In this document: in pieces, positions 1 to 64,000 of the stretch | Layout: each line of letters starts with the position of its first letter | How positions within the stretch are numbered: the stretch's first letter is position 1 | Assembly (NCBI GenBank): GCA_963377175.1 | Contig: CAUJNA010001226.1 | Location: 1-64,000 of the forward strand | From: Effrenium voratum | Taxonomy: Eukaryota > Sar > Dinophyceae > Suessiales > Symbiodiniaceae | Direction of reading: 5' to 3' | DNA: 64,000 bases | The notes under the pieces: model-generated | Databases searched by the model: none | Told to the model about the DNA's origin: nothing | Seen by the model: the letters and a program-made list of their open reading frames with translations, nothing else | Made by a program: the position numbers and the translations under genes

Positions 1-2005
1 TGCAGTACGCCAGTGAACATCAGGTTTCCCGAAATCGCAAGGCCACCCACCTCGTCATTCACCAGCAGCTGTCCAAATGAAATAAACAGAGTTCGCCCAA
101 ATCAAAACAACCCAAGCCGATTTCACATCAGGCAACCCCGCAGTGCGACTGCCTAACATGCCCAAGGCGATTGCCCTTGTTGCAGCAAGCATTTGAATCC
201 GACGTCGCCTCCACTGCTTTGTAATGTCCGTTCCCGCAAATGACCACTGCCAGCATAGTAAAGCCCAAAAACTCTCGGCACGCCTGCGATCTCCATCCTC
301 CTTGTGGTTGTGCAGGGCGCCTCCACCACCGGGGGCGACCCCGTAGTGCGCCATCAAAGTTCCGTCCCCGGGGGTGCAAAGCCATCGTCACATCGGGAGC
401 GACCCCGCAGTACGCCAGCATTACATGCACCAAGCGATGAAGCCGCCAAGACGCCTTTGTTATTGCCTGCCTCTGAACACAACGTCGCCGTCATTGTGGC
501 AGTGCTTTCTGCTAGAACATTGATGTCCTTCAGGAACATAGCACCTTCAAAGACCGGGAGCGACCCCGCAGTACGCCAGCAAATAAACGTTGCCCTCCGT
601 ACCCTTGCACTGCAAAGCGAATAAAACCGCCAAAGTCATACCACCAAACAAAGCTCACGTCACATCAGGAGCGACCCTGCAGTACGCCAGTGGTGCAGGA
701 GCGACCCCGCCGTACGCCAGCTAAAGGATTCTTTCCCAAAAACCTCCTGCATAGAAAACGACCGCCTCCACTTCGCCAAATGATGCTTGTCAGGAGCGAC
801 CCTGCAGTACGCTAGCTTTGCATGCATCTCATAGGCCAACCTGTAAAAACTGACGCGTCCTTCAAAAGATGTTCCAGCAGCCATGTAGAGCATTGCCGAG
901 ATAGACCACTGCCGACAGCGCTCCTGAACTTCGAAGCCCACAGGCAACCAGCCCGATTGAAGACCGGGAGCGACCCCGCAGTACGCCAGAAGACACCGAA
1001 AGTCTCGACCCATGCTCCGCCCAAAGGGTCTAAAAAGGTCCAAAGCCCGTCCCTTCTCACATATGCACTGCCGATTCATATCAATGAAAGGGCCACAGCA
1101 TTCAGCCTGAAGACCTTGTCTAAGAGTGCCGCCAAGTGAATTGCAATACCATTTGCCCAGGTTGCACGCCTCCAAAAAGAGCAAAGCTTCTCCGCCTCCA
1201 AACCACCGCATTGCATCTCATCCAACCATCCCGCAAACCATGGCGCGGCCAAACACTCTCCTAGGCCCGAAGGGCCGGTAACCCTTGAACCGCAAAGCCA
1301 GAGAGCCACCAAGCCAGCCCAAGCCAAAAAACCAAAGCCATCGAGGGTCCTGGCGCCCCTACCGCTGGCTGTGTTTCCAAAGTGGGTCCTGGCGTCCCAA
1401 CCGCTGGCTGTAACACAATCTGACGCGAAACTGAATTCAATCCCGTGCAAACAGGCCAGAAGACGCTGTACAAGTTTAACTCATGCGCACTCCCCGAAGC
1501 TCCATCTTGCACAGATCGAGGGTCCTGGCGTCCCTTCCGCTGGATGTTTGAAACTACGCACGAACATCGCAGGTCCTTGCGTCCTGTCCGCTGGCTGTAA
1601 TCACCAAACAAAACCTACCGTACTGTACTCCGCAATAGTAGGGCCCTGGTCTCCAGCACAGCGTAGTGAAGACTGCAAAAGCGTAGTGATTCCACACGAG
1701 GTCCGCTCCATTCAGCGTTGATGCGTCTTGCCGAAGAAAACTGCCCACACGACATGTTCCAGCCCGCATCTCAAGACTTCAGGTAGGAGATGACCCTCCT
1801 CCCGAACTCCATATGCCAGAGCAGATTCGGTGATAAAATCGTAGCGCCCCGACATTGCACATTGCTCTGGCAGGCGGCAAGAACTGCACATCCAGTGATG
1901 TATAGCAGACAGCAGCGTCCGCAACGAACCATGGCGCGACTAAACCTCCAAACCCAAACCACCAAACACCACCGGACCGAACCGACGAGCGACCCCTCCC
2001 AAGTC
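1..2005 (-). repeat. LINE 3' untranslated region with interspersed short motifs
   Basis: No convincing gene is seen here. Two short motifs recur at irregular spacing. The first, containing GAGCGACCCCGCAGTACGCC or close variants, is at about 390, 556, 668, 697, 792 and 965, with a partial copy at position 1. The second, containing GGTCCTGGCGTCCC followed by CCGCTGG, is at about 1350, 1385, 1520 and 1572. Spacing is uneven and there is no cas-like gene, so this is not a CRISPR array. The region follows the stop of the RT ORF and is read as its 3' UTR. Confidence 0.5.
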
Positions 2006-5000
2006 CTAGTCCGGTTGTAAAGCAGCTCGAAGAGCTTTGATTCCACCTTCCTTGGCAATTCTGACCTTGTGCTGCTGAAAGAACATCCTTCTCGCAGCAG
2101 GCAAAAAAAGAGCGTCTTCAGGCAAAACCTTTCTAGGGTCCCAAGGGCCTTGGCGGAGCCTCAACGGGGCCAAAAGCGTCCTCGTGTGACCATGCTGAAC
2201 GAAATAATGCTGCAAAGTCTTCTGCACCTGAATGGCTTCCGGAAAAAAGGGCCTGATTTTCAAACCGCACACATAATTGTCACAAGGAAAAAAGGTCCTA
2301 AGAAAGATCTTCGACTTGGCATCCCAAGGAAAGACAACCCCAAAGACATGAGTGGTCGTCCGAAGAGCATCTTGGAAAGCCTTCACGACTTTCCCGAGTG
2401 GCCTGTTATCGGCGGAACACCTCGGATCAAGCGTGGGGGAAATGAAAAGCCCTTTGCACGACGGGTCAGGGATGGGAACCTCCAACCCGGAATAAAAAAC
2501 GAAACTGAGCGCGAGCTCGAGCCATGAAACTCCAGGCCCAGAAGCCTTGGTATCAGGCCATCGCAGCCTCTGAATCCACTCCATCAAAGCTGCAGACCAA
2601 GTTGCACCCCAAACACACATTCGGAGATTGCTCCGCCAAGAGGCATCAAAACCAAGTGGCTCCCACGAGGCCGGCGCTTCTTGTCTCCAAAAAACGTCTC
2701 TCTCAGCAACAAGACCAGGTTCAACACTGTTTTCAGGCCTGTTGCACTCTTGCGTGTCATGCTGGGCCCGCGCCCTAATGTACTGACGCGTACTCAACAC
2801 AAGCCCATGCCAAAGAATGCGGAAGCGGTTCAAAATGTTCATTTCTTGAGTCACAACACTGGCATGCAGATCCTGAGCACCCTTCCCATCCCCACGCATG
2901 GCAGCCTTAGCTGCAAGATCGGCAAACCAGTTGCCCGCCGAGATGTATCTCTGATTGTCACTCTGGATTTTCCCAACCGAAACATGCGCCTTGGTCTTAA
3001 CAAGCGAGAACTCTCGCACAGCATGCTTATTGACTCCTTGTGCCAGAAGGCGCAACAAGTCGGAATTAGCACACTTGTCAATTTCTTCCGAAGTGGCACC
3101 CAACGCTTTGTGGTAACTTGAAATTGCATACTCACTGTCCGTATAACAGACCGCGAAAGGAAATGCATGCACTGTCACGACCAGGGCCGCGAGCTCCCCT
3201 CTGTCACTGCTTTGCCTTCCCGGCACCTTACCGGTCCACTCGACCTTGAATGCCTGGTTACAAGCATGTTCTAGCTGCTCATCTCCAATTCCTGCATGGA
3301 AAATATTTCCCTGTGTACCGGTAGCTGTATCCGCAGATACTACTGCATAGGCCGAATCAATGGAGAAAGTGGCATCCTGATGCATCGCACTGCCATCTGT
3401 CCATACAGCGCATTTGCGCTCCCTTGTTTGGAGTCCATCCAGAATTGCATGAAACAGAGTCCACCGCACTGTCAGCATTTCCCTCCATGCATCTAGCGAA
3501 GATGGCTTGGGCAACCATGGACTAATCAGTTCCGCATCCGTTGTTTGCTCAAGCACCGCACGGAAAGCATGTTCCTTTCTGGCTCCCTCTGTCGCACTGC
3601 ATGCACGAAAACGATGTTGTAGTCGATCGGGTTGGCCACAATGCACGCAAATTCCGTCATCTTGACTGCTGACAAAGTTGGTCGCGACTTTTCCTGTTGT
3701 GACGCCTCCTGCAAGGTGTATCCTGAGTAACACCAGCTCCTGTGGCGTAAATTCCCTCATCAGCTTAAATGTACTTTTGACACTGAAAGCCTCTGCGTCC
3801 TGCAAATATGCCCTTTGTCTTACCTTGGTCAACAATGTGTCCTCCCATTGTTCTGTCAAGAAATCCTCCAGATCTGCATTGGAACTGTTCATCAACGTAA
3901 TCTGTGCGCCACTGCTTCTTGTCAGACGTCCCTCAAAAGTGCTTTGAACTCCCACACTGTGAAGATATCTTGCCAAAACACCAACCGGCCCATACGCCTG
4001 CCTAGACGTACCCGGATAAGCTGCCAAGGCCGAAAACGCTCTTCCTTGTTCCTCCGGGTGCCTGCGGAGGAAGACCCTGAATGTCTTGAGCGAGTCCAGG
4101 GTGGCCCACAGGAACGGATCCGCAAAAACATCTCCCGCAAGCACTGCTCCGAGAAAAGGATTGGCACGCTGGACCGTTCCCACAACAATTCTCTTGAGTT
4201 GGCTTCGAATGGCCTCAAAATATTTGACTCCTATAATTTGCACCTGATGTCCATAGAATGCCCTCGTAAGCACGGCCTGCTTGTACAGAAGCACCTTCCG
4301 TGTAGGGCTCATCCTCAGAGAACTGATTTTCTTCAGGACGATGATGCTTTCGTCAAGGCGAGCTTTTTGACATCCCAAATGAGCACTACGCCCATACGTC
4401 AGGTTGGCTCCCAAATCTCTTTGCAAAGTGGCATTTTGGACCCCCAAGTGCTCGTGCAGGTTGGTGTCTCTCTTCTTCTGAACCCTCCACACCCACGATT
4501 TCTTGGAATCGATCTGCAAGTGATTCATTTGCATGAAGTCCCAAGTAAATTTGACCAATTTCTCCTGATCAGCTGTAGATTTTGCGATCCACTCAATGTT
4601 GTCGTAGTACGTAAAAGGTTGCCCCTGGGCGATATGCTGGGCCTCGCAAGCCCACGCCGCACCGATGATCAGCATGACCACCACACTCAGCGGACATCCC
4701 TCCGGCACTCCTCTTCTCGACCCTTGTGGCATAGAAAAGGAGCCTTGGAACACGACAGTACGTCTCATGTCTCTGTAAAAACTGAACCACGCATCAACAA
4801 AGTCAGGATCAAATCCAAGCTCCGTCGCCAGCCGTGCTCCAACTCGCCGAGAAATGCAGTTGAAACATTTCACTATATCTATTGCGCCTCCTAGTAGCTG
4901 CTGTCCCTGGTCCAGGGCCTGCTCAACCGCATATTGAACCTGAAACCATACGTCACGCGCTCCTCGTTTGGGCAAAGCACCCTGACATGCTGCTGGTAGC

Positions 5001-5515
5001 ACTTCCGAAAACTGCTGCAGCGCCCTTCTAGCTATAATTCGGGTAGTGACCCTCCAGAGCAACGAAAGAATGCATATCGGACGCAGTTCACCGATTGTTT
5101 CAACCTCATCAACTTTGGGCAGCAAAAAAATCTTGGCCAGAGTGAATGGCGACTGAAAACCCTGACTGCACATAGCTTCCCATGTACTGATCCAAGCGCT
5201 CCATGCGGCATCCGGTAAAAGCTTGAGGTCTGCAAGCGTCCAAGCATCCATACCCGAAGCAGTTTTCCGCTTGGTTTGTTTCAAAGAATCCTGGATCTCT
5301 TCGACGCTAATCCTGTGATTCTTTGGTTGCTTCCAGTCCTGCGGCAAGCGCTTGATGATGTCCTCCAGTCTGTCATCAACTTCCTCGTCTTCGACTCCCC
5401 AAAAGCTTGACCAATAGTTGAAAAAAGCGTCATGCACTCCCTCCGGATCATAGACCCAACTGACTGCTCGCCTCGACAGATGCCGGCAGGACAAAAACGT
5501 CCGAATACCCTGCAA
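2006..5515 (-). CDS. LINE ORF2 C-terminal part: reverse transcriptase, zinc knuckle, RNase H
   Basis: The RT domain covers about residues 100-390. Motif A is AIDIVKCFN, the template-grip region is PQGSRRGVPEGCP, and motif C near residue 305 reads FTYYDNIEW, i.e. YxDN instead of the canonical YxDD. A CVHCGQ...H...C zinc knuckle of the zf-RVT kind follows. An RNase H domain at about residues 695-870 keeps all four acidic residues (WTDGSA, SDRGELAA, YTDSEYA, WFADLAA). The ORF overlaps the endonuclease ORF at 5448-5515 in another frame. In related LINEs endonuclease and RT form one protein, so this overlap is a one-base frameshift or, less likely, programmed frameshifting. The apparent start is only the first start codon after the shift. 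Confidence 0.85.
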   Translation of the reverse strand: MQGIRTFLSCRHLSRRAVSWVYDPEGVHDAFFNYWSSFWGVEDEEVDDRLEDIIKRLPQDWKQPKNHRISVEEIQDSLKQTKRKTASGMDAWTLADLKLLPDAAWSAWISTWEAMCSQGFQSPFTLAKIFLLPKVDEVETIGELRPICILSLLWRVTTRIIARRALQQFSEVLPAACQGALPKRGARDVWFQVQYAVEQALDQGQQLLGGAIDIVKCFNCISRRVGARLATELGFDPDFVDAWFSFYRDMRRTVVFQGSFSMPQGSRRGVPEGCPLSVVVMLIIGAAWACEAQHIAQGQPFTYYDNIEWIAKSTADQEKLVKFTWDFMQMNHLQIDSKKSWVWRVQKKRDTNLHEHLGVQNATLQRDLGANLTYGRSAHLGCQKARLDESIIVLKKISSLRMSPTRKVLLYKQAVLTRAFYGHQVQIIGVKYFEAIRSQLKRIVVGTVQRANPFLGAVLAGDVFADPFLWATLDSLKTFRVFLRRHPEEQGRAFSALAAYPGTSRQAYGPVGVLARYLHSVGVQSTFEGRLTRSSGAQITLMNSSNADLEDFLTEQWEDTLLTKVRQRAYLQDAEAFSVKSTFKLMREFTPQELVLLRIHLAGGVTTGKVATNFVSSQDDGICVHCGQPDRLQHRFRACSATEGARKEHAFRAVLEQTTDAELISPWLPKPSSLDAWREMLTVRWTLFHAILDGLQTRERKCAVWTDGSAMHQDATFSIDSAYAVVSADTATGTQGNIFHAGIGDEQLEHACNQAFKVEWTGKVPGRQSSDRGELAALVVTVHAFPFAVCYTDSEYAISSYHKALGATSEEIDKCANSDLLRLLAQGVNKHAVREFSLVKTKAHVSVGKIQSDNQRYISAGNWFADLAAKAAMRGDGKGAQDLHASVVTQEMNILNRFRILWHGLVLSTRQYIRARAQHDTQECNRPENSVEPGLVAERDVFWRQEAPASWEPLGFDASWRSNLRMCVWGATWSAALMEWIQRLRWPDTKASGPGVSWLELALSFVFYSGLEVPIPDPSCKGLFISPTLDPRCSADNRPLGKVVKAFQDALRTTTHVFGVVFPWDAKSKIFLRTFFPCDNYVCGLKIRPFFPEAIQVQKTLQHYFVQHGHTRTLLAPLRLRQGPWDPRKVLPEDALFLPAARRMFFQQHKVRIAKEGGIKALRAALQPD

Positions 5516-7178
5516 GGACAGGTGCGCGTACTCCGTTCACGAAGAGTCCACGGCCTGGACCCACTTTGCCATTGCGAAGCACGAAACACGGTTTCCCTTT
5601 GGCTCTGAGACGAACCCGAACACACTGCACTTCTTCTCGGACCGAAACGGCTCCAGGCTCCTGCTGGTATTTGTCTCGAATGACGCGAAAAGCAAGTTGG
5701 TTGCCTTCCTCACGAGCACTAGCATCAAGACTGGCTTCAAAACGCAAAAGCCTTCCCTTGCGTTCCTGAGCAACACAGCGTTCCGCATGAATCTTAACAT
5801 GTTCCAACAGAGCACGCAAGGTGTCCATGTTCGGATGAGCCGGCATGAAACCGACCCCATGGTTAGCCGCCCACGTCACGAAATGGGTCCCAAACCCTTT
5901 GGCTTCCACCACCGCCGCCCACTGCAAACGAAAGGACTCCGTGGCATTCCCTCTCGCCTCAAAAAGCCTGCAGAGAGACTGCAACCTCCTGACCTGTTTG
6001 ACCACTTGTTTGACCCGAACCGCAAAAACTTCCGAATCCGGATTGAAATCCCCCTGCCTCGCCTGTCTGACTCCTTGTTTGGGTTGAACGCACTTTCGCA
6101 CCGGGCATCTACCTCTTCCCAACTGTTTGATTCCCGGCTTCAAAGGCCCCTTGGTCGGCAAGGCTTGCACAAAAGTCTGCTCAACATGCTGACACCACAT
6201 CTGAAAGTCCTGCCCATCTTCCTGTTGATTCCCAACAACCAGCCCCGACCAAACTTGACCCAAATCCTTGGACCGAAGGTGCTTCCTCTGATCCTCAGTA
6301 AAAGGCCGAGGCACTTTCCAAACGTACTTTCTCCCAGCCTGAACCTGCAAGTCAAATGAGACATAGACCGGATTGTGATCAGGAAACGGCGAGTCCTGAT
6401 CAACTCTGATGTCCGTGATGGAACTAATAAGCGCCGGAGGCACAAACAAAAGGTCCTGATGCGTAGAGTTCTTGAAGGTAGGTGGCAAACTTCTGCCAAA
6501 AACGTCCTGTGCAATCTGCTTCGACGTACTCCATCCTTCCGATTGGAACAAGGACCAAGAAGGAAAGATGCTGACATCATGATTAATGTCACCACCTACC
6601 AAAGCGGCTCCGCCCCAATCCTTGACCAAATGGAAGGCACCCAAAAGAACAAGATTGTTGCTTTCAAACGCTTCATCGTGGTGGTCCAAGTAAATCGAAA
6701 CCACCAAGATGTCCATAGATCCCGTAGTAATTACCGCAGCCGCCAATCTGGCAGTGTTCCAAAGCCCAGAGTCAATGACATTGCGATAACTCCTGGCTCT
6801 GACCCCCGACACCACAGCCGCGCCAGCACTTAAAGGAACCCCCCTATCCCTTTCTTTCCCCATTCTGGAGGCACACGGCCTCCCATGAAAAAGTTTGGTT
6901 CCCAAACTCTCCAAAGCTCTGCCTTCAGTCCTAACAACTGCCTCATGGGCACAAGTCTCCGAAAGCAGAGCAATTCCCCGGATTGCGTCTCCTGAGGTCA
7001 AAGCCGCAACGTCCTTAGACCGCGTGCTCAAAGAACGAACATTCGCCACAGCCACCTGGAGCACATTACTCTTTCGAAATGGTCCAGGGTTCTGAGCTTC
7101 CCCAACACACGTACCCTTCAAATGGTCGTGACAGCCGAAACGATTGGTGGACTCCAGGCCGTGCGACTGCCTGCACAA
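5448..7178 (-). CDS. LINE ORF2 N-terminal part: APE-like endonuclease
   Basis: This is an endonuclease/exonuclease/phosphatase-fold protein that would nick the target DNA. Recognisable parts are VANVRSLS near the start, LLSETCAH (Glu motif), VGGDINHD (GDxN motif) and PFPDHNPV (SDH-like motif), all before about residue 270. Roughly 300 residues of basic linker follow, leading to RT. The listed start is a TTG codon. ORF1 stops only 15 bases upstream in the same frame, so ORF2 may be reached by reinitiation or stop readthrough. Residues 26-33 read GEAQNPGP. NPGP matches the ribosome-skipping core of 2A peptides, but the preceding D-x-E part of the 2A consensus is absent. Confidence 0.8.
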   Translation of the reverse strand: MCRQSHGLESTNRFGCHDHLKGTCVGEAQNPGPFRKSNVLQVAVANVRSLSTRSKDVAALTSGDAIRGIALLSETCAHEAVVRTEGRALESLGTKLFHGRPCASRMGKERDRGVPLSAGAAVVSGVRARSYRNVIDSGLWNTARLAAAVITTGSMDILVVSIYLDHHDEAFESNNLVLLGAFHLVKDWGGAALVGGDINHDVSIFPSWSLFQSEGWSTSKQIAQDVFGRSLPPTFKNSTHQDLLFVPPALISSITDIRVDQDSPFPDHNPVYVSFDLQVQAGRKYVWKVPRPFTEDQRKHLRSKDLGQVWSGLVVGNQQEDGQDFQMWCQHVEQTFVQALPTKGPLKPGIKQLGRGRCPVRKCVQPKQGVRQARQGDFNPDSEVFAVRVKQVVKQVRRLQSLCRLFEARGNATESFRLQWAAVVEAKGFGTHFVTWAANHGVGFMPAHPNMDTLRALLEHVKIHAERCVAQERKGRLLRFEASLDASAREEGNQLAFRVIRDKYQQEPGAVSVREEVQCVRVRLRAKGKPCFVLRNGKVGPGRGLFVNGVRAPVLAGYSDVFVLPASVEASSQLGL

Positions 7179-7193
7179 CCCTTGTCCTGAGTT

Positions 7194-10100
7194 TCAAGAT
7201 TTCGCCTTTTTCGCCCGTTTGGTGTCTTCGTACATGTCTTCATCCGAGTCAATTTTCTCAACTTTCTTGCCCTGATTAGCCTGAAGCATCGCCTGGATTT
7301 GGACCAAGAGTGAGCTTTCTTGGCTTTGCAAAGCATTTCCCAAAGTGGACTCAAAACTCTTCCTAGTCTCCACCTGTTCCGCCCGAATCTTATCAAACTG
7401 AGTGTTCGTGTCCTCGCGTAGCCGGCATACCGCCTCCTGATTCTCCTTAGCCGAGACCACCGTGCACTCCTTGATTTTCTCGATTTGCTCCTGCAGGTCT
7501 TCAATCTTCTTGTCCTGTTGTTTCAAGACCGTCTCCTGAAGACTTGGCTGCACATTTGGAATGGGCGTCAAAGCTCCCAACGACCCAGACGAACCACCTC
7601 CCTTTCCCACAGAAGCAACCCAGCTGCCACCCCCGACAGAAGTTCCCTTGCCCCCAACATGTTTGGCCCAAGGGTCATTTCCCGGAAGGCTCCAAGCATC
7701 AAAGCCCGTCCCTGGGGCCTCCTTGGTCCTGACAAGATCTCCGGCAAGCACCACTCTGTCCTGTTTCTGATGAGCCTCAACTGACTCCACCAAAATCGGT
7801 TTCTTATTGCAGGAGAGTTGTTCTTTCGGCGCAAGCTCCGCCGTTCCCACGAGATAGGCACCGAAACCTGCCTTCCTAATGACTTTCAAATTCCATCCCA
7901 GCCCCTGCGCCCAGTCCTCAACATGGCTAGGGGTAATCCCCGGCGGAAATCCCTGCAGTCTGTACTTGTTGCGAATTTGCACAAAGGGTTTAGCCTTTTC
8001 ATTGGGTCTGAAATGGCTCCACATCCGATCAAAGTCCTTGATCTTAACCCTCAGGCCAAAGGTGGTGCCCTTCTTGACGATTCCAACATGTTCGAGACAT
8101 TCCGGTAGCATCCCCAGAGCATCTTCACGATGCTTACCCGACCAGATGATGCGGTACTTGGGTGATTCCGCAGGACCCTGCACCGTCCAAGCGTTGATGT
8201 AGACCGGCGGGTTTGTGACCCCACTGCGACATAGATACCGATGCTCTTGCTGTTCATCGATTCTCGTGAGGAAGGTGATCGAATCAGCTGTATGTCCATC
8301 CTGCAATCGCATTCGCATTCTGGCTTTCCAAGCCGATCGTCCCCAGATGTCAAGCAATTTCACCTCATTCGGGTCCTCAAACGCCGACTTGAGAGCCACT
8401 CTGACCGGGTGCTGCATGACCTCGTGCCAGCATTGTTGATCTCCCCTGTAGAGAGTGAACTGCACCACTGACGTATCTGGAAGGGTGATCTCCTTGTCTC
8501 TGAAGTTCCCCAACAGAGCTTTCTGTTCTCCAAGGTGCGTGGCAAAAACCCGGACCAAACCCGTTCTTCCTTCAACATCCTTGCACGGGAGCACAACTTC
8601 CTCCGTTTCAAACTTTGGATGAGAAACAGGCCGTGACAGCGTAAGAACCGTGCACTCATCAACGCACAAAAACTTTCCCCTCTGCATGACCGTCTCCAGT
8701 TCATGAAGTTCAACCACTGAAACTCCCCTATTCAGACATGACCAAGTGCGGTGGAAAGCGACAGCTTCATCGTTCCTATTTTTGAAAAGTCCCTCCAACG
8801 CAAAGTCTCTAAGGTCAACCGACAAGTTGGCTCTGAAATGCCCGCCATCTCCTCCCTGCTTTGGTGTCGCAGCAGCCGGTTTGAGCGTGCAAGGCTTGAG
8901 ACTTTCAACCTCCAACCCAAACTTTTCGACCGTTTCCTGCAACTGTCTCCAAAGGACCGGTTCCTGTTTGTTGCCCGCAAGTTGAACCAAGTGAGCCTCT
9001 CCCGCCTTCGAAATAACCAATTCCACGAAATTCGAAACCGCTCCTTGCTGCGCTCCTTTGCCAATCAAAAGACCTGAAAGCCTCCCCTTAGCCTTCAACA
9101 AAGTGCCCTGTTTGTAAGCACTCGGTTGTCCTTTGGTGCCTCCTTGAAGCCTGCGCGTGATGCGAAAGACGTCCTGATTGTTGACACTCAAAGTCTCCTC
9201 GGTTGGGAGAACCCTCCGGGACCGAAGCCACACCACCTGCGAGGCATCCACTCCAAACTTTCTACAAATCCATTCACCCTTAGGGTTCACCGGCACCCTG
9301 ACAACTCGCGTACGCCCGAACTCCTCAACAAACACCTGCAAAGTTTCCGTACTCTCCGTCTCCTGTTTCGCAAGTCTGACCTCCAAAAAGATCTGGCCGT
9401 TTCCCAAGACACGAAAGGCCTCAGTCGGGACATTATTCTTCCACTTCTTGGTGGTGACCGCGTCTTCAAACATTAAACCACCAGCGGGTTTTCCCAAAAG
9501 TCCTCCTGCAAAAACCGAAAAACTGTGCCCAGCCTGCAAATTCCATTGTCCCGACCATTTGTCCTGTCCTTGTCGAATGGTGACCACGACCTTTGGCATA
9601 CCTCCATGTATGGGCCTAGTCACCACAAACGTGTCGTGTTGTTCCACTCTCCAATTTCTTTCGCAACTCCTTTCCAACATGTGTCCTTTGAAGTAAACAG
9701 TACCTTCTTCCTCAAATCCAAAAATCTCACGCTCTACCGCATAAATTTCGCTCTCCGAAACAGTCCTTGGTATCACAGCAGCCTTAGTGCGTCCGGCTTT
9801 CTCAAAGAACACGGTGCAAGAGTCCTGGGCATCCCTACCATGATCCTGTGCGCTGGCGTCAAAGGGCAAATCCGTGTCCTCCACTATTCTCGTAGCTACC
9901 ATGTCCAACAACAAAAAACCCGCATTCTCAACCTGGCTCCCAACGGTGGTACAATCCGGTCTCATTGTTCCCGAACCTGGCTTGATAATGGCAAGTGTGG
10001 GATCCTGGGACAGCTCCATCAAAGCTTTGCATAACCCCCCATTTTCCGTGCGGGGTGGTATCACGAGCTCAAAGCAAACAACACCATGACGATGAACCAG

Positions 10101-11470
10101 AACTTTGCATTCCATGTTCGGCCGATTCATGCTAATGGTGGTCAGCTTTTCTCCCACAAGAAGATTGACCGCAAAAGACGACCTTTCCCTCAGCGTGTCC
10201 TCTCCAAACAAACCTGGCAAAAGCCTGAGGGCCGCCGCAAACGTCCTGGCAAGTGCGTTTTCCGTCACATCCTCGGCACGGCTGAACAATCTCCTTAGCA
10301 CGAAGTCCTGGCCCTTTGCGATCTCGATCCCGGTGACCGGATCCGCACTGACCTGAACATCCTGAATGTTTCCGACCTCCAAACCAGGGTCAGCCGTCCA
10401 AGGAAGCGTGGGTGAAATCACAGGCGTTTCTATGACAGTATCTTCACACACTCCTGGTTCAATCCGGCTCATTCTGACCCAACCTTTGTCGTTCCACAAT
10501 TTGACCGATTTCTCATCCGCTAACGACAATTCAAACATCCGAAAGATGTCCTTGAAACTCTTGTCCATGTGACCGAGAATCCTTGCTGCCACCCACAGCA
10601 GCTGCAACGCATGCGCCGGGCAAATGCAGTTCCCAAGAAACGTCTGCCCTGGTTTCATGCCCGCCGGAAGAGAAACATCCTGAGTGACTCCAAGCGCCAA
10701 GGCTTGCTCATGGCTGGTGACATACCTGTATCCTCCTTGTTGCTCACGGACCTTGGTCAAGAGCCCTTTTTTAAGAAGGTGACAGAGGGGAATCAAATGC
10801 TGGCTCGTATAACTGGCCATCAAAATTCCCGCAGACATCTGCTCATTCTTCTTCTGCAATCTGGCTCCTAGAGCAACCTTGTCCGCACCGATGCCAGCCT
10901 GAGCCATCCATCCTGCGGGCAGAAGCTTTGGATCCTCGAGCAGATTCCATGCCTGAATGTCCACAATCCAGTCCTTTACAATGTCTTCGGGAATGTCTTG
11001 AATCCAAGCATTGGCACGAATGAGCGAAGGTTTCACCAACATCGGCCAACCAGGAATTTCGACATCCGATTTCTTCTCAAACTTCGGGACCAAAACACAC
11101 AACAGACGATTGCGAATGGCAGGTCTAACCTCAGAAAGCGAGCTGATTCTGTCATCCAACACCCGGTAACCTATCCAGTCAACCAGTTCCAAAAACCCAT
11201 CCCAGAATTGTTTTTTCTGTCTGAGCTTGGCTACATTCTCAACCAAGATGACCTGTGCCTGAACAGAGCCAGCCCAAGCGAGTGACCATGCCATGGCCGC
11301 TCCTTCCTGAGACGCCCAACCATGTTCCCTTCCTGCTTGCGAAAAGCTTTGGCATGGTGCAGAAATGGTAAAAACTGAAACTCCCAGGAGCGTAGGCCAC
11401 GACCACATGCCTTTGTCCTGCACCCGAGACACGAAGATCCATTTGCACCTGTCCAGTCTGTCAACACCTG
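7194..11470 (-). CDS. LINE ORF1 with N-terminal C5-cytosine methyltransferase and C-terminal coiled coil
   Basis: The N-terminal part (about 10600-11470) is a Dnmt/Dcm-type C5 methyltransferase. It has motif IV SAPCQSFSQ with the catalytic Cys (near 11352), motif VI VILVENVAKL, an IRNRLLCVLV segment like motif VIII, and motif X FLGNCICPAHA. Motif I is missing because the element is truncated at 5'. About 1000 residues without a recognised domain follow, then a Gly/Ser-rich stretch and a long heptad-rich coiled coil ending in the basic tail KRAKKAKS, as expected of a LINE ORF1 RNA-binding multimer. Host-derived methyltransferases in dinoflagellate retrotransposons are known from the literature. 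The open frame continues to 11798, but that extension is antisense to the viral polymerase and is not part of the gene. Confidence 0.75.
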
Positions 11471-11474
11471 GCAG

Positions 11475-14400
11475 GAGCGGAAGAGGACCGTGAGCTGCTC
11501 GGGCTCCTTCTTCTACCCCGAGATGACCCGCCGCGGACGCCGCCCCGCGGGCTGGCAGCCCGCTCTGGCCGACGCGGGGGTGGACTTCTCTGGCCTGCCG
11601 ACGGACCGCCCCGTGAACTTCGACGACATCGAGGCCTTCGAGCTCCGCAACGCCGGGCGGGTGGAGGTCTTCGTCTTCGTGTGGCAGCAGACCCAGTGGA
11701 CGGACGGGCTGGAGTACTACCACGTCCTCCAGCAGCGCGCCCCGAGCGGCACGGGCGTCGTCCGGCACACCGTGCTGCTTCTCCTGCACAGCGGCCACAC
11801 AGCCTGATCCACAACTTCCAGGCGCTGGTCAGCAGGCGGGGGCTGACCCTGGGAGCCACGCCCACCAACACCGGCGGCTGCGCGGAGTACAAGTGCCCGA
11901 GGTGCATGGCCCGCTTCGCCACGAAGGCCTCCTGGCAGCGGCACCGCGCCACCCAGTGCTATCGAGAGATAGCCGAGCGCACTCGGAAAGTGCCGCTGCC
12001 CGGGCCCGAGAAGAGCCTGCTGCGCTACAGGGGCAAGGCCTCCGCAGAGCTTGCGCCCCTCACGTGCTACGCGGACCTCGAGGTCTACAGCACGCCCGCC
12101 CCGACGGTCCACATAGAGCCGGCGCGCCAGACCGTCGCGGCTTCTTCCTGCTACGTCGCTGTCGGGCGCTGCGGCTACGTGCCACCCGAGGAGCTGAGGC
12201 TGAGGCTCACGCACCACGAGCGGGACAGCACGCCGTCCGCACCATGCTGAACGACCTTCTCAAGCTGCCCGACCACTACCTCACCTGGAGACGCCGAACT
12301 CGGCCCGTCAGCATGACCCGGAGGGAGGAGCTGGAGCATGCAGGGAGCGCCTCGCGTCCTTCGAGACCGCTGAGAAGAAGCTCCACCACTGCCACGGCAC
12401 CGGGCAGTATCTCGGGGCGCTGTGCCACTCCTGCAACATCGCGGCCCAGACGCCCAAGACCATCCCAGTGGTCTTTCACAACGGGGGCGGCTACGACTTC
12501 CACTTCCTGCTGCGCTACATCGCCACGATGGGCTCTCCTGTCAGCAGGGCACCGCGCGAAGAGCTCGGCGAGAGAGCGATCAAGAAGGAAGCGAGTCCGA
12601 GAGGCCCATGCCCATGGCCAAGGCTGCACCAAAGCCAAAGGCCGCACCCAAGGGCAGGGCCAAGGCCGCGCCAAGGCCCCTCGGCGGCTGGTGCGCCCTG
12701 CAGGCCGCGATCAAGCAGGGCGGGGGCCCGCTGAGGTTCGTGGAACTGCTACGACAGCGTGCTGGCAGGAAAAGCGGTGAGCGCAGAGGACCACCGGCTG
12801 GCCGTCAACACCGCCTATCTCATGGTGGGAGACCTTCCGCGAGTTCCACGACTGCTACCTCCACACCGACGTCCTGGCCCTGGCGGACGTGATGGAGAGC
12901 TACCGGGACTCCTTCCGGGCGCAGTCGGGGCTCGACCCCATCCACTACGTCACGCTGGCCGCCTGGGACGCCATGCTGCGGCACTCGGCTTGCGAGACTC
13001 CCATTCACCTCATCACCGACGAGCAGGCCTACAAGGACGTGCGGTCCTCCGTCATGGGTGGGCTCGCTCAAGCAAACAACCCCGAGCTGGGCGAGGAGGA
13101 CTACAACCCCGAGGAGCCCGTCAGCTGCATCTCGTACTTGGAATTCAACGCCATGTACCCGGCCGCAATGACGCTGCCCATGCCCAACGGCCCCTGCGCG
13201 ACGGTCGCCCTGCCAGAAGAAAACGCCGCTAGGCTGAGCTGGCTGCACGAGACGTGCCTCTCGGGGCTGAACTGGGAGTCCGACTCCGAGGAGGTGAGCT
13301 ACCTGCTCCTCGTGGACTACGACTTCCCCCCGGAGCAGCATGACCACTTCTTGGACTGGTCGGGAAGGCCTGTACGGGCCGCACACCGCGGACATGGCGG
13401 AGCGCCTCGGCCTCTCCCCGTCGCCCTGCGAGCTCAAGTTGCCAGGGTCTGGAGGCTGCACAGGGCCTACCGCTTCGCCTGCAGCCCCTTCATGGCGGGC
13501 TTCATGGAGCTCAAGCACAGCGAGCGGAGGCAGCTCAAGACGGCGGGGAGCGTGGTTGGCGAGAAGGTGGTGAAGCTCACCCAGAACGCCATCTTCGGCC
13601 GCTGCTGCATGAACCCCGACAAGTTCAGGAACACGAACGCCTACGTGGACCCAGCCAAGTTCGAGCGGGCCGTGGGCAAGAGCTCCGTGACGAACTTCGA
13701 GCTCCAGATCAACGACTCGGAGGGGTTCCTGGCCTTCGTGGAGACGCTCAAGACGGACCGCAGCAAGGCCTGCATGAGCGTGCCCACCCAAGTCGGCGCC
13801 CGCACGCTGCAGCTCTCCAAGCTCATGATGGAGAAGGCCTACTACCTCCACATGAGGAGGCTCTTCCCGAAGATGAGGCTGCTCTTCACGGACACCGACT
13901 CCGTGATGGTGCAGATCTTCGAGCTGCAGGACCCGCTCCACGCCATGGCCGAGGCGAACCTGAACGGCGCCGCCCTCTTCGACGTGGCCGGCAAGTCCAA
14001 GGACCCCGAGAGGGACCTGAGCGCGCTCTCTGCAGCGGCGCGCGCCAAGGCCATCGAGGTGATGGGCCAGCTGGGCAAGCTCGGCGACGAGACCTTCCCC
14101 GCCAGGATCCTGGAGTACGTGGGCCTGCGCTCCAAGATGTACAGCATCCTCACGGTCCAGCCCGACGGCGCGCGCAAGGAGAAGCGCAAGATCAAGGGCG
14201 TGCCGAAGAAGGCGGTGACCAACGTCCGGCAGCTCGAGTACCGGGAGGTGCTGGAGGAAGGCAGCGAGCGCAGGGCGGCCTTCGCGCAGCTGCGCAGCCG
14301 CGCGCACGAGATCGCCGTGGAGACCGTCGAGAAGAAGTCCCTCTCGCCCTTCAACGACAAGGTCTACGGCCTCGACGCTCACAACTCGCGGCCGCTGGGG

Positions 14401-14553
14401 CACTGGCGCAACCTGGAGCAGCTGCGGATGCTGGGCGCTTACGCTCCGCCAGGCTCCGCGCCCTTCGACCTCGTGATGGAGTTCCTCGTGGGGCCCCCGC
14501 CTCTGGGGCCCGCTCCGACACTGCCGCTGCGGCTGAGCCGCTGCTGGGCGTAG
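11475..14553 (+). pseudogene. Viral family B DNA polymerase, copy 1 (broken)
   Basis: This is a protein-primed-type PolB (DNA_pol_B_2-like) of a PLV. It is N-terminally cut by the LINE: it starts at the SCSGSFFYPE segment and lacks about 230 residues present in copy 3. Present are the C2H2-like finger CPRCMARF...H, exonuclease motif I (YADLEVYST), exonuclease motif II (FHNGGGYDFH), palm motif A (LEFNAMYPAAM), motif B region (KLTQNAIFGR), motif C (FTDTDSVM) and the C-terminal RSKMYSIL...GVPKKAVTN region. Frameshifts lie near 11795 and 12230. Internal deletions near 12590-12760 and around 13360-13440 remove part of the linker and the thumb-like region. The palm half from 12889 to the stop at 14553 is a single open frame. 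It cannot encode a full enzyme. Confidence 0.85.
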
Positions 14554-14565
14554 ACTGTCGGAACC

Positions 14566-14633
14566 GGAAAAAAAGATCCCGAGCTCTCGTTTTCTCGCTT
14601 TCTCGATAATGAGATCCGCCGCAGCTGCTCAAG
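14566..14633 (+). promoter_or_regulatory. Leader, type 1, before coiled-coil gene a (copy 1)
   Basis: An A-run is followed by GATCCCGAGCTCTCG, a CTCG-rich pyrimidine stretch and GCCGCAGCTGCTCAA directly before ATG. The same layout precedes four other family members, so it is probably a promoter or 5' UTR. This is inference from conservation only. Confidence 0.45.
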
Positions 14634-15029
14634 ATGACTTCCTCAGCGGCCTTCCGATGCGTGCAGGCATGGCTTCTGGAGAAGCCCGCCGCGTGGGCGG
14701 ACGAGGACGCTCCCTGCCTTGCGGCTGCTCTGATGGCCCAGCGGCCTCCCTGCGACATGCTACGCAAGCGGCCTCGCGAGGACGCGCTGCTTGAGGCCGA
14801 GCGCTCGCACCAGCGGCATCTCATCGCGCGGCTCGACGAGGAGCTCCTCGATGAAACCCTGCGCTGTGTGGAGCGGGAGCGCGAGAACAGAAATCTCCGC
14901 CGGCGGGTGGACGGCCTCAACAATCTCATCGACAGAGAGCGCGAGCGAGCTAGGGCTGGAGCCAGCAACAGAATTCTCCGCCAGCGGGTGGCGCACCTCG
15001 GCGAGATCCTCGTGCGAGCGCACAGATGA
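14634..15029 (+). CDS. Coiled-coil family protein, type a (copy 1)
   Basis: The function is unknown. The 131-residue protein has a conserved N-terminal domain of about 40 residues (MTSSAAFRCVQAWLLEKPAA...CLAAALMAQRPP). A charged, arginine- and glutamate-rich coiled coil with leucine heptads follows to the end. It lies directly behind a PolB copy, as do the other members of this family, and is preceded by a conserved leader. The ATG is fixed by alignment with seven relatives in this window (15116, 26603, 27218, 27696, 44604, 45079, 45535). I do not recognise the N-terminal domain. A structural, scaffold or DNA-binding multimer is possible but not shown. Confidence 0.6.
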   Translation: MTSSAAFRCVQAWLLEKPAAWADEDAPCLAAALMAQRPPCDMLRKRPREDALLEAERSHQRHLIARLDEELLDETLRCVERERENRNLRRRVDGLNNLIDRERERARAGASNRILRQRVAHLGEILVRAHR

Positions 15030-15047
15030 GCTCGAGGACGCGCAAGC

Positions 15048-15115
15048 AAAAAAAAGATCCCGAGCTCTCGTTTTTCTCGCTTTCTCGATGATTCGATCCG
15101 CCGCAGCTGCTCAAA
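15048..15115 (+). promoter_or_regulatory. Leader, type 1, before coiled-coil gene b (copy 1)
   Basis: It has the same elements as the leader at 14566: an A-run, GATCCCGAGCTCTCG, a CTCG-rich tract and GCCGCAGCTGCTCAA before ATG. Confidence 0.4.
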
Positions 15116-15420
15116 ATGACTTCCTCGGCGGCCTTCCGATGCGTGCAGGCATGGCTTCTGGAGAAGCCCGCCGCGTGGGTGGGCGATGACACTCCCAGCC
15201 TTGTGGCCGCTCTGATGGCCCAGCGGCCTCCCTACATGCGGCCTCGCAGGATGCACTGCTCCAGGCCGAGCGTCTGTACTACCGGCGTCTCATCGCGGGC
15301 CTTTGTGGGGAGCTCCGCGCTGAAACAGCGCGCGGTGAGGAGCGGGAGCGCGAGAAGATAATTCTCCGCAGGCAGCTGGAGCGCAGCTACGATCTCGGTG
15401 AGCGAGATCTAGCGGAACTG
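15116..15420 (+). pseudogene. Coiled-coil family protein, type b (copy 1), truncated
   Basis: The N-terminal family domain (AFRCVQAWLLEKPAAW) is intact. A frameshift near 15235 shifts the rest. The displaced frame still reads a b-type coiled coil (QLERSYDLGERDLAELL), which matches the copy at 45079. Family similarity ends at about 15420, where unrelated sequence leading to a retroelement fragment begins, so the gene is both frameshifted and 3'-truncated. Confidence 0.6.
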
Positions 15421-15635
15421 CTTTTTTTGTCACCCGCACGCCTTGAGGCAATTGCCATCGGTCGTGAAAACCAAGTAAAAGTACAGAGAGAAGAGATGTG
15501 AAACGCAAGGTGAGACATCACTGGAAAAACCGGCGAAAAAGACACAACAGTCAACAGAGGGACCAAAAAACAAACAACCAAAGAGAACAGCAGAATCACG
15601 TGGACATCAATCCACCCCACATTTACTCCACGTGA

Positions 15636-16903
15636 CTACAAGTCACTCAGTCTCTCGCCCGTCAATGGGCACATTGCGCTCGCTCTCTGAGCCTGCAACT
15701 CTTTAACGAGTCCATCAAGTTTGGAACGAGACGGCTCGTCTGCGGCGTTGGAAGGAGACGGCACTTGGGTAAACCAGTACCAAGTCTGACCTTGCAGCTC
15801 GTCCCTCTCAAAGGACAACAGGAGTTGGCGAAAAATCGGGGAACGCGTCCATTGCAGCATAATTATCAACAAAGTACAGGCAATGTTTGCCAACAAGCTG
15901 CGTATGCCACAAGTGACGGGCCAGCACCACTCCATACAGTTCCACGGGTCCTATGATATGTTTCATCTCTACTTGCCACTGCTTGACAAGAGTATCCGGC
16001 ACATTACAGGCAAAGAACTCAACCACGTCAAGATCCCTGTTTATCAAGAATCCACCAACGGTGTTAGAGTCGCCTTCACTTGCACCGTCAGTGAAGATGA
16101 GAATCGGAGGTGGGCCATCACTGCAAGAAACGGTCCTAGGCTCCCCTGAACCCAGGCGTTCGGCAAGCAAGGCGAGGGAAGCAATCAATCTTTGATGGCC
16201 CATGATTCCTCTTCACAGCTTCTCTGATAGACGTCATTGCAAGGCGACCCACACGGCCCATGATCTGCCCATCGGCATACTGGATACGACCCAGAAGGCG
16301 GCTGCACGTAGAAGGGTTAAGCTGGCGGCTCTGAACGACCTCATCAATCATGCTGAGGGTTTCCCGGACTCTTCCAGGCTTGTTTCTAACCAACACACTC
16401 AAGTCATCGGTGCAAGACAAGTCAAGTTCGACCCCCAACACAGCTGCACGCTCACTGAAAGCTGCTAGCTTGTGTTCAGCGTACACAAATCCCAGCAGCC
16501 TCATCAGAGTGATCATGCAGGAGGTGGACGACTCTGCTAGTGCCGACACACTGATCACGGGGAAATCATCAAAGTAGTTCCCCCACAGAAGATCAAGTTC
16601 AAACCCAACCCTCTGCAAAAGCCTAGACACACGGTTGAAGTTCACAACACTGGAAGTGGCACCAAAGGGGAGAACTCTCCCCTCAAAGCAAGCAGTCGCA
16701 CCATTGCTAGGGTTCTTCAGCGTCACAATGGAATACTTCCTGCTATCGGGATGAAGTGCAAGTTGCTTGTAAGCCGAAGACAAATCAAGCACACTGACCA
16801 AAGGCTTGCTGTTGTCGGCATCTTGGAGCGACGAGTGCAACGGCCCTCTCAACACTTCACCCGAAGCAAGTTGCAGGCAAACCTCACCTCTGACACGAGA
16901 CAT
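15636..16903 (-). pseudogene. Degraded retroelement RT-RNase H fragment (DIRS/LTR-like)
   Basis: Read on the minus strand, the RT has VLDLSSAYKQL (motif A), PFGATSSVVNFNRV (motif B-like) and NYFDDFPVI (YxDD motif C). An RNase H domain follows, with FTDGASEGDS and YFVDNYAAM, and a C-terminal segment SPSNAADEPSR. Frameshifts near 16195 and 15860 put RT, RNase H and the tail into three frames. The fragment has no gag, protease or integrase. It stops at about 16930, where a dispersed repeat begins. The RT differs from the LINE RT at 2-5 kb. The exact superfamily is uncertain. Confidence 0.7.
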
Positions 16904-16931
16904 GCGAACGATCGCGGCACAACACCAAAAG

Positions 16932-17615
16932 TAGTAAGGAATGTCTGCTTATACTACCCTAATTCTTGGGCATTTTTGGTCCCAAAATCCGCTAAAACAG
17001 CCAAATTTTCAACCCGCTGAACTTGTCACCAGCGAAGTCACCGCTTCGTCACCGCTCCGTTTTGGGTGCAAAAAGCGCTGAAAACGGCGAACTCCGAAAA
17101 GTGCGTTTTTTCGTGTCCGGCGTCAAAAGTGCAGCCCGGGCCTCAAATTCGCTCGTTTTCCTCCGAAAACCGGCTCCAGGTGTTCGCCATGCTCCGAAAT
17201 CCGCATTCTGCCTCGAAAAACCTGCGAATTCCAGCCCGCTGAGCTTGTCACTCACCGGTCTCTAACACGTCAGCCCGCCGAGGCACAGCCCAGAGTCAGC
17301 CAGCGTCTGACGCGGCAGCCCGCCGAGGTGCTTCCGAGTAACACGTCAGCCCGCCGAGGTTCTTCCACGTAACGCGTCAGCCCGCTGAACTCGTCACCGC
17401 CGATGTCACCGGTCTCTAACACGTCAGCCCGCCGAGGTCCCGGGAGGAATCGAGCCTCCGAAACGTCGCTGCGGAGAGCAACGCCTAAACCATCTCACCA
17501 CGGGCTCTCGCTACCTGTCCAAAACGGCGCTTTTTGGCCCAAAAACGGTCATCAACGATGTCACCGCTTCGTCACCGCTGGGGCCGAAAAGTGCGCAAAA
17601 GGCTTGGAAAAGCGA
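16932..17615 (+). repeat. Dispersed 0.7-kb repeat, copy 1
   Basis: It starts with AGTAGTAAGGAA and ends after GTGCGCAAAAGGCTTGG. It is similar over its length to 28305-29067. Inside are four or five imperfect direct repeats of GTCAGCCCGCCGAGG and nearby GTCACCGCCGATGTCACC. No ORF in it is convincing. Confidence 0.65.
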
Positions 17616-18039
17616 GTTTGTGTACTGGTAGCGCGGGAATTCGAATTGAGGGATATTTTCCCTCAATGCATCAACGCATTCCAGCCATCCAAGCCGTTCC
17701 TAAAAAGGTCTCGGGCTCGATTCCTCCCGGGTCCGCCCCTGATCACCCTAAGAGCAATGGTGGTGATTCATCAATGGTTCATGAATGGGCAAGGTTGGTT
17801 CATGAATGGGCAAGGTTGGCTCAGGTCTCGTCATGTGGCCGAGGTGTCCCAAGCGTTTTTTGACCGACATTTTCGGCCAATTCATCGCCTCATGCCCAGA
17901 GTCCGATCTTATAGGACACTGCGCCACTTCGCGTGCGAGTCGATATACAATCAGAACACCCGGCGAATAGCGACTCAAGGTGTTGCGAAAGTGCGATGCC
18001 CCAGCGATACCATTTCGTAACGTCTACTCCTAAGAAAAC
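17616..18039 (+). other. Non-coding spacer before fiber gene
   Basis: No supported gene is seen. A 22-base sequence with GTTCATGAATGGGCAAG is directly duplicated at about 17777 and 17799. Confidence 0.4.
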
Positions 18040-20891
18040 ATGTTTGAAGGACCTGTCACGGGCAACATCCCCGAGGTCCTGGACAACGGAGAGGTGACTG
18101 ACGGCACGCACGTCACAGCAGGACAGCTGGCCCTCGCTCTGACTCCCTACGCTCAAGTGACTGACCTGGCGGTGAACACGGCAGCCTCAGGCAACAACGC
18201 CGCTGCCATCCAGTCCCAGGACGACCGAGTCACCGCCGAGCTGGCCTCAAAGCTGGACAGCAGCGCGCTGGCGCCGGCGATTGCGCCCCTAGCAACGGCT
18301 GCGGCCCTGGCCACCACGGACGGTCAGGCGGCCGCGCACGGAAGCAGCATCGCAGCGCTGCAGAGCTCGCTGACCACGGGTCTCTCCAACAAGGCAGACC
18401 AGTCGGCCTTCGACGTGCTGGAGGGCGTGGTTGCCACCAAGAGCACACCCGACTCAGTGGACCTGAAGCTGTCCAACTACAGCACCACGGCGGCCATGAA
18501 CGGCTCCATCGCCTCGGCCAACAACGCCACGCTGGCCACGGTGGCCGCCAACTACGGCCTCAGACGGTGGTGGACCAGCACTCCCTAGACATAGCGGCGA
18601 GGATCACGCCGCTGGAGGTGGACACCAAGGTGGCCAACGCTCTCCTGGGGGCCGTCACCGCCGCGGCGCTGGCCTCCGAGCTCGCGAGCCGAGACGCCTC
18701 CATCTCGGGGCTGCAGGCCTCCAAGGCAGACGCCAGCGCCCTGACTGCTTACGCCCTGCAGTCGGCCGTGGACACTTCCTCGGAGGTGGACTCTAAGATA
18801 GCGACGGCCCTCTTGGACGCCGTCACCACGGCAGCCCTGGACGCCGCCCTCCTCGGCAAGGCGGACGCAAGCGCGCTGGCCTCCCTGCTCTCCACGGTGG
18901 ACGGGTTGGACACGCCGCTGGAGGTAGACACCAAGATAGCAAATGCCCTGCTGGGTCTCGCCACCGAGGCCTTCGTCGCAGCGCAGCTTGCTAGCCGGAC
19001 GCCAGCATCACGGCGCTCCAGGGGGCCAAGGCCGACGCGACGCTGCTGGCCTCGTACGCCACGAACGCCGCGCTCTCAGCCAGCGAAGCCACGCTCCAGA
19101 GCGCCCTCGACGCAATCCTCGCGGAGCTCGCCGCCCTGCAGCTTTCCGGCAGCGGCGGAGTTGTTAACGCGCCGGCCTGGGCGGGCTTCACAACTTGGGA
19201 GCTCGTTCGCGGAAGCAACGTCGTTCGCAACCTGCATCTGGAGGCTCCTCTCTCTGCTGCGCTGGCCAACGGCGACGACACGCTGAGCATCACGGCAGAC
19301 TGCTACTCCACGGCGGGCACTGACGCCGCCATAACAGCAGCCCTGCTGGCCTACTACACCTCGGCTCAGGTAGACGCGCTGTTGGGAGACTACCGCACAG
19401 GGGCAGCGCAGGACGCTGAGACGACCAGCGCCATCACAGCAGCGCTGCTGGCCTACTACACCTCGGCGCAGGTAGACGCGCTGTTGGGAGACTACCGCAC
19501 GGCAAGCGCGCAGGACACGCAGACGCAGGCAGCCATCGCGGGCGCGCTGCTGGCCTACCGGACGGGCCCGGACCAGGACGTCTTCACAACCATCCAAATC
19601 ACCTCGGCGCTGGTGGCGTACCGCTCAGCCGCAGACCAGGACACGGCGACGGCCTCGAGCATCGCCACCGCGCTGCTCAGCTACTACACCATCGCGCAAG
19701 TAGACGGCCTCCTCGCCGGCAAGCTCGGAGTCGCGGAGGCAGCCTCGGCGCTGCAGATAGCAGTGCGCTTTCCGGACGACGGCGGGGCCGACGAGGTGGT
19801 GGCCGCCAGAGCAGATCCTGGCCCCCACGGACGTCTCGCTGTCAAACTGGACGGTTCGCCCCAGCAGCGGCTGCAGCGTGGTCTTGGCCACGCACACCGC
19901 GGGCGCAGTGAGCGTGGACGGCTACACCCTGACCCTGGCGGTGAACCCATGGAACATCGTGCGCACCTACAACTTGACCCCGGGCCGAGAGCTCCTCTTC
20001 GCCTGCCGCTACCGGCTCGGCACGGCCTCCAACTTCGTGGTGTACATGTCCGAGGCAGACAACGTCTACGACCCCTTGTACGGCAGCTTCGTGGGCGACC
20101 AGGGTGCCTGGAGCACTGCCAAGATGTACTTCACAGTGCCTCCGAACGGGGTGGCGAAGCTGCACTTCGGGGCGCACTTCCAGGCGCCGGGCCTGCCCAA
20201 CCAGACGGCTGGAACGGTGGACGTCTACGGCATCCAGATCCTGGACGCAACCCTGGAGACCGGCAACGCGGTGGAGGCGGAGGAGGACACAGCGGCCTCA
20301 GCGCTGCTGCTGAAGCACGAGTTCCTCGACGGAGGGGCCGACGACGTCACGCTGGCCACCCTGGGCGAGGTGCTGCTGGAGCCCACGCTCACCACGCTAG
20401 GCAATTTCCTGGTGCGCTCCAACAGCCAGAGCTCCGTGGCCTCGGCCAGCTTCACGGTGGGAGGCTTCCAGCTGGAGGGCTACGCCATGACCCTGAGCGC
20501 CTTCGCCTGGAACATCGTGCGCACCTACACGCTGACGCCGGGGAGACGCTACTCCTTCGGCTGCCGGTACAGGCTGGGCACGGCCTCCAACTTGGTGATG
20601 TACGTCAGCGCGGCCGACAACGACTACGTGGGCGTCACCGGCACCTTCCTCGGCACGGCCTCGCAGGGCGTCTGGAGCACGGCGCGCCTGGACGTCTCGG
20701 TGCCGCCGGGCGGAATCGCGAAGCTGCACTTCGGAGCCTTCGGCGGCTCTATCCCCGGGCTGGTGCAGCAGTCGGCGGGCACGCTGGACCTGTACAGCAT
20801 GCAGATCAGGGCCAGCGCCTTCGAGGGAGAGTCTGTCTCAGTAACGGACCTGCTGGCGGACTCGCTGGCCGGGAGAGATGCTGGGCCTTGA
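18040..20891 (+). pseudogene. Viral fiber-like protein (frameshifted)
   Basis: This is a long repetitive protein of about 950 residues, split over frames by three one-base shifts near 18560, 18997 and 19810. The N-terminal half is Ala-rich with repeats such as LEVDTKVANALLGAV and ITAALLAYYTSAQVDALL. The repeats resemble the YTIEEVDALIL element of the block B fiber at 53806. The C-terminal half has two tandem, clearly related beta-rich modules, each with NIVRTY(N/T)LTPGR...CRYRLGTASN...VMY and PP(N/G)G(V/I)AKLHFGA. These resemble carbohydrate-binding jelly rolls and would be receptor-binding knobs. The ATG at 18040 begins MFEGPVTGNIPEV. No S74 chaperone domain is present, unlike in block B. 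The gene lies upstream of the C5-MTase-like gene of copy 2. Confidence 0.6.
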
Positions 20892-21293
20892 GCATGTTGA
20901 TCTTGTTTCCTGACAGGCTTTGATCCCAGCCAGCAAACGCCCCAAGGCCCTATTGGTTTGTTGTAGGACTCCGCAATTGCTCACTTTGATTGACAGGTGG
21001 AGCCGGCTCCAAAGCCGAAGCACGAGCCCCCGATCTACAGCAAGGCCGCTCATGTCATGACACAGTGTTTGCATTTTTTTGCACGTAATCCACAGTTTGC
21101 CCCAGGGGGAGTGATGCTCCTCATGAACTGGACCTGCGTGAGGCTCCTGTTTTGTTGTGAGTTTTTTTGTCAGCATGTACTCTCTTGACATGCCACCGGC
21201 GCAGGATGGACAGGTGTGAGCGAGGCGACGTCGAGCCGCTCTGCTGTGAAAACAGCGGTCGGGACCTGGGGAGAGAGGGGGTGGGGCGGGAGG
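20892..21293. other. Non-coding spacer
   Basis: I see no supported gene or RNA here between the fiber gene and the hairpin cluster. Confidence 0.35.
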
Positions 21294-21294
21294 G

Positions 21295-21582
21295 GTGCCG
21301 AGCGGGCACCTAGACGTGCCGAGCAGGCACAGTGCCGAGCAGGCACTTGTAAGTAGATGTGCCGAGCGGGCACTTAGGAGTGCTGAGCAGGCACAGTGCC
21401 GAGCAGGCACTTAGGAGTGCCGAGCGGGCACTTTAGGTAAACGTGCCGAGCGGGCACTCTAGATTAGGAGTAGGTAGTGCCGAGCGGGCACTTAGGAGTG
21501 CCGAGCAGGCACAGTGCCGAGCAGGCACAGTGCCGAGCAGGCACTTAGGGGGTGCCGAGCGGGCACGGTGCCGAGCGGGCAC
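21295..21582. repeat. Cluster of 14 short hairpin repeats
   Basis: Fourteen copies of GTGCCGAGC(A/G)GGCAC, one with a C to T change, are separated by 1-20 bases, often with TTAGGA between them. Each can fold into a 5-bp stem (GTGCC/GGCAC) with a 5-base loop. Spacers are far too short and unequal for CRISPR. Confidence 0.8.
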
Positions 21583-21593
21583 GTAGGATATGC

Positions 21594-21960
21594 AGTTGGG
21601 CGACCGCCTTATGGAGGACGGGTCGCCCAACCTCGTTTGATACTGCCGAATGTGTGCCGATTGCGCTTTTTTTTCAGTCAGGATCACGTATCGGAAATAC
21701 GATGCCTGCTCCGGACTCCAGGACGGAGCCCGAGTACTTTGATTGCGGGGTATATGTTGTCTCGATGTGGGTGCAAGACTCAGTGCCGCATACATTGCAC
21801 CTTCCTTAGACCAACACATGCAAATGAGCATCTTAAACTTCAGGGACGTGCCCCGTTGTGCCTGAGTGTTGGACCCCTATTTCATTGTTCCAATACCGAA
21901 GCCACCCAGCCGCCCAACTGGTCTAGCTCTGTGCACCGGTGGGATTTGGTGGGTCCAGGT
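21594..21960. other. Non-coding spacer, edge of viral duplication
   Basis: No supported gene is seen. At 21953-21975 a short stretch (GGTCCGAGAAGGATTTTATA) resembles the GGTCCGAGACGGATCTT core of the satellite at 36.6-38.0 kb, which lies at the matching place in copy 3. It may be the remnant of that satellite. Confidence 0.4.
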
Positions 21961-21993
21961 CCGAGAAGGATTTTATAAGAAATGATCCTCGCT

Positions 21994-22643
21994 TCAGTCC
22001 GGGATGCTCAGCCGATCCGCAAGCTCTGCCGTGGCCGCGCTCGCAATCTCCTCGCACAGCGCCGTAGGAATGCTGTAAAGCAGCTCGCGCGACTGCCCTC
22101 TGACCCTCTCGCGCCGGCCCCCCATGAGTCGAGGCCCCCCTTGGGCGCCCCTCAGATGCCTCCCGTCTTCCCACGCATCGCACCGGCTGCCGCTCCTGCA
22201 CAGCCCTCGGCTCGCATGTTGGTCCACAGCCGAGTCTGCTTCCTGTACGGAGTCCCGTACTTGCAGTAGGTAACGTCCACCCAGGGTAGGCGCTCCATGA
22301 ACGGTCGGGTCTTCAGCAGCCCGGTGGCCGGATTCTCGATGACCCACATGAGCGGGTCGAAGTGCGCCATGATCTCAAGGGCTCTGAGCACCAGCACGTC
22401 GCCCTCCTCGAGTCGTCGAGGGCGCATCGTCACAGCTCGGCTGTACTCCGTGCAGACCGGGCTGGCCCAGACCATGTCAAAGTGCCCCGGCGGAAACGTC
22501 GTGTAGTCCCAGCTCCGGATGTCGCACAGGATCGTGGGCTCAAATTTCGACACGATGTCCAAGGAAACGACCTCCCACCCTGCCGCCTCGAAGGCTCGGC
22601 CCATCGACTTTGTGCCGCAAAACAGCTCCAGCAGTCTCGGCAT
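21994..22643 (-). pseudogene. C5-cytosine methyltransferase-like protein (copy 2)
   Basis: This is a small SAM-dependent methyltransferase-like protein. From the ATG at 22643 it reads [20 protein letters not shown] (motif I), [22 protein letters not shown] (motif IV-like, with Cys) and WVIENPATGLL (motif VI). Such short forms occur in phages and large algal viruses. The first 150 residues are open. Compared with the copy at 38159, ten bases are missing near 22205, which shifts the frame and ends the ORF at 22152 rather than at the homologous stop at 21994. It is divergent from the SSB-like gene. Confidence 0.65.
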
Positions 22644-22748
22644 GTTTAATAACCACCACCAGCACAACGAAGCACGCACAGGCGACGACGCGGCTCAAGC
22701 AGTTTCGCATGCTCGGACCAATCTTTTTTTAATCGGAGACAGAAAAGG
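22644..22748. promoter_or_regulatory. Divergent intergenic region, MTase-like / SSB-like
   Basis: This short gap separates two divergent start codons. It contains CAATCTTTTTTTAATCGG close to the right-hand ATG and is conserved at 38812-38916, so a bidirectional promoter is likely. Confidence 0.35.
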
Positions 22749-23279
22749 ATGACGATCCAGACAAGCATGTGGAACTTGGGCGAGGTGCGCTCCAATGCTA
22801 AGGGTGGCAAATTCTTGTGCCTGGAGCCGCTGTTTTGGCAGAGCGAAGCTTCGCTGGAAATCCCCTGGGAGCCCAGGGCTTTCTCCGAGGGGCAGCGCCC
22901 CAGTGTGAGCTTCGCAACCGACGAGCGCACGAGGCTCTTCTGGGAGCGGGCCGAGACCGATCTGGTCGAGCAGCTGGCGGCCGCATCCGAGCGCGTCTTC
23001 GACGCAAAGCTCACGCCCGAGGCTGTGCGCCAGCGGCTGCTGCCCTCTGTGAGGCAATCGAGCGGCGGCGATTGGATGCTGAAAGCCAAGCTGCCGGCCC
23101 ACGCGCGCTTCTGGAACGCCGGCGGCACGTTTGCGGACCGCCCCGCTGAGCTGGCTCACTGCGCCGCGCGCGTTAGGCTGAGAGCGCGCAGCTTGTGGCT
23201 GATGAGCGGCATGCGCGGGTTGAGTCTTGAGGTCACAGATCTGCGCGTGGAGCCACCTTCTCGAGAGTGCCCGCTGTAG
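22749..23279 (+). CDS. Putative single-stranded DNA-binding protein (copy 2)
   Basis: This intact protein has 176 residues. The C-terminal third (FWNAGGTFADRP, then VRLRARSLWLMSG and LSLEVTDLRVE) resembles the last strands of OB-fold SSBs of the gp2.5/viral type. In those proteins an 'R-x-LW' strand is followed by a 'G-S/L-x-x-x-V-x-x-L-x-V' strand. The assignment is by eye and moderate. Its place between the C5-MTase-like gene and PolB, and the well-kept copy at 38917 differing at few residues, suggest a replication role. Confidence 0.45.
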   Translation: MTIQTSMWNLGEVRSNAKGGKFLCLEPLFWQSEASLEIPWEPRAFSEGQRPSVSFATDERTRLFWERAETDLVEQLAAASERVFDAKLTPEAVRQRLLPSVRQSSGGDWMLKAKLPAHARFWNAGGTFADRPAELAHCAARVRLRARSLWLMSGMRGLSLEVTDLRVEPPSRECPL

Positions 23280-23326
23280 TTTCTTCCGATGCCGCAGCCT
23301 TTTTTTGCTCAGTAAAAAAATTCAGA

Positions 23327-23929
23327 ATGGCCACCCACGTCCTGGAGCGCCGCGAGCAGCTGAGGCCTCTGCTGAGGGCCGCCGTCGATGCCGAGGCGCT
23401 GAAGCGGGGAGCCTCTCTGGAGGAGGTGAGCCGCCTGCATGATGAGCTCACTCGGGGAGAGCCCGTGCTGGAGCGGCTGCTGGCTGACGGGGTCGCCGGC
23501 AGGTTCCCGGCGGAGGAGGTCGACATGCAGGACTGGAGGGACATGCTGAAGCGCTCCCAAGAGCTTCGGCTCAAGCTTCGCAAGCGCCTCAACCAGCGCA
23601 CGGCCCGCTGCTCCGCTCCCGCGGGGGCCGAGGAGCGCCAGGAGGAGAGCTGCGAGACGCTCCGCGAGAAGCGCGAGGCCCTGAGGCAGCGCCGCACTTG
23701 CACGAGCGACATCGCCTCGCTGGCCCAGATCGAGAGAGAGCTCTACGAGGTGGAGGAGCAGCTCGTCAGCAAGAAGATCGCTGAGCGGCTGCCGGTCTCG
23801 CTGGCGGCCAAGAGCGCAACCCTCGCAGCCTTGGAGCGGGTTGAGAAGGCGCGCAAGGAGCTGGACGAGGCCTCCAGTGAGCTCCTCACTGCGCTGAACC
23901 TGCAGGGCAGCAGCACCGACTCGCTGTGA
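23327..23929 (+). CDS. Coiled-coil protein upstream of polymerase (copy 2)
   Basis: This intact 200-residue protein begins MATHVLERREQLRP. It is almost wholly helical and charged. Probable coiled coils lie at about residues 25-95 and 110-190, with LAQIERELYEVEEQL as a clear heptad stretch. No catalytic motif is recognised. It sits between the SSB-like gene and PolB in both copies. By position it could be a polymerase accessory or terminal-protein candidate, but nothing in the sequence proves that. Confidence 0.55.
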   Translation: MATHVLERREQLRPLLRAAVDAEALKRGASLEEVSRLHDELTRGEPVLERLLADGVAGRFPAEEVDMQDWRDMLKRSQELRLKLRKRLNQRTARCSAPAGAEERQEESCETLREKREALRQRRTCTSDIASLAQIERELYEVEEQLVSKKIAERLPVSLAAKSATLAALERVEKARKELDEASSELLTALNLQGSSTDSL

Positions 23930-23999
23930 ATAGAATCCGGGACAGAACAGAAGCCAGGACAGAACGTGACAGAAAAAAGAAGCGCTCGTCCGACCGACT

Positions 24000-24040
24000 G
24001 AATATTTTATTATATTTTCTATAGAAAGCAATTTATTCAG
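24000..24040 (+). promoter_or_regulatory. AT-rich promoter candidate before PolB (copy 2)
   Basis: A sharp AT island (AATATTTTATTATATTTTCT, then ATAGAAAGCAATTTATT) lies 20-60 bases upstream of the PolB ATG and is conserved at 40164. It contains TCTA within A/T, as does the island at 33150. Confidence 0.45.
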
Positions 24041-24058
24041 CTCAAACCAATTCGCGCC

Positions 24059-26509
24059 ATGATCTCCGAGCTGTCTGACCGCATCTGGGGCCGCCTGGGG
24101 CTCAGCGCTGTCCGGGCGGTGCCTCTGGAGGAGCCGCGCGCGCCTAGCGCCGAGGCCGATGTGACAGAACTGCGCCCGCGTGGGGCCGCTTGGACCCGCG
24201 AGCTGCGGCTGCGCCCTCTTCCTGAGCAGCAGGTCTTCACCATCGACGCCTTGCGGCTGCTGGTGGACCGGCTCCAAGACCTGCTGGTCATTCGGCTGCC
24301 CTTCCTCGCCAAGGTCAGCTTCCAGATCCTGCTGAGGCGCCCGACCGCAAACGACGCGGAGCTCACGCTCCACTACCTCAGGCTGGCGCCGTGGATCGTG
24401 AGGCCCGCGCCTCTGTCGGCCCGCGCCGGAACCATGATGGCGGCCATCAGGACGAAGTTCGAGGTCGCGGTCGAGCGCTCCCGCTTCCCCGAGTCTAACT
24501 GGACAGTCGTGGGCATCACGGCGGCGTAGTTGCTGACTGCGCCCTCGCAGCAGCTGGCCGACATGCCCGCGCCCCCGCCGCCCAACGAGGCGGGAGGCTG
24601 CTGGAAGGAGCTGCCCGAGACCCTGGCCAGGAACCCTCGGAACGAGGACCACCGCTGCTTCATGTGGTGCGTCCTCGCCCACTGCCTCGGGGTCGACGAG
24701 CTCGACAAGCTCCAGCGGTCAAGGGCCACGAGCTGCTCGGGCTCCTTCTTCTACCCCGAGATGAGCCGCCGCGGACGCCGCCCCGCGGGATGGCAGCCCG
24801 CTCTGGCCGACGCGGGGGGGGACTTCTCTGGCCTGCCGACGGACCGCCCCGTGGGCTTCGACGACATCGACGCCTTCGAGCTCCGCAACGCGGGGCGGGT
24901 GGAGGTCTTCGTCTTCGTGTGGCAGCGAACCCTGTTGGCGGACGGGCTGGAGTACTACCACGTCCTCCAGCAGCGCGCCCCGAGCGGCACGGGCGTCGTC
25001 CAGCACACCGTGCTGCTTCTGCTGCACAGCGGCCACTACAGCTTGATCCACAACTTCCAGGCGCTGGCCAGCAGACAGGGGCTGACCTGGGAGCCACGCC
25101 CGCCAACACCGGCGGCTGCAGGGAGTACAAGTGCCCGAGGTGCATGGCCCGCTTCACCCTGAAGGCCTCGTGGCAGCGCCACCGCACCACCCAGTGCTAT
25201 CGAGAGATAGCCGAGCGCACTCGGAAAGTGCCGCTGCCCGGGAGAAGAGCCTGCTGCGCTACAGGGGCAAGGCCTCCGCAGAGCTCGCGCCCCTCACGTG
25301 CTACGCGGACCTCGAGGTCTACAGCACGCCCGCCCCGACGGTCCACATAGCGCAGCAGCAGCCGGCGCGCCAGACCGTCGCGGCTTCTTCCTGCTACGTC
25401 GCCGTCGGGCGCTGCGGCTACGTGCCACCCGAGGAGCTGAGGCTGAGGCTCACGCACCACGAGCGGGACAGCGGTCGGGAAGGGCCTGTACGGGCCGCAC
25501 ACTGCGAACATGGCGGAGCGCCTCGGCCTCTCCCCGTCGCCCTGCGAGAAGCTCGTGCCGTTCCTCGGCATGCACGTAGAAGAGGGCGTGGACGGCAAGC
25601 GGCTCAAGTTCCTGCGGGACGTGCTGGGTGCCAGGATCTGGAGGCTGCACAGAGCCTACCGCTTCGCCTGCAGCCCCTTCATGGCGGGTTTCATGGAGCT
25701 CAAGCACAGCGAGCGGAGGCAGCTCAAGACGGCGGGGAGCGTGGTCGCCGAGAAGGTGGTGAAGCTCACCCAGAACGCCATCTTCGGTCGCTGCTGCATG
25801 AACCCCGACAAGAACAGGAACACGAACGCCTACGTGGACCCGGTCAAGTTCGAGCGGGCTGTGGGCAAGAGCTCCGTGACGAACTTCGAGCTTCAGATCA
25901 ACGACTCGGAGGGGTTCCTGGCCTTCGTGGAGACGCTCAAGACGAACCGCAGCAAGGCCTGCGTGAGCGTGCCCACCCAAGTCGGCGCCCGCACGCTGCA
26001 GCTCTCCAAGCTCATAATGGAGAAGGCCTACTACCTCCACATGAGGAGGCTCTTCCCGAAGATGAGGCTGCTCTTCACGGACACCGACTCCGTGATGGTG
26101 ATCTTCGAGCTGCAGGACCCGCTCCACGCCATGGCCGAGGCGAACCTGAACGGCGCCGCCCTCTTCGACGTGGCCGGCAAGTCCAAGGACCCCGAGAGGG
26201 ACCTGAGCGCACTCTCTGCTGCGGCGCGCGCCAAGGCCATCGAGGTGATGGGGCTGCTGGGCAAGCACGGCGACGAGACCTTCCCCGCCAGGATCCTGGA
26301 GTATGTCGGCCTGCGCTCCAAGATGTACAGCATCCTCACGGTCCAGCCCGACGGCGCGCGCAAGGAGAAGCGCAAGATCAAGGGCGTGCCCAAGAAGGCG
26401 GTGACCAACGTCCGGCATCTCGAGTATCGTGATGGAGTTCCTCGTGGGGCCCCCGCCTCTGGGGCCCGCTCCAACATTGCCGCTGCGGCTGAGCCGATGC
26501 TGGGCGTAG
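24059..26509 (+). pseudogene. Viral family B DNA polymerase, copy 2 (deleted)
   Basis: From ATG 24059 it reads ISELSDRIWGRLG. A premature TAG at 24527 replaces the TAT of copy 3. Further frameshifts occur near 25085 and 25240. After exonuclease motif I a deletion joins ...LTHHERDS directly to the GLYGPHT segment, so exonuclease motif II and palm motif A are lost. Motif B (KLTQNAIFGR) and motif C (FTDTDSVM) remain in the open stretch 25510-26430. A second deletion removes the region before MEFLVGPPP. It is a non-functional relic. Confidence 0.85.
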
Positions 26510-26519
26510 ACTGTCGGAA

Positions 26520-26602
26520 CCTGAAAAAAGAAAGATCCCGAGCTCTCGTTTTCTCGCTTTCTCGATAATGCTGATTTCGAACCGCCGCAGCTGCTCAACG
26601 AG
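26520..26602 (+). promoter_or_regulatory. Leader, type 1, before coiled-coil gene a (copy 2)
   Basis: It contains an A-run, GATCCCGAGCTCTCG, a CTCG-rich tract, TTTCGAACCGCCGCAGCTGC and CAACGAG before ATG. It matches 44518-44603. Confidence 0.45.
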
Positions 26603-27082
26603 ATGACTTCCTCAGCGGCCTTCCGATGCGTGCAGGCATGGCTCCTGGAGAAGCCTGCCGCGTGGGCGGACGAGGACGCTCCCTGCCTTGCGGCTGCTCT
26701 GATGGCCCAGCGGCCTCCCTACGAGCGGCCTCGCGAGGACGCGCTGCTTGAGGCCGAGCGCTCGCACCAGCGGCATCTCAGCGCGCAGCTCGATGAGGAG
26801 CTCCTCGATGAAACTCAGCGCCGCGAGGATCGGGAGATCGACAACAAAATTCTCCGCAGGCAGCTGGACCGCTGCAACGAGTTCCTCAAGCAAACACGCA
26901 AGCGAGCGGTGCGGGCGCAGGTGACTGTTGAGGAGCTGCTCATCGGTGAAACTCTGCACCGGGAGGAGCGGGAGCGCGAGAACAGAGATCGCAAGCGAGC
27001 CAGGGAGCGCATTGAAGAGCTGGAGCGCAGCAACAGAATTCTCCGTCGGCGGGTGGAGCGCCTCGACGAGATCCTCGAGTGA
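26603..27082 (+). CDS. Coiled-coil family protein, type a (copy 2)
   Basis: This intact 159-residue protein has the shared N-terminal domain (AFRCVQAWLLEKPAAWADED...AALMAQRPP). A longer coiled coil follows than in the other a-type members. It looks like two related coiled-coil segments in a row: EELLDETQRRED and EELLIGETLHREE each start a similar stretch. Internal duplication or fusion of two family members would explain this. Function unknown. Confidence 0.6.
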   Translation: MTSSAAFRCVQAWLLEKPAAWADEDAPCLAAALMAQRPPYERPREDALLEAERSHQRHLSAQLDEELLDETQRREDREIDNKILRRQLDRCNEFLKQTRKRAVRAQVTVEELLIGETLHREERERENRDRKRARERIEELERSNRILRRRVERLDEILE

Positions 27083-27131
27083 GCGCGTTGATGAGCTTGA
27101 GGAGGATTTGGACAGGGCAAGGGGACCGCGC

Positions 27132-27217
27132 TAAAGAAAAAAAAGCCCGCCGAATGCTCGAATGGTCCCAAATGCTTGAATGGACTCAAAAAACCCGCGC
27201 AGCCACTTAAAGCTATC
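27132..27217 (+). promoter_or_regulatory. Leader, type 2, before coiled-coil gene b (copy 2)
   Basis: An A-run is followed by GCCCGCCGAATGCTCGAATG, GTCCCAAATGCTTGAATGG and an A-run, then ATG. It is related to the leaders at 27627 and 45456. Confidence 0.35.
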
Positions 27218-27618
27218 ATGACTTCCTCAGCGGCCTTCCGGTGCGTGCAGGCATGGCTTCTGGAGAAGCCCGCCGTGTGGGCGGAGGCGGACGTTGCCAG
27301 CCTGCGGCCGCTCTGATGGTCCAGCGACCTCCCGCGCGGGCTCGCGAGGATGCGCTGCTCCAGGCCGAGCGCCTGCACTACCTGCACCACATCGAGTACC
27401 TTGAAGAGGAAGCTGCGCACCGTGGGGCTCTCCTCGGGGCGCTGGAGCGGCTCTGCGAACGCAGCGAGCGAAATCTAGCGTTGCTGCTGATGGCGCAAGA
27501 GTATGCTGCTCAGCTTGAGGATGAGGCCAACCGTGAGACTTTGCGCCGTGAGGCGCTGGAGCGCCGCGTCGAGATCCTCGAGGAAGAGAACAGAAATCTT
27601 CGTAGGCGGACGCACTGA
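27218..27618 (+). pseudogene. Coiled-coil family protein, type b (copy 2), frameshifted
   Basis: The N-terminal domain begins normally at ATG 27218. A missing T near 27302 (CAGCCTGCGG against CAGCCTTGCGG in the copy at 45079) shifts the frame. The remaining frame is open to 27618 and reads a b-type coiled coil ending RRVEILEEENRNLRRRTH, identical at its end to the intact relative. A shorter protein starting at 27241 would be possible. Confidence 0.55.
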
Positions 27619-27626
27619 CGAGCTAG

Positions 27627-27695
27627 AAAAAAGAAGCCCGCCAAATGCTCAAGTGGTCCCACATGCTCGATCACCCGCCGCAGCTGCTCAAAGAG
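27627..27695 (+). promoter_or_regulatory. Leader, type 2, before coiled-coil gene c (copy 2)
   Basis: It contains an A-run, GCCCGCCAAATGCTCAAGTG, GTCCCACATGCTCGATC and CCGCCGCAGCTGCTCAAAGAG before ATG. Confidence 0.35.
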
Positions 27696-28195
27696 ATGAC
27701 TTCCTCTGCGGCCTTCCGGTGCGTGCAGGCATGGCTCCTGAAAAAGCCTGCCGCGTGGGCGGACGCTGACGCTCCCTGCCTTGCGGCTGCTCAGATGGCC
27801 CAGCGGCCTCCCACCAAGCGGCCTCGCGAAGACTCGAGGCCGAGCGCTCGCACCAGCGCCGCCGCATCGAGCTCCTCGATAAGCAGCTGGACGGCACGCT
27901 CGCGGAAGCCCGACGCCTTGCGTGCAAGCTCGAGAATACCGAGCACTCGCAGGAAGTCTTGGAAGAGGTGTGCGAGATCTGCACGGCTCTTCGCACCCCG
28001 GCCACGCGCGCGCAGCGGGCTGAGCTTGCCCTGCGCTGGTTCGAGAGCGACATCACGTGGTACGGGCGCTGGGAAAATTGGAAAGTCAGAGATGACGAAG
28101 GCTCGCAGAGCAGCCCCCGAACCGACGTGAAGGAGCTCATCAGTGAGTGGCGGCGGAGCTGTCGGAGACGTCGTAGAGACGTTGTAGAGACGTAG
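27696..28195 (+). pseudogene. Coiled-coil family protein, type c (copy 2), frameshifted
   Basis: The N-terminal family domain is followed by a small deletion near 27832, where GACTCGAGGC replaces the longer sequence of the copy at 45535. This shifts the frame. The C-terminal c-type domain is in the other frame (EEVCEICTALRTPATRAQ, then ALRWFESDITWYGRW, ending at 28195). That domain with its Trp-rich ALRWFE...W..W motif is shared only with 45535. Confidence 0.55.
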
Positions 28196-28304
28196 AGGCA
28201 CAGTCAAAAAGGAGGTGGGAGCCTGGGGCCTCTCTGTAGCCTCCGCTGGCGGGATTGCACCTCCAACCCCCGCGGTTCGGGAGCAGAGTTTTCGGGGACT
28301 TAGT

Positions 28305-29067
28305 AGTAAGGAAAGAAGGCTTATAGTATCATATTAATTTTCGGATTTGGGTCCCCAAACCCTGCAAAACAGCCAAATTCTTCAACCCGCTGAACGTTTT
28401 TCCGATGTCACCGGTCTTTGTCACCACTCCGTTTTTGGAGCAAAAAGCGCTGAAAACGGCGAACTCCGAAAAGTGCGTTTTTTCGTGTCCTGCGTCAAAA
28501 GTGCAGCCCGGGCCTCCAAATTCGCTCGTTTTCCTGCGAAAACCGGTTCCAGGTGTTTGCAGTGCTCCGAAATCCGTATTCTACCCCGAAAAACCTGCGA
28601 ATTCCAGCCCGCCGAGCTTGTCACCGCCGATGTCACCGGTCTCTAACACGTCAGCCCGCCGAGGCACGGCCCAGAGCCAGCCAGCGTCTGACGCGGCAGC
28701 CCGCCGAGGCGCTTCCGAGTAACACGTCAGCCCGCCGAGGCTTTTCCACGTAACGCGTCAGCCCGCCGAGCTTGTCACCGCCGATGTCACCGGTCTCTAA
28801 CACGTCAGCCCGCCGAGGTCCCGGGAGGAATCGAGCCTCCGAAACGTCGCTACGGAGAGCAAAGCAACGCCTAAGCCATCTAACCATGGGCTCTCGCTAC
28901 CAGTCCAAAACGGCGCTTTTTGGCCCAAAAACTTTAGAAGCAGTTTCTCAAACAGTGAGAATCTGCCGCTCTCTTTTTGGCCCAAAAACTTTAGAAGCAG
29001 TTTCTCAAACAGTGAGAATCTGCCGCTCTCTTTGGGGCCGAAAAGTGCGCAAAAGGCTTGGAAAAGC
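28305..29067 (+). repeat. Dispersed 0.7-kb repeat, copy 2
   Basis: It is similar to 16932-17615, beginning AGTAGTAAGGA and ending GTGCGCAAAAGGCTTGG. It holds five GTCAGCCCGCCGAGG repeats. Unlike copy 1 it contains a perfect tandem duplication of about 57 bases at 28918-29031 (TTTTTGGCCCAAAAACTTTA...). It directly abuts the end of the viral duplication at 28303. Confidence 0.65.
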
Positions 29068-29132
29068 GATGGCCGGCTCCGCGGCTTCGGCTTCGGTCCA
29101 GAGCCGAACTTTTCTCCACCGAAGTGTGTCGG

Positions 29133-29343
29133 AAAAAAACACACATGCCCCGTTACAAATTCCACGCCAACGTGCGGGCCTGGTGCGGGCCTGGTGCGTG
29201 CCTGCTGCGGGCCCTCTCTACAGCGAATTTAAAGAAGCTCACCGTTTGAGCTCCTTCAGCAAAGTCTTCGAAGTGTACGAAAAAAAAAACACACATGCCC
29301 CGTTACAAATTCCACGCCAACGTGCGGGCCTGGTGCGGGCCTG
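29133..29343 (+). repeat. Two direct repeats of about 60 bases
   Basis: The sequence starting ACACACATGCCCCGTTACAA and ending GGTGCGGGCCTGG is at 29140-29193 and again at 29290-29343, each preceded by an A-run. No gene is seen in this stretch. Confidence 0.65.
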
Positions 29344-29349
29344 GCAATC

Positions 29350-29500
29350 CTGGCTTGGGCACAGGATTGCCCCAGCCATTCCTGCGGCACACACAGGATT
29401 GCTTCATTCAATCCTGCTCGGGCAACAGGATTGCCCCTGCCATTCCTGCGGCACACACAGGATTGCCCCAGCCATTCCTGCGGCACACACAGGATTGCCC
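29350..29500 (+). repeat. Minisatellite with ATTCCTGCGGCACACACAGG
   Basis: Three full and some partial copies of CCATTCCTGCGGCACACAC followed by AGGATTGCC lie here. The array runs into the 3' end of the adenine methyltransferase gene on the other strand. Confidence 0.65.
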
Positions 29501-30239
29501 TGATGCGCTACCAGCAGCTCTGGCTTGGAGCCGTTCTTGCCCGAGCACAGCCTTGTGATGGAGCCGGCCCTGCTGTAGAGCTCCCAGGCTTCAGGCACGT
29601 CGTTTATGCTTACGAGGAAGGGCAGGCCGCTTGCGAAGAGCGCGTCTCGGAGCTCCGAGTGGAAGGCCAGGTCATGCCCCCGCCTTCTCGTGCCATAGTA
29701 GTTCATGCTGCGGCCTGGGAAGATGTAGGGAGGATCGGCGTAGATACAATGCCGCGGCGCTTGGCTGGGCAGAGCGCGTAGATATGCCAGCGCGTCCTGG
29801 CATCGCACTGTCACATTTCTCGGAGGCCGCTGCAGACGCCGCACGCTGCTCAGGGCCAGTGGCCGCTGCTGTGTGAAGGAGCCCCACTTTCCCGAGAAGC
29901 TGTTGCGCAGCAGGACGTACGAGCAGGCAGCCCGACGCCCGGCGCGGCCTCTCTGAGTGCCCGGCAGGAGGCGACTGAAGTAGAAGAGCCTGTCTATCTT
30001 GCGTCCAGCCAGGCGCAGCAAGGAGCGCAGGAAGACCGGGTCTTGCCTTAAGTAGCAGCGGTGCAGGTTTGCGACGGGCTCGAAGGCGTCGACGCCGCGC
30101 ACCGCCAGGGCCGGACGCCGGGTTGCGAGGTAGTACTCCAGCTTTCCAGAGCCGAAGAAGGGAGAGTGAAGCACGGCGACGTCCCCCAGCAGCCGTGAGG
30201 AGCTAGCCAGGATTTACTTCCCATGTACTTCAGCTGCAT
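29404..30239 (-). pseudogene. DNA adenine N6-methyltransferase (Dam/D12 type), frameshifted
   Basis: From ATG 30239 the protein begins MQLKYMGSKSWL, matching the N-terminal Y-x-G-(S/G)-K signature of D12-class enzymes. A one-base shift near 30200 leads to the frame with HSPFFGSGKLEYYLA (SAM-binding FxGxG-type motif I), CYLRQDPVFL and the catalytic motif YADPPYIF (DPPY). Family similarity ends around ELLVAHQ near 29510. The frame then reads on through the minisatellite to a stop at 29404, so the natural C-terminus seems altered. In a PLV it would modify viral DNA, against host nucleases or for packaging. It is the leftmost gene of viral copy 3. Confidence 0.75.
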
Positions 30240-30266
30240 GCCAGCCTTTTAGTCTCTGGGGGACTA

Positions 30267-31274
30267 TCATGCGCAGCGGGACACGGCGCGCACGGGCTCG
30301 GACCAGTGCTCCGCCACGCAGGGCAGTGCGCTGTTCTCCGCGGCCCGGTCGTAGAAGAGAAAGAGGCGGGTGAAAGGCGCCTCCGGCTCGCGCGCCAACA
30401 GCTCGCCCAGCAGGCGGATCAGCTGAGCGTGGCGCTCCTTCTTGGTGGTCCGCCGCGTCATGCCGGCGATCTTGAAGGCGTCCGGGTTGTAGCGCAGCAC
30501 CAGCAGCTTGTGCCCGCTGCCAAGCGCCACGCTGGCGGCCATGTCGAAGTCCCTGCGCACGTCGCAGCTGGGGTCGTAAGCCTTATGCTGCTCCTCGTCA
30601 ACCTCCAGCAGGACGTAGCCCCACGTAGTCGGCAGGGCAAAGTCCGCGAAGGCGTGGGCCGTCTCCGACTCCAACCCGCAGCCACGGAAGGGCAGGTGGT
30701 GCTGGTACTCAAAGGCGATCTGTGCATCGCGGAGTGCTTGGTGCACCTCCAGTTCCTTGCTCTTGGTGACTGAGCGCGGATTGTCGCCGTGCGCTCTTCG
30801 CATATGTTGCAGCAAGCTCCGCGCTCCGGCGAATGGGAGATCTTGCCGAGGACAGCCCTGGATTTGACATACAAAATCGCCACAGTCGCGGCAGTGCGCC
30901 CGCTGTCGTCCATGCTCGCAGACCGACGCGCCGCCGCAATTGCGACACTGGCGCCGCAGTCGCCCATGCTCGCAGAAGGACGAGCCGCCGCAGTCGCGAC
31001 ACCGGTGCCGCTCTCGCCCATGCTCGCACACGCTGATGGACCCGCCGCAGTCGCGACACCGGTACCGCAGCCGCGCATGCTCGCAGACCGACGCGCCGCC
31101 GCACTCGCGACAATGAGCCCGCCTCCGCCCATGCACGCAGAAGGACGACCCGCCGCACTCGCGACAATGAGCCCGCCTCCGCCCATGCACGCAGAAGGAC
31201 GACCCGCCGCAGTCACGGCACCGGTGCTGCCGCCGCCCATGCGGGCAATTCTTCGGCCGGCGCACAGGTGCCAT
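30267..31274 (-). CDS. Zinc-repeat protein with PD-(D/E)XK-like nuclease domain
   Basis: This is an intact 335-residue protein with the start at ATG 31274, in front of the first repeat. Residues about 8-135 hold seven tandem units of the form C-x-H-G-R-x-x-x-x-C-R-x-C-G-G. A further Cys/His finger follows (CQIQGC...LLQHMRRAHG). The C-terminal half has SKELEVHQAL, FADFALP, YVLLEVDEEQHKAYD and KLLVLRYNPDAFK. The 'D...LEVDE-x-QH' and 'R-x-NPD' pattern is familiar from algal and giant-virus proteins with a restriction-endonuclease-like fold. A DNA-binding nuclease is likely; activity is not shown. It is divergent from the packaging ATPase gene. Confidence 0.7.
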   Translation of the reverse strand: MAPVRRPKNCPHGRRQHRCRDCGGSSFCVHGRRRAHCRECGGSSFCVHGRRRAHCRECGGASVCEHARLRYRCRDCGGSISVCEHGRERHRCRDCGGSSFCEHGRLRRQCRNCGGASVCEHGRQRAHCRDCGDFVCQIQGCPRQDLPFAGARSLLQHMRRAHGDNPRSVTKSKELEVHQALRDAQIAFEYQHHLPFRGCGLESETAHAFADFALPTTWGYVLLEVDEEQHKAYDPSCDVRRDFDMAASVALGSGHKLLVLRYNPDAFKIAGMTRRTTKKERHAQLIRLLGELLAREPEAPFTRLFLFYDRAAENSALPCVAEHWSEPVRAVSRCA

Positions 31275-31426
31275 TGCTGAACACTCTTGGTGTTTTATTA
31301 CACACCACGGCAAGCGGCGACGCAAATGAACGCGCCAGAATAGAGGCAGCTGTGTAGCTGTGAGTTGTTTAAAACCCACAGGCGCCAGCCCGCCCGCCGC
31401 GGCAGAGACCGCCGGAGGCCAGCTGG

Positions 31427-32371
31427 ATGAACGCACCGCCGCGCTGGGCTTCGAATTTGGCAAGTAAGGCAAAGGAACGAACTATGGGAAAGATCAAGCT
31501 GTTTCCTACGACCGAGTACAGCAGCAAACAGCCCTCGGACCCCGTGGTGCCCCTGGTACCATGTACGGGCATCTTCCTCGGCCCCAGCAAGTCCGGCAAA
31601 ACCGTGGCGCTGATCAGCCTCATCCTGGAGCAGTATCGAGGCGTCTTCGAGAAAATCTACATCTTCAGCCCAAGTGTCAACATCGACGACGGCTGGATCC
31701 CCGTCAAGAAGTACATCGAGCAGGACCTTGGGGTGAACACGGAGAAAGAACAGGCCTACTGGGACGAGTGGGACGAGGCTGCGCTGCGGGGCATCATCCA
31801 GAGGCAGCGTAAGATCACCGAGACGTCCAAGAAGTTGGAAATGAAGAAACTCTACCAGGTGCTTGTAGTCATCGACGACTTCGCCGACACCCCGCAGCTG
31901 CACAAGGCCCACGGCGCCCTGGACACGCTCTTCATCAAGGGTCGGCATTTGCAGATCAGCGCATGGGTCAGCTCACAGAAGCTGAGGCTCATCAGTGCGG
32001 CAGTGCGGGTGAACATGCAATTTCTCTGCTGCTGGAGGCTGCGCAACCAGCACGAGCTGGAGGCCGTCATCGAAGAGCTCAGCGCCCTGCTGCCGAAGGA
32101 CAAGCTGCACAGGATCTACGAGCAGGCGACCCGAGAACCCTTCAGCTTCCTCTTCGTCTACTATCTGAAGCCAAAGAGCCAATGTTCTACTTACGCTTTG
32201 AAGAGCGTTTCGCTCTGGAAAAAGAAGCCGATGGGAGCGGCCTCAGCTTCCTGGGCCAGAAGCTGTTCGCTAGCTCTACGCTCATCAATGCGAGGTGCGA
32301 GAATATCTCCTGCTGCACCTCCGTCGCAGCAGTCCAGCCACCCATCGTTCGCCGAACAGGTGGCTTCCTAA
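31427..32371 (+). pseudogene. A32/FtsK-HerA-type genome packaging ATPase (block A), C-terminal frameshift
   Basis: It has Walker A FLGPSKSGKTVA, then KIYIFSPSVN, Walker B VLVVIDDFAD, and a sensor-like region ending FSFLFVYYLK. It aligns along its length with the block B ATPase at 63061 (shared IFSPSV, IDD-x-AD). Near 32170 the frame shifts: the expected C-terminus (EPMFYLRFEERFALE) lies in another frame. That frame is then open without a stop into the penton gene, while the original frame ends at 32371. Starts at 31427 and 31484 are both possible. Confidence 0.8.
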
Positions 32372-32379
32372 AGAAAAGA

Positions 32380-33135
32380 ATGACGACGATCTACGTGGAC
32401 AGCTGCAAGAGGGTAGCCGGCTCGGACAGCGACTTCGAGGTAGACCTGGGAGAGTCCCTGCACCTGCAGAGCGACGCCAGGCTGGCCGTCTATAAGATCA
32501 GAATCGCCGACAGCTTCCTCTCGACAGACCGGGGCCGCTACCTCTACTGGGTAGACGCCGCGCTCGGCACGCTGAATTGGGCGCTGCTGCCCGAGGGCGC
32601 CTACACGGGCTCCCGGCTGGCCGCCTGGATCAGCTCCAACTTCGCTACTGCTACCTACAGCGAGACCACGAACAGCCTCAGCGTAGCCTACGACGGCAAC
32701 CGCCTCATTCTGAACGATCTGGAGCTGCAGCAGCAGTTCCCTAACGTTGTGGACTACCCCACCTCGCCGGCCGCCTCGCCATCCAAGCCCTTCAGCATCG
32801 ACCACATGCTCGGCCCGAGCTTCGTCTCCGGCGGGCAGCAGGTCTTCGAGTTCGTGCGCATGAATGGCTACAACGAGGTCTACCTGCGCTGCCCCCAGCT
32901 GGCCAACGCCAGCCGCGTGCTGGGCAATCTGGGGGACGACATCCTGTCCAAGATAACGCTGAAGAGCGGCGTGGGCACCATCGTGGAGACCGGCTCCGAT
33001 GACGGGCACTTCATGGCCGTTAGGGGCCCCATCACCCTGAGACACCTGCGCTTCCGGCTGACAGACCTGGAAGGCCAAGTCGTCCGACTGCGGGGCTCGT
33101 CCTTGTCCTTCGTGCTGTTTTTGGATCACGTCTAA
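32380..33135 (+). CDS. Minor capsid (penton-type) protein, block A
   Basis: This 251-residue protein begins MTTIYVDSCKRVAGSDSDF and ends LRGSSLSFVLFLDHV. It parallels the block B protein at 56679 (KKIYVDSAYR...SDFIIEL, YINCPQL against YLRCPQL, LHFRITT against LRFRLTD, final FSILFQLD against SFVLFLD). This is the pattern of the PLV/virophage penton, a single-jelly-roll capsid vertex protein. The ATG at 32380 is supported by the alignment, although the frame is open upstream into the ATPase region. The gene is intact and lies next to the ATPase. Confidence 0.75.
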   Translation: MTTIYVDSCKRVAGSDSDFEVDLGESLHLQSDARLAVYKIRIADSFLSTDRGRYLYWVDAALGTLNWALLPEGAYTGSRLAAWISSNFATATYSETTNSLSVAYDGNRLILNDLELQQQFPNVVDYPTSPAASPSKPFSIDHMLGPSFVSGGQQVFEFVRMNGYNEVYLRCPQLANASRVLGNLGDDILSKITLKSGVGTIVETGSDDGHFMAVRGPITLRHLRFRLTDLEGQVVRLRGSSLSFVLFLDHV

Positions 33136-33149
33136 TTCCCCGAAGGTCT

Positions 33150-33176
33150 TTAAAAAAAATATATTCTATTAAAAAA
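33150..33176 (+). promoter_or_regulatory. AT-rich promoter candidate
   Basis: A short AT island (AAAAAAAATATATTCTATTA) in GC-rich surroundings lies directly before the ATG at 33180. It contains TCTA within A/T, as do the islands before PolB at 24000 and 40164. Confidence 0.4.
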
Positions 33177-33179
33177 CCG

Positions 33180-33812
33180 ATGAAGCAAGCGCAACCGGCG
33201 CCAAGGCCTAGAGGCAGACCTCCGGGTAGTAAAAACAAGCCGAAGCCGCCCGAGCTGCCCCTGCCGAAGAGCAAAAAAATGATCGACGACCTGGCGAGGA
33301 GAGAAAAAATGATCGACGACCTGCCCACGGAGCCGGCGTATGAGGCGGACTCCCCTTTCCGTCCCAAGAGGGTGAGATTTCCCACAAAGCCCAAGACGGC
33401 TCCCAAGGCTGCACCCAAGGCAGCACCCGTGGCCAAGGCAGCACCCGTGGCCAAGGCAGCGCCCGTGGCCAAGGCAGCGCCCAAGGCAGCACCCAAGGCA
33501 CCGCCCAAGGCAGCACCCAAGGCAGCGCCCGTGCCCAAGGCAGCACCCAAGGCAGCACCCAAGGCAGTTGCCGCGCCAGCTCACAAGCCCAAGGCAGCAC
33601 CCAAGCCCAAGGCTGCGCCCAAGGCAGCGCCCGTGCCCGAGCCGCAGTTAGAGGTACAGCCCGAGCCCGAGGTACAGCCCGAGCCCGAGGCACACAGAGA
33701 GGTACCGCCCGAGCCCGTAGAAGCGCCTCGGCCGAGCGAGCGCGCCATGCGCATGCTGGAGAGGCAGTCGGCCTACGACCGGCTGACGGCGGGAGCTAGC
33801 GTACTGGTGTAA
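33180..33812 (+). CDS. AT-hook, Pro/Ala/Lys-repeat protein
   Basis: This intact 210-residue protein has an AT-hook-like element near the start (RPRGRPPGSKNK). Two copies of KKMIDDL/EKMIDDL follow, then about 20 short repeats of KAAP and VAKAAP, then PEPEVQPEPE. The composition suggests a basic DNA-binding virion or core protein. It directly follows the penton gene. A proline-rich basic gene with a zinc finger (55968) sits beside the penton gene in block B as well, so the position is conserved although the sequences are not obviously alike. Confidence 0.6.
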   Translation: MKQAQPAPRPRGRPPGSKNKPKPPELPLPKSKKMIDDLARREKMIDDLPTEPAYEADSPFRPKRVRFPTKPKTAPKAAPKAAPVAKAAPVAKAAPVAKAAPKAAPKAPPKAAPKAAPVPKAAPKAAPKAVAAPAHKPKAAPKPKAAPKAAPVPEPQLEVQPEPEVQPEPEAHREVPPEPVEAPRPSERAMRMLERQSAYDRLTAGASVLV

Positions 33813-33820
33813 AGAGCAAG

Positions 33821-34095
33821 ATGATGTCGATCGAACCTCGCAACGAGCCGCAGATGCTCCGGTGGTTTCGCAAAACGTACCCCAGCTACGACCTGCAGCC
33901 GCTGCTGCTGAAGCGCCAGCGAGAGCTGGAGGAGGCGAGGGCCTTCAACGCTTGGCTTGGCGAGCGCCGGCTGGCCCAGGAGGGGCAGCGGCACCTGGAC
34001 GACGTGAGCCGGCTGACGGAGGCCGTCACCGCCAGGTCCCTCAGAGCGCAGGGGCGTCGAACGCGCAGCGGGCGAAGTTGCGCAACAGTAAATGA
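33821..34095 (+). pseudogene. Virion-type ORF X (block A)
   Basis: The protein begins MMSIEPRNEPQMLRWFRK and continues with a helical stretch RAFNAWLGERRLAQEGQRHL then DDVSRL. This resembles LRKKIDEGNKRANYVNELDR in the block B ORF at 60296. A frameshift near 34035 is likely. The alternative frame ends LRNSK with a TGA at 34093-34095 that overlaps the ATG of the next gene at 34092, a typical coupled arrangement. Function unknown. Confidence 0.45.
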
Positions 34096-35230
34096 AGACC
34101 CTTCGGGCCCACGGCTTCAGCCAGCGCCCGCGCTTCGAGCAGGTTGTGGGCTACCTGGAGCGGAACGAGCCGCTGCCCCTGGACCAGCCGGACCGCAAGG
34201 CCACCACGTTCGTCACGAGCCACTTCTACTTGGACGATTTCGTGCAGTCCAGCGAGGACCCCAACCCGCAGCCTCTGCAGCACACGCCCCTGAGGGCGAT
34301 TCCAGAGGAAGGCTTCCGCACTCCCGCTGAAGGAAACCGCTTCGGCAAGGACGATCTGGCTGGAGACCCAGGCCGACGCGCTGACGAACAGCGGACAGGG
34401 CCCGCCCTCCATCACGGGCCGTCTGCGCGGCCGACGGAGCGCAGGCAGCAGCGGACCTGCAGGACGCTGCTGAGTACGTGCGCATGAATGTATTGCCCCG
34501 CCCAGGGCCGCAGCCGCAGCCGCCGCCGCAGATCATAGGCCGACCCGACGACGTAGAGCGCCTCCTGGACGAGGCGGGCCAGCGCGCGCAGGAGGTGGAG
34601 CGCGGCGCAGCGCAGGCCATAGAGGAGACGGCAGCTGTGGCCGCAGAGGAGGGAGAGGTAGCCGTTGCCGCCGAGGGCGGGGCCTTTGGCTACTTGGGGG
34701 GCCTGGCAGAAGGAGCAGCAGCCCTCGCACCCACGGCGGGAGAGGTTGCTGGAGCGATGGCTGCCACGGCGGGAGTCGGCGCAGCGGCCACTGCAGGGTT
34801 GGCCGTGGGGCTTGCAGCCTACGGCCTGGCCCGCGGCACGGGCTGGGTGCTGGAGAACACGCTCTTCCGGCCTCAGCAGGGCAGCGAGGACGCGGCCGTG
34901 CAGGACGTCCGGTCCGCCAACGGTATAAACGACGCCACGCAGCCCCAGCACTTTACGCTGCACACCGGCAGCAGCACTTCGGGCAGCCGCAAGCAGCCGC
35001 GCCTCCTCGCAGTCTGGCTTCCAAGTCCAAGCGCAGACCAATCACACGCCCCGCCCCTTCTCCTGGGGCCTGAACCCCGTGACTCTGCCTCAGTCCCAGC
35101 CGAACTCCAGGGCAAGCTCCCGCAGCTCGGGGCAGTCGCGCCAGAGCCGCCTGCCTCCGCCGAGCTACGACCAGCTGGCCCGAGACATCGAGGCGGCCTA
35201 GACTCTCCTTCGCCGTACGAACAAAAATGA
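34092..35230 (+). pseudogene. Virion-type ORF Y with hydrophobic Ala/Gly segment (block A), frameshifted
   Basis: The N-terminal part (FSQRPRFEQVVGYLERNE, then PDRKATTF) matches the block B protein at 60737 (LKRRPTYEEIANLIGENE, then PNRDATFF). The ORF is shifted between about 34310 and 34480 into the frame that runs to 35230. The second part has a proline-rich stretch, a coiled coil (DDVERLLDEAGQRAQEVE) and a long Ala/Gly-rich hydrophobic region (about 34680-34840) that could be membrane-active. The C-terminus, after about 34980, may be shifted again. By gene order it is a conserved virion protein. The function is not known. Confidence 0.5.
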
Positions 35231-35279
35231 GTGTTGCGCTACATGTAAAGAAGCATGGAGGTCACTCGCCAAGTAAAAA

Positions 35280-35362
35280 AAAATGATCCGCGCCCTGGTG
35301 GAATTGAGCTCGCGGTCTCCACGCTTCAGCCGCTGCGCCTCTTCCGATTGAGCTATGGATCC
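35280..35362 (-). tRNA. tRNA-like Pol III unit, degenerate
   Basis: On the minus strand TAGCTCAATCGG is a perfect A box. GCTCAATTC, 46 bases further, is a B box with one mismatch. A run of nine T's, a Pol III terminator, follows shortly after. The spacing fits a tRNA, but the acceptor, anticodon and T stems pair poorly and no anticodon can be named. It is more likely a tRNA relic or tRNA-derived SINE head than a working tRNA. Confidence 0.35.
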
Positions 35363-35365
35363 TTG

Positions 35366-36591
35366 CTAGTCCAGCACGGAGACCCCAGTGCCAGAGAGCG
35401 TCACCAGCTGATAGGCTATCAGGTGGATGAACACGTCCGTCATCGTGCCGTCGAGCGCCTTGAAGGTGAACCAAGCCAGGTCGCCCGAGCGGGTGCTGAC
35501 GCCGCTGAGGGGCATCTTGGGCACTCGCTCCGTCGGGAAGCTGTGGCGCAGGTAGCCAGCGCGGTCGATGTCGATGTTGCGCACCGTGTCATCGTAGGTC
35601 TCCGCAAGGACCGAGAGGAAGTGGAAGTGCTCCGAGGCTCCCTTCATGGGGTTGTGCGGGTACTGTAGGCTGCCCAGCTGCATCTGCGACTCCAGGAGAT
35701 TGTCTTCCTGCCTGGCCGCACCGATGGGGGCCACGTCCTGCCCCGGGTTGGCCAGCAATTGGATCTTGGAGCCCGCGTCGTTGTCCCAAAAAGTCACGAA
35801 CGCTCCCATGAGTTTCGTGAAGGCGCGCGCCACGGTGACGTTGTGCTCCGCCACGCCGTTCGGGACGCTGGACTTCTGCGTGTGCACCGTGGGGTAGCTG
35901 AACACCAGGGACCTTCCTGAGAGGAGCACGCGGTTGAAGGACTCCACCAGCGCAGAGTCCAGGACGACCTGGGAGGCCAAAACTCGGACGTTCTGGATCT
36001 CGAAGTCGGTGCTCAGCGTGGCCCCCGCCGGGTGCGCCCCGGCGTTCTCGGACCACAGCGCAGTCGTCGCGTCTGCGAACTCGATTTCTATCACCAGGTT
36101 CAGCTGCGGCGGCAGCATCTTGCCGCAGCGCAGGATGCCCACCATGGTGGGGCGCAGCAGCACGTCCGCGTAGCCGCTCTGGTGCACCGCGCGGGGCGTC
36201 CGAGAGTTGTTCACCTCGTAGAAGCCCTCCACGGCCTTGTTCTGGTTGTACTCGCGGCCCTTCAGCAGGTCATGCACGGCCACGGTGCGGCCGTAGTAGT
36301 TTATGTCGTCGCAGCGCTGGCCGTTGGCGAAGACCGGGATCCTCTGGATGAAACAGGCGGGGTTCGGAGTGGCAGGCGCCAGCGGGTTGGTGGCGTCCGT
36401 GTTTCTGACTCTGAAGGCGATCTTGATCGACTCGGGGTCGATGAACGAGGTGCCGCTTGTCAGCGGAATGCGGCAGACCCTCGAGGTGGCGGGGGAGAAG
36501 GAGCTCAGCGAGCTGGGAAATACTGCACGTCGTGGCGTGCGGTCACGTAGTTGGTGTTGCTGGTTTTCAGCTTGTAGTCCAAGCTCTGCAT
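35366..36591 (-). pseudogene. Major capsid protein, double jelly roll (block A), one frameshift
   Basis: It is identified by comparison with the block B capsid at 58687. At the N-terminus YVTARHDVQYFPA matches YITDRRHVNYFPS. DPESIKIAFRVRNTD matches DLSSIRLFANLQNTD. INYYGRTVAVHDL and YDDTVRNI follow. The C-terminus FIHLIAYQLVTLSGTGVSVLD parallels FVHMISESVLELRESGSLLYD. The start is ATG 36591. A single shift near 36510 separates the first ~28 residues from the remaining frame, which is open to 35366. At about 408 codons it is shorter than the 527 of block B. The satellite array begins just upstream of its start. Confidence 0.75.
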
Positions 36592-36649
36592 CAACTCATC
36601 CTGTGCTCCGGCTGTGACTGCCTTTGGGAATTCTTTTTTCCCTCGACCC

Positions 36650-37990
36650 GAGACGGGTCTCCGAGACGGATCTTCCCACCTCCAACCCAGTGAGCGCCTC
36701 TCCTGGGAATAAGAAATTCCCGAGACGGATCTTCCCGCCTCCAACCCGGTGAGCGCCTCTCCTGGGAACAAGAAATCCCCGAGACGGATCTTCCCACCTC
36801 CAGCCCGGTGAGCGCCTCTCCTTAAGAGACTTTAATTCCCAGGTCCGAGACGGATCTTATTGCCTCCAGCCTGGTGAGCGCCACTACCCAGGACTTTAAT
36901 TCCCAGGTCCGAGACGGATCTTCCCGTTTGCCGGGAGCAGGAAATCCCGAGACGGATCTTCCAGCCTCCAGCCCGGTGAGCGCCACTACCTAGGGGGCTT
37001 TTATCCCAAGGTCCGAGACGGATCTTCCAGCCTCCAGCCCGGTGAGCGCCACTCCTTAGAGTAGGAAATTACCCAGGTCCGAGACGGATCAATGTGGAGA
37101 GACGGACCTTTCCGCCTCCAGCCTGGTGAGCGCCTCACCTGAGAATAAAAAATATGTCCTGGTCCGAGACGGATCATTGTTGAGACGGACCTTTCCGCCT
37201 CCAGCCCGGTGAGCGCCACTCCTTAGGGTAGGAAATTACCCTGGTCCGAGACGGATCATTGTTGAGACGGTTCTTCCCGCCTCCAGCCCGGTGAGCGCCA
37301 CTCCTTAGGGTAGGAAATTACCCTGGTCCGAGACGGATCTTTCCCCGAGACGGTTCTTCCCGCCTCCAGCCCGGTGAGCGCCTCTCCTTAGAGTAGGAAA
37401 TTACCCTGGTCCGAGGATCTTTCCCCGAGACGGATCTTCCCGACCCCAGCCCGGTGAGCGCCTCTCCTTAGAGCAAGAATATATCATGGTCCGAGACGGA
37501 TCTTTCCCCGAGACGGAACTTCCAGCCTCCAGCCCGGTGAGCGCCTCTCCTTAGGGTAAGAATATATCATGGTCCGAGACGGATCTTCCAGCCTCCAACC
37601 CGGTGAGCGCCTCTCCTTAGGGTAAGAATATATCATGGTCCGAGACGGATCTTTCCCCGAGACGGACCTTCCAGCCTCCAGCCCGGCGAGCGCCTCTCCT
37701 TAGGGTAAGAATATATCATGGTCCGAGACGGATCTTTCCCCGAGACGGATATTCCAGCCCCCAGCCCGGTGAGCGCCTCTCCTTAGAGCAAGAATATATC
37801 ATGGTCCGAGACGGATCATTGTTGAGAGACGGATCATTGTTGAGAGACGGATCATTGTTGAGAGACGGATCATTGTTGAGAGACGGATCATTGTGGAGAG
37901 ACGGATCATTGTGGAGAGACGGATCAAAAAAAAAATATCCTGGTCCGAGACGGATCATTGTGGAGAGACGGATCATCGTGGAGAGAGATC
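36650..37990. repeat. Satellite array upstream of capsid gene
   Basis: About fifteen imperfect units of 55-110 bases are built from GGTCCGAGACGGATCTT, CCTCCAGCCCGGTGAGCGCC and a variable TCTCCTTAGGGTAAGAATAT spacer. At the right end (37805-37985) the array collapses into a minisatellite of about 20 bases, GAGAGACGGATCATTGTT. No gene is present; ORFs across it are artefacts of the repeat. Confidence 0.85.
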
Positions 37991-38158
37991 ATTGTGGAGA
38001 GACGGAGCCTTTCGGGTTTTTTGGCCTTGAAATGGAGACAGGCTGTCTGTTTTTTTTTCCGAGTTGCCCCTCGTGAGTTCGCGTAAAAGGTCCCGAAGTG
38101 GTGTTAGAAATCCTCCACTGGCGGATCCTAAAAAATCTTATAAGAAATGCCCCTCGCT

Positions 38159-38811
38159 TCATTCCGGGATGCTCAGCCGATCCGCAAGCTCTGCCGTGGC
38201 CGCGCTCGCAATCTCCTCGCACAGCGCCGTAGGAATGCTGTAAAGCAGCTCGCGCGACTGCCCCCTGACTCTCTCACGCTGACCCCCCATGAGTCGAGGC
38301 CCCCCTTGAGCGCCCCTCAGCCCGTCCTCCCACGCGTCGCACCGGCTGCCGCTCCTGCACAGCCCTCGGCTCGGTCTCCAGCGCATGTTGGTCCACAGTC
38401 GGGTCTGCTTCCTGTACGGAGTCCCGTACATGCAGTAGGTGACGTCCACCCAGGGTAGGCGCTCCATGAACGGGCGGGTCTTCAGCAGCCCGGTGGCCGG
38501 ATTCTCTATGACCCACATGAGCGGGTCGAACTGCTCCATGATCTCGAGGGCTCTGAGCACCAGCGCGTCGCCCTCCTCGAGTCGTCGAGGGCGCATCGTC
38601 AGAGCTCGGCTGTACTCCGTGCAGACCGGGCTGGCCCAGACCATGTCAAAGTGCCCCGGCGGAAACAGCGCGTAGTCCCAGCTCCGGATGTCGCACGGAT
38701 CGTGGGCTCAAATTTCGATACGATGTCCAGGGAAACGACCTCCCACCCTGCCGCCTCGAAGGCTCTGCCAATCGACTTTGTGCCGCAAAACAGCTCCAGC
38801 AGTCTCGGCAT
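38159..38811 (-). pseudogene. C5-cytosine methyltransferase-like protein (copy 3), frameshifted
   Basis: From ATG 38811 it has the same [20 protein letters not shown] motif I as copy 2. One base is missing near 38697 (GCACGG against GCACAGG), which shifts the frame. The rest ([25 protein letters not shown]) is open from 38644 to 38159. The C-terminus here (LYSIPTALCEEIASAATAEL) shows what copy 2 lost. The two copies are broken at different places, so the duplication came before at least one lesion. Confidence 0.65.
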
Positions 38812-38916
38812 GTTTAACAATTACCACCAGCACAACAAAGCACGCACAGGCAAGGGCGCGGGTCAAGCAGTTTCGCATGCTCGGACCAATCTTTTTTTAA
38901 TCGGGGACAGAAAAGG
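38812..38916. promoter_or_regulatory. Divergent intergenic region (copy 3)
   Basis: This is the counterpart of 22644-22748 with CAATCTTTTTTTAATCGGG before the right-hand ATG. Confidence 0.3.
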
Positions 38917-39447
38917 ATGACGAGCCAGGCTAGCATGTGGAAGTTGGGCGAGGTGCGCTCCAATGCTAAGGGTGGCAAATTCTTGTGCTTGGAGCCGCTG
39001 TTTTGGCAGAGCGAAGCTTCGCTGGAAATCCCATGGGAGCCCAGGGCCTTCTCCGAGGGGCAGCGCCCCAGCGTGAGCTTCGCAACCGATGAGCGCGCGA
39101 GGCTCTTCTGGGAGCGGGCCGAGACCGATCTGGTCGAGCAGCTGGCGGCCGCATCCGAGCGCGTCTTCGACGCAAAGCTCACGCCCGAGGCTGTGCGCCA
39201 GCGGCTGCTGCCCTCTGTGAGGCAATCGCGCGGCGGCGATTGGATGCTGAAAGCCAAGCTGCCGGCCCACGCGCGCTTCTGGAACGCCGGCGGCACGTTT
39301 GCGGACCGCCCCGCCGAGCTGGCTCACAGCGCCGCGCGCGTTAGGCTGAGAGCTCGCAGCTTGTGGTTGATGAGCGGCATGTGCGGGTTGAGCCTTGAGG
39401 TCACAGATCTGCGTGTGGAGCCACCTTCTCGAGAGTGCCCGCTGTGA
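38917..39447 (+). CDS. Putative single-stranded DNA-binding protein (copy 3)
   Basis: This intact 176-residue protein differs from the copy at 22749 at only a handful of residues (for example MTSQASMWKLGE against MTIQTSMWNLGE). The same OB-fold-like C-terminus is present (VRLRARSLWLMSGMCG, LSLEVTDLRVE). It is among the few block A genes intact in both copies, which may mean recent duplication or continued selection. Confidence 0.45.
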   Translation: MTSQASMWKLGEVRSNAKGGKFLCLEPLFWQSEASLEIPWEPRAFSEGQRPSVSFATDERARLFWERAETDLVEQLAAASERVFDAKLTPEAVRQRLLPSVRQSRGGDWMLKAKLPAHARFWNAGGTFADRPAELAHSAARVRLRARSLWLMSGMCGLSLEVTDLRVEPPSRECPL

Positions 39448-39494
39448 TTTCTTCCGATGCCGCAGCCTTTTTTCGCTCAGTAGAAAAATTCAGA

Positions 39495-40104
39495 ATGGCC
39501 ACCTACGTCCTGGAGCGCCGCGAGCAGCTGAGGCCTGTGCTGAAGGCCGCCGTTGATGCCGAGGCGCTGAAGCGGGGAGCCTCTCGGGAGGAGGTGAGCC
39601 ACCTGCGCGATGAGCTCGCTCGGGGAGCACCCGTGCTGGAGCGGCTGATTGCAGATGGGCTCGCTGGCAGGTTCCCGGCGGAGGAGCTCGACATCCAGAA
39701 CTGGAAGGAGATGCTGAAGCGGGCGCAAGACCTGCAGCTTAAGCTTCGCAAGCGCTTGAACCAGCGCGCGGCCCGCAGCGCAGCTCCCGCCATGGCCGAG
39801 GAGCGCCAGGAGGAGAGCTGGGCGCCGCTGGAAGCGCTCCGCGAGAAGCGCGAGGCCCTGAGGCAGCGCCGCATCCGCACGCGCGATGTCGCGACGCTGG
39901 CCCAGATCGAGAGGGAGCTCCTCGAGGTGGAGGAGCAGCTCGTCAGCAGGAAGATCGCTGAGCGGCGCCGGTCTCGCTGGCTGCAAAGAGCGCAACCCTC
40001 GCCGCCTTGGAGCGGCTTGAGAAGGCGCGCAAGGAGCTGGACGAGGCCTCCAGAGAGCTCCTCGCTGCGCTGAACCTGCAGGGCAGCGCCACCGACTCGC
40101 TGTG
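39495..40104 (+). pseudogene. Coiled-coil protein upstream of polymerase (copy 3), frameshifted
   Basis: It corresponds to 23327. It reads MATYVLERREQLRP and the same helical repeats. One base is missing near 39965 (GAGCGGCGCCGG against GAGCGGCTGCCGG), so the last about 45 residues are out of frame and the ORF stops at 40073 instead of 40104. Confidence 0.55.
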
Positions 40105-40163
40105 AGTGATCCGGGATAGAACAGAAGCCAAGAGAAAAAAAAGAAGCGCCCGTCCGACCGACT

Positions 40164-40200
40164 GAATATTTTATTATTTTTCTATAGAAAGCAATTTATT
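40164..40200 (+). promoter_or_regulatory. AT-rich promoter candidate before PolB (copy 3)
   Basis: GAATATTTTATTATTTTTCT then ATAGAAAGCAATTTATT lies about 20 bases before ATG 40222, almost identical to 24000-24040. Confidence 0.45.
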
Positions 40201-40221
40201 CGGCTCAAACCAATTCGCGCC

Positions 40222-43200
40222 ATGACCTCCGAGCTGTCTGATCTCATCTGGGGCCGCCTGGGCCTCGCCGCCGTCCGGGCGGTGCCTCTGGAGGAGCCGC
40301 GCGCTCCCAGCGCCGAGGCCGCTGTGACAGAGCTGCGCCCGCGCGGGGCCGCTTGGACCCGCGAGCTGCGGCTGCGCCCTCTTCCTGGGCAGCAGGTCTT
40401 CACCATCGACGCCATGCGGCTGCTGGTGGACCGGCTCCAAGACCTGCTGGCGATTCGGCTGCCCTTCCTCGCGAAGGTCAGCTTCCAGATCCTGCTGACG
40501 CGCCCGGCTGCGAACGATGAGGACGAGGACAGGGTGGAGCTCACGCCCTACTTCCTCAGGCTGGCGCCGTGGATCGTGAGGCCCGCGTCTCCGTCGGCCC
40601 GCGCCGGAACCATGATGGCGGCCATCAGGACGAAGTTCGAGGTGGCGCTCGAGCGCTCCCGCTTCCCCGAGTCCGACTGGACCGTCGTGGGCATCACGGC
40701 AGCGTATTTGCTGACCGCGCCCTCGCAGCAGCTGGCCGACATGCCCGCGCCCCCGCCGCCCAACGAGGCGGGAGGCTGCTGGAAGGAGCTGCCCGAGACC
40801 CCGGCCAAGAAGAAGGCCATCTGGAACCCTCAGAACGAGGACCACCGCTGCTTCATGTGGTGCGTCCTCGCCCACTGCCTCGGGGTCGAAGGGCTCAACT
40901 GCACCAGCGGTCAAAGGCCACAAGCTGCTCGGGCTCCTTCTTCTACCCCGAGCTGGCCGGCCGCCGAGGACCGCGCCCCCCGGGCTGGCAGCCCGCTCTG
41001 GCCGACGCGGGGGTGGACTTCTCTGGCCTGCCGACGGACCGCCCCGTGAACTTCGACGACATCGAGGCCTTCGAGCTCCGCAACGCCGGGCGGGTGGAGG
41101 TCTTCGTCTTCGTGTGGCAGCAGACCCTGTGGACGGACGGGCTGGAGTACTACCACGTCCTCCAGCAGCGCGCCCCGAGCGGCACGGGCGTCGTCCGGCA
41201 CACCGTGCTGCTTCTCCTGCACAGCGGCCACTACAGCCTGATCCACAACTTCCAGGCGCTGGCCGGCAGGCAGGGGCTGACCCTGGGAGCCACGCCCACC
41301 AACACCGGCGGCTGCGCGGAGTACAAGTGCCCGAGGTGCATGGCCCGCTTCGCCACGAAGGCCTCGTGGCAGCGCCACCGCGCCACCCAGTGCTATCGAG
41401 AGATAGCCGAGCGCACTCGGAAAGTGCCGCTGCCCGGGCCCGAGAAGAGCCTGCTGCGCTACAGGGGCAAGGCCTCCGCAGAGCTCGCGCCCCTGACGTG
41501 CTACGCGGACCTCGAGGTCTACAGCACGCCCGCCCCGACGGTCCACATAGCGCAGCAGCAGCCGGCGCGCCAGACCGTCGCGGCTTCTTCCTGCTACGTC
41601 GCCGTCGGGCGCTGCGGCTACGTGCCGCCCGAGGAGCTGAGGCTGAGGCTCACGCACCACGAGCGGGACAGCGACAAGTACCACGCAGTCCGCGCCATGC
41701 TGGACGACCTTCTCAAGCTGGCCGACCACTACCTCACCTGGAGACGCCGAACTCGGCCCGTCAGCATGACCCGGCGGGAGGAGCTGGAGCACAGGGCCGC
41801 CACTCACTGCAGGGAGTGCCTCGCGTCCTTCGAGATTGCCGAGAAGAAGCTCCACCACTGCCACGGCACCGGGCAGTATCTCGGGGCGCTGTGCCACTCC
41901 TGCAACATCGCGGCCCAGACGCCCAAGACCATCCCAGTGGTCTTTCACAACGGGGGCGGCTACGACTTCCACTTCCTGCTGCGCTACATTGCCACGATGG
42001 GCTCTCCCGTCAGCAGGGCGCCGCGCGAAGAGCTCGGCGAGGACAGCGACGACGAGGGCACCGAGAGCGAGGCAGAAGGCGATCAAGAAGGAAGCGGCAG
42101 CGAGCCCGAGAGGCCCATGCCCATGGCCAAGGCCGCGCCAAAGGCCGCACCAAAGCCCAAGGCCAAGGCCAAGGCCGCGCCAAGGCCCCTCAGCGGCTGG
42201 TGCGCCCAGCAGGCCGCGATCAAGGAGGGCGACTACAGCCACCTCTGCCTCCGAGTCCTCTGCAAGTCGGGCGAGAAGTGCCTGCAGATGAGCTGGGGCC
42301 CGCTGAGGTTCGTGGACAGCATGAACGTCTTCCCCACGAGCCTGGCCAGCATGATCGACGACCTCAGGGCCTGCACCCACAAGCAGCTGCCGGAGCTCTT
42401 CCCGCTTATGGCCTCGCTTCACCCCGAGCTGCAGCTGCGCACTCCGACGGGCTCTCCGCCTCAAAGACGGCCTCTCAAACAGCGGCGGACGCACTGCGAG
42501 CTGGAGCGGGCGTGGGACTGCATCCTGCGCAAGCTGCCCATGCCCTTCGAGCACTTCTGCGGCGCCGAGGCGTGGGAGATGCCCGCGGTGTGGGAGCAGC
42601 ACTGCTACGACAGCGTGCTGGCGGGGAAGGCGGTGAGCGCAGAGGACCACCGGCTGGCCGTGAACACCGCCAACGTCATGGGGTACGACTGCTACCTCCA
42701 CACCGACGTCCTGGCCCTGGCGGACGTGATGGAGAGCTACCGGGACTCCTTCCGGGCGCAGTCGGGGCTCGACCCCATCCACTACGTCACGCTGCCCGGG
42801 CCGCCTGGGACGCCATGCTGCGGCACTCGGCCCGCGAGACGCCCATTCACCTCATCACCGACGAGCAGGCCTACAGGGACGTGCGGGCCTCCGTCATGGG
42901 CGGGCTGAGCTGCATCTTCCAGCCCTTCGCTCAAGCCAACAACCCCGAGCTGGGCGAGGAGGACTACAAGCCCGAGGAGCACGTCAGCTGGATCTCGTAC
43001 TTGGACTTCAACGCCATGTACCCGGCCGCAATGACGCTGCCCATGCCCAACGGCCCCTGCGTGGCGGTCGCCCTGCCCGAAGACACCGCGGCGAGGCTGA
43101 GCTGGCTGCACGAGACGTGCCTCTCGAGCCTGAACTGGGAGTCCGACGCCGAGGAGGTGAGCTACCTGCTCCTCGTGGACTACGACTTCCCCCCGGAGCT

Positions 43201-44508
43201 GCACGACCACTTGGACTGGGCCCCCCCCGCGCGCATGAAGGTCGGGAAGGGCCTGTACGGGCCGCACACCGCGGACATGGCGGAGCGCCTCGGCCTCTCC
43301 CCGTCGCCCTGCGAGAAGCTCGTGCCCTTCCTTGGCATGCACGTGGAGGAGGGCGTGGACGGCAAGCGGCTCAAGTTCCTGCGGGACGTGCTGGGCGCCA
43401 GGGTCTGGAGGCTGCACAGGGCCTACCGCTTCGCCTGCAGCCCCTTCATGGCGGGCTTCATGGAGCTCAAGCACAGCGAGCGGAGGCAGCTCAAGACGGC
43501 GGGGAGCGTGGTCGCCGAGAAGGTGGTGAAGCTCACCCAGAACGCCATCTTCGGCCGCTGCTGCATGAACCCCGACAAGTTCAGGAACACGAACGCCTAC
43601 GTGGACCCGGCCAAGTTCGAGCGGGCCGTGGGCAAGAGCTCCGTGACGAACGTCGAGCTCCAGATCAACGACTCGGAGGGGTTCCTGGCCTTCGTGGAGA
43701 CGCTCAAGACGGACCGCAGCAAGGCCTGCATGAGCGTGCCCACCCAAGTCGGCGCCCGCACGCTGCAGCTCTCCAAGCTCATGATGGAGAAGGCCTACTA
43801 CCTCCACATGAGGAGGCTCTTCCCGAAGATGAGGCTGCTCTTCACGGACACCGACTCCGTGATGGTGCAGATCTTCGAGCTGCAGGACCCGCTCCACGCC
43901 ATGGCCGAGGCGAACCTGAACGGCGCCGCCCTCTTCGACGTGGCCGGCAAGTCCAAGGACCCCGAGAGGGACCTGAGCGCGCTCTCTGCAGCGGCGCGCG
44001 CCAAGGCCATCGAGTGATGGGCCAGCTGGGCAAGCTCGGCGACGAGACCTTCCCCGCCAGGATCCTGGAGTACGTGGGCCTGCGCTCCAAGATGTACAGC
44101 ATCCTCACGGTCCAGCCCGACGGCGCGCGCAAGGAGAAGCGCAAGATCAAGGGCGTGCCGAAGAAGGCGGTGACCAACGTCCGGCATCTCGAGTACCGGG
44201 AGGTGCTGGAGGAAGGCAGCGAGCGCAGGGCGGCCTTCGCGCAGCTGCGCAGCCGCGCGCACGAGATCGCCGTGGAGACCCTCGAGAAGAAGTCGCTCTC
44301 GCCCTTCAACGACAAGGTCTACGGCCTCGACGCTCACAACTCGCGGCCGCTGGGGCACTGGCGCAACCTGGAGCAGCTGCGGATGCTGGGCGCTTACGCT
44401 CCGCCAGGCTCTGCGCCCTTCGACCTCGTGATGGAGTTCCTCGTGGGGCCCCCGCCTCTGGGGCCCGCTCCGACACTGCCGCTGCGGCTGAGCCGCTGCT
44501 GGGCGTAG
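40222..44508 (+). pseudogene. Viral protein-primed-type family B DNA polymerase, copy 3 (near complete)
   Basis: This is the longest copy, about 1430 codons in three frame segments. In order: an N-terminal module (about 220 residues), an HRCFMWCVLAHCLG segment, HYSLIHNFQAL, a C2H2-like finger (CPRCMARF...RHRATQC), exonuclease motif I (YADLEVYST), CRECL...CHSC zinc pairs, exonuclease motif II (FHNGGGYDFHFLL), an acidic and KAAP-rich linker, palm motif A (LDFNAMYPAAM), motif B (KLTQNAIFGR), motif C (FTDTDSVM), and the C-terminal RSKMYSIL...KGVPKKAV region. Lesions: one base lost near 40895, five bases inserted near 42795, one G lost near 44013 (GAGTGA instead of GAGGTGA). All catalytic motifs survive. 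It would replicate the viral genome, probably by protein priming as in polinton relatives. Confidence 0.85.
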
Positions 44509-44517
44509 ACTGTCGGA

Positions 44518-44603
44518 ACCTGAAAAAAGAAAGATCCCGAGCTCTCGTTTTCTCGCCTTCTCGCTTTCTCGATGATTTCGAACCGCCGCAGCTGCTCAAC
44601 GAG
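44518..44603 (+). promoter_or_regulatory. Leader, type 1, before coiled-coil gene a (copy 3)
   Basis: It has an A-run, GATCCCGAGCTCTCG, a CTCG-rich tract with an extra repeat, and GCCGCAGCTGCTCAACGAG before ATG. Confidence 0.45.
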
Positions 44604-44990
44604 ATGACTTCCTCTGCGGCCTTCCGGTGCGTGCAGGCATGGCTCCTGGAGAAGCCCGCTGCGTGGGCGGACGAGGACGCTCCCTGCATTGCGGCTGCTC
44701 AGATGGCCCAGCGGCCTCCCTGCGACATGCTACGCAAGCGGCCCCGCGAGGACGCGCTGCTCGAGGCAGAGCGCTCGCACCAGCGGGCTCGCATCGCGAG
44801 CCTCGATTGGGAGCTCCTCGTCGAAACTCTGCGCGGCATGGAGCTGGAGCGCGAGAACAGAAATCTCCGCAGGCGGGTGGGCGGCCTCAACGATATCATC
44901 GACAGAGATCGCGAGCGAGCCAGGCAGCGCTTTGAAGAGCTGGAGCGCAGCAACCGAATTCTCCGCCTGCGGGTGGCGCGCCTCGGTTGA
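44604..44990 (+). CDS. Coiled-coil family protein, type a (copy 3)
   Basis: This intact 128-residue protein has the shared N-terminal domain (AFRCVQAWLLEKPAAWADED). It then has DMLRKRPREDALLEAERSHQ and a leucine-heptad coiled coil, close to the protein at 14634. It is first of three tandem paralogues behind PolB. The function is unknown. Confidence 0.6.
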   Translation: MTSSAAFRCVQAWLLEKPAAWADEDAPCIAAAQMAQRPPCDMLRKRPREDALLEAERSHQRARIASLDWELLVETLRGMELERENRNLRRRVGGLNDIIDRDRERARQRFEELERSNRILRLRVARLG

Positions 44991-45012
44991 GATCCTCGCG
45001 CAAGCGCACAGA

Positions 45013-45078
45013 TGAAAAAAAGATCCCGAGCTCTCGTTTCGCTTTAATGATTTCGAACCGCCGCAGCTGCTCAAAGAG
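45013..45078 (+). promoter_or_regulatory. Leader, type 1, before coiled-coil gene b (copy 3)
   Basis: It has an A-run, GATCCCGAGCTCTCG, a shortened CTCG tract, TTTCGAACCGCCGCAGCTGC and TCAAAGAG before ATG. Confidence 0.4.
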
Positions 45079-45450
45079 ATGACTTCCTCTGAGGCCTTCC
45101 GGTGCGTGCAGGCATGGCACCTGGAGAAGCCCGCCGTGTGGGCGGAGGCGGACGTTGCCAGCCTTGCGGCCGCTCTGATGGCCCAGCGGCCTCCCGCGCG
45201 GGCTCGCGAGGATGCGCTGCTCCAGGCCGAGCGCCTGCACCACCGGCTCCGCATCGCTGGCCTGCGCGGGCAGCTGGAGCGCAGCTACAAGCTCGGCGAG
45301 CGAGATCTAGCGTTGCTGCAGACGGAGCGGCATTATGCTTCTCTGCTTGAGGATGAAGTCAACCGTGAGACTTTGCGCCGTGCGGCGCTGGAGCGCCGCG
45401 TCGAGATCCTCGAGGAAGAGAACAGAAATCTTCGTAGGCGGACGCACTGA
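45079..45450 (+). CDS. Coiled-coil family protein, type b (copy 3)
   Basis: This intact 123-residue protein has the N-terminal domain AFRCVQAWHLEKPAVWAEAD. Next comes ARAREDALLQAERLHHRLRI and a coiled coil ending VEILEEENRNLRRRTH. It is the reference for the frameshifted b-type copy at 27218. It is the second paralogue of the array. Confidence 0.6.
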   Translation: MTSSEAFRCVQAWHLEKPAVWAEADVASLAAALMAQRPPARAREDALLQAERLHHRLRIAGLRGQLERSYKLGERDLALLQTERHYASLLEDEVNRETLRRAALERRVEILEEENRNLRRRTH

Positions 45451-45455
45451 CGAGC

Positions 45456-45534
45456 TAGAAAAAAGAAGCCCGCCAAATGCTCGAATGGTCCCAAATGCTT
45501 GATCAAAAAAAACCCGCCGCAGCTGCTCAAAGAG
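45456..45534 (+). promoter_or_regulatory. Leader, type 2, before coiled-coil gene c (copy 3)
   Basis: It has an A-run, GCCCGCCAAATGCTCGAATG, GTCCCAAATGCTTGATC, an A-run and CCGCCGCAGCTGCTCAAAGAG before ATG. Confidence 0.35.
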
Positions 45535-46032
45535 ATGACTTCCTCCAAGGCCTTCCGATGCGTGCAGGCATGGCTTCTGGAAAAGCCTGCCGCGTGGGCG
45601 GACGAGGACGCACCCTGCCTTGCGGCTGCTCTGATGGCCCAGCGGCCTTCCACCAAGCGGCCTCGCGAAGACGCGCTGCTCGAGGCCGAGCGCTCGCACC
45701 AGCGCCGCCGCATCGAGCTCCTCGAGGAGCAGCTGCTCGGCGAGGAAGCGGAAGTCCGACGCCTCGAGCAATGCCTCGCTGCGAGCACGGATCTGGAGGA
45801 AATCATGAGCGAGGTGAGCCACGTCTCTGCGGCTCTTCAAGCGCCGGCCACGCGCTCCCAGCGGGCAGAGCTTGCCCTGCGCTGGTTTGAGGCTCATGAT
45901 ACGTGGAGCGGAAGGTGGGACGCGTGGGACGCGGTCCTAGATCATGGGGGCCCGCCCGAGCCCCCGGCCCGACCTGACGCGAAGAAGCTTGTCAGTGAGT
46001 GGCGGGCGGAGCTGTCGCGAGATGTAGAGTAG
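45535..46032 (+). CDS. Coiled-coil family protein, type c (copy 3)
   Basis: This intact 165-residue protein has the shared N-terminal domain (KAFRCVQAWLLEKPAAWADE) and a short coiled coil. Its C-terminal domain is found only in c-type members (ALRWFEAHDTWSGRWDAW, then KLVSEWRAELSRDVE). This last part is Trp-rich and not a coiled coil, so c-type proteins may have an extra binding function. It is the third paralogue of the array. Confidence 0.6.
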   Translation: MTSSKAFRCVQAWLLEKPAAWADEDAPCLAAALMAQRPSTKRPREDALLEAERSHQRRRIELLEEQLLGEEAEVRRLEQCLAASTDLEEIMSEVSHVSAALQAPATRSQRAELALRWFEAHDTWSGRWDAWDAVLDHGGPPEPPARPDAKKLVSEWRAELSRDVE

Positions 46033-46048
46033 AGACGTAGAGGCACAG

Positions 46049-46330
46049 TCAAAAAGGAGGTGGGAGCCTGGGGCCTCTCTGTAGCCTCCGCTGGCGGGAT
46101 TGCACCTCCAACCCCCGCGGTTCGGGAGCTGAGTTTTCGGGGACTTTTCGAAGATCCCTGTGCACCACCTTTTCCGGCCACCCCTCCAAGCCAAACCTCG
46201 CCCCCATCTCCCCGCTCTCGGCGGAGACAACCCTGTATACCTTTTCGCTCCAGGCTATCTCGTTGACCCTGTAGGAGCCCCTGCTTTCGATCGGCTTGAC
46301 CCTGATCCGAACCATATCCCCGACCTTGAT
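46049..46330 (-). pseudogene. rve integrase C-terminal stub (block A)
   Basis: On the minus strand, directly after a stop at 46331-46333, the frame reads IKVGDMVRIRVKPIESRGSY, then VNEIAWSEKVYRVVSAE and VHRDLRKVPE. It parallels the end of the block B integrase at 47616 (VRVGDEVKIYRKK, SSWSANKFTIERVERKLG, YLRSEILKV), a chromo/SH3-like C-terminal domain of retroviral-type integrases. The catalytic core is missing because the AT-rich block begins here. Only its last few bases survive in copy 2 (up to 28303). Confidence 0.6.
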
Positions 46331-46342
46331 TTAGTTAGTGGT

Positions 46343-46835
46343 GGCCTCTCCCGTCCGCATTTTGCCATCCGGTCCTAGGGTCCCCCCCACACTTTTGGGC
46401 ACATTCTGAATACGCCCACTAAAACAGCCTATTTTCAACATTCAAATTCAATCACCCAACCAATCCAACTCCAAAAAACACATATTCACACACCCCTCTT
46501 CATTTCTTACCCCATCTCAACATCACCCTTACACTCATTCAATAACAACAATCATAACTACATACCACCTCAACAAATCCCACCAAAAAAATCCAAGCTA
46601 CATACCAACATTGTTTCATTCCCAAGATCGCAACCCCAAGATCTCAATAATTTCTCCCTTGATCCAAACTGAGACCCTTTCCCATTTCCAACAAATACGA
46701 ACAGTCTAAAAAAGAACCCTATGTTCGCCCCGAAAAGTGGTTAACCAATGGAAAAGGGAGAATTAAAACCGTTAACCAAAATCTTGAAAATAATCCCAGT
46801 AAAATATGGATGGCAAAATGCGGATGGGAAAGGCC
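46343..46835. repeat. Short element bounded by 28-bp inverted repeats (MITE-like)
   Basis: 46343-46370 and 46808-46835 are inverted copies with two mismatches in 28 bases (core CGCATTTTGCCATCC). The 437 bases between are AT-rich and have no ORF. No clear target-site duplication is seen. It sits exactly at the composition change and interrupts the block A integrase remnant. Confidence 0.55.
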
Positions 46836-46883
46836 TATGTAGGAAAGCACCCCCACGGCTTATACGGGAAAATTAAACTAAAA

Positions 46884-47072
46884 TTACAACATATAAGATC
46901 TTATATGTTGTAACCAAGTATAATCAAGAACTGAAACATTCATCTCAATAATAGCTAGCCGTGCTTTCATTATCGCTAAATTCCTCATCCTCGTCATAGA
47001 AGTCTTCCGTGCTTTTTCATCTCTCAGCCGATGCTTCCACGCACGACGTGTGTGTGGGTTTGACTTGTTCAT
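46884..47072 (-). CDS. Small basic ORF, hypothetical
   Basis: This ORF of 62 residues begins MNKSNPHTRRAWKHRLRDEK and is strongly basic. It matches no family I recognise. It is the only ORF of note between the inverted-repeat element and the C5-MTase-like gene and could be chance. From 47125 to 47225 the DNA holds three or four imperfect copies of AATCAGGGTTGATTTTCC. Confidence 0.25.
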   Translation of the reverse strand: MNKSNPHTRRAWKHRLRDEKARKTSMTRMRNLAIMKARLAIIEMNVSVLDYTWLQHIRSYML

Positions 47073-47263
47073 GCAATGTCAGAACCACCTTGAGCGCTCA
47101 GCATGATAGGGAAACCATGAAAAAATCAGTGTTGATTTAGGGAACCCTCATCTCCACTGAATTGAGAGCTAGTTTCTGAGAATCAGGGTTGATTTTCCTG
47201 AAAAATCAAGGTTGATTTTTCCAAGATACCCCTTGCGCTAGGGTGATGCTGGGTCAGGCATAT

Positions 47264-47584
47264 CTACATCTCAATGTCATTGCCCTTTCCAATAAACCAA
47301 TAACGGGGCTTAAAATACTCAATGATCTCAAGGGTCTTCAAAACAATGGAATTTGCATAGTCTACTTTGCGGTTCCCTGTTGTCTTGGCTCTACTGTATT
47401 CAGTGCGCGGGGGCGAACTCCAAATAACATCAAAATGGTTCCTATCAAACTGTCTATAATCCCATTTCAAAATATCAGTATTTATATCAGCATTTTTTAA
47501 ATCCAATGAAATGACATTGAACCCCAGATCACGGGCGATGCGACCGACCGACCCTGTCCCACTAAACGGTTCTAATAGATTCAT
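47264..47584 (-). pseudogene. C5-cytosine methyltransferase-like remnant (block B)
   Basis: It reads MNLLEPFSGTGSVGRIARDL (motif I), VISLDL, and FDVIWSSPPRTEYSRAKT, where the block A homologues have CTEYSRA. The catalytic Cys is replaced by Arg (codon CGC instead of TGC). The frame ends after RYWFIGKGNDIEM, where ENP (motif VI) would be expected. At 106 residues it is half the length of the block A protein. Both changes argue for an inactive remnant. It is the leftmost recognised gene of block B. Confidence 0.65.
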
Positions 47585-47615
47585 CAGCTATTAGAACCGT
47601 CTAGATGTTATTTTT

Positions 47616-48535
47616 TCAAACCTTCAGAATTTCCGATCTCAAATAAGCACGAGTCACACCTTGGACATAATAATAGTCTTGTCCAAGTTTTCGCTCAACC
47701 CTTTCAATTGTGAACTTGTTTGCTGACCATGAACTCGTTCTTTCTTTCTCGGAAATCCCTTTTTTGCGGTATATTTTGACCTCATCACCAACCCTAACAG
47801 GGGGATATTTACGGGTTTTGATTCTGTTCATCTCAAGCTTCATCTTGACCTCAAGATGGTTTCCCTTTTTGTGGGCATCGTTTGGAGTCATATCGTGGGC
47901 AGAATGAACCATTTTACTGTTGTATGTCAGCATGATCTCGGGGATATAATCAACCATTGTATATTAACCTTTCCCTTTTTCTCGTCTGCATCAACCCTCT
48001 TGAAAAGCATGTCCTTGAACGTGCGGATGAAGCGCTCAACAAAATGAGGGTGCCCTCTTGTTTTGTAATTCTCTATTTGTTGATCCTTGAAAAAGTCAAC
48101 AAGATCCTGATTGTTAAGACTCCCTTCGTCATCAGAGTAAATGAGGTGGGGCTTCCCGAGTTTGTTCAAACCTTCCATTATCCCAGCAGTGATGTCGGCA
48201 GGTTGCTTTGACATGATAGGCATCACCGCGGCTTTACGGGAGAAAACATCAATAAGAACTAAACCTATACTAAATTTTTGAGTTTGTAAATCATTTTTTG
48301 AAATAAAGAACAAATCAAGCTGAAATTCATACAGAACATGTGGAGCGATGAATGAGTTGTATCCGGATAGTTGTTTTTTCCTTTGCACATTCTCTTCAAA
48401 CCACTCCTTAACATCTTGCATTGTGATGGAAGGATCCTTTTTCTTACTGTCTACTAGAGTTGTTTTTAAAGAACCAAACCCCGCACGATCGTAATACACA
48501 TTGGAAATTATATCATCTTTGTTAGAACTACTCAT
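47616..48535 (-). pseudogene. Retroviral-type (rve, DDE) integrase with one frameshift
   Basis: The N-terminal 190 residues hold the catalytic core: Asp in YEFQLDLFF, Asp in IYSDDEGSLNNQ, and Glu in HFVERFIRTFKDM. The frame shifts by one base near 47955. The rest (YIPEIMLTYNSKMVHSAHDM, then VRVGDEVKIYRKK and YLRSEILKV) is in the frame running to 47616 and is the C-terminal part of the same protein. All three catalytic residues are kept. This is the enzyme that polintons and many PLVs use to insert into host DNA. Whether the shift is a mutation or a sequencing error cannot be told. Confidence 0.8.
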
Positions 48536-48553
48536 TATAATAAAGAATATATT

Positions 48554-49237
48554 TTATTTTTCTTGTTCTACTTGTGGTTCTTGTTCTGGCTCTTGTTGTT
48601 TTAACCATTGCTGATGCTTCTGAGATTTGAAGTGTCTTGCCTTGACATTCCACACACAAGAAGCACCACAGTCACAATGGAAAGGTTGCTTTTGTTGCGC
48701 CAAATATTTTTCTCGGTTTTGTTGATACCTTGCCCTACTTTTTTCGTTGACCTCATCCTTGTTCTGTTGATACCACCGGCTGTGTCTTTCACGAATTTGT
48801 TCTTTATTGTGTTCAGTGTATCGTTTGTCCTTTTCTTTGTATCTATCAATGTTGTTTATTCTGTGCTCCTTTTTCTCTTGCAAAAGCCTTTCACGGTTGT
48901 CATGGTAGAATTCCTTGCGTGACCTTCCCACAACATTTTTATTTACACACATATCAATTTTATTTAAGATTTCAGTTCCTTCCTCTCTTTCTAATTCTGC
49001 TCTACTCTTACAAGGGAAGTCTTTGATTAATAATATCTTGCAATTATCCAGTCCGTATTCATCAAACAACATCATGGACCTTTCATACTTTCGCCCGCCT
49101 CCTTTGCAATAATCTTTGTAGCGCTCCCTGTGTCTTGCCATTCTGCGGCTTAACTCTTCGGTCGTTGATCCTATATAGCACTTGTTGAACCCTACGTCTA
49201 CCACTTGATAAATCTTGCCGTTTTGATATTTGTTCAT
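48554..49237 (-). CDS. GIY-YIG endonuclease with C-terminal zinc finger
   Basis: This intact 227-residue protein has an N-terminal GIY-YIG domain (KIYQVVDVGFNKCYIGSTT), an Arg in RRMARHRERY and a catalytic Glu in ELEREEGTEIL, all within residues 8-105. A basic, Tyr/Arg-rich helical linker follows. The C-terminal finger is CDCGASCVWNVKARHFKSQK then H. Such nucleases are frequent in algal viruses and virophages, either as homing enzymes or for genome processing. It lies between integrase and polymerase on the same strand, with gaps of only 18 and 55 bases, so co-expression is likely. Confidence 0.8.
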   Translation of the reverse strand: MNKYQNGKIYQVVDVGFNKCYIGSTTEELSRRMARHRERYKDYCKGGGRKYERSMMLFDEYGLDNCKILLIKDFPCKSRAELEREEGTEILNKIDMCVNKNVVGRSRKEFYHDNRERLLQEKKEHRINNIDRYKEKDKRYTEHNKEQIRERHSRWYQQNKDEVNEKSRARYQQNREKYLAQQKQPFHCDCGASCVWNVKARHFKSQKHQQWLKQQEPEQEPQVEQEK

Positions 49238-49292
49238 ATCCTTATTTACATTAAGATATCCATTCTTTAAATCTTTATAAACAACATATTTA

Positions 49293-52200
49293 TCAATATG
49301 TTATTTTATCACTGAAGCATCTATTACAAGAAGCACAGAAGGCAATGACATTATCCTTTGTATGGGGAAGATCATTACATAACCTTTGACAAGTCAGATT
49401 AGAATTTATATTGCCAGAATCCATTGACAACACGAAACCACAGCCACAGTTGGCACACTTACCATTGACGTTGTCCTTCAACCATTCGGCATCTACATAA
49501 TTTTCTTTTGGAATACAAAAGCCATTTTTACGATCCTGTTCCTTGTATGCTAACACCTTTCTATCAAAATAATTCATAATGCATTTTGCGTTAAACTCTT
49601 CATTTAAATCACTACTGTATTTGTAAAATTTTACTCTGTTTAAATCCCTTGCCCGAGTGATTCCCGTCCAAAGCCACTCGCGAGTTATCAGATGATGGTT
49701 CCAATCAAAAATGGTGACATCGTCATCAATGGAACACCCCTGAACAGAATGACAAGTATAACAGAAGGCAAAGATAAAATGACTTCTCAAGATACCAATA
49801 TGTAATGTAATCTCTTCTCGTGTTTTGATATTAGCAATGGTAATCCAAGGATCGGAAATATTAATTATCTCATACCTAAAATTCACATTTAACTTATAGG
49901 TTTTTGTCTTCCTATACTCTCTGCATATCATGATCTCGCCGACTTCAAACTCATTTTGTTTGCCCTGTCGTTTCCTGATCTGCCTTGAAACCTCTCTACA
50001 AGTGTTATTTAAATATGCGACATTGCTTTCTGTTCCTGCGATGTCATCAGTATATTTAAAATACTTATTGATGACATCATGTAGAGACAACTCATGCTCA
50101 AAGATGTCGGCATAAATACTTTTAAGTTTATCCTTGTCCTCCTGAGTCTTCAATCGCTTGCACTCTTCCAAAAACAAATGATGGGGAAAAATGCTATCAA
50201 TACATTCATTCATATAAATCTCGTGTTTCTTAGTGTTAGTCAGTGCTTTTATGGGGCTCAATTGCTTGGCGTCGCCAGTAGCTAATATGATTTTATTAGC
50301 CCTATGTTGCTCTACAAAGCCCTTGATTTTTGCCAATACAAAGGTATTATTAAAACAAATCTCGTCAAACACAATGACATCAAACATCGAATGATCGTAT
50401 TTATCTAGCTTCTCGTCATTGACTGCTATACTGAAGAATTTATTTACAGTGATGCTTTCCACTTCGCACTCCAAACCCAGATTATTGGTAGGAACCACGA
50501 ACAACACTTTATAACCCTTGAGTCTCTCCATGTTCTTGCAGATGGTGGACTTCCCCGCTCCTGCGAATTTGGCCTTGATCATCAAGCACCTATATTTCTC
50601 AACAAGTTCAACCAATTCATTTTCATCATACTCATTAATGATGTTAACTCTCTTACTTTTGACAATCGGGATATCAACATATTCACACTTCTTCTGTTCA
50701 TACAACTGCTTTCCTGTATGATGGATCTCATCGTGAGTCTTGGCTAATTTCCACCCACCGATCCCATCGTGAAAATCTAGCAACTGCTGAGTCTTTCTCA
50801 AACCAAACTTATTAAAACCCGAACAGTCCACGACAAAAGCGTCGCATTTGACACTCAATACCTTAACATTGTTCTCTGTCAATTTTTGATATGCGCATTG
50901 CATTTTGAAATTATGATACTGCAATAGCATTTCTTTAATAAAACGAAACCCATTGGACAACTCGCACCTATCAACCACATTCAGAATATAATATAAATTG
51001 TCGTTTTGTTCAGATACTTCTCTATCACGGCACCACATGCCATTATCATCATATTCCTCAACCCACTTGGCAGTATTCCTGCTCATCATGTTTAACTTCC
51101 CCCCTGCATCTGCTTGAAGGCTGATCGCCTCATTGAGATCATTAAAAACGAATGATCTCTGACTACTGTTCTTACTTTTTTCCAACAAGCCAAAAATCGA
51201 GTTGGCTATTATTTTTTTAATTGCCTTGTCTTCTTCAATATTTTCGCTTATTCGCTTTCCCCAGAGTTCCTCAACCAACATTTTATTATCTACCTTGTGG
51301 ATGAAATGTGGCTGTTTGTAGTGAGTAATGGACAACTCGCCAGATGCAACAAGTGGCATAAAATGCTTAAGAAACATACCATAAACTATATTAGTATCAT
51401 TATTAAAAAACAGATTGCGATGTGTCAGTTCTGCTTTTACCAAATATATATTTACATCCTTGATCTTACATTTACTATTATAAGCTTTCCAATTATCAAA
51501 CTGATTAAAAACTCCAATTCTGGTAATCGTATTAAATGCATCTGTAAACGCTTTGTTCATGTCGATCTCCTGTTTTGGAACATCCAATTTATCCAAGCCC
51601 TTGAATAACTCGCCTTGTGGGACGATGGTTCTATAATTATTTAAAACTTGTATATCGGTAGGACTATAATAAGACTTGTGATTTGGATTGAATAATTTCT
51701 TTTTGAATGTAAACATCGCTTCAGTCATATTGTTGTAAACCGTTTCTCTGTCTACCGTGATGTCACTATTGATCTGGTCGTCTATCAGACACTGTGACCT
51801 AATATTTAGATATACATTATTGAAGTCCGCCCTCAATTCTGAAATAGTCCCTGCTTTGTGAACAATCTTGCATTCATACCCGATATTTTTGAAATCGCAA
51901 AATAATTTATTTAGATCATTCTCTCTATGAACTAAATCTAAAAAGTTCTTTTCCTGTTTGTCGGTTCTGTTCGCAATTGTTGCCTTAACCATTTCAAAAA
52001 TGTCATCAATAGTAGAAAACATTTTGCAAATCGATGGCTTCTCTCTATCACTTATATGATAGTCGGGCCGTGCCTTTACTACAAATGCATCATCAGTATT
52101 TTGTTTTTGTTCCAATCTTTTAATATTATTATTCAGTGTGTAGATATGATTATTTTTGACCATTGCATAAAAGGCTCTGATGTTGCGGTCAAACATCTCT

Positions 52201-53300
52201 GGTGAATAAGAATAAATGATTTTGCCCAGTTGGTCTATTATTCTCACACGCATTCTGTATTTTATAAATACCGGGATCATGTCATCAATTGACGCCCCCG
52301 ACTCTGTGAATTCCTGTTCTGTTTTATTTATTAGTTTTAGTATCATCCCTCGCGACATTGGTTCTTTCTTCTTGTTGTTCATTAGGGTATCTTTATAATA
52401 ATCAGTGAGTGTATTCAACCAACATTGATTGTCTACATAATTACCTTTCTGGATTGCTTCCATAAATGTTTCTTTCGATGTATCCAATTCGGTATACATG
52501 TAAGTATTATACATACTGATGTTTTCCGACCTTCTCAGGTTGGCTTGTCGTGGATTACTAGGCTGTCCACCTTCCACCTTTCTGGCCCTCAAGATCTTCA
52601 AGGCGCCAATATACCCCGTCTCTACGTTGTAAGCCACAGCGTTAGTCTTCTTGGTTAACCTCTTCTTCTTGTTGATCTCGATTGTTTTTTTCTGATCAAC
52701 GCCAACATACCCACCCATAATATTTAGCATTGTTTCAAATTCTGGATCTTGGGCAAGTGTTACAATGAACTTTCTGAATAGATCATAATCCTTGGTTTTT
52801 ACAATTCGTTTGCCTACATACTCGTCTATATTTGTGCTGGCGTTAACGGTGTATGTTCTCTCCTTACCGTCCTTTGTTATGGGGTAATATTTGAGTTCTC
52901 CGTATTCTGTTTTGTATGTGAAAGCCGGCTTTTTGTTGTCACCTTCCCTAACACCTTCGCGGTAAAGCATGACGTCTAATGTCCATGACTCATCGTTCGC
53001 CTTAGACTGCTTTACAATGTTAGTTACAGTGCTTCGTTTCATCCTAACATTCAACGGTAGATTTATACGGTTGTTTTGGATCACATCGTCGTATTTTTTG
53101 TCCCATTTCTTTTTTTCCTTTGGGGTGGTTGCATTGATAAACCCGTCAATAATAGTTGATGCGGTGCTAAACTGTGCAATTTTTCGCTGTTCATATAGAT
53201 CTCTCAATTCGGTGGCTTTTTCCCTGGTATCGCCTGCTAACCTATCAATTCTTGAATTTAATGACCTGATGTTATTTCTTATAGTTTTTGACAATGACAT
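49293..53300 (-). CDS. Family B DNA polymerase - SF1 helicase - HNH/zinc fusion
   Basis: This is an intact 1335-residue protein. Residues 1-280 are basic and unassigned. At about 290-400 lies a QCWLNTLTDYY...NNHIYTLN module. Polymerase motifs follow: A QEIDMNKAFTDAF (near 578), B KKIIANSIFGLLEKS (near 698), C VLSVKCDAFVVDCSG (near 819, with a single Asp where DTD is usual). A superfamily 1 helicase follows: Walker A FAGAGKSTIC (near 915), Walker B VIVFDEICFNN (near 975), ATGDAKQLSPI, and a late CHSVQG...GITRAR region. The last 60 residues have CANCGCGF...CQRLCND...CASCNRC, like HNH/endonuclease VII zinc sites. I did not recognise exonuclease motifs. It would replicate the viral genome with its own helicase in cis. 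Confidence 0.8.
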   Translation of the reverse strand: MSLSKTIRNNIRSLNSRIDRLAGDTREKATELRDLYEQRKIAQFSTASTIIDGFINATTPKEKKKWDKKYDDVIQNNRINLPLNVRMKRSTVTNIVKQSKANDESWTLDVMLYREGVREGDNKKPAFTYKTEYGELKYYPITKDGKERTYTVNASTNIDEYVGKRIVKTKDYDLFRKFIVTLAQDPEFETMLNIMGGYVGVDQKKTIEINKKKRLTKKTNAVAYNVETGYIGALKILRARKVEGGQPSNPRQANLRRSENISMYNTYMYTELDTSKETFMEAIQKGNYVDNQCWLNTLTDYYKDTLMNNKKKEPMSRGMILKLINKTEQEFTESGASIDDMIPVFIKYRMRVRIIDQLGKIIYSYSPEMFDRNIRAFYAMVKNNHIYTLNNNIKRLEQKQNTDDAFVVKARPDYHISDREKPSICKMFSTIDDIFEMVKATIANRTDKQEKNFLDLVHRENDLNKLFCDFKNIGYECKIVHKAGTISELRADFNNVYLNIRSQCLIDDQINSDITVDRETVYNNMTEAMFTFKKKLFNPNHKSYYSPTDIQVLNNYRTIVPQGELFKGLDKLDVPKQEIDMNKAFTDAFNTITRIGVFNQFDNWKAYNSKCKIKDVNIYLVKAELTHRNLFFNNDTNIVYGMFLKHFMPLVASGELSITHYKQPHFIHKVDNKMLVEELWGKRISENIEEDKAIKKIIANSIFGLLEKSKNSSQRSFVFNDLNEAISLQADAGGKLNMMSRNTAKWVEEYDDNGMWCRDREVSEQNDNLYYILNVVDRCELSNGFRFIKEMLLQYHNFKMQCAYQKLTENNVKVLSVKCDAFVVDCSGFNKFGLRKTQQLLDFHDGIGGWKLAKTHDEIHHTGKQLYEQKKCEYVDIPIVKSKRVNIINEYDENELVELVEKYRCLMIKAKFAGAGKSTICKNMERLKGYKVLFVVPTNNLGLECEVESITVNKFFSIAVNDEKLDKYDHSMFDVIVFDEICFNNTFVLAKIKGFVEQHRANKIILATGDAKQLSPIKALTNTKKHEIYMNECIDSIFPHHLFLEECKRLKTQEDKDKLKSIYADIFEHELSLHDVINKYFKYTDDIAGTESNVAYLNNTCREVSRQIRKRQGKQNEFEVGEIMICREYRKTKTYKLNVNFRYEIINISDPWITIANIKTREEITLHIGILRSHFIFAFCYTCHSVQGCSIDDDVTIFDWNHHLITREWLWTGITRARDLNRVKFYKYSSDLNEEFNAKCIMNYFDRKVLAYKEQDRKNGFCIPKENYVDAEWLKDNVNGKCANCGCGFVLSMDSGNINSNLTCQRLCNDLPHTKDNVIAFCASCNRCFSDKITY

Positions 53301-53424
53301 AATATATTTTAGATATTAATTATTAATATTATTTTTTCTTTAGGTGTAATTTAGGGAAGAATTCATATTTAAATTAATTTCCTATAAAATGTCTTAAAGA
53401 AATGTTACATATAATATTATAGTA

Positions 53425-53712
53425 ATGATCACAGACAAACACCCCGACGACTTGACACTGGAAGAAATAAAAACAATGCTGGCGTATTACAACCGACTCT
53501 ATTATTATAAAGTCAGAGACGATGAAGCATACAAGGCCAAAAAAAGGCAAAATGCTTTAAACACCGCGCATAGAAAAAGATTAGATAAAATGATTAAAGA
53601 GAGTGGCATTGAAATGGCACCCGAAGAACAAAAACCAAAACAAAAAACTGGCTTCCCGAGAAAATACAAATTTGAAGATTACGGGCTGAAAATGCCGAGT
53701 GGTGTAGAATAA
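53425..53712 (+). CDS. Small basic helical protein
   Basis: This protein of 95 residues includes LTLEEIKTMLAYYNRLYYYK and AYKAKKRQNALNTAHRKRLD, highly charged and helical with a basic tail. Similar small Lys/Arg/Tyr-rich ORFs are common in algal viruses, perhaps as DNA-binding proteins, but no family is named here. It stands alone on the plus strand between two minus-strand genes, divergent from the polymerase (gap 53301-53424, AT-rich). Confidence 0.5.
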   Translation: MITDKHPDDLTLEEIKTMLAYYNRLYYYKVRDDEAYKAKKRQNALNTAHRKRLDKMIKESGIEMAPEEQKPKQKTGFPRKYKFEDYGLKMPSGVE

Positions 53713-53805
53713 TTGGTTTATTTAATCATTGTTTATGATTAAATTAATCATTTTTTTAATAATTTTAATTCTAAATCGTTTCTCCATGTCTTGGATCATA
53801 TTATA

Positions 53806-55932
53806 TTATTTTGACTTGTCTTTTTTCTTTTTCTTTTTAAAAACTTCATTTTCCAAATACTCTACACGATCGATTAGTTTTGATAAAGCATCCCAACTAA
53901 TACAAGCCATACGATCATAACACATCGTTAAGTATTCTCCCGAATCATTTACAATATTATATTTCGGATTTGTGTATTGTTGAACATCTTGAGCAATCCA
54001 TCCTAATTCAGTTTTTCTGGTTTTTTGATTCTTAACAAATGTTTTAATCTTAATGTTTTTTACCATATTTACAGTATCATCTTCTACATCTTCTATATTA
54101 TCTTTCAGTCTCTTATCGCTACTTAAATTAAATCCGTTAAATGATGAAAATTGAGTATCATCCAATTGTAAATATTTAGTGCCATCAATATAACTATCAA
54201 TAGTTGTTGATGCTTCTAATCTTAAAACAGCATCACTATTTAAATGTCTCAAATTGATTTTATGAGCAATTCCAAAAGTCATATCGCCGTCAATAGTCCA
54301 ATCGCCTCGCAATTCGCTATTGCTTCCACTATTCAAAATAATTTTATTATCAGCATATGTTGCAGATAATCCAACAACCAAATTAATAGAGTTTGAAGTG
54401 TTGCTATTCCTAATTATTAAATCATTTGTATCGACATACATTTCAGCATTATCAATTATTAGTTTTGATGTGTTGCCAAATTGAACATTGCCACTCGGTG
54501 AATTTTGTAATAATAAAGTATTTCCTGATACAGACTGAACTTGATTGACTTCAATCTTTTTACCAGAAACCATTGTTAAATCGCCATTTGTATATACATC
54601 ACCTAATACATCAACTGGTTTATTGAATATGGTTTTTGATACAGCACCGTCGCACATAAAATATTGATTAGAAGAATTAGTAATATCGCCAACACTAACA
54701 GCAACAAAATTATTATGCGCCATATATAAACCTTCTGTAGCATCTGGTGTATATCTTCGTATTGAACCATTATTATTAAAATTTAAATATGAACCATTGT
54801 TAAGACTTATTGCACTGTCTGTTCCTATAAACTGGACAGCGCTTGTAAATCGAGCTTGCCCAGCACAATTTAAAACATAATTAACAACGCCAACTGCCCC
54901 TAAACCGAATCGATCTTTTATCCATACACGACCAACATTAGCATCTCCGATTTGCGTTTCCCAAACGCCTCCTGAGCTTGACATCCACATTCTACCATCT
55001 CTATTAATATTAAATTCACGATTAAACATTTGAAAAGTCATTTGTAGTCCTAAATTTGGTGAAGGGGTACAGCTAAACTTATTACATATTATAGAACCAG
55101 TAGTAAGCATGTTTAAATCACTGTGTAAAGTTGCATTATCGCTAAAATTAATAGCACCTGCTACTGATTGAGCGTTAGTATCTATTTTATCTAACTTTTG
55201 TAAATCTGCTGATATTAAACTATTTATTGTGTTTGAATTTTGAGTTATTAATACATCTTGTATATTATTATCTGATATAATTGAAGCAAATGTATTACTG
55301 TAAGCAGTGTTAGTATTGAATAAATTAGTATCGTTTGTATATAATGTTGATACATCTGCTTGAATAGTTGTTTTTTCAGCTGTAGTCCAAGAAGCGCCCG
55401 CTCCTGCTTGTAAATCTGCTATATCTGTAAGAATGGTTGTTATTGTGTTTCCGTGTCCTGTTATGTTATTAATGTTTGTGTCAATTAATGATATATGCGA
55501 TGTTATTGTAGCATTTAAATTACTGATTAAATGTGTATTCGAACTAATGTTATTAAAATTAGAATCAAGTTTAATTGTATTTGCTGATATAGTCGGTAGT
55601 ATTGAAGTTATGGTTAATCCGTGTGCTGTTATATTATTAAAGTTGCTTGTAATTGTTGCGTTTTGATTTACTTGTTCATTAAACATAGTTGTTGATGTTG
55701 CGTTTAATTCAGTAATATCTAAAATATTGGCATCTATCTTATTTTTCTGTGCTAAAATAAGAGCATCAACTTCTTCAATTGTATAACCTCCACCTAATGA
55801 TCCTGCTGTGTCTGCTAATTCTTGTTTTGTAGCATAAACACTGCTTAATGTTGATGGTTCTGTTGAATTTATTAATACTAATTCACTTGCTACAATTCTA
55901 CTTGAGCCGTCCAATGATAATGTTGAAAACAT
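53806..55932 (-). CDS. Fiber/spike protein with S74 intramolecular chaperone
   Basis: This is an intact 708-residue protein. The N-terminus (MFSTLSLDGSSRIVASELVL) is followed by YTIEEVDALIL and long helical repeats rich in N-I/L-T (residues about 50-280). A beta-rich middle follows. At about 600-700 lies a peptidase S74/ICA domain with SSDKRLKDNIEDVED, the Ser-Asp catalytic pair context, and ELGWIAQDVQQY. The protein ends in a Lys tail. S74 domains trimerise phage and viral fibers and then cleave themselves off. It is probably the receptor-binding fiber at the vertices. It is related by its VDAL repeats to the block A fiber at 18040, which lacks the S74 end. Confidence 0.8.
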   Translation of the reverse strand: MFSTLSLDGSSRIVASELVLINSTEPSTLSSVYATKQELADTAGSLGGGYTIEEVDALILAQKNKIDANILDITELNATSTTMFNEQVNQNATITSNFNNITAHGLTITSILPTISANTIKLDSNFNNISSNTHLISNLNATITSHISLIDTNINNITGHGNTITTILTDIADLQAGAGASWTTAEKTTIQADVSTLYTNDTNLFNTNTAYSNTFASIISDNNIQDVLITQNSNTINSLISADLQKLDKIDTNAQSVAGAINFSDNATLHSDLNMLTTGSIICNKFSCTPSPNLGLQMTFQMFNREFNINRDGRMWMSSSGGVWETQIGDANVGRVWIKDRFGLGAVGVVNYVLNCAGQARFTSAVQFIGTDSAISLNNGSYLNFNNNGSIRRYTPDATEGLYMAHNNFVAVSVGDITNSSNQYFMCDGAVSKTIFNKPVDVLGDVYTNGDLTMVSGKKIEVNQVQSVSGNTLLLQNSPSGNVQFGNTSKLIIDNAEMYVDTNDLIIRNSNTSNSINLVVGLSATYADNKIILNSGSNSELRGDWTIDGDMTFGIAHKINLRHLNSDAVLRLEASTTIDSYIDGTKYLQLDDTQFSSFNGFNLSSDKRLKDNIEDVEDDTVNMVKNIKIKTFVKNQKTRKTELGWIAQDVQQYTNPKYNIVNDSGEYLTMCYDRMACISWDALSKLIDRVEYLENEVFKKKKKKDKSK

Positions 55933-55967
55933 AATTATTATATAGTAGGTTATATAATAATTATATT

Positions 55968-56522
55968 TTATCTTTTCTTTCCTCTTGAACCAAATATATT
56001 CTTATTTAATGCATTATATTTTTCTTGCTTCTGTCTTAAATATTCATTTTGCAATAATTGGTAATGTTGCGCTATATTTTGTAGCGGGTTTGGAGGCGGT
56101 TGTGGTTGCATTCTTCTTGGGGGTGGTGTGTTCGCTATTATATTATTTTGTTGCGGTTGTGGTTGTTGATTTTCTTCGTTGTACGCTACTTCATGATCTA
56201 TCCTTTGAGGTTTTGCTATCGGAACTGCTTTTGGTTTAGGTTTTATAGGCTTAGTTTCTAATGGTCCTTGGCAATTGCGTTCATGACTGTATCTGTAAGA
56301 TTTTAATGTTAAAGTTTTGGCACATTTTGGACAGGTTATTTTCTTTTCATTACGCGCTTGAGTTTTTGAGTTGTTTTTAAGAGGTTCTACAGGTTTTATT
56401 TCTTGTGTTGGTTCTATTGTTGGTTCTGCCTTTGGTGCTTCTTCTTCTTCAATTGGTGGTAATTCATTTACTGGTGCGTCTGCTTCAATTGTATTAGTAA
56501 TTTCAGGTTCGACTTCTGACAT
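55968..56522 (-). CDS. Pro-rich protein with zinc finger
   Basis: This protein has 184 residues. It has an acidic, Pro/Glu-rich N-terminus (EEEEAPKAEP), one zinc finger KITCPKCAKTLTLKSYRYSH then C, a Pro/Lys segment, a Gln/Pro-rich segment (QQPQPQQNN, PPPRRMQPQPPP) and a basic end (GSRGKKR). The finger could bind nucleic acid. The low-complexity parts suggest a virion-internal protein. It sits between fiber and penton genes. It may be the positional counterpart of 33180 in block A. Confidence 0.6.
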   Translation of the reverse strand: MSEVEPEITNTIEADAPVNELPPIEEEEAPKAEPTIEPTQEIKPVEPLKNNSKTQARNEKKITCPKCAKTLTLKSYRYSHERNCQGPLETKPIKPKPKAVPIAKPQRIDHEVAYNEENQQPQPQQNNIIANTPPPRRMQPQPPPNPLQNIAQHYQLLQNEYLRQKQEKYNALNKNIFGSRGKKR

Positions 56523-56678
56523 ATATAATATATTATATATTTTGTCTATATGTTTTATATATTTTGTCTATATGGACAAATTGAGAAATATTAATAATTT
56601 AATATTATTAATTTGATATGTTTAATATTATTAATTTGATATTTTTAATATTATTAATATTAATTTTTAGGGGTTTAT
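56523..56678. repeat. AT-only intergenic repeats
   Basis: TATATTTTGTCTATATG occurs twice. Then TTAATATTATTAATTTGATA occurs two to three times and can form A/T hairpins. It could serve as the promoter of the Pro-rich gene and a terminator for the penton gene. Confidence 0.45.
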
Positions 56679-57533
56679 TTAGTTATCTAATTGAAAGAGA
56701 ATGCTAAAAGAAATGGGAACGCCGTGAAAATCAATTAATTCGTTTCTTGAAGTTGTTATTCTAAAGTGTAGTCTCTTAATATTTTTACCGCCTACATCAA
56801 TAAAATCTGCATATATGGGCGCTGTAAAATCTGTTATAACTCCGCCAAGTTGTTGATTAATTTGAACTTTTTTAATTACTGAACTGCTGAAATTATTAGG
56901 CGCTGAATATTTATAATCGCTTAATTGAGGACAATTTATGTATATATTCTGAAAGGGAACTAAATTAAAGTATCCACTTAACCAAGATGACGCAGGATCA
57001 TAGGCAATATAATTACTTAATAAATAATTAATAGATTTTGGTCTTAAATTGTCATATTCAAACTGTCCTCTGTTCCATTCGCCATTTACATAAGTTTCTA
57101 ATTCTTCATCTGTAGGTATTTTGATTTTGTAAGTTAGAGGGTCATTTAATTTAAGTTCCATTTTGCGTTCGCTTTGTCCATATACTGTTAAGAATAAGTC
57201 AGGCACAATATCATTAAATGCCGTGTTTAATTCCGTTTGTATTTTGTATGATAATTGATTAGCATAATAAATTTCACCGGATACATCAACGGCAGTGCTT
57301 CTCAATAAGACATTGGAACTATTATACAACATAATATAGAAGCGTTCGTAAAACCCTTTCTCTGTTGTATAAAACGGAGTGCTGAATGAACACTCTGTCA
57401 CGAACATTTTTGTTCTTGGTGGAATTTCAAAGTTTTGGTCAAGTTCTATAATAAAATCGCTGGTAGAATTACTTTCTTGCAATCTGTAGGCACTATCAAC
57501 ATAGATTTTTTTATATGTTAATCTGTCACTCAT
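56679..57533 (-). CDS. Minor capsid (penton-type) protein, block B
   Basis: This intact protein of about 284 residues starts at ATG 57533 (MSDRLTYKKIYVDSAYR). An upstream in-frame ATG at 57548 is less likely. It has SDFIIELDQNFEIPP, YINCPQLSDY, VGGKNIKRLHFRITTSRNE and the end FSILFQLDN. This is the pattern of PLV and virophage penton proteins, and it aligns with 32380-33135. It would form the pentameric vertices of the capsid together with the major capsid at 58687. Confidence 0.75.
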   Translation of the reverse strand: MSDRLTYKKIYVDSAYRLQESNSTSDFIIELDQNFEIPPRTKMFVTECSFSTPFYTTEKGFYERFYIMLYNSSNVLLRSTAVDVSGEIYYANQLSYKIQTELNTAFNDIVPDLFLTVYGQSERKMELKLNDPLTYKIKIPTDEELETYVNGEWNRGQFEYDNLRPKSINYLLSNYIAYDPASSWLSGYFNLVPFQNIYINCPQLSDYKYSAPNNFSSSVIKKVQINQQLGGVITDFTAPIYADFIDVGGKNIKRLHFRITTSRNELIDFHGVPISFSILFQLDN

Positions 57534-57635
57534 AAATATAATATACAATAGAAATTATAATATAATTATTATTGATAATTACTTTGTAATTATAATTATT
57601 CATAGATATTTTAATAAAATATCTATGAATAATAT

Positions 57636-58417
57636 ATGATAGGAAGACAATTATTATTAGGTGCTATAGAAGGCAGGACGCCTACGCAAATGATGGCAGG
57701 CGTAGCAAGTGATAAAGCATATACTGCAGGTAAGGATTTAATAGAAGATGTATTTTTTAACCATAAAAAGAAATTGGAAGACAAAGTAGGAGGTTTCAAT
57801 AAACATTTTGATAAGCAGATAATGAAACATAAAACACGATATGCTGAAGAAATTAATGTTCAAAATAAAAATAAAATTGATGATGTTAAAGGGTTAGATG
57901 CCGCGTATTCAAATATAAATGGAATAACAAGAATAGGCAACACTTTATATATTGGTGGTACTGGTGCTAAAACGGGACTAAATCACAAAGTCAATGATGT
58001 AATTGCAGATTTGTTTTTTATTCCTACTCATAATGTTCAATTAAGCGAAAGATATAAAGACGCAATGGAAGAATTAAGGAAAAATCCAGATGTTAATAGA
58101 CTGGTCGGCCATTCCCTCGGCTCATCCGTTGTTCAAGAAATTAACAATAGACACGGAAACAAATATGCTACTACTGTTTATTCATCACCTTTTGTATCAG
58201 GAACTAACCAGCAGAAAAACCCGCGACACTACGATTTAGAAATCGTGGAGATCCTATAGCAATGTTCGATGACGCGGCAATAACTGGAGAAATAGAAAGC
58301 AATAATTTATTAGACAAACACAGTTTCAATAATTGGGAAGGAAATGGACTCACAAGTATAAATCCTACTACTGATATTTCTAATGGGTTTAATCCTAATT
58401 CAACACCAGAACAATAA
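57636..58417 (+). pseudogene. Lipase-like alpha/beta hydrolase, one frameshift
   Basis: It starts MIGRQLLLGAIEGRTP. The core has TRIGNTLYIGGTGAK, a helix, then NRLVGHSLGSSVVQEI with the GxSxG nucleophile Ser, and YSSPFVSG, as in class 3 lipases. One base is missing near 58230. The first frame ends at 58259, while the expected continuation (RFRNRGDPIAMFDDA, then a short tail to 58417) lies in the next frame and should hold the acid and perhaps His of the triad. Lipases of this kind occur in some PLVs and may help cross membranes. Confidence 0.65.
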
Positions 58418-58439
58418 AATATCAATAATATTAATAATA

Positions 58440-58661
58440 ATGTTTAGAAATAAAGACAAGCAAAACAAAATTCCATTAGAGAAGAAACTGACAAAAGAAC
58501 CGTCAAAATACGATAAACAATATAAGAATTTAGATTATGATACTATAAAAGATATAGTTGATACAAAAAACAATTATTTAATAAATACTATAAAAAATAC
58601 AACTTCAAATAATTCTACTACAATGCTTTCACATAAGAAAAATATAAAAATAAAAAAATAA
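58440..58661 (+). CDS. Small basic ORF before capsid gene
   Basis: This protein of 73 residues begins MFRNKDKQNKIPLEKKLTKE. It is Lys/Asn/Thr-rich and has a basic end. It is not recognised. The start at 58440 is preferred over 58383, which overlaps the lipase end. It is co-directional with the capsid gene 25 bases downstream. Confidence 0.45.
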   Translation: MFRNKDKQNKIPLEKKLTKEPSKYDKQYKNLDYDTIKDIVDTKNNYLINTIKNTTSNNSTTMLSHKKNIKIKK

Positions 58662-58686
58662 AATCTAAGTTTATCATATATAAGTA

Positions 58687-60270
58687 ATGGATAATATAAT
58701 CGCCGAATCAGAAACTACAATGATTAACTCGCTAAATTTTGGACTTCCAGAAACAGCACAATATATCACAGACCGACGACACGTTAATTATTTTCCATCG
58801 GGTAGTAATGTTTATAATCCAAATTCAGGAAACAAAAATATTAGATTTCATATAACAGGTGAAGACAACACATATATTGATTTATCTTCTATTCGTTTAT
58901 TTGCCAATCTTCAAAACACAGACGGAACACGAAGTCATTTTTTACGCCCGTTAGGTAATTTATCATCCTTCTTCAGTCGTTATAGATGCAATGTAGGCGG
59001 ACAACAAGTTCAGGATATTATTGAATACAATAGGCACTGTGAATTGTATAATTCCTTTAAAAGTCAAGATGCTAGAGATATGGACGATTTAGAAGGTGGT
59101 GCCAATCCTCGGTGGGATGATGACTGGCGACATACTTATGCTACTGGATTAGCAGAATTTGTTGATGTCAATACACGAACCAATCCCACTGCCTCCCCTG
59201 AGGCAGTTGGAGTTTCAACTACAAAAGACCATAACAATTGGGGAGACTTAACATCGCGATATACTCGCCATTCAGTAGCAGGAATTCCCGGCGCTAATAG
59301 TTATATGAGATTAGGACATAAACCAGTATGCGGACTGTTAGAAAGCAATTATTATTTACCTCTTCGTTATGCTCCACTTGAACTGGAATTTACAATTGTA
59401 TCAGATGAACATATACCAGTAGTTACGCCTTTTACCGTAACTGATGTCAACACTCAAAATGATGCCAAAGGTTATTATTTCACAACTGGAGACACCTCAA
59501 CACAGTGGGAATTGAATAACGTAATCATTAGAGCCGAGGTAATACAATTGGACAACACGGTTAACAATAATATAGTGAAACATTTGTTAGAAGGTCAAAG
59601 TTTAAAATTAGTATTTCCAATGTATCACACTATGACACAATCATTCAACGCGGGAGGAAATGAAATTAATATGAACATTGTTAAATCCGCTTCTAAATTA
59701 AATGGTTGCTTCATTACATTGTATCGTGCACCAAGAGCAGGTGTAGATGCTGATAATAATAATTACTACAGACACGATAATTATATTTACAAGCGATGGA
59801 ACTACTTTTACAATCCTATGATTAATTCTCGTATTTTTGATGGTCCTAATCCAGATGGCGCTGATCGTGAGCGATTCCAAGGTAAAGGCTTTCAAGATAA
59901 AGATTTAAATTTAACGTGGCAATTACAAATTAACAATAAGAAATATCCAGAGTTTGAATGCCAGAGCCTCGCCGAGAGTGCCTACTACCTCCGAAGAACA
60001 TTACACTATTTGAACCCTGACCAAGACGCCTTTAGCATTTCATATAAACGCTACAGAGAAGACAAGTTCGTTATTGGGATTTCATTTGAAAAGATGGCGG
60101 ACACTAATTTTACAGGCCAGAATACGAAACAAGGAGGCTTACTCGTTTTTAAACTAAAAGGAAGTAACAGAGCACTGACAGATAATGAAGATGTGCGAGA
60201 ATTATTTGTGCATATGATTTCGGAGTCTGTTCTGGAATTACGCGAATCCGGAAGTCTGCTCTATGATTAA
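58687..60270 (+). CDS. Major capsid protein, double jelly roll (block B)
   Basis: This intact 527-residue protein has an N-terminal region with TAQYITDRRHVNYFPSGSN, IRLFANLQNTD and LSSFFSRYRCNVGGQ. The C-terminal region has SAYYLRRTLHYLNPDQDAF, FVIGISFEKM and the end FVHMISESVLELRESGSLLYD. The length and pattern fit the double-jelly-roll capsid proteins of PLVs. Its block A homologue (35366) confirms the conserved N- and C-terminal blocks. It heads a plus-strand run of six genes that likely encode virion proteins. Confidence 0.85.
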   Translation: MDNIIAESETTMINSLNFGLPETAQYITDRRHVNYFPSGSNVYNPNSGNKNIRFHITGEDNTYIDLSSIRLFANLQNTDGTRSHFLRPLGNLSSFFSRYRCNVGGQQVQDIIEYNRHCELYNSFKSQDARDMDDLEGGANPRWDDDWRHTYATGLAEFVDVNTRTNPTASPEAVGVSTTKDHNNWGDLTSRYTRHSVAGIPGANSYMRLGHKPVCGLLESNYYLPLRYAPLELEFTIVSDEHIPVVTPFTVTDVNTQNDAKGYYFTTGDTSTQWELNNVIIRAEVIQLDNTVNNNIVKHLLEGQSLKLVFPMYHTMTQSFNAGGNEINMNIVKSASKLNGCFITLYRAPRAGVDADNNNYYRHDNYIYKRWNYFYNPMINSRIFDGPNPDGADRERFQGKGFQDKDLNLTWQLQINNKKYPEFECQSLAESAYYLRRTLHYLNPDQDAFSISYKRYREDKFVIGISFEKMADTNFTGQNTKQGGLLVFKLKGSNRALTDNEDVRELFVHMISESVLELRESGSLLYD

Positions 60271-60295
60271 AATTAAAATCTATGATAAATATATA

Positions 60296-60613
60296 ATGTA
60301 TAAATTTCATAAACGAAATAATTTAAAAAATAAAGGTAAAGTATTTTTACAATCCTCACAAATTAAATATAGTCCATTTGATCTAAAAGATACAGAATAT
60401 CTAAAACACCTACATGAACAAATGAAACTAAGAAATTCACAAGAAGCATCAGTAGCATTAAGGAAAAAGATTGACGAAGGAAACAAGAGAGCAAACTATG
60501 TAAATGAGCTGGATAGAATGATGGGCGAATTATATCGTCCTAACTTACCACACGCAACAAAAGAACATTTAAATAAATGGTATGAAGATACAAAAAAGTT
60601 AATATTTACTTAA
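60296..60613 (+). CDS. Virion-type ORF X (block B)
   Basis: This protein of about 105 residues starts at ATG 60296 (MYKFHKRNNLKNKGK). The longer frame from 60263 overlaps the capsid gene. The helical segment LRKKIDEGNKRANYVNELDR resembles LGERRLAQEGQRHLDDVSRL in the block A ORF at 33821. In both blocks the gene is followed directly by ORF Y. The function is unknown; a small virion or assembly protein is likely. Confidence 0.5.
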   Translation: MYKFHKRNNLKNKGKVFLQSSQIKYSPFDLKDTEYLKHLHEQMKLRNSQEASVALRKKIDEGNKRANYVNELDRMMGELYRPNLPHATKEHLNKWYEDTKKLIFT

Positions 60614-60736
60614 AATATATTGATATAGATTAATAATATTTTTCACAAAAATATTATTAACAATAACATCTTATTATTAATAATATGTTTCACAAAAATA
60701 TTATTAACAATATTTTCTAATTAATATTATATCAAT
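60614..60736. repeat. Direct repeats with internal hairpins
   Basis: ACAAAAATATTATTAACAAT occurs twice (about 60644 and 60692), each preceded by an inverted AATAATATTTTT or AATAATATG. The region is likely a terminator/promoter stretch between two genes. Confidence 0.5.
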
Positions 60737-61717
60737 ATGGCAACTACAGCAAGTTTAGAATTAATAAATCCATATGCAAAATTTGGATTGAAACGACGAC
60801 CTACCTATGAAGAAATCGCTAACCTAATAGGCGAGAACGAACAATTAACAGGAAAACTGCCTAACCGAGATGCTACATTCTTCAAAGCAAGTCCTCAAGG
60901 AAGTTTTTTTGATGGAAGCGACCACTTAGAATTATTGAAAGACCAACAGATGAGAATATTAGACAGGCAGATGAGAGAGATAATGATGAAACAGGAAGCG
61001 CGCAGAAACGGGCACACTTATGCAGTGCATAGGATGAATGCTGACACACCATTAACCAGAAACGCAGAAGCAATAGAAGATGAATATGATTTTTCAACAC
61101 CACAACAAACAGCAAGGCAACACGAAGGGATGGTAGATACAAGACTGCAAGAACTAGCAACAGCAACAAAAGAAAGAGTAAATGAAGTGAGTCAAGCAAT
61201 GGCATCAAATTTAAGAGATATGGGCGGAACAATTTTTCAAAGAATGCTAGGCAATAGACAATCAGCACCATCAGCAACAACAAGAACAGTACCAGATAAT
61301 CTCCCAGTATTAGAATACGAAGGTTCGCCAATTTCAGGCGGAGATGATGCCCAAGTAGAATATCAAGCAACGGGAGCGTCAAGTTCAACGCCACAACAAC
61401 CACAACCATTGCCAATGACGCCATTATTTAAAACAACAATAGATAATACTATTAGTCCCGCTTACTGGAAAGACAACCCTAATTTAAAAGTAAATGATAT
61501 TAAATTTCAATTTTATTTAAGAGGAATTCAAGTGCCAGAAGAAAGCGAAATACAAGAAGAATTGAAACACAAAGGCAGAGGCAAGGCGAGAACATACAAA
61601 GAATATTTAGTAGATATGATTTTAGATACTATTGATAATGGCGGGTGGATAGTAAATTTAGGCAAAGGTAGAATAGAAGAACTCAAGGCCAGTTTTAAAG
61701 GTAAAGGAAAGAAATAA
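60737..61717 (+). CDS. Virion-type ORF Y (block B)
   Basis: This intact 326-residue protein has an N-terminal motif FGLKRRPTYEEIANLIGENE and PNRDATFF shared with 34092. A central coiled coil follows (LKDQQMRILDRQMREIMMKQ). A Pro/Gln linker comes next, then a C-terminal folded domain (SPAYWKDNPNLKVNDIKFQF, TYKEYLVDMILDTIDNGGW) and a basic tail. It is probably a structural or assembly protein of the virion. The block A homologue has a long hydrophobic Ala/Gly stretch instead of the C-terminal domain seen here. Confidence 0.6.
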   Translation: MATTASLELINPYAKFGLKRRPTYEEIANLIGENEQLTGKLPNRDATFFKASPQGSFFDGSDHLELLKDQQMRILDRQMREIMMKQEARRNGHTYAVHRMNADTPLTRNAEAIEDEYDFSTPQQTARQHEGMVDTRLQELATATKERVNEVSQAMASNLRDMGGTIFQRMLGNRQSAPSATTRTVPDNLPVLEYEGSPISGGDDAQVEYQATGASSSTPQQPQPLPMTPLFKTTIDNTISPAYWKDNPNLKVNDIKFQFYLRGIQVPEESEIQEELKHKGRGKARTYKEYLVDMILDTIDNGGWIVNLGKGRIEELKASFKGKGKK

Positions 61718-61733
61718 TATATAAATATTTATA

Positions 61734-62546
61734 ATGATAATATTAACTAAAAATATACTGAAAAGAAAGAAGCAGAAGTTCAATGATAATTATGATCACG
61801 ACGACAGTTTTTCAATACATAACCTAACAAAACCAAACACACCAACAACAATACAACCACCGAAAATGATGAAAAAAGGCATACCGAGAGAATTTATTGA
61901 CATTGCAACCAATACAGATACAATTGCAACAGAAACCAGAGAGACTGACGAAAAGTTATACAATGATGCAAATCAGCAATTAAATATGACATTTGAAGCG
62001 TTTAAGGTAAAGGAAAACCAAGACAATATGTTTAAAATAATGCTTAAAAACTTTTGGCACAACGCATACAAAAGACATGAACCAACAAGAACGCAAGCAA
62101 CACAAACCCTGAAAAACCAACGCGACGCAATGGTGTCAGCCTTTACTACAATGCTTGACAACAACAAACCACCAGAACCACCGCCAAAGAAACCACCAGA
62201 CGAGGAGGACAGCGATGAAGAAGAAAAAAGATTCAAACTGACAAAAATGATAGAAATAATGCTACACAACGGCGCTACAGTAGCAGATATAATATTAAAC
62301 TTATCACATAGCGCAATTGTAACAACAATAAATATCGCAGATTTAGTCAATCAAATAACAGCAGGAAATGCACAAGGTAGCAGTAGTTCTTCTAATGAAA
62401 TTGTTAGTGTTCATAGTTCTCCACCTATTACTGTTCATAGTTCTTCATCTGAAAGTCCAACAGAAATACCAGCACCAACTGAAGACGAAGAAGAAGACGA
62501 AGAAGAAAAACAAAAAGATAATTTTGAAAAATTAAAATCTAAATAA
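61734..62546 (+). CDS. Acidic/low-complexity virion-type protein, hypothetical
   Basis: This is an intact 270-residue protein with a basic N-terminus (ILKRKKQKFN). A helical middle follows, then a Pro-rich spot (EPPPKKPPDEEDSDEE). A hydrophobic helix comes next (MIEIMLHNGATVADIILNLS then ATVTTINIADL-like sequence). A Ser-rich tract and a strongly acidic C-terminus (EDEEEDEEEKQKDN) end it. It starts 16 bases after ORF Y and is probably in the same transcription unit. No family is recognised. Confidence 0.5.
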   Translation: MIILTKNILKRKKQKFNDNYDHDDSFSIHNLTKPNTPTTIQPPKMMKKGIPREFIDIATNTDTIATETRETDEKLYNDANQQLNMTFEAFKVKENQDNMFKIMLKNFWHNAYKRHEPTRTQATQTLKNQRDAMVSAFTTMLDNNKPPEPPPKKPPDEEDSDEEEKRFKLTKMIEIMLHNGATVADIILNLSHSAIVTTINIADLVNQITAGNAQGSSSSSNEIVSVHSSPPITVHSSSSESPTEIPAPTEDEEEDEEEKQKDNFEKLKSK

Positions 62547-62557
62547 TATTATATATA

Positions 62558-62767
62558 ATGGGTATTGGTCAAAGTAAAGACGATGAAAATAACAGTATGG
62601 AAGACATTAAGAATTTAAGAGTAGATGAAAAGACAAGAGCAGATACTTTAATAATAAAATCTATTCAAGAATGTGTGGCACGAATTGAGAAATTAGAAAA
62701 AGAAAAATCTGACAAATTAATATATAAACTTCCTGCTTTACAATTTTGCAATGCTTCGTTAATTTAA
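62558..62767 (+). CDS. Small protein with N-myristoylation signal
   Basis: The protein has 69 residues. The N-terminus MGIGQSKDDEN fits the eukaryotic N-myristoylation rule (Gly2, small residue at 6, Lys7). A short coiled coil follows (CVARIEKLEKEKSDK). It would attach to a host membrane. It starts 11 bases after the previous stop. Myristoylated small proteins are known in other DNA viruses as entry or envelope factors; here the role is only inferred. Confidence 0.5.
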   Translation: MGIGQSKDDENNSMEDIKNLRVDEKTRADTLIIKSIQECVARIEKLEKEKSDKLIYKLPALQFCNASLI

Positions 62768-62796
62768 ATTGATAATATTAACATACATTAATATTA

Positions 62797-63030
62797 TTAA
62801 TTACTATCATAATCTGTCATTTCACTTTCGGGTAATTTTGTTGAGGCGTTGCTACACATATCATCTATTAAATCTTCTTCATCAACAAAATTATTTTGAA
62901 ATCTTAATAATTCCTCGTCTGTTGGTCGTCTTTTTAACACTTTATAAAGTTTATGTATCCAAGAATTAGTATGAAAATTGTAATTACCTCTACGATAAAA
63001 TCCACCACATCTACATAGTTTCATTAGCAT
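62797..63030 (-). CDS. Small Cys-containing ORF, hypothetical
   Basis: This protein of 77 residues begins MLMKLCRCGGFYRRGNYNFH, with an acidic C-terminal half (FVDEEDLIDDM). It is convergent with the myristoylated ORF and downstream of the ATPase on the same strand. No family is recognised. Confidence 0.4.
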   Translation of the reverse strand: MLMKLCRCGGFYRRGNYNFHTNSWIHKLYKVLKRRPTDEELLRFQNNFVDEEDLIDDMCSNASTKLPESEMTDYDSN

Positions 63031-63060
63031 ATTATTATATTATATTAAATTAGAATATCT

Positions 63061-63825
63061 TTATTCATCATTTGTAATTTGAAATGCCTGTTCAAAATTG
63101 ATATGAAACATGTTGTTAATGTCTTTTGAATTCATATTCACGTAGAAAAAAGAATATGGAGCAAAATTAACGGCTTGATGATACATATCTAATAATTGAT
63201 GTTTGTCAACAATGGCGCTATTTTCTTCAATAAAACTCATTAATTCACTGGCATTTTTCAACCTAAAAATATATAATGAACTGGCATTTAAACGAATGAT
63301 AGGCGCCAACACATTATATTTCTGTGTTGAACAAATTACGCTTATTGCATCGTGCCTACCTCTTGTAAATAATCCATGTAATAATTTACTATATCTAACA
63401 AATTTAGGATCGTCGGCGTGATCGTCTATAACGATTAATATTGAATGTAGATTCTTTATCTTTTTAGATTTCATATAATTAATTATTTTCTTCTGTCTTT
63501 CAATTACATTTTCTAAATCACTTGGATTATAATTATCAAAATAAATTTGTTCTTTTTCATCATCCACGTGCAATTCATCCCTGATATATTTTTTAACTTC
63601 TGTAAAGGTTGGGTCATTATGAACGCTGGGGGAAAATATAAATATTCTTGCAAATGAATTTCTATAAACATTTAAGATAAGGTTCTGAACCAAGACTGTT
63701 TTGCCACCTGTCGAACTCGCAACTATAATACTTCTAAACGGTAATTTTGGCACGTGCTCATATTTAGATTGTTTGAATTCATATTCAGTTATGTTTATTG
63801 GCTTTATTATTGGAACATCTGACAT
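63061..63825 (-). CDS. A32/FtsK-HerA-type genome packaging ATPase (block B)
   Basis: This intact 254-residue protein has Walker A VASSTGGKTVL, RIFIFSPSVHND, Walker B ILIVIDDHADD, a VICSTQKYN sensor-like segment and the end HINFEQAFQITNDE. It is the enzyme that pumps viral DNA into the capsid in polintons, virophages and giant viruses. It is homologous to the block A protein at 31427 with the same motif order. It is one of the four core PLV genes found here. Confidence 0.85.
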   Translation of the reverse strand: MSDVPIIKPINITEYEFKQSKYEHVPKLPFRSIIVASSTGGKTVLVQNLILNVYRNSFARIFIFSPSVHNDPTFTEVKKYIRDELHVDDEKEQIYFDNYNPSDLENVIERQKKIINYMKSKKIKNLHSILIVIDDHADDPKFVRYSKLLHGLFTRGRHDAISVICSTQKYNVLAPIIRLNASSLYIFRLKNASELMSFIEENSAIVDKHQLLDMYHQAVNFAPYSFFYVNMNSKDINNMFHINFEQAFQITNDE

Positions 63826-63877
63826 AATAAAATAATATTAAAGTTATTTAGAAAATATTTTATATTTATTATTTTAT

Positions 63878-64000
63878 ATGAATAGAAGCTATTCGGATTA
63901 TATCAATATAATAGATGAAGTAGAGAATATAGAACAAGTTGTTATAACTGATAATAGATGTAAAAAAATATGTTATTTTATTTTAGAATTAATTAAGTTT
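63878..64000 (+). CDS. Partial ORF at right edge
   Basis: It begins MNRSYSDYINIIDEVENIEQ and is open to the window end with no stop. It is divergent from the ATPase (53 AT-rich bases between). 41 codons are visible; no family is recognisable. Confidence 0.4.
   Translation, partial: MNRSYSDYINIIDEVENIEQVVITDNRCKKICYFILELIKF

Follow-up and report, generated by a model that had tools for sequence, protein, structure and literature searches.

Polinton-like viruses (PLVs) are known to occur in large numbers in dinoflagellate genomes, and the intruders reported within such elements in the accounts drawn on here are retrotransposons, which in one case cut an rve integrase gene (PMC12220804, PMC12747079). 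Endogenous PLVs of protists are described as contributing up to thousands of capsid genes to a single genome, with 2,535 in Polarella (PMC10120064). The target duplication of polintons is given as 6 bp in one source (PMC12747079) and as 5-6 bp in another (PMC8547959), while Tlr1-like PLVs, which include Tlr1 of Tetrahymena, are reported to carry a fusion of pPolB with an SF1 helicase (PMC11071308).

Here we analysed a 64,000-nucleotide stretch of an Effrenium voratum contig (the window), in which a GC-rich block A is followed by an AT-rich block B. The host is a dinoflagellate; its assembly contained 251 exact matches to the spliced leader and the control gave 0. Our main reading, to which we assign a probability of about 0.86, is that two amplified PLV families occupy this genome, that a B element inserted into the integrase gene of an integrated A element, and that the two families share ancestry in capsid, penton, packaging ATPase, integrase and C5-MTase-like gene while their replicases differ.

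Nesting of B in the A integrase gene

The A element that holds B spans contig positions 28302-72680 and measures about 24.2 kb without B. Its left terminal inverted repeat lies at 28302..28987 (+); in the comparison of 28299-28987 with reversed contig 72683-71995 the two repeats were identical at 651/695 columns, including three flanking bases. The element carries a D12-class adenine methyltransferase (29404..30174, -; MethyltransfD12 E 7e-8), an A32-type packaging ATPase (31427..32371, +; Pox_A32 E 1.7e-11), a penton-like protein (31963..33135, +; homologous part about residues 135-386) and a candidate capsid (MCP) gene (35280..36623, -). The last is inverted in place in the window copy, as its orientation is opposite at contig 83527-84872, in L010-L018 and in contig C2347. 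Tandem repeats CCGAGACGGATC... (36648..38006) separate it from a C5-MTase-like gene (38159..38644, -), a repeat of that at 22152 ff, and a PolB gene over several frames follows (40222..44508, +; DNA_pol_B_2 just under cut-off for 41114-44017). The flanks of the element, GACTT and GAGAG, form no matching duplication in the one rearranged copy tested (n=1), so the history of A is probably not one of simple insertion.

The first-pass annotation had the two blocks lying side by side. Instead, B is nested within the A integrase gene, and the sequences on either side of B are consecutive halves of that one gene. The integrase 3' part at 46049..46332 (-) is a piece of A that B interrupts, with the remainder from contig 66490 onward. 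The left flank (46049-46332) is 98.6% identical to contig 72688-72971 and the right flank (66505-69850) 91.8% identical to contig 72982-76298, so that a contiguous, uninterrupted paralogue of the insertion site is present on the same contig at 72688-76298. The whole of B occupies contig 46333-66489 (20,157 bases, 33% GC) and extends beyond the end of the window, which holds 46333..64000. It begins with a left terminal inverted repeat (46333..46913, +) with terminus AGTTAGTGGTGG, and is bordered by a target duplication, GATTT at 46328..46332 and GATTC at contig 66490-66494, in which 4/5 bases match. For eight further distinct B insertions both ends were read, and each had a 5-bp duplication, 7/8 directly and 1/8 (C3024) after allowing for a repeated AGTT; C327 repeats C3475 and was left out of this count. 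The distance between paired B termini is about 19-23 kb. Inverted terminal repeats and a target duplication are as expected of the polinton-like virus supergroup.

One alternative is that the A|B junction is an assembly chimera of two high-copy repeats: the copies of each family number from hundreds to a thousand, and repeats this large are stated to be difficult to assemble (PMC10120064). A misjoin would not be expected to produce an element terminus, a 5-bp duplication and consecutive gene halves at the same place. Furthermore, the same junction is found on C2347, which shares 8.5 kb across it at 98.65%. In a junction search with 40 scored matches, 2/40 spanned the full length, 37/40 lay essentially on one side, and one (C288) spanned most of it at 85%. 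A chimera within B at 53.84 kb, where C2347 departs from the window, was ruled out, as 40/40 scored matches span this point, which also weighs against a chimeric A|B junction. We regard a chimeric A|B junction as very improbable. The window copy of B is not a pristine insertion, since its two terminal repeats align at about 80%, while the C2347 copy has a right-hand repeat 95.6% identical to the left repeat in the window. C2347 carries a different right half and another right-hand flank, indicating that the region has recombined.

In the insertion that we favour, a linear B genome with ends 5'-AGTTAGTGGTGG, which may have arrived as virion or transposon DNA, would have been joined to a 5-bp staggered cut in the integrase gene of an A element already integrated. 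The rve integrase of B probably carried out this step, which would have split the A gene and duplicated GATTT, and the insertion presumably disables this copy of A.

Block A is not a single virus, as had been supposed, but holds at least three rearranged part-copies and a reverse-transcriptase ORF, preceded by a LINE-type retrotransposon (1..11475, -). The ORFs of the latter encode reverse transcriptase and RNase H (2006-5515; RVT_1 2.1e-10, RNase_H 2.1e-5, just under cut-off), a product without Pfam family (5448-7178) and a C5 DNA methylase domain (7197-11474; DNA_methylase E 3.9e-9). Repeat comparison of the contig placed the start of A homology at about 11465-11476, where the LINE adjoins a first A-type PolB fragment (11476..15314, +), which is repeated at 24714 ff and 40923 ff and whose ORF at 12781-14553 matches DNA_pol_B_2 (E 6.6e-11). 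It is followed by the reverse transcriptase ORF (16136..16948, -; RVT_1 2.4e-9), a further A-type terminal repeat (16930..17546, +; 88.5% to 28302-28932, with terminus AGTAGTAAGG in both) and an A-type fibre gene read from ORF translations in more than one frame (18034..20923, +), which recurs in inverted orientation at contig 68469-71371 and 74912-77236. A part-copy at 21970..28301, of which 21970-25473 is 92% identical to 38135-41673, contains a C5-MTase-like gene (22152-22679, -; DNA_methylase E 1e-4), two ORFs, a gapped PolB, coiled-coil ORFs and the initial 98 bp of the integrase 3' part. The window gave neither a tRNA nor an Rfam match that reached the gathering threshold.

Shared proteins and different replicases

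The first-pass annotation proposed that a single genome holds two lineages of one virus group, related yet distinct, and the proteins bear this out. Both blocks encode an A32-type ATPase, an rve-type integrase, a short C5-MTase-like protein, a penton-like protein, a capsid candidate and a fibre, and all of these pairs except the fibres are homologous, giving five in total. The ATPases are 42% identical (E 2e-55), the integrases 31% (E 9e-26), the C5-MTase-like proteins 44% (E 2e-26, with the 22152 copy of A) and the penton-like proteins 21% (E 6e-10), while the capsid candidates were linked by profile-profile comparison (probability 99.8, E 4.8e-30). Each block has a capsid candidate, for which a double-jelly-roll fold had been claimed; searches of Pfam and PDB gave no credible match, the best hits being to unrelated proteins (E 0.059 and 0.35 respectively). 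The VDAL 'repeats' attributed to the fibres were a loose wording, as the motif occurs twice in the A fibre region and once in that of B.

Reading from the left end of B, a C5-MTase-like ORF of 106 aa (47264..47584, -; phrog_363 E 4e-7) has Arg where A has Cys, the residue being read by eye. The rve-type integrase lies over two frames (47616..48535, -), its first piece matching rve at E 0.0067, under the Pfam cut-off; the frame is uninterrupted on C2347. Next are a GIY-YIG-type endonuclease (48554..49237, -; phrog homing endonuclease E 1.6e-4, no Pfam match), a replicase of 1335 aa (49293..53300, -), a fibre with a C-terminal Peptidase_S74 chaperone (53806..55932, -; E 7.9e-10), a penton-like protein (56679..57548, -), a lipase/esterase-like ORF (57636..58259, +), the capsid candidate (58687..60270, +) and an A32-type packaging ATPase (63061..63825, -; Pox_A32 E 4.4e-11, phrog terminase large subunit 1.8e-12).

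Several of these assignments were aided by an environmental contig, L094. Its integrase ORF passes the rve cut-off and is 37% identical to the B integrase (E 1e-31) and 31% to that of A (E 3e-37), whose paralogue reached only E 5.3e-5 and 23.9 bits against a Pfam cut-off of 32.6. The B endonuclease is 36% identical to an L094 ORF that is itself GIY-YIG (E 3.6e-7), the B lipase/esterase-like ORF 33% to one with a weak Esterase match (E 0.0049), and the B penton-like protein 27% (E 2e-26); penton-like proteins are homologous in A, B and L094, and that of B matched no named family. The B capsid candidate also has an L094 homologue. In IMG/VR, only the B ATPase query found a relative; neither capsid candidate, queried singly or as an alignment, nor the A ATPase retrieved one, and the L094 capsid candidate recovered its own contig only. 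The B ATPase had no match in the phage collection. In L094, virion genes like those of B occur together with a polymerase like that of A (E 2.6e-47), a pairing that fits an exchange of replicases among members of one virus group.

A family B polymerase had been claimed for both blocks, and profile matches bear it out in A. The A replicase is a polinton-type PolB (PF03175, E 6.6e-11 in the first copy and 9e-6 in that of the interrupted element). The B replicase has a polymerase-like N-terminal half, an SF1 helicase and an HNH/EndoVII-like C-terminal end, with matches to AAA_30 (2.8e-5) and UvrD_C_2 (0.0024), both under cut-off, and to a phrog endonuclease VII (0.0021); its family profile matched RecD in PDB (2.4e-5). 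Among 28 homologues, UvrD_C_2 appeared in 21/28 and AAA_30 in 21/28 (E up to 1), and PF03175 was absent among the 25 of 28 families listed for them. The polymerase half matched no polymerase family in Pfam, in PDB or in the A-type PolB alignment, the last being of two sequences only (hhalign probability 0.2). We infer this half to be a polymerase. The protein would fit the published Tlr1-like pPolB-SF1 helicase on the basis of motifs identified by eye only.

Copy number, selection and choice of target

The families had been described as one old and amplified and one young. Instead, both are amplified, with 1002 capsid tag matches for A and 233 for B, and median capsid dS among ten copies each was lower in A (0.115) than in B (0.200). 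As estimated from these sequences, capsid dS does not make B the younger. The window B capsid has two near-identical sisters among the ten B copies (dS 0 and 0.003). Large tandem arrays of A were not supported in a weak test, in which 77 of the 100 listed exact A tag matches, with the 902 others left out, lay alone on their contig.

The high copy number of both families, and the many broken frames in the ORF translations of block A, would also be seen if these were two transposon families plainly retaining a few captured virus genes. This is unlikely: median capsid dN/dS was 0.125 for A (45 pairs) and 0.103 for B (42/45 pairs), near 0.1, in a sample of the ten best protein matches per family that favours conserved copies and so lowers dN, and a relative (L094) occurs in a viral contig collection.

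A preference of B-family viruses for A elements, or for this base of the A integrase, was also considered. A different A integrase is occupied at exactly the same base by another B-family element, whose terminus differs and whose GATTT duplication is perfect, and 4/18 distinct B insertions fall within A or A-like sequence, more than expected if A makes up 2% or 5% of the genome (P = 0.0004 and 0.011). The excess is weaker at an assumed share of 10% (P = 0.098), and it is weaker at each share with the window left out (3/17; P = 0.004, 0.05 and 0.24 at 2, 5 and 10%). G/C runs accompany more insertions than A does, being found beside 9/18 insertions and 12/26 flanks. Searches with the A|B junction, with that of C288 and with a 31-mer allowing at most three mismatches showed the A integrase cut site meeting a B-like terminus at no more than three genomic loci, of which two represent a single event, and site-specific homing into the A integrase was thus rejected as a general rule. 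We consider preferred targeting unlikely. The more specific proposal that B elements are hyperparasites of A homing to one integrase base, with two B lineages that differ in their terminal repeats arriving independently at the same GATTT of two A copies, seems to us improbable; if true, each B hit would cut the gene that would let a rival A integrate. The G/C-run preference and the twice-used base can be checked in other Symbiodiniaceae genomes.

Comparison with known systems

With a PLV inside a PLV and an uninterrupted paralogue on the same contig, the relative order of two invasions can be read, and such nesting is one way in which PLVs can inactivate each other and meet for recombination. 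The described cases of retrotransposons in PLVs likewise have a PLV gene cut, but there the intruder is a retrotransposon and here it is another PLV (PMC12220804, PMC12747079). Endogenous protist PLVs resemble the present families in their thousands of capsid genes and several capsid types per genome, although the account in PMC10120064 describes no PLV within a PLV.

Element A resembles Polintons/Mavericks in its PolB (PF03175), rve-type integrase, A32 ATPase, capsid and penton candidates, and terminal inverted repeats starting AG. The B duplication is 5 bp, compared with the polinton values of 6 bp (PMC12747079) or 5-6 bp (PMC8547959). OmPLV of Oxyrrhis marina resembles B in being an AT-rich dinoflagellate PLV that carries GIY-YIG and a fusion of helicase and polymerase. 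In OmPLV the helicase is reported to come first, the recombinase to be of the tyrosine type and a target duplication to be absent (PMC12721341), whereas in B the helicase comes second, the integrase is rve-type and the duplications measure 5 bp. Tlr1-like PLVs share with B the rve-type integrase and a large SF1 helicase protein with a C-terminal HNH-like nuclease, and a motif C without its first Asp, that of B being read by eye (PMC11071308). B differs from them in its dinoflagellate host and in a polymerase half matched by no profile used, while the order of its replicase, with the SF1 helicase C-terminal of the polymerase-like half and a homing-nuclease end, is as in Tlr1-like PLVs.

An AT-rich element within an A integrase gene

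The GC-rich (A) and AT-rich (B) polinton-like viruses (PLVs) of this contig, C1226, had been described in the first-pass annotation as lying side by side. Instead, element B (contig 46333-66489) sits within an A integrase gene, with the 3' part of the gene forming its left flank and the remainder its right flank. An uninterrupted integrase paralogue on the same contig (72688-73848) is a single open frame. Element B is 20,157 bases long and 33% GC (0.23-0.42 in 500-base windows, against about 0.51-0.70 in block A), and is flanked at both ends by inverted repeats of ~580 bp. The genome searches used a 1.156-Gb assembly of 3699 contigs, in which C1226 has 98,431 bases; the window covers its positions 1-64000. 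For the left terminus of B, the best 40 of 280 candidates were scored, and many of these formed plus/minus pairs on the same contig, separated by ~19-23 kb. Thirty of the 40 were read and, by manual count, represent 18 distinct insertions. In the 30 termini read, B starts with AGTTAGTGGTGG or a close variant, and the insertions with both ends read carry a 5-bp duplication, which is GATTT/GATTC in the window copy.

The interrupted A element spans contig positions 28302-72680 and has the terminus AGTAGTAAGG. Its inverted repeats are identical at 651 of 695 columns, and its length is 24,217 bases after subtraction of B and one duplication. When the AGTAGTAAGG terminus was searched against the genome, the alignment began at query base 3 or 4, the start of the repeat, in 36 of 41 rows. 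The same B-in-A junction is found on contig C2347, with 8.5 kb around it at 98.65% identity. C2347 diverges from the window at 53838, close to the fibre 3' end, where the window arrangement is the common one (40/40 scored matches). At C2347:373552-377746, two B terminal repeats lie ~4 kb apart and are followed by nearly identical flanks, a local duplication adjoining a recombined B copy.

Block A also carries rearrangements of its own. The A capsid gene (35280-36623) is flipped in place, with sharp boundaries, in the window copy; the opposite orientation is seen in the second copy on this contig, in nine sampled copies and on C2347. Tandem CCGAGACGGATC units occupy 36648-38006, between the capsid and C5-MTase genes, and also occur in the second contig copy.

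Insertion sites of B and a second hit at one base

Four of the 18 distinct B insertions fall within A or a relative resembling A: in the integrase (C1226/C2347), between the capsid gene (MCP) and the C5-MTase gene, on both flanks (C3125), in PolB (C3552), and adjoining an A-like capsid gene, 47% (C1965). In 12/26 flanks a G or C run of at least 6 bases occurred no more than 40 bp from the insertion, compared with 71/884 control windows from the same flanks (Fisher P 5e-7, a value that is too small because both ends of an insertion were counted separately; 9/18 per insertion). Four of 30 flanks, including the window's own, were excluded as repeats of the same insertion.

On C288, an A integrase is interrupted at the same base as the window copy by a ~21.6-kb element, read at its ends, with a perfect GATTT duplication. 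Its left A flank differs from the window at 2 of 150 bases, and its right flank is 94.9% identical to the integrase paralogue. Its terminus is of the AGTTAGACTAGACC type, which differs from that of the window B, and its left end is altered. Among the other AGTTAGACTAGACC-type pairs read, four carry a 5-bp duplication (C1335, C860, C3035, C3143), one shows six bases (C3112) and one has an altered end (C2547). Because a B-type capsid match lies inside at least 7 of 13 such pairs (C3042, C436, C860, C1335, C3143, C3112, C2524), comparing the capsid and terminus matches listed, the AGTTAGACTAGACC-type terminus appears to mark a terminal-repeat sublineage of B. Across the genome, a 31-mer spanning the integrase junction matched in C1226, C2347 and C288 alone. 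That a 24-kb target was hit twice, independently, at a single base is unlikely to be chance, bearing in mind that the search was aimed at exactly such a coincidence, and the integrase GATTT site may be a weak hotspot.

The accessible parts of published work describe protist genomes that each contain numerous PLVs, and cases of a retrotransposon lodged inside a PLV or virophage (PMC10120064, PMC12220804, PMC12747079, PMC11071308, PMC11071213, PMC8547959, PMC12721341). In those parts, and in the literature searches made alongside them, no description of a PLV within a PLV was found.

Copy number, age and host signals

Copy number was measured with a 30-mer common to all ten sampled A capsid genes and its B counterpart; allowing up to 3 mismatches, the genome gave 1002 A, 233 B and 0 control matches. 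Protein searches found at least 102 A capsids at 89-100% and at least 82 B capsids at 93-100% identity, of which 7/102 and 5/82 bear stops (manual count of the best candidates scored). Median capsid dN/dS was 0.125 for A (45 pairs) and 0.103 for B (42/45 pairs with dS >0.005), from ten copies per family chosen as best protein matches, a choice that biases dN downward. The window B copy has two near-identical sister copies. One family had been proposed as old and amplified and the other as young, but the median capsid dS values, 0.115 for A and 0.200 for B (ten copies each), give no sign that B is the younger.

The dinoflagellate spliced leader had 251 exact genome matches compared with 0 for its reversed control, and many of those listed fall in a cluster on C722. 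Capsid relatives are mostly nameless in both families. Some B entries begin with Skav, presumably S. kawagutii from the prefix; those of A include 'FV3-083R [Symbiodinium pilosum]', and one close A relative is labelled as an alphaproteobacterial MAG. Together these signals point to a dinoflagellate host, probably a member of the Symbiodiniaceae.

Shared genes and replicases

A common gene set had been assigned to both blocks, and five homologous pairs bear out much of it by BLASTP: the ATPase (42%, E 2e-55), C5-MTase-like protein (44%, 2e-26), integrase (31%, 9e-26), MCP (21%, 4e-16) and penton (21%, 6e-10). The MCP profiles align over about their full length (probability 99.8, E 4.8e-30). Neither the fibres nor the replicases gave a meaningful A-B match by BLASTP.

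An IMG/VR search with the B ATPase returned one environmental viral contig, L094 (17.4 kb, 32% GC; L094:1-17398), with an ATPase 51%, an MCP 29% and a penton 27% identical to those of B. It also encodes relatives of B's lipase, GIY-YIG and zinc-finger proteins, and an integrase related to both A's and B's. Its 1299-aa protein is related to A PolB (E 2.6e-47), and its identity as a polymerase rests on that match because PF03175 is unlisted for it at Pfam E up to 0.01; the B replicase profile matched none of the L094 ORFs. L094 thus pairs virion genes like those of B with a polymerase like that of A, and from the gene mix of this one contig, capsid and replicase modules would seem to have been exchanged within the group.

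Several ORFs have features of their own. B's C5-MTase-like ORF (47264-47584) ends early and has Arg at the position of A's Cys, presumably part of the catalytic motif; the C2347 copy reads the same. The A ORF at 30267-31472 repeats cysteine-rich CEHGR...CRDCGG units (30878-31242) and has no Pfam match. A LINE ORF (7197-11474) includes a C5 DNA methyltransferase domain, as is reportedly the case in Symbiodinium retrotransposons.

The family B polymerase assigned to block B found no match among the profiles used. A's PolB contains the Pfam PolB domain, whereas PF03175 is absent among 25/28 Pfam families listed for the 28 members of the B replicase family, in which UvrD_C_2 and AAA_30 each occur in 21/28; a profile comparison of the B replicase with an A-type PolB alignment gave no match. 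Tlr1-like proteins are described as having a palm domain without the first Asp of motif C, together with a helicase of the SF1 type and an end of either the GIY-YIG or the HNH kind (PMC11071308). The conserved stretches of the B replicase, with motifs compared by eye, agree with this description (PMC11071308).
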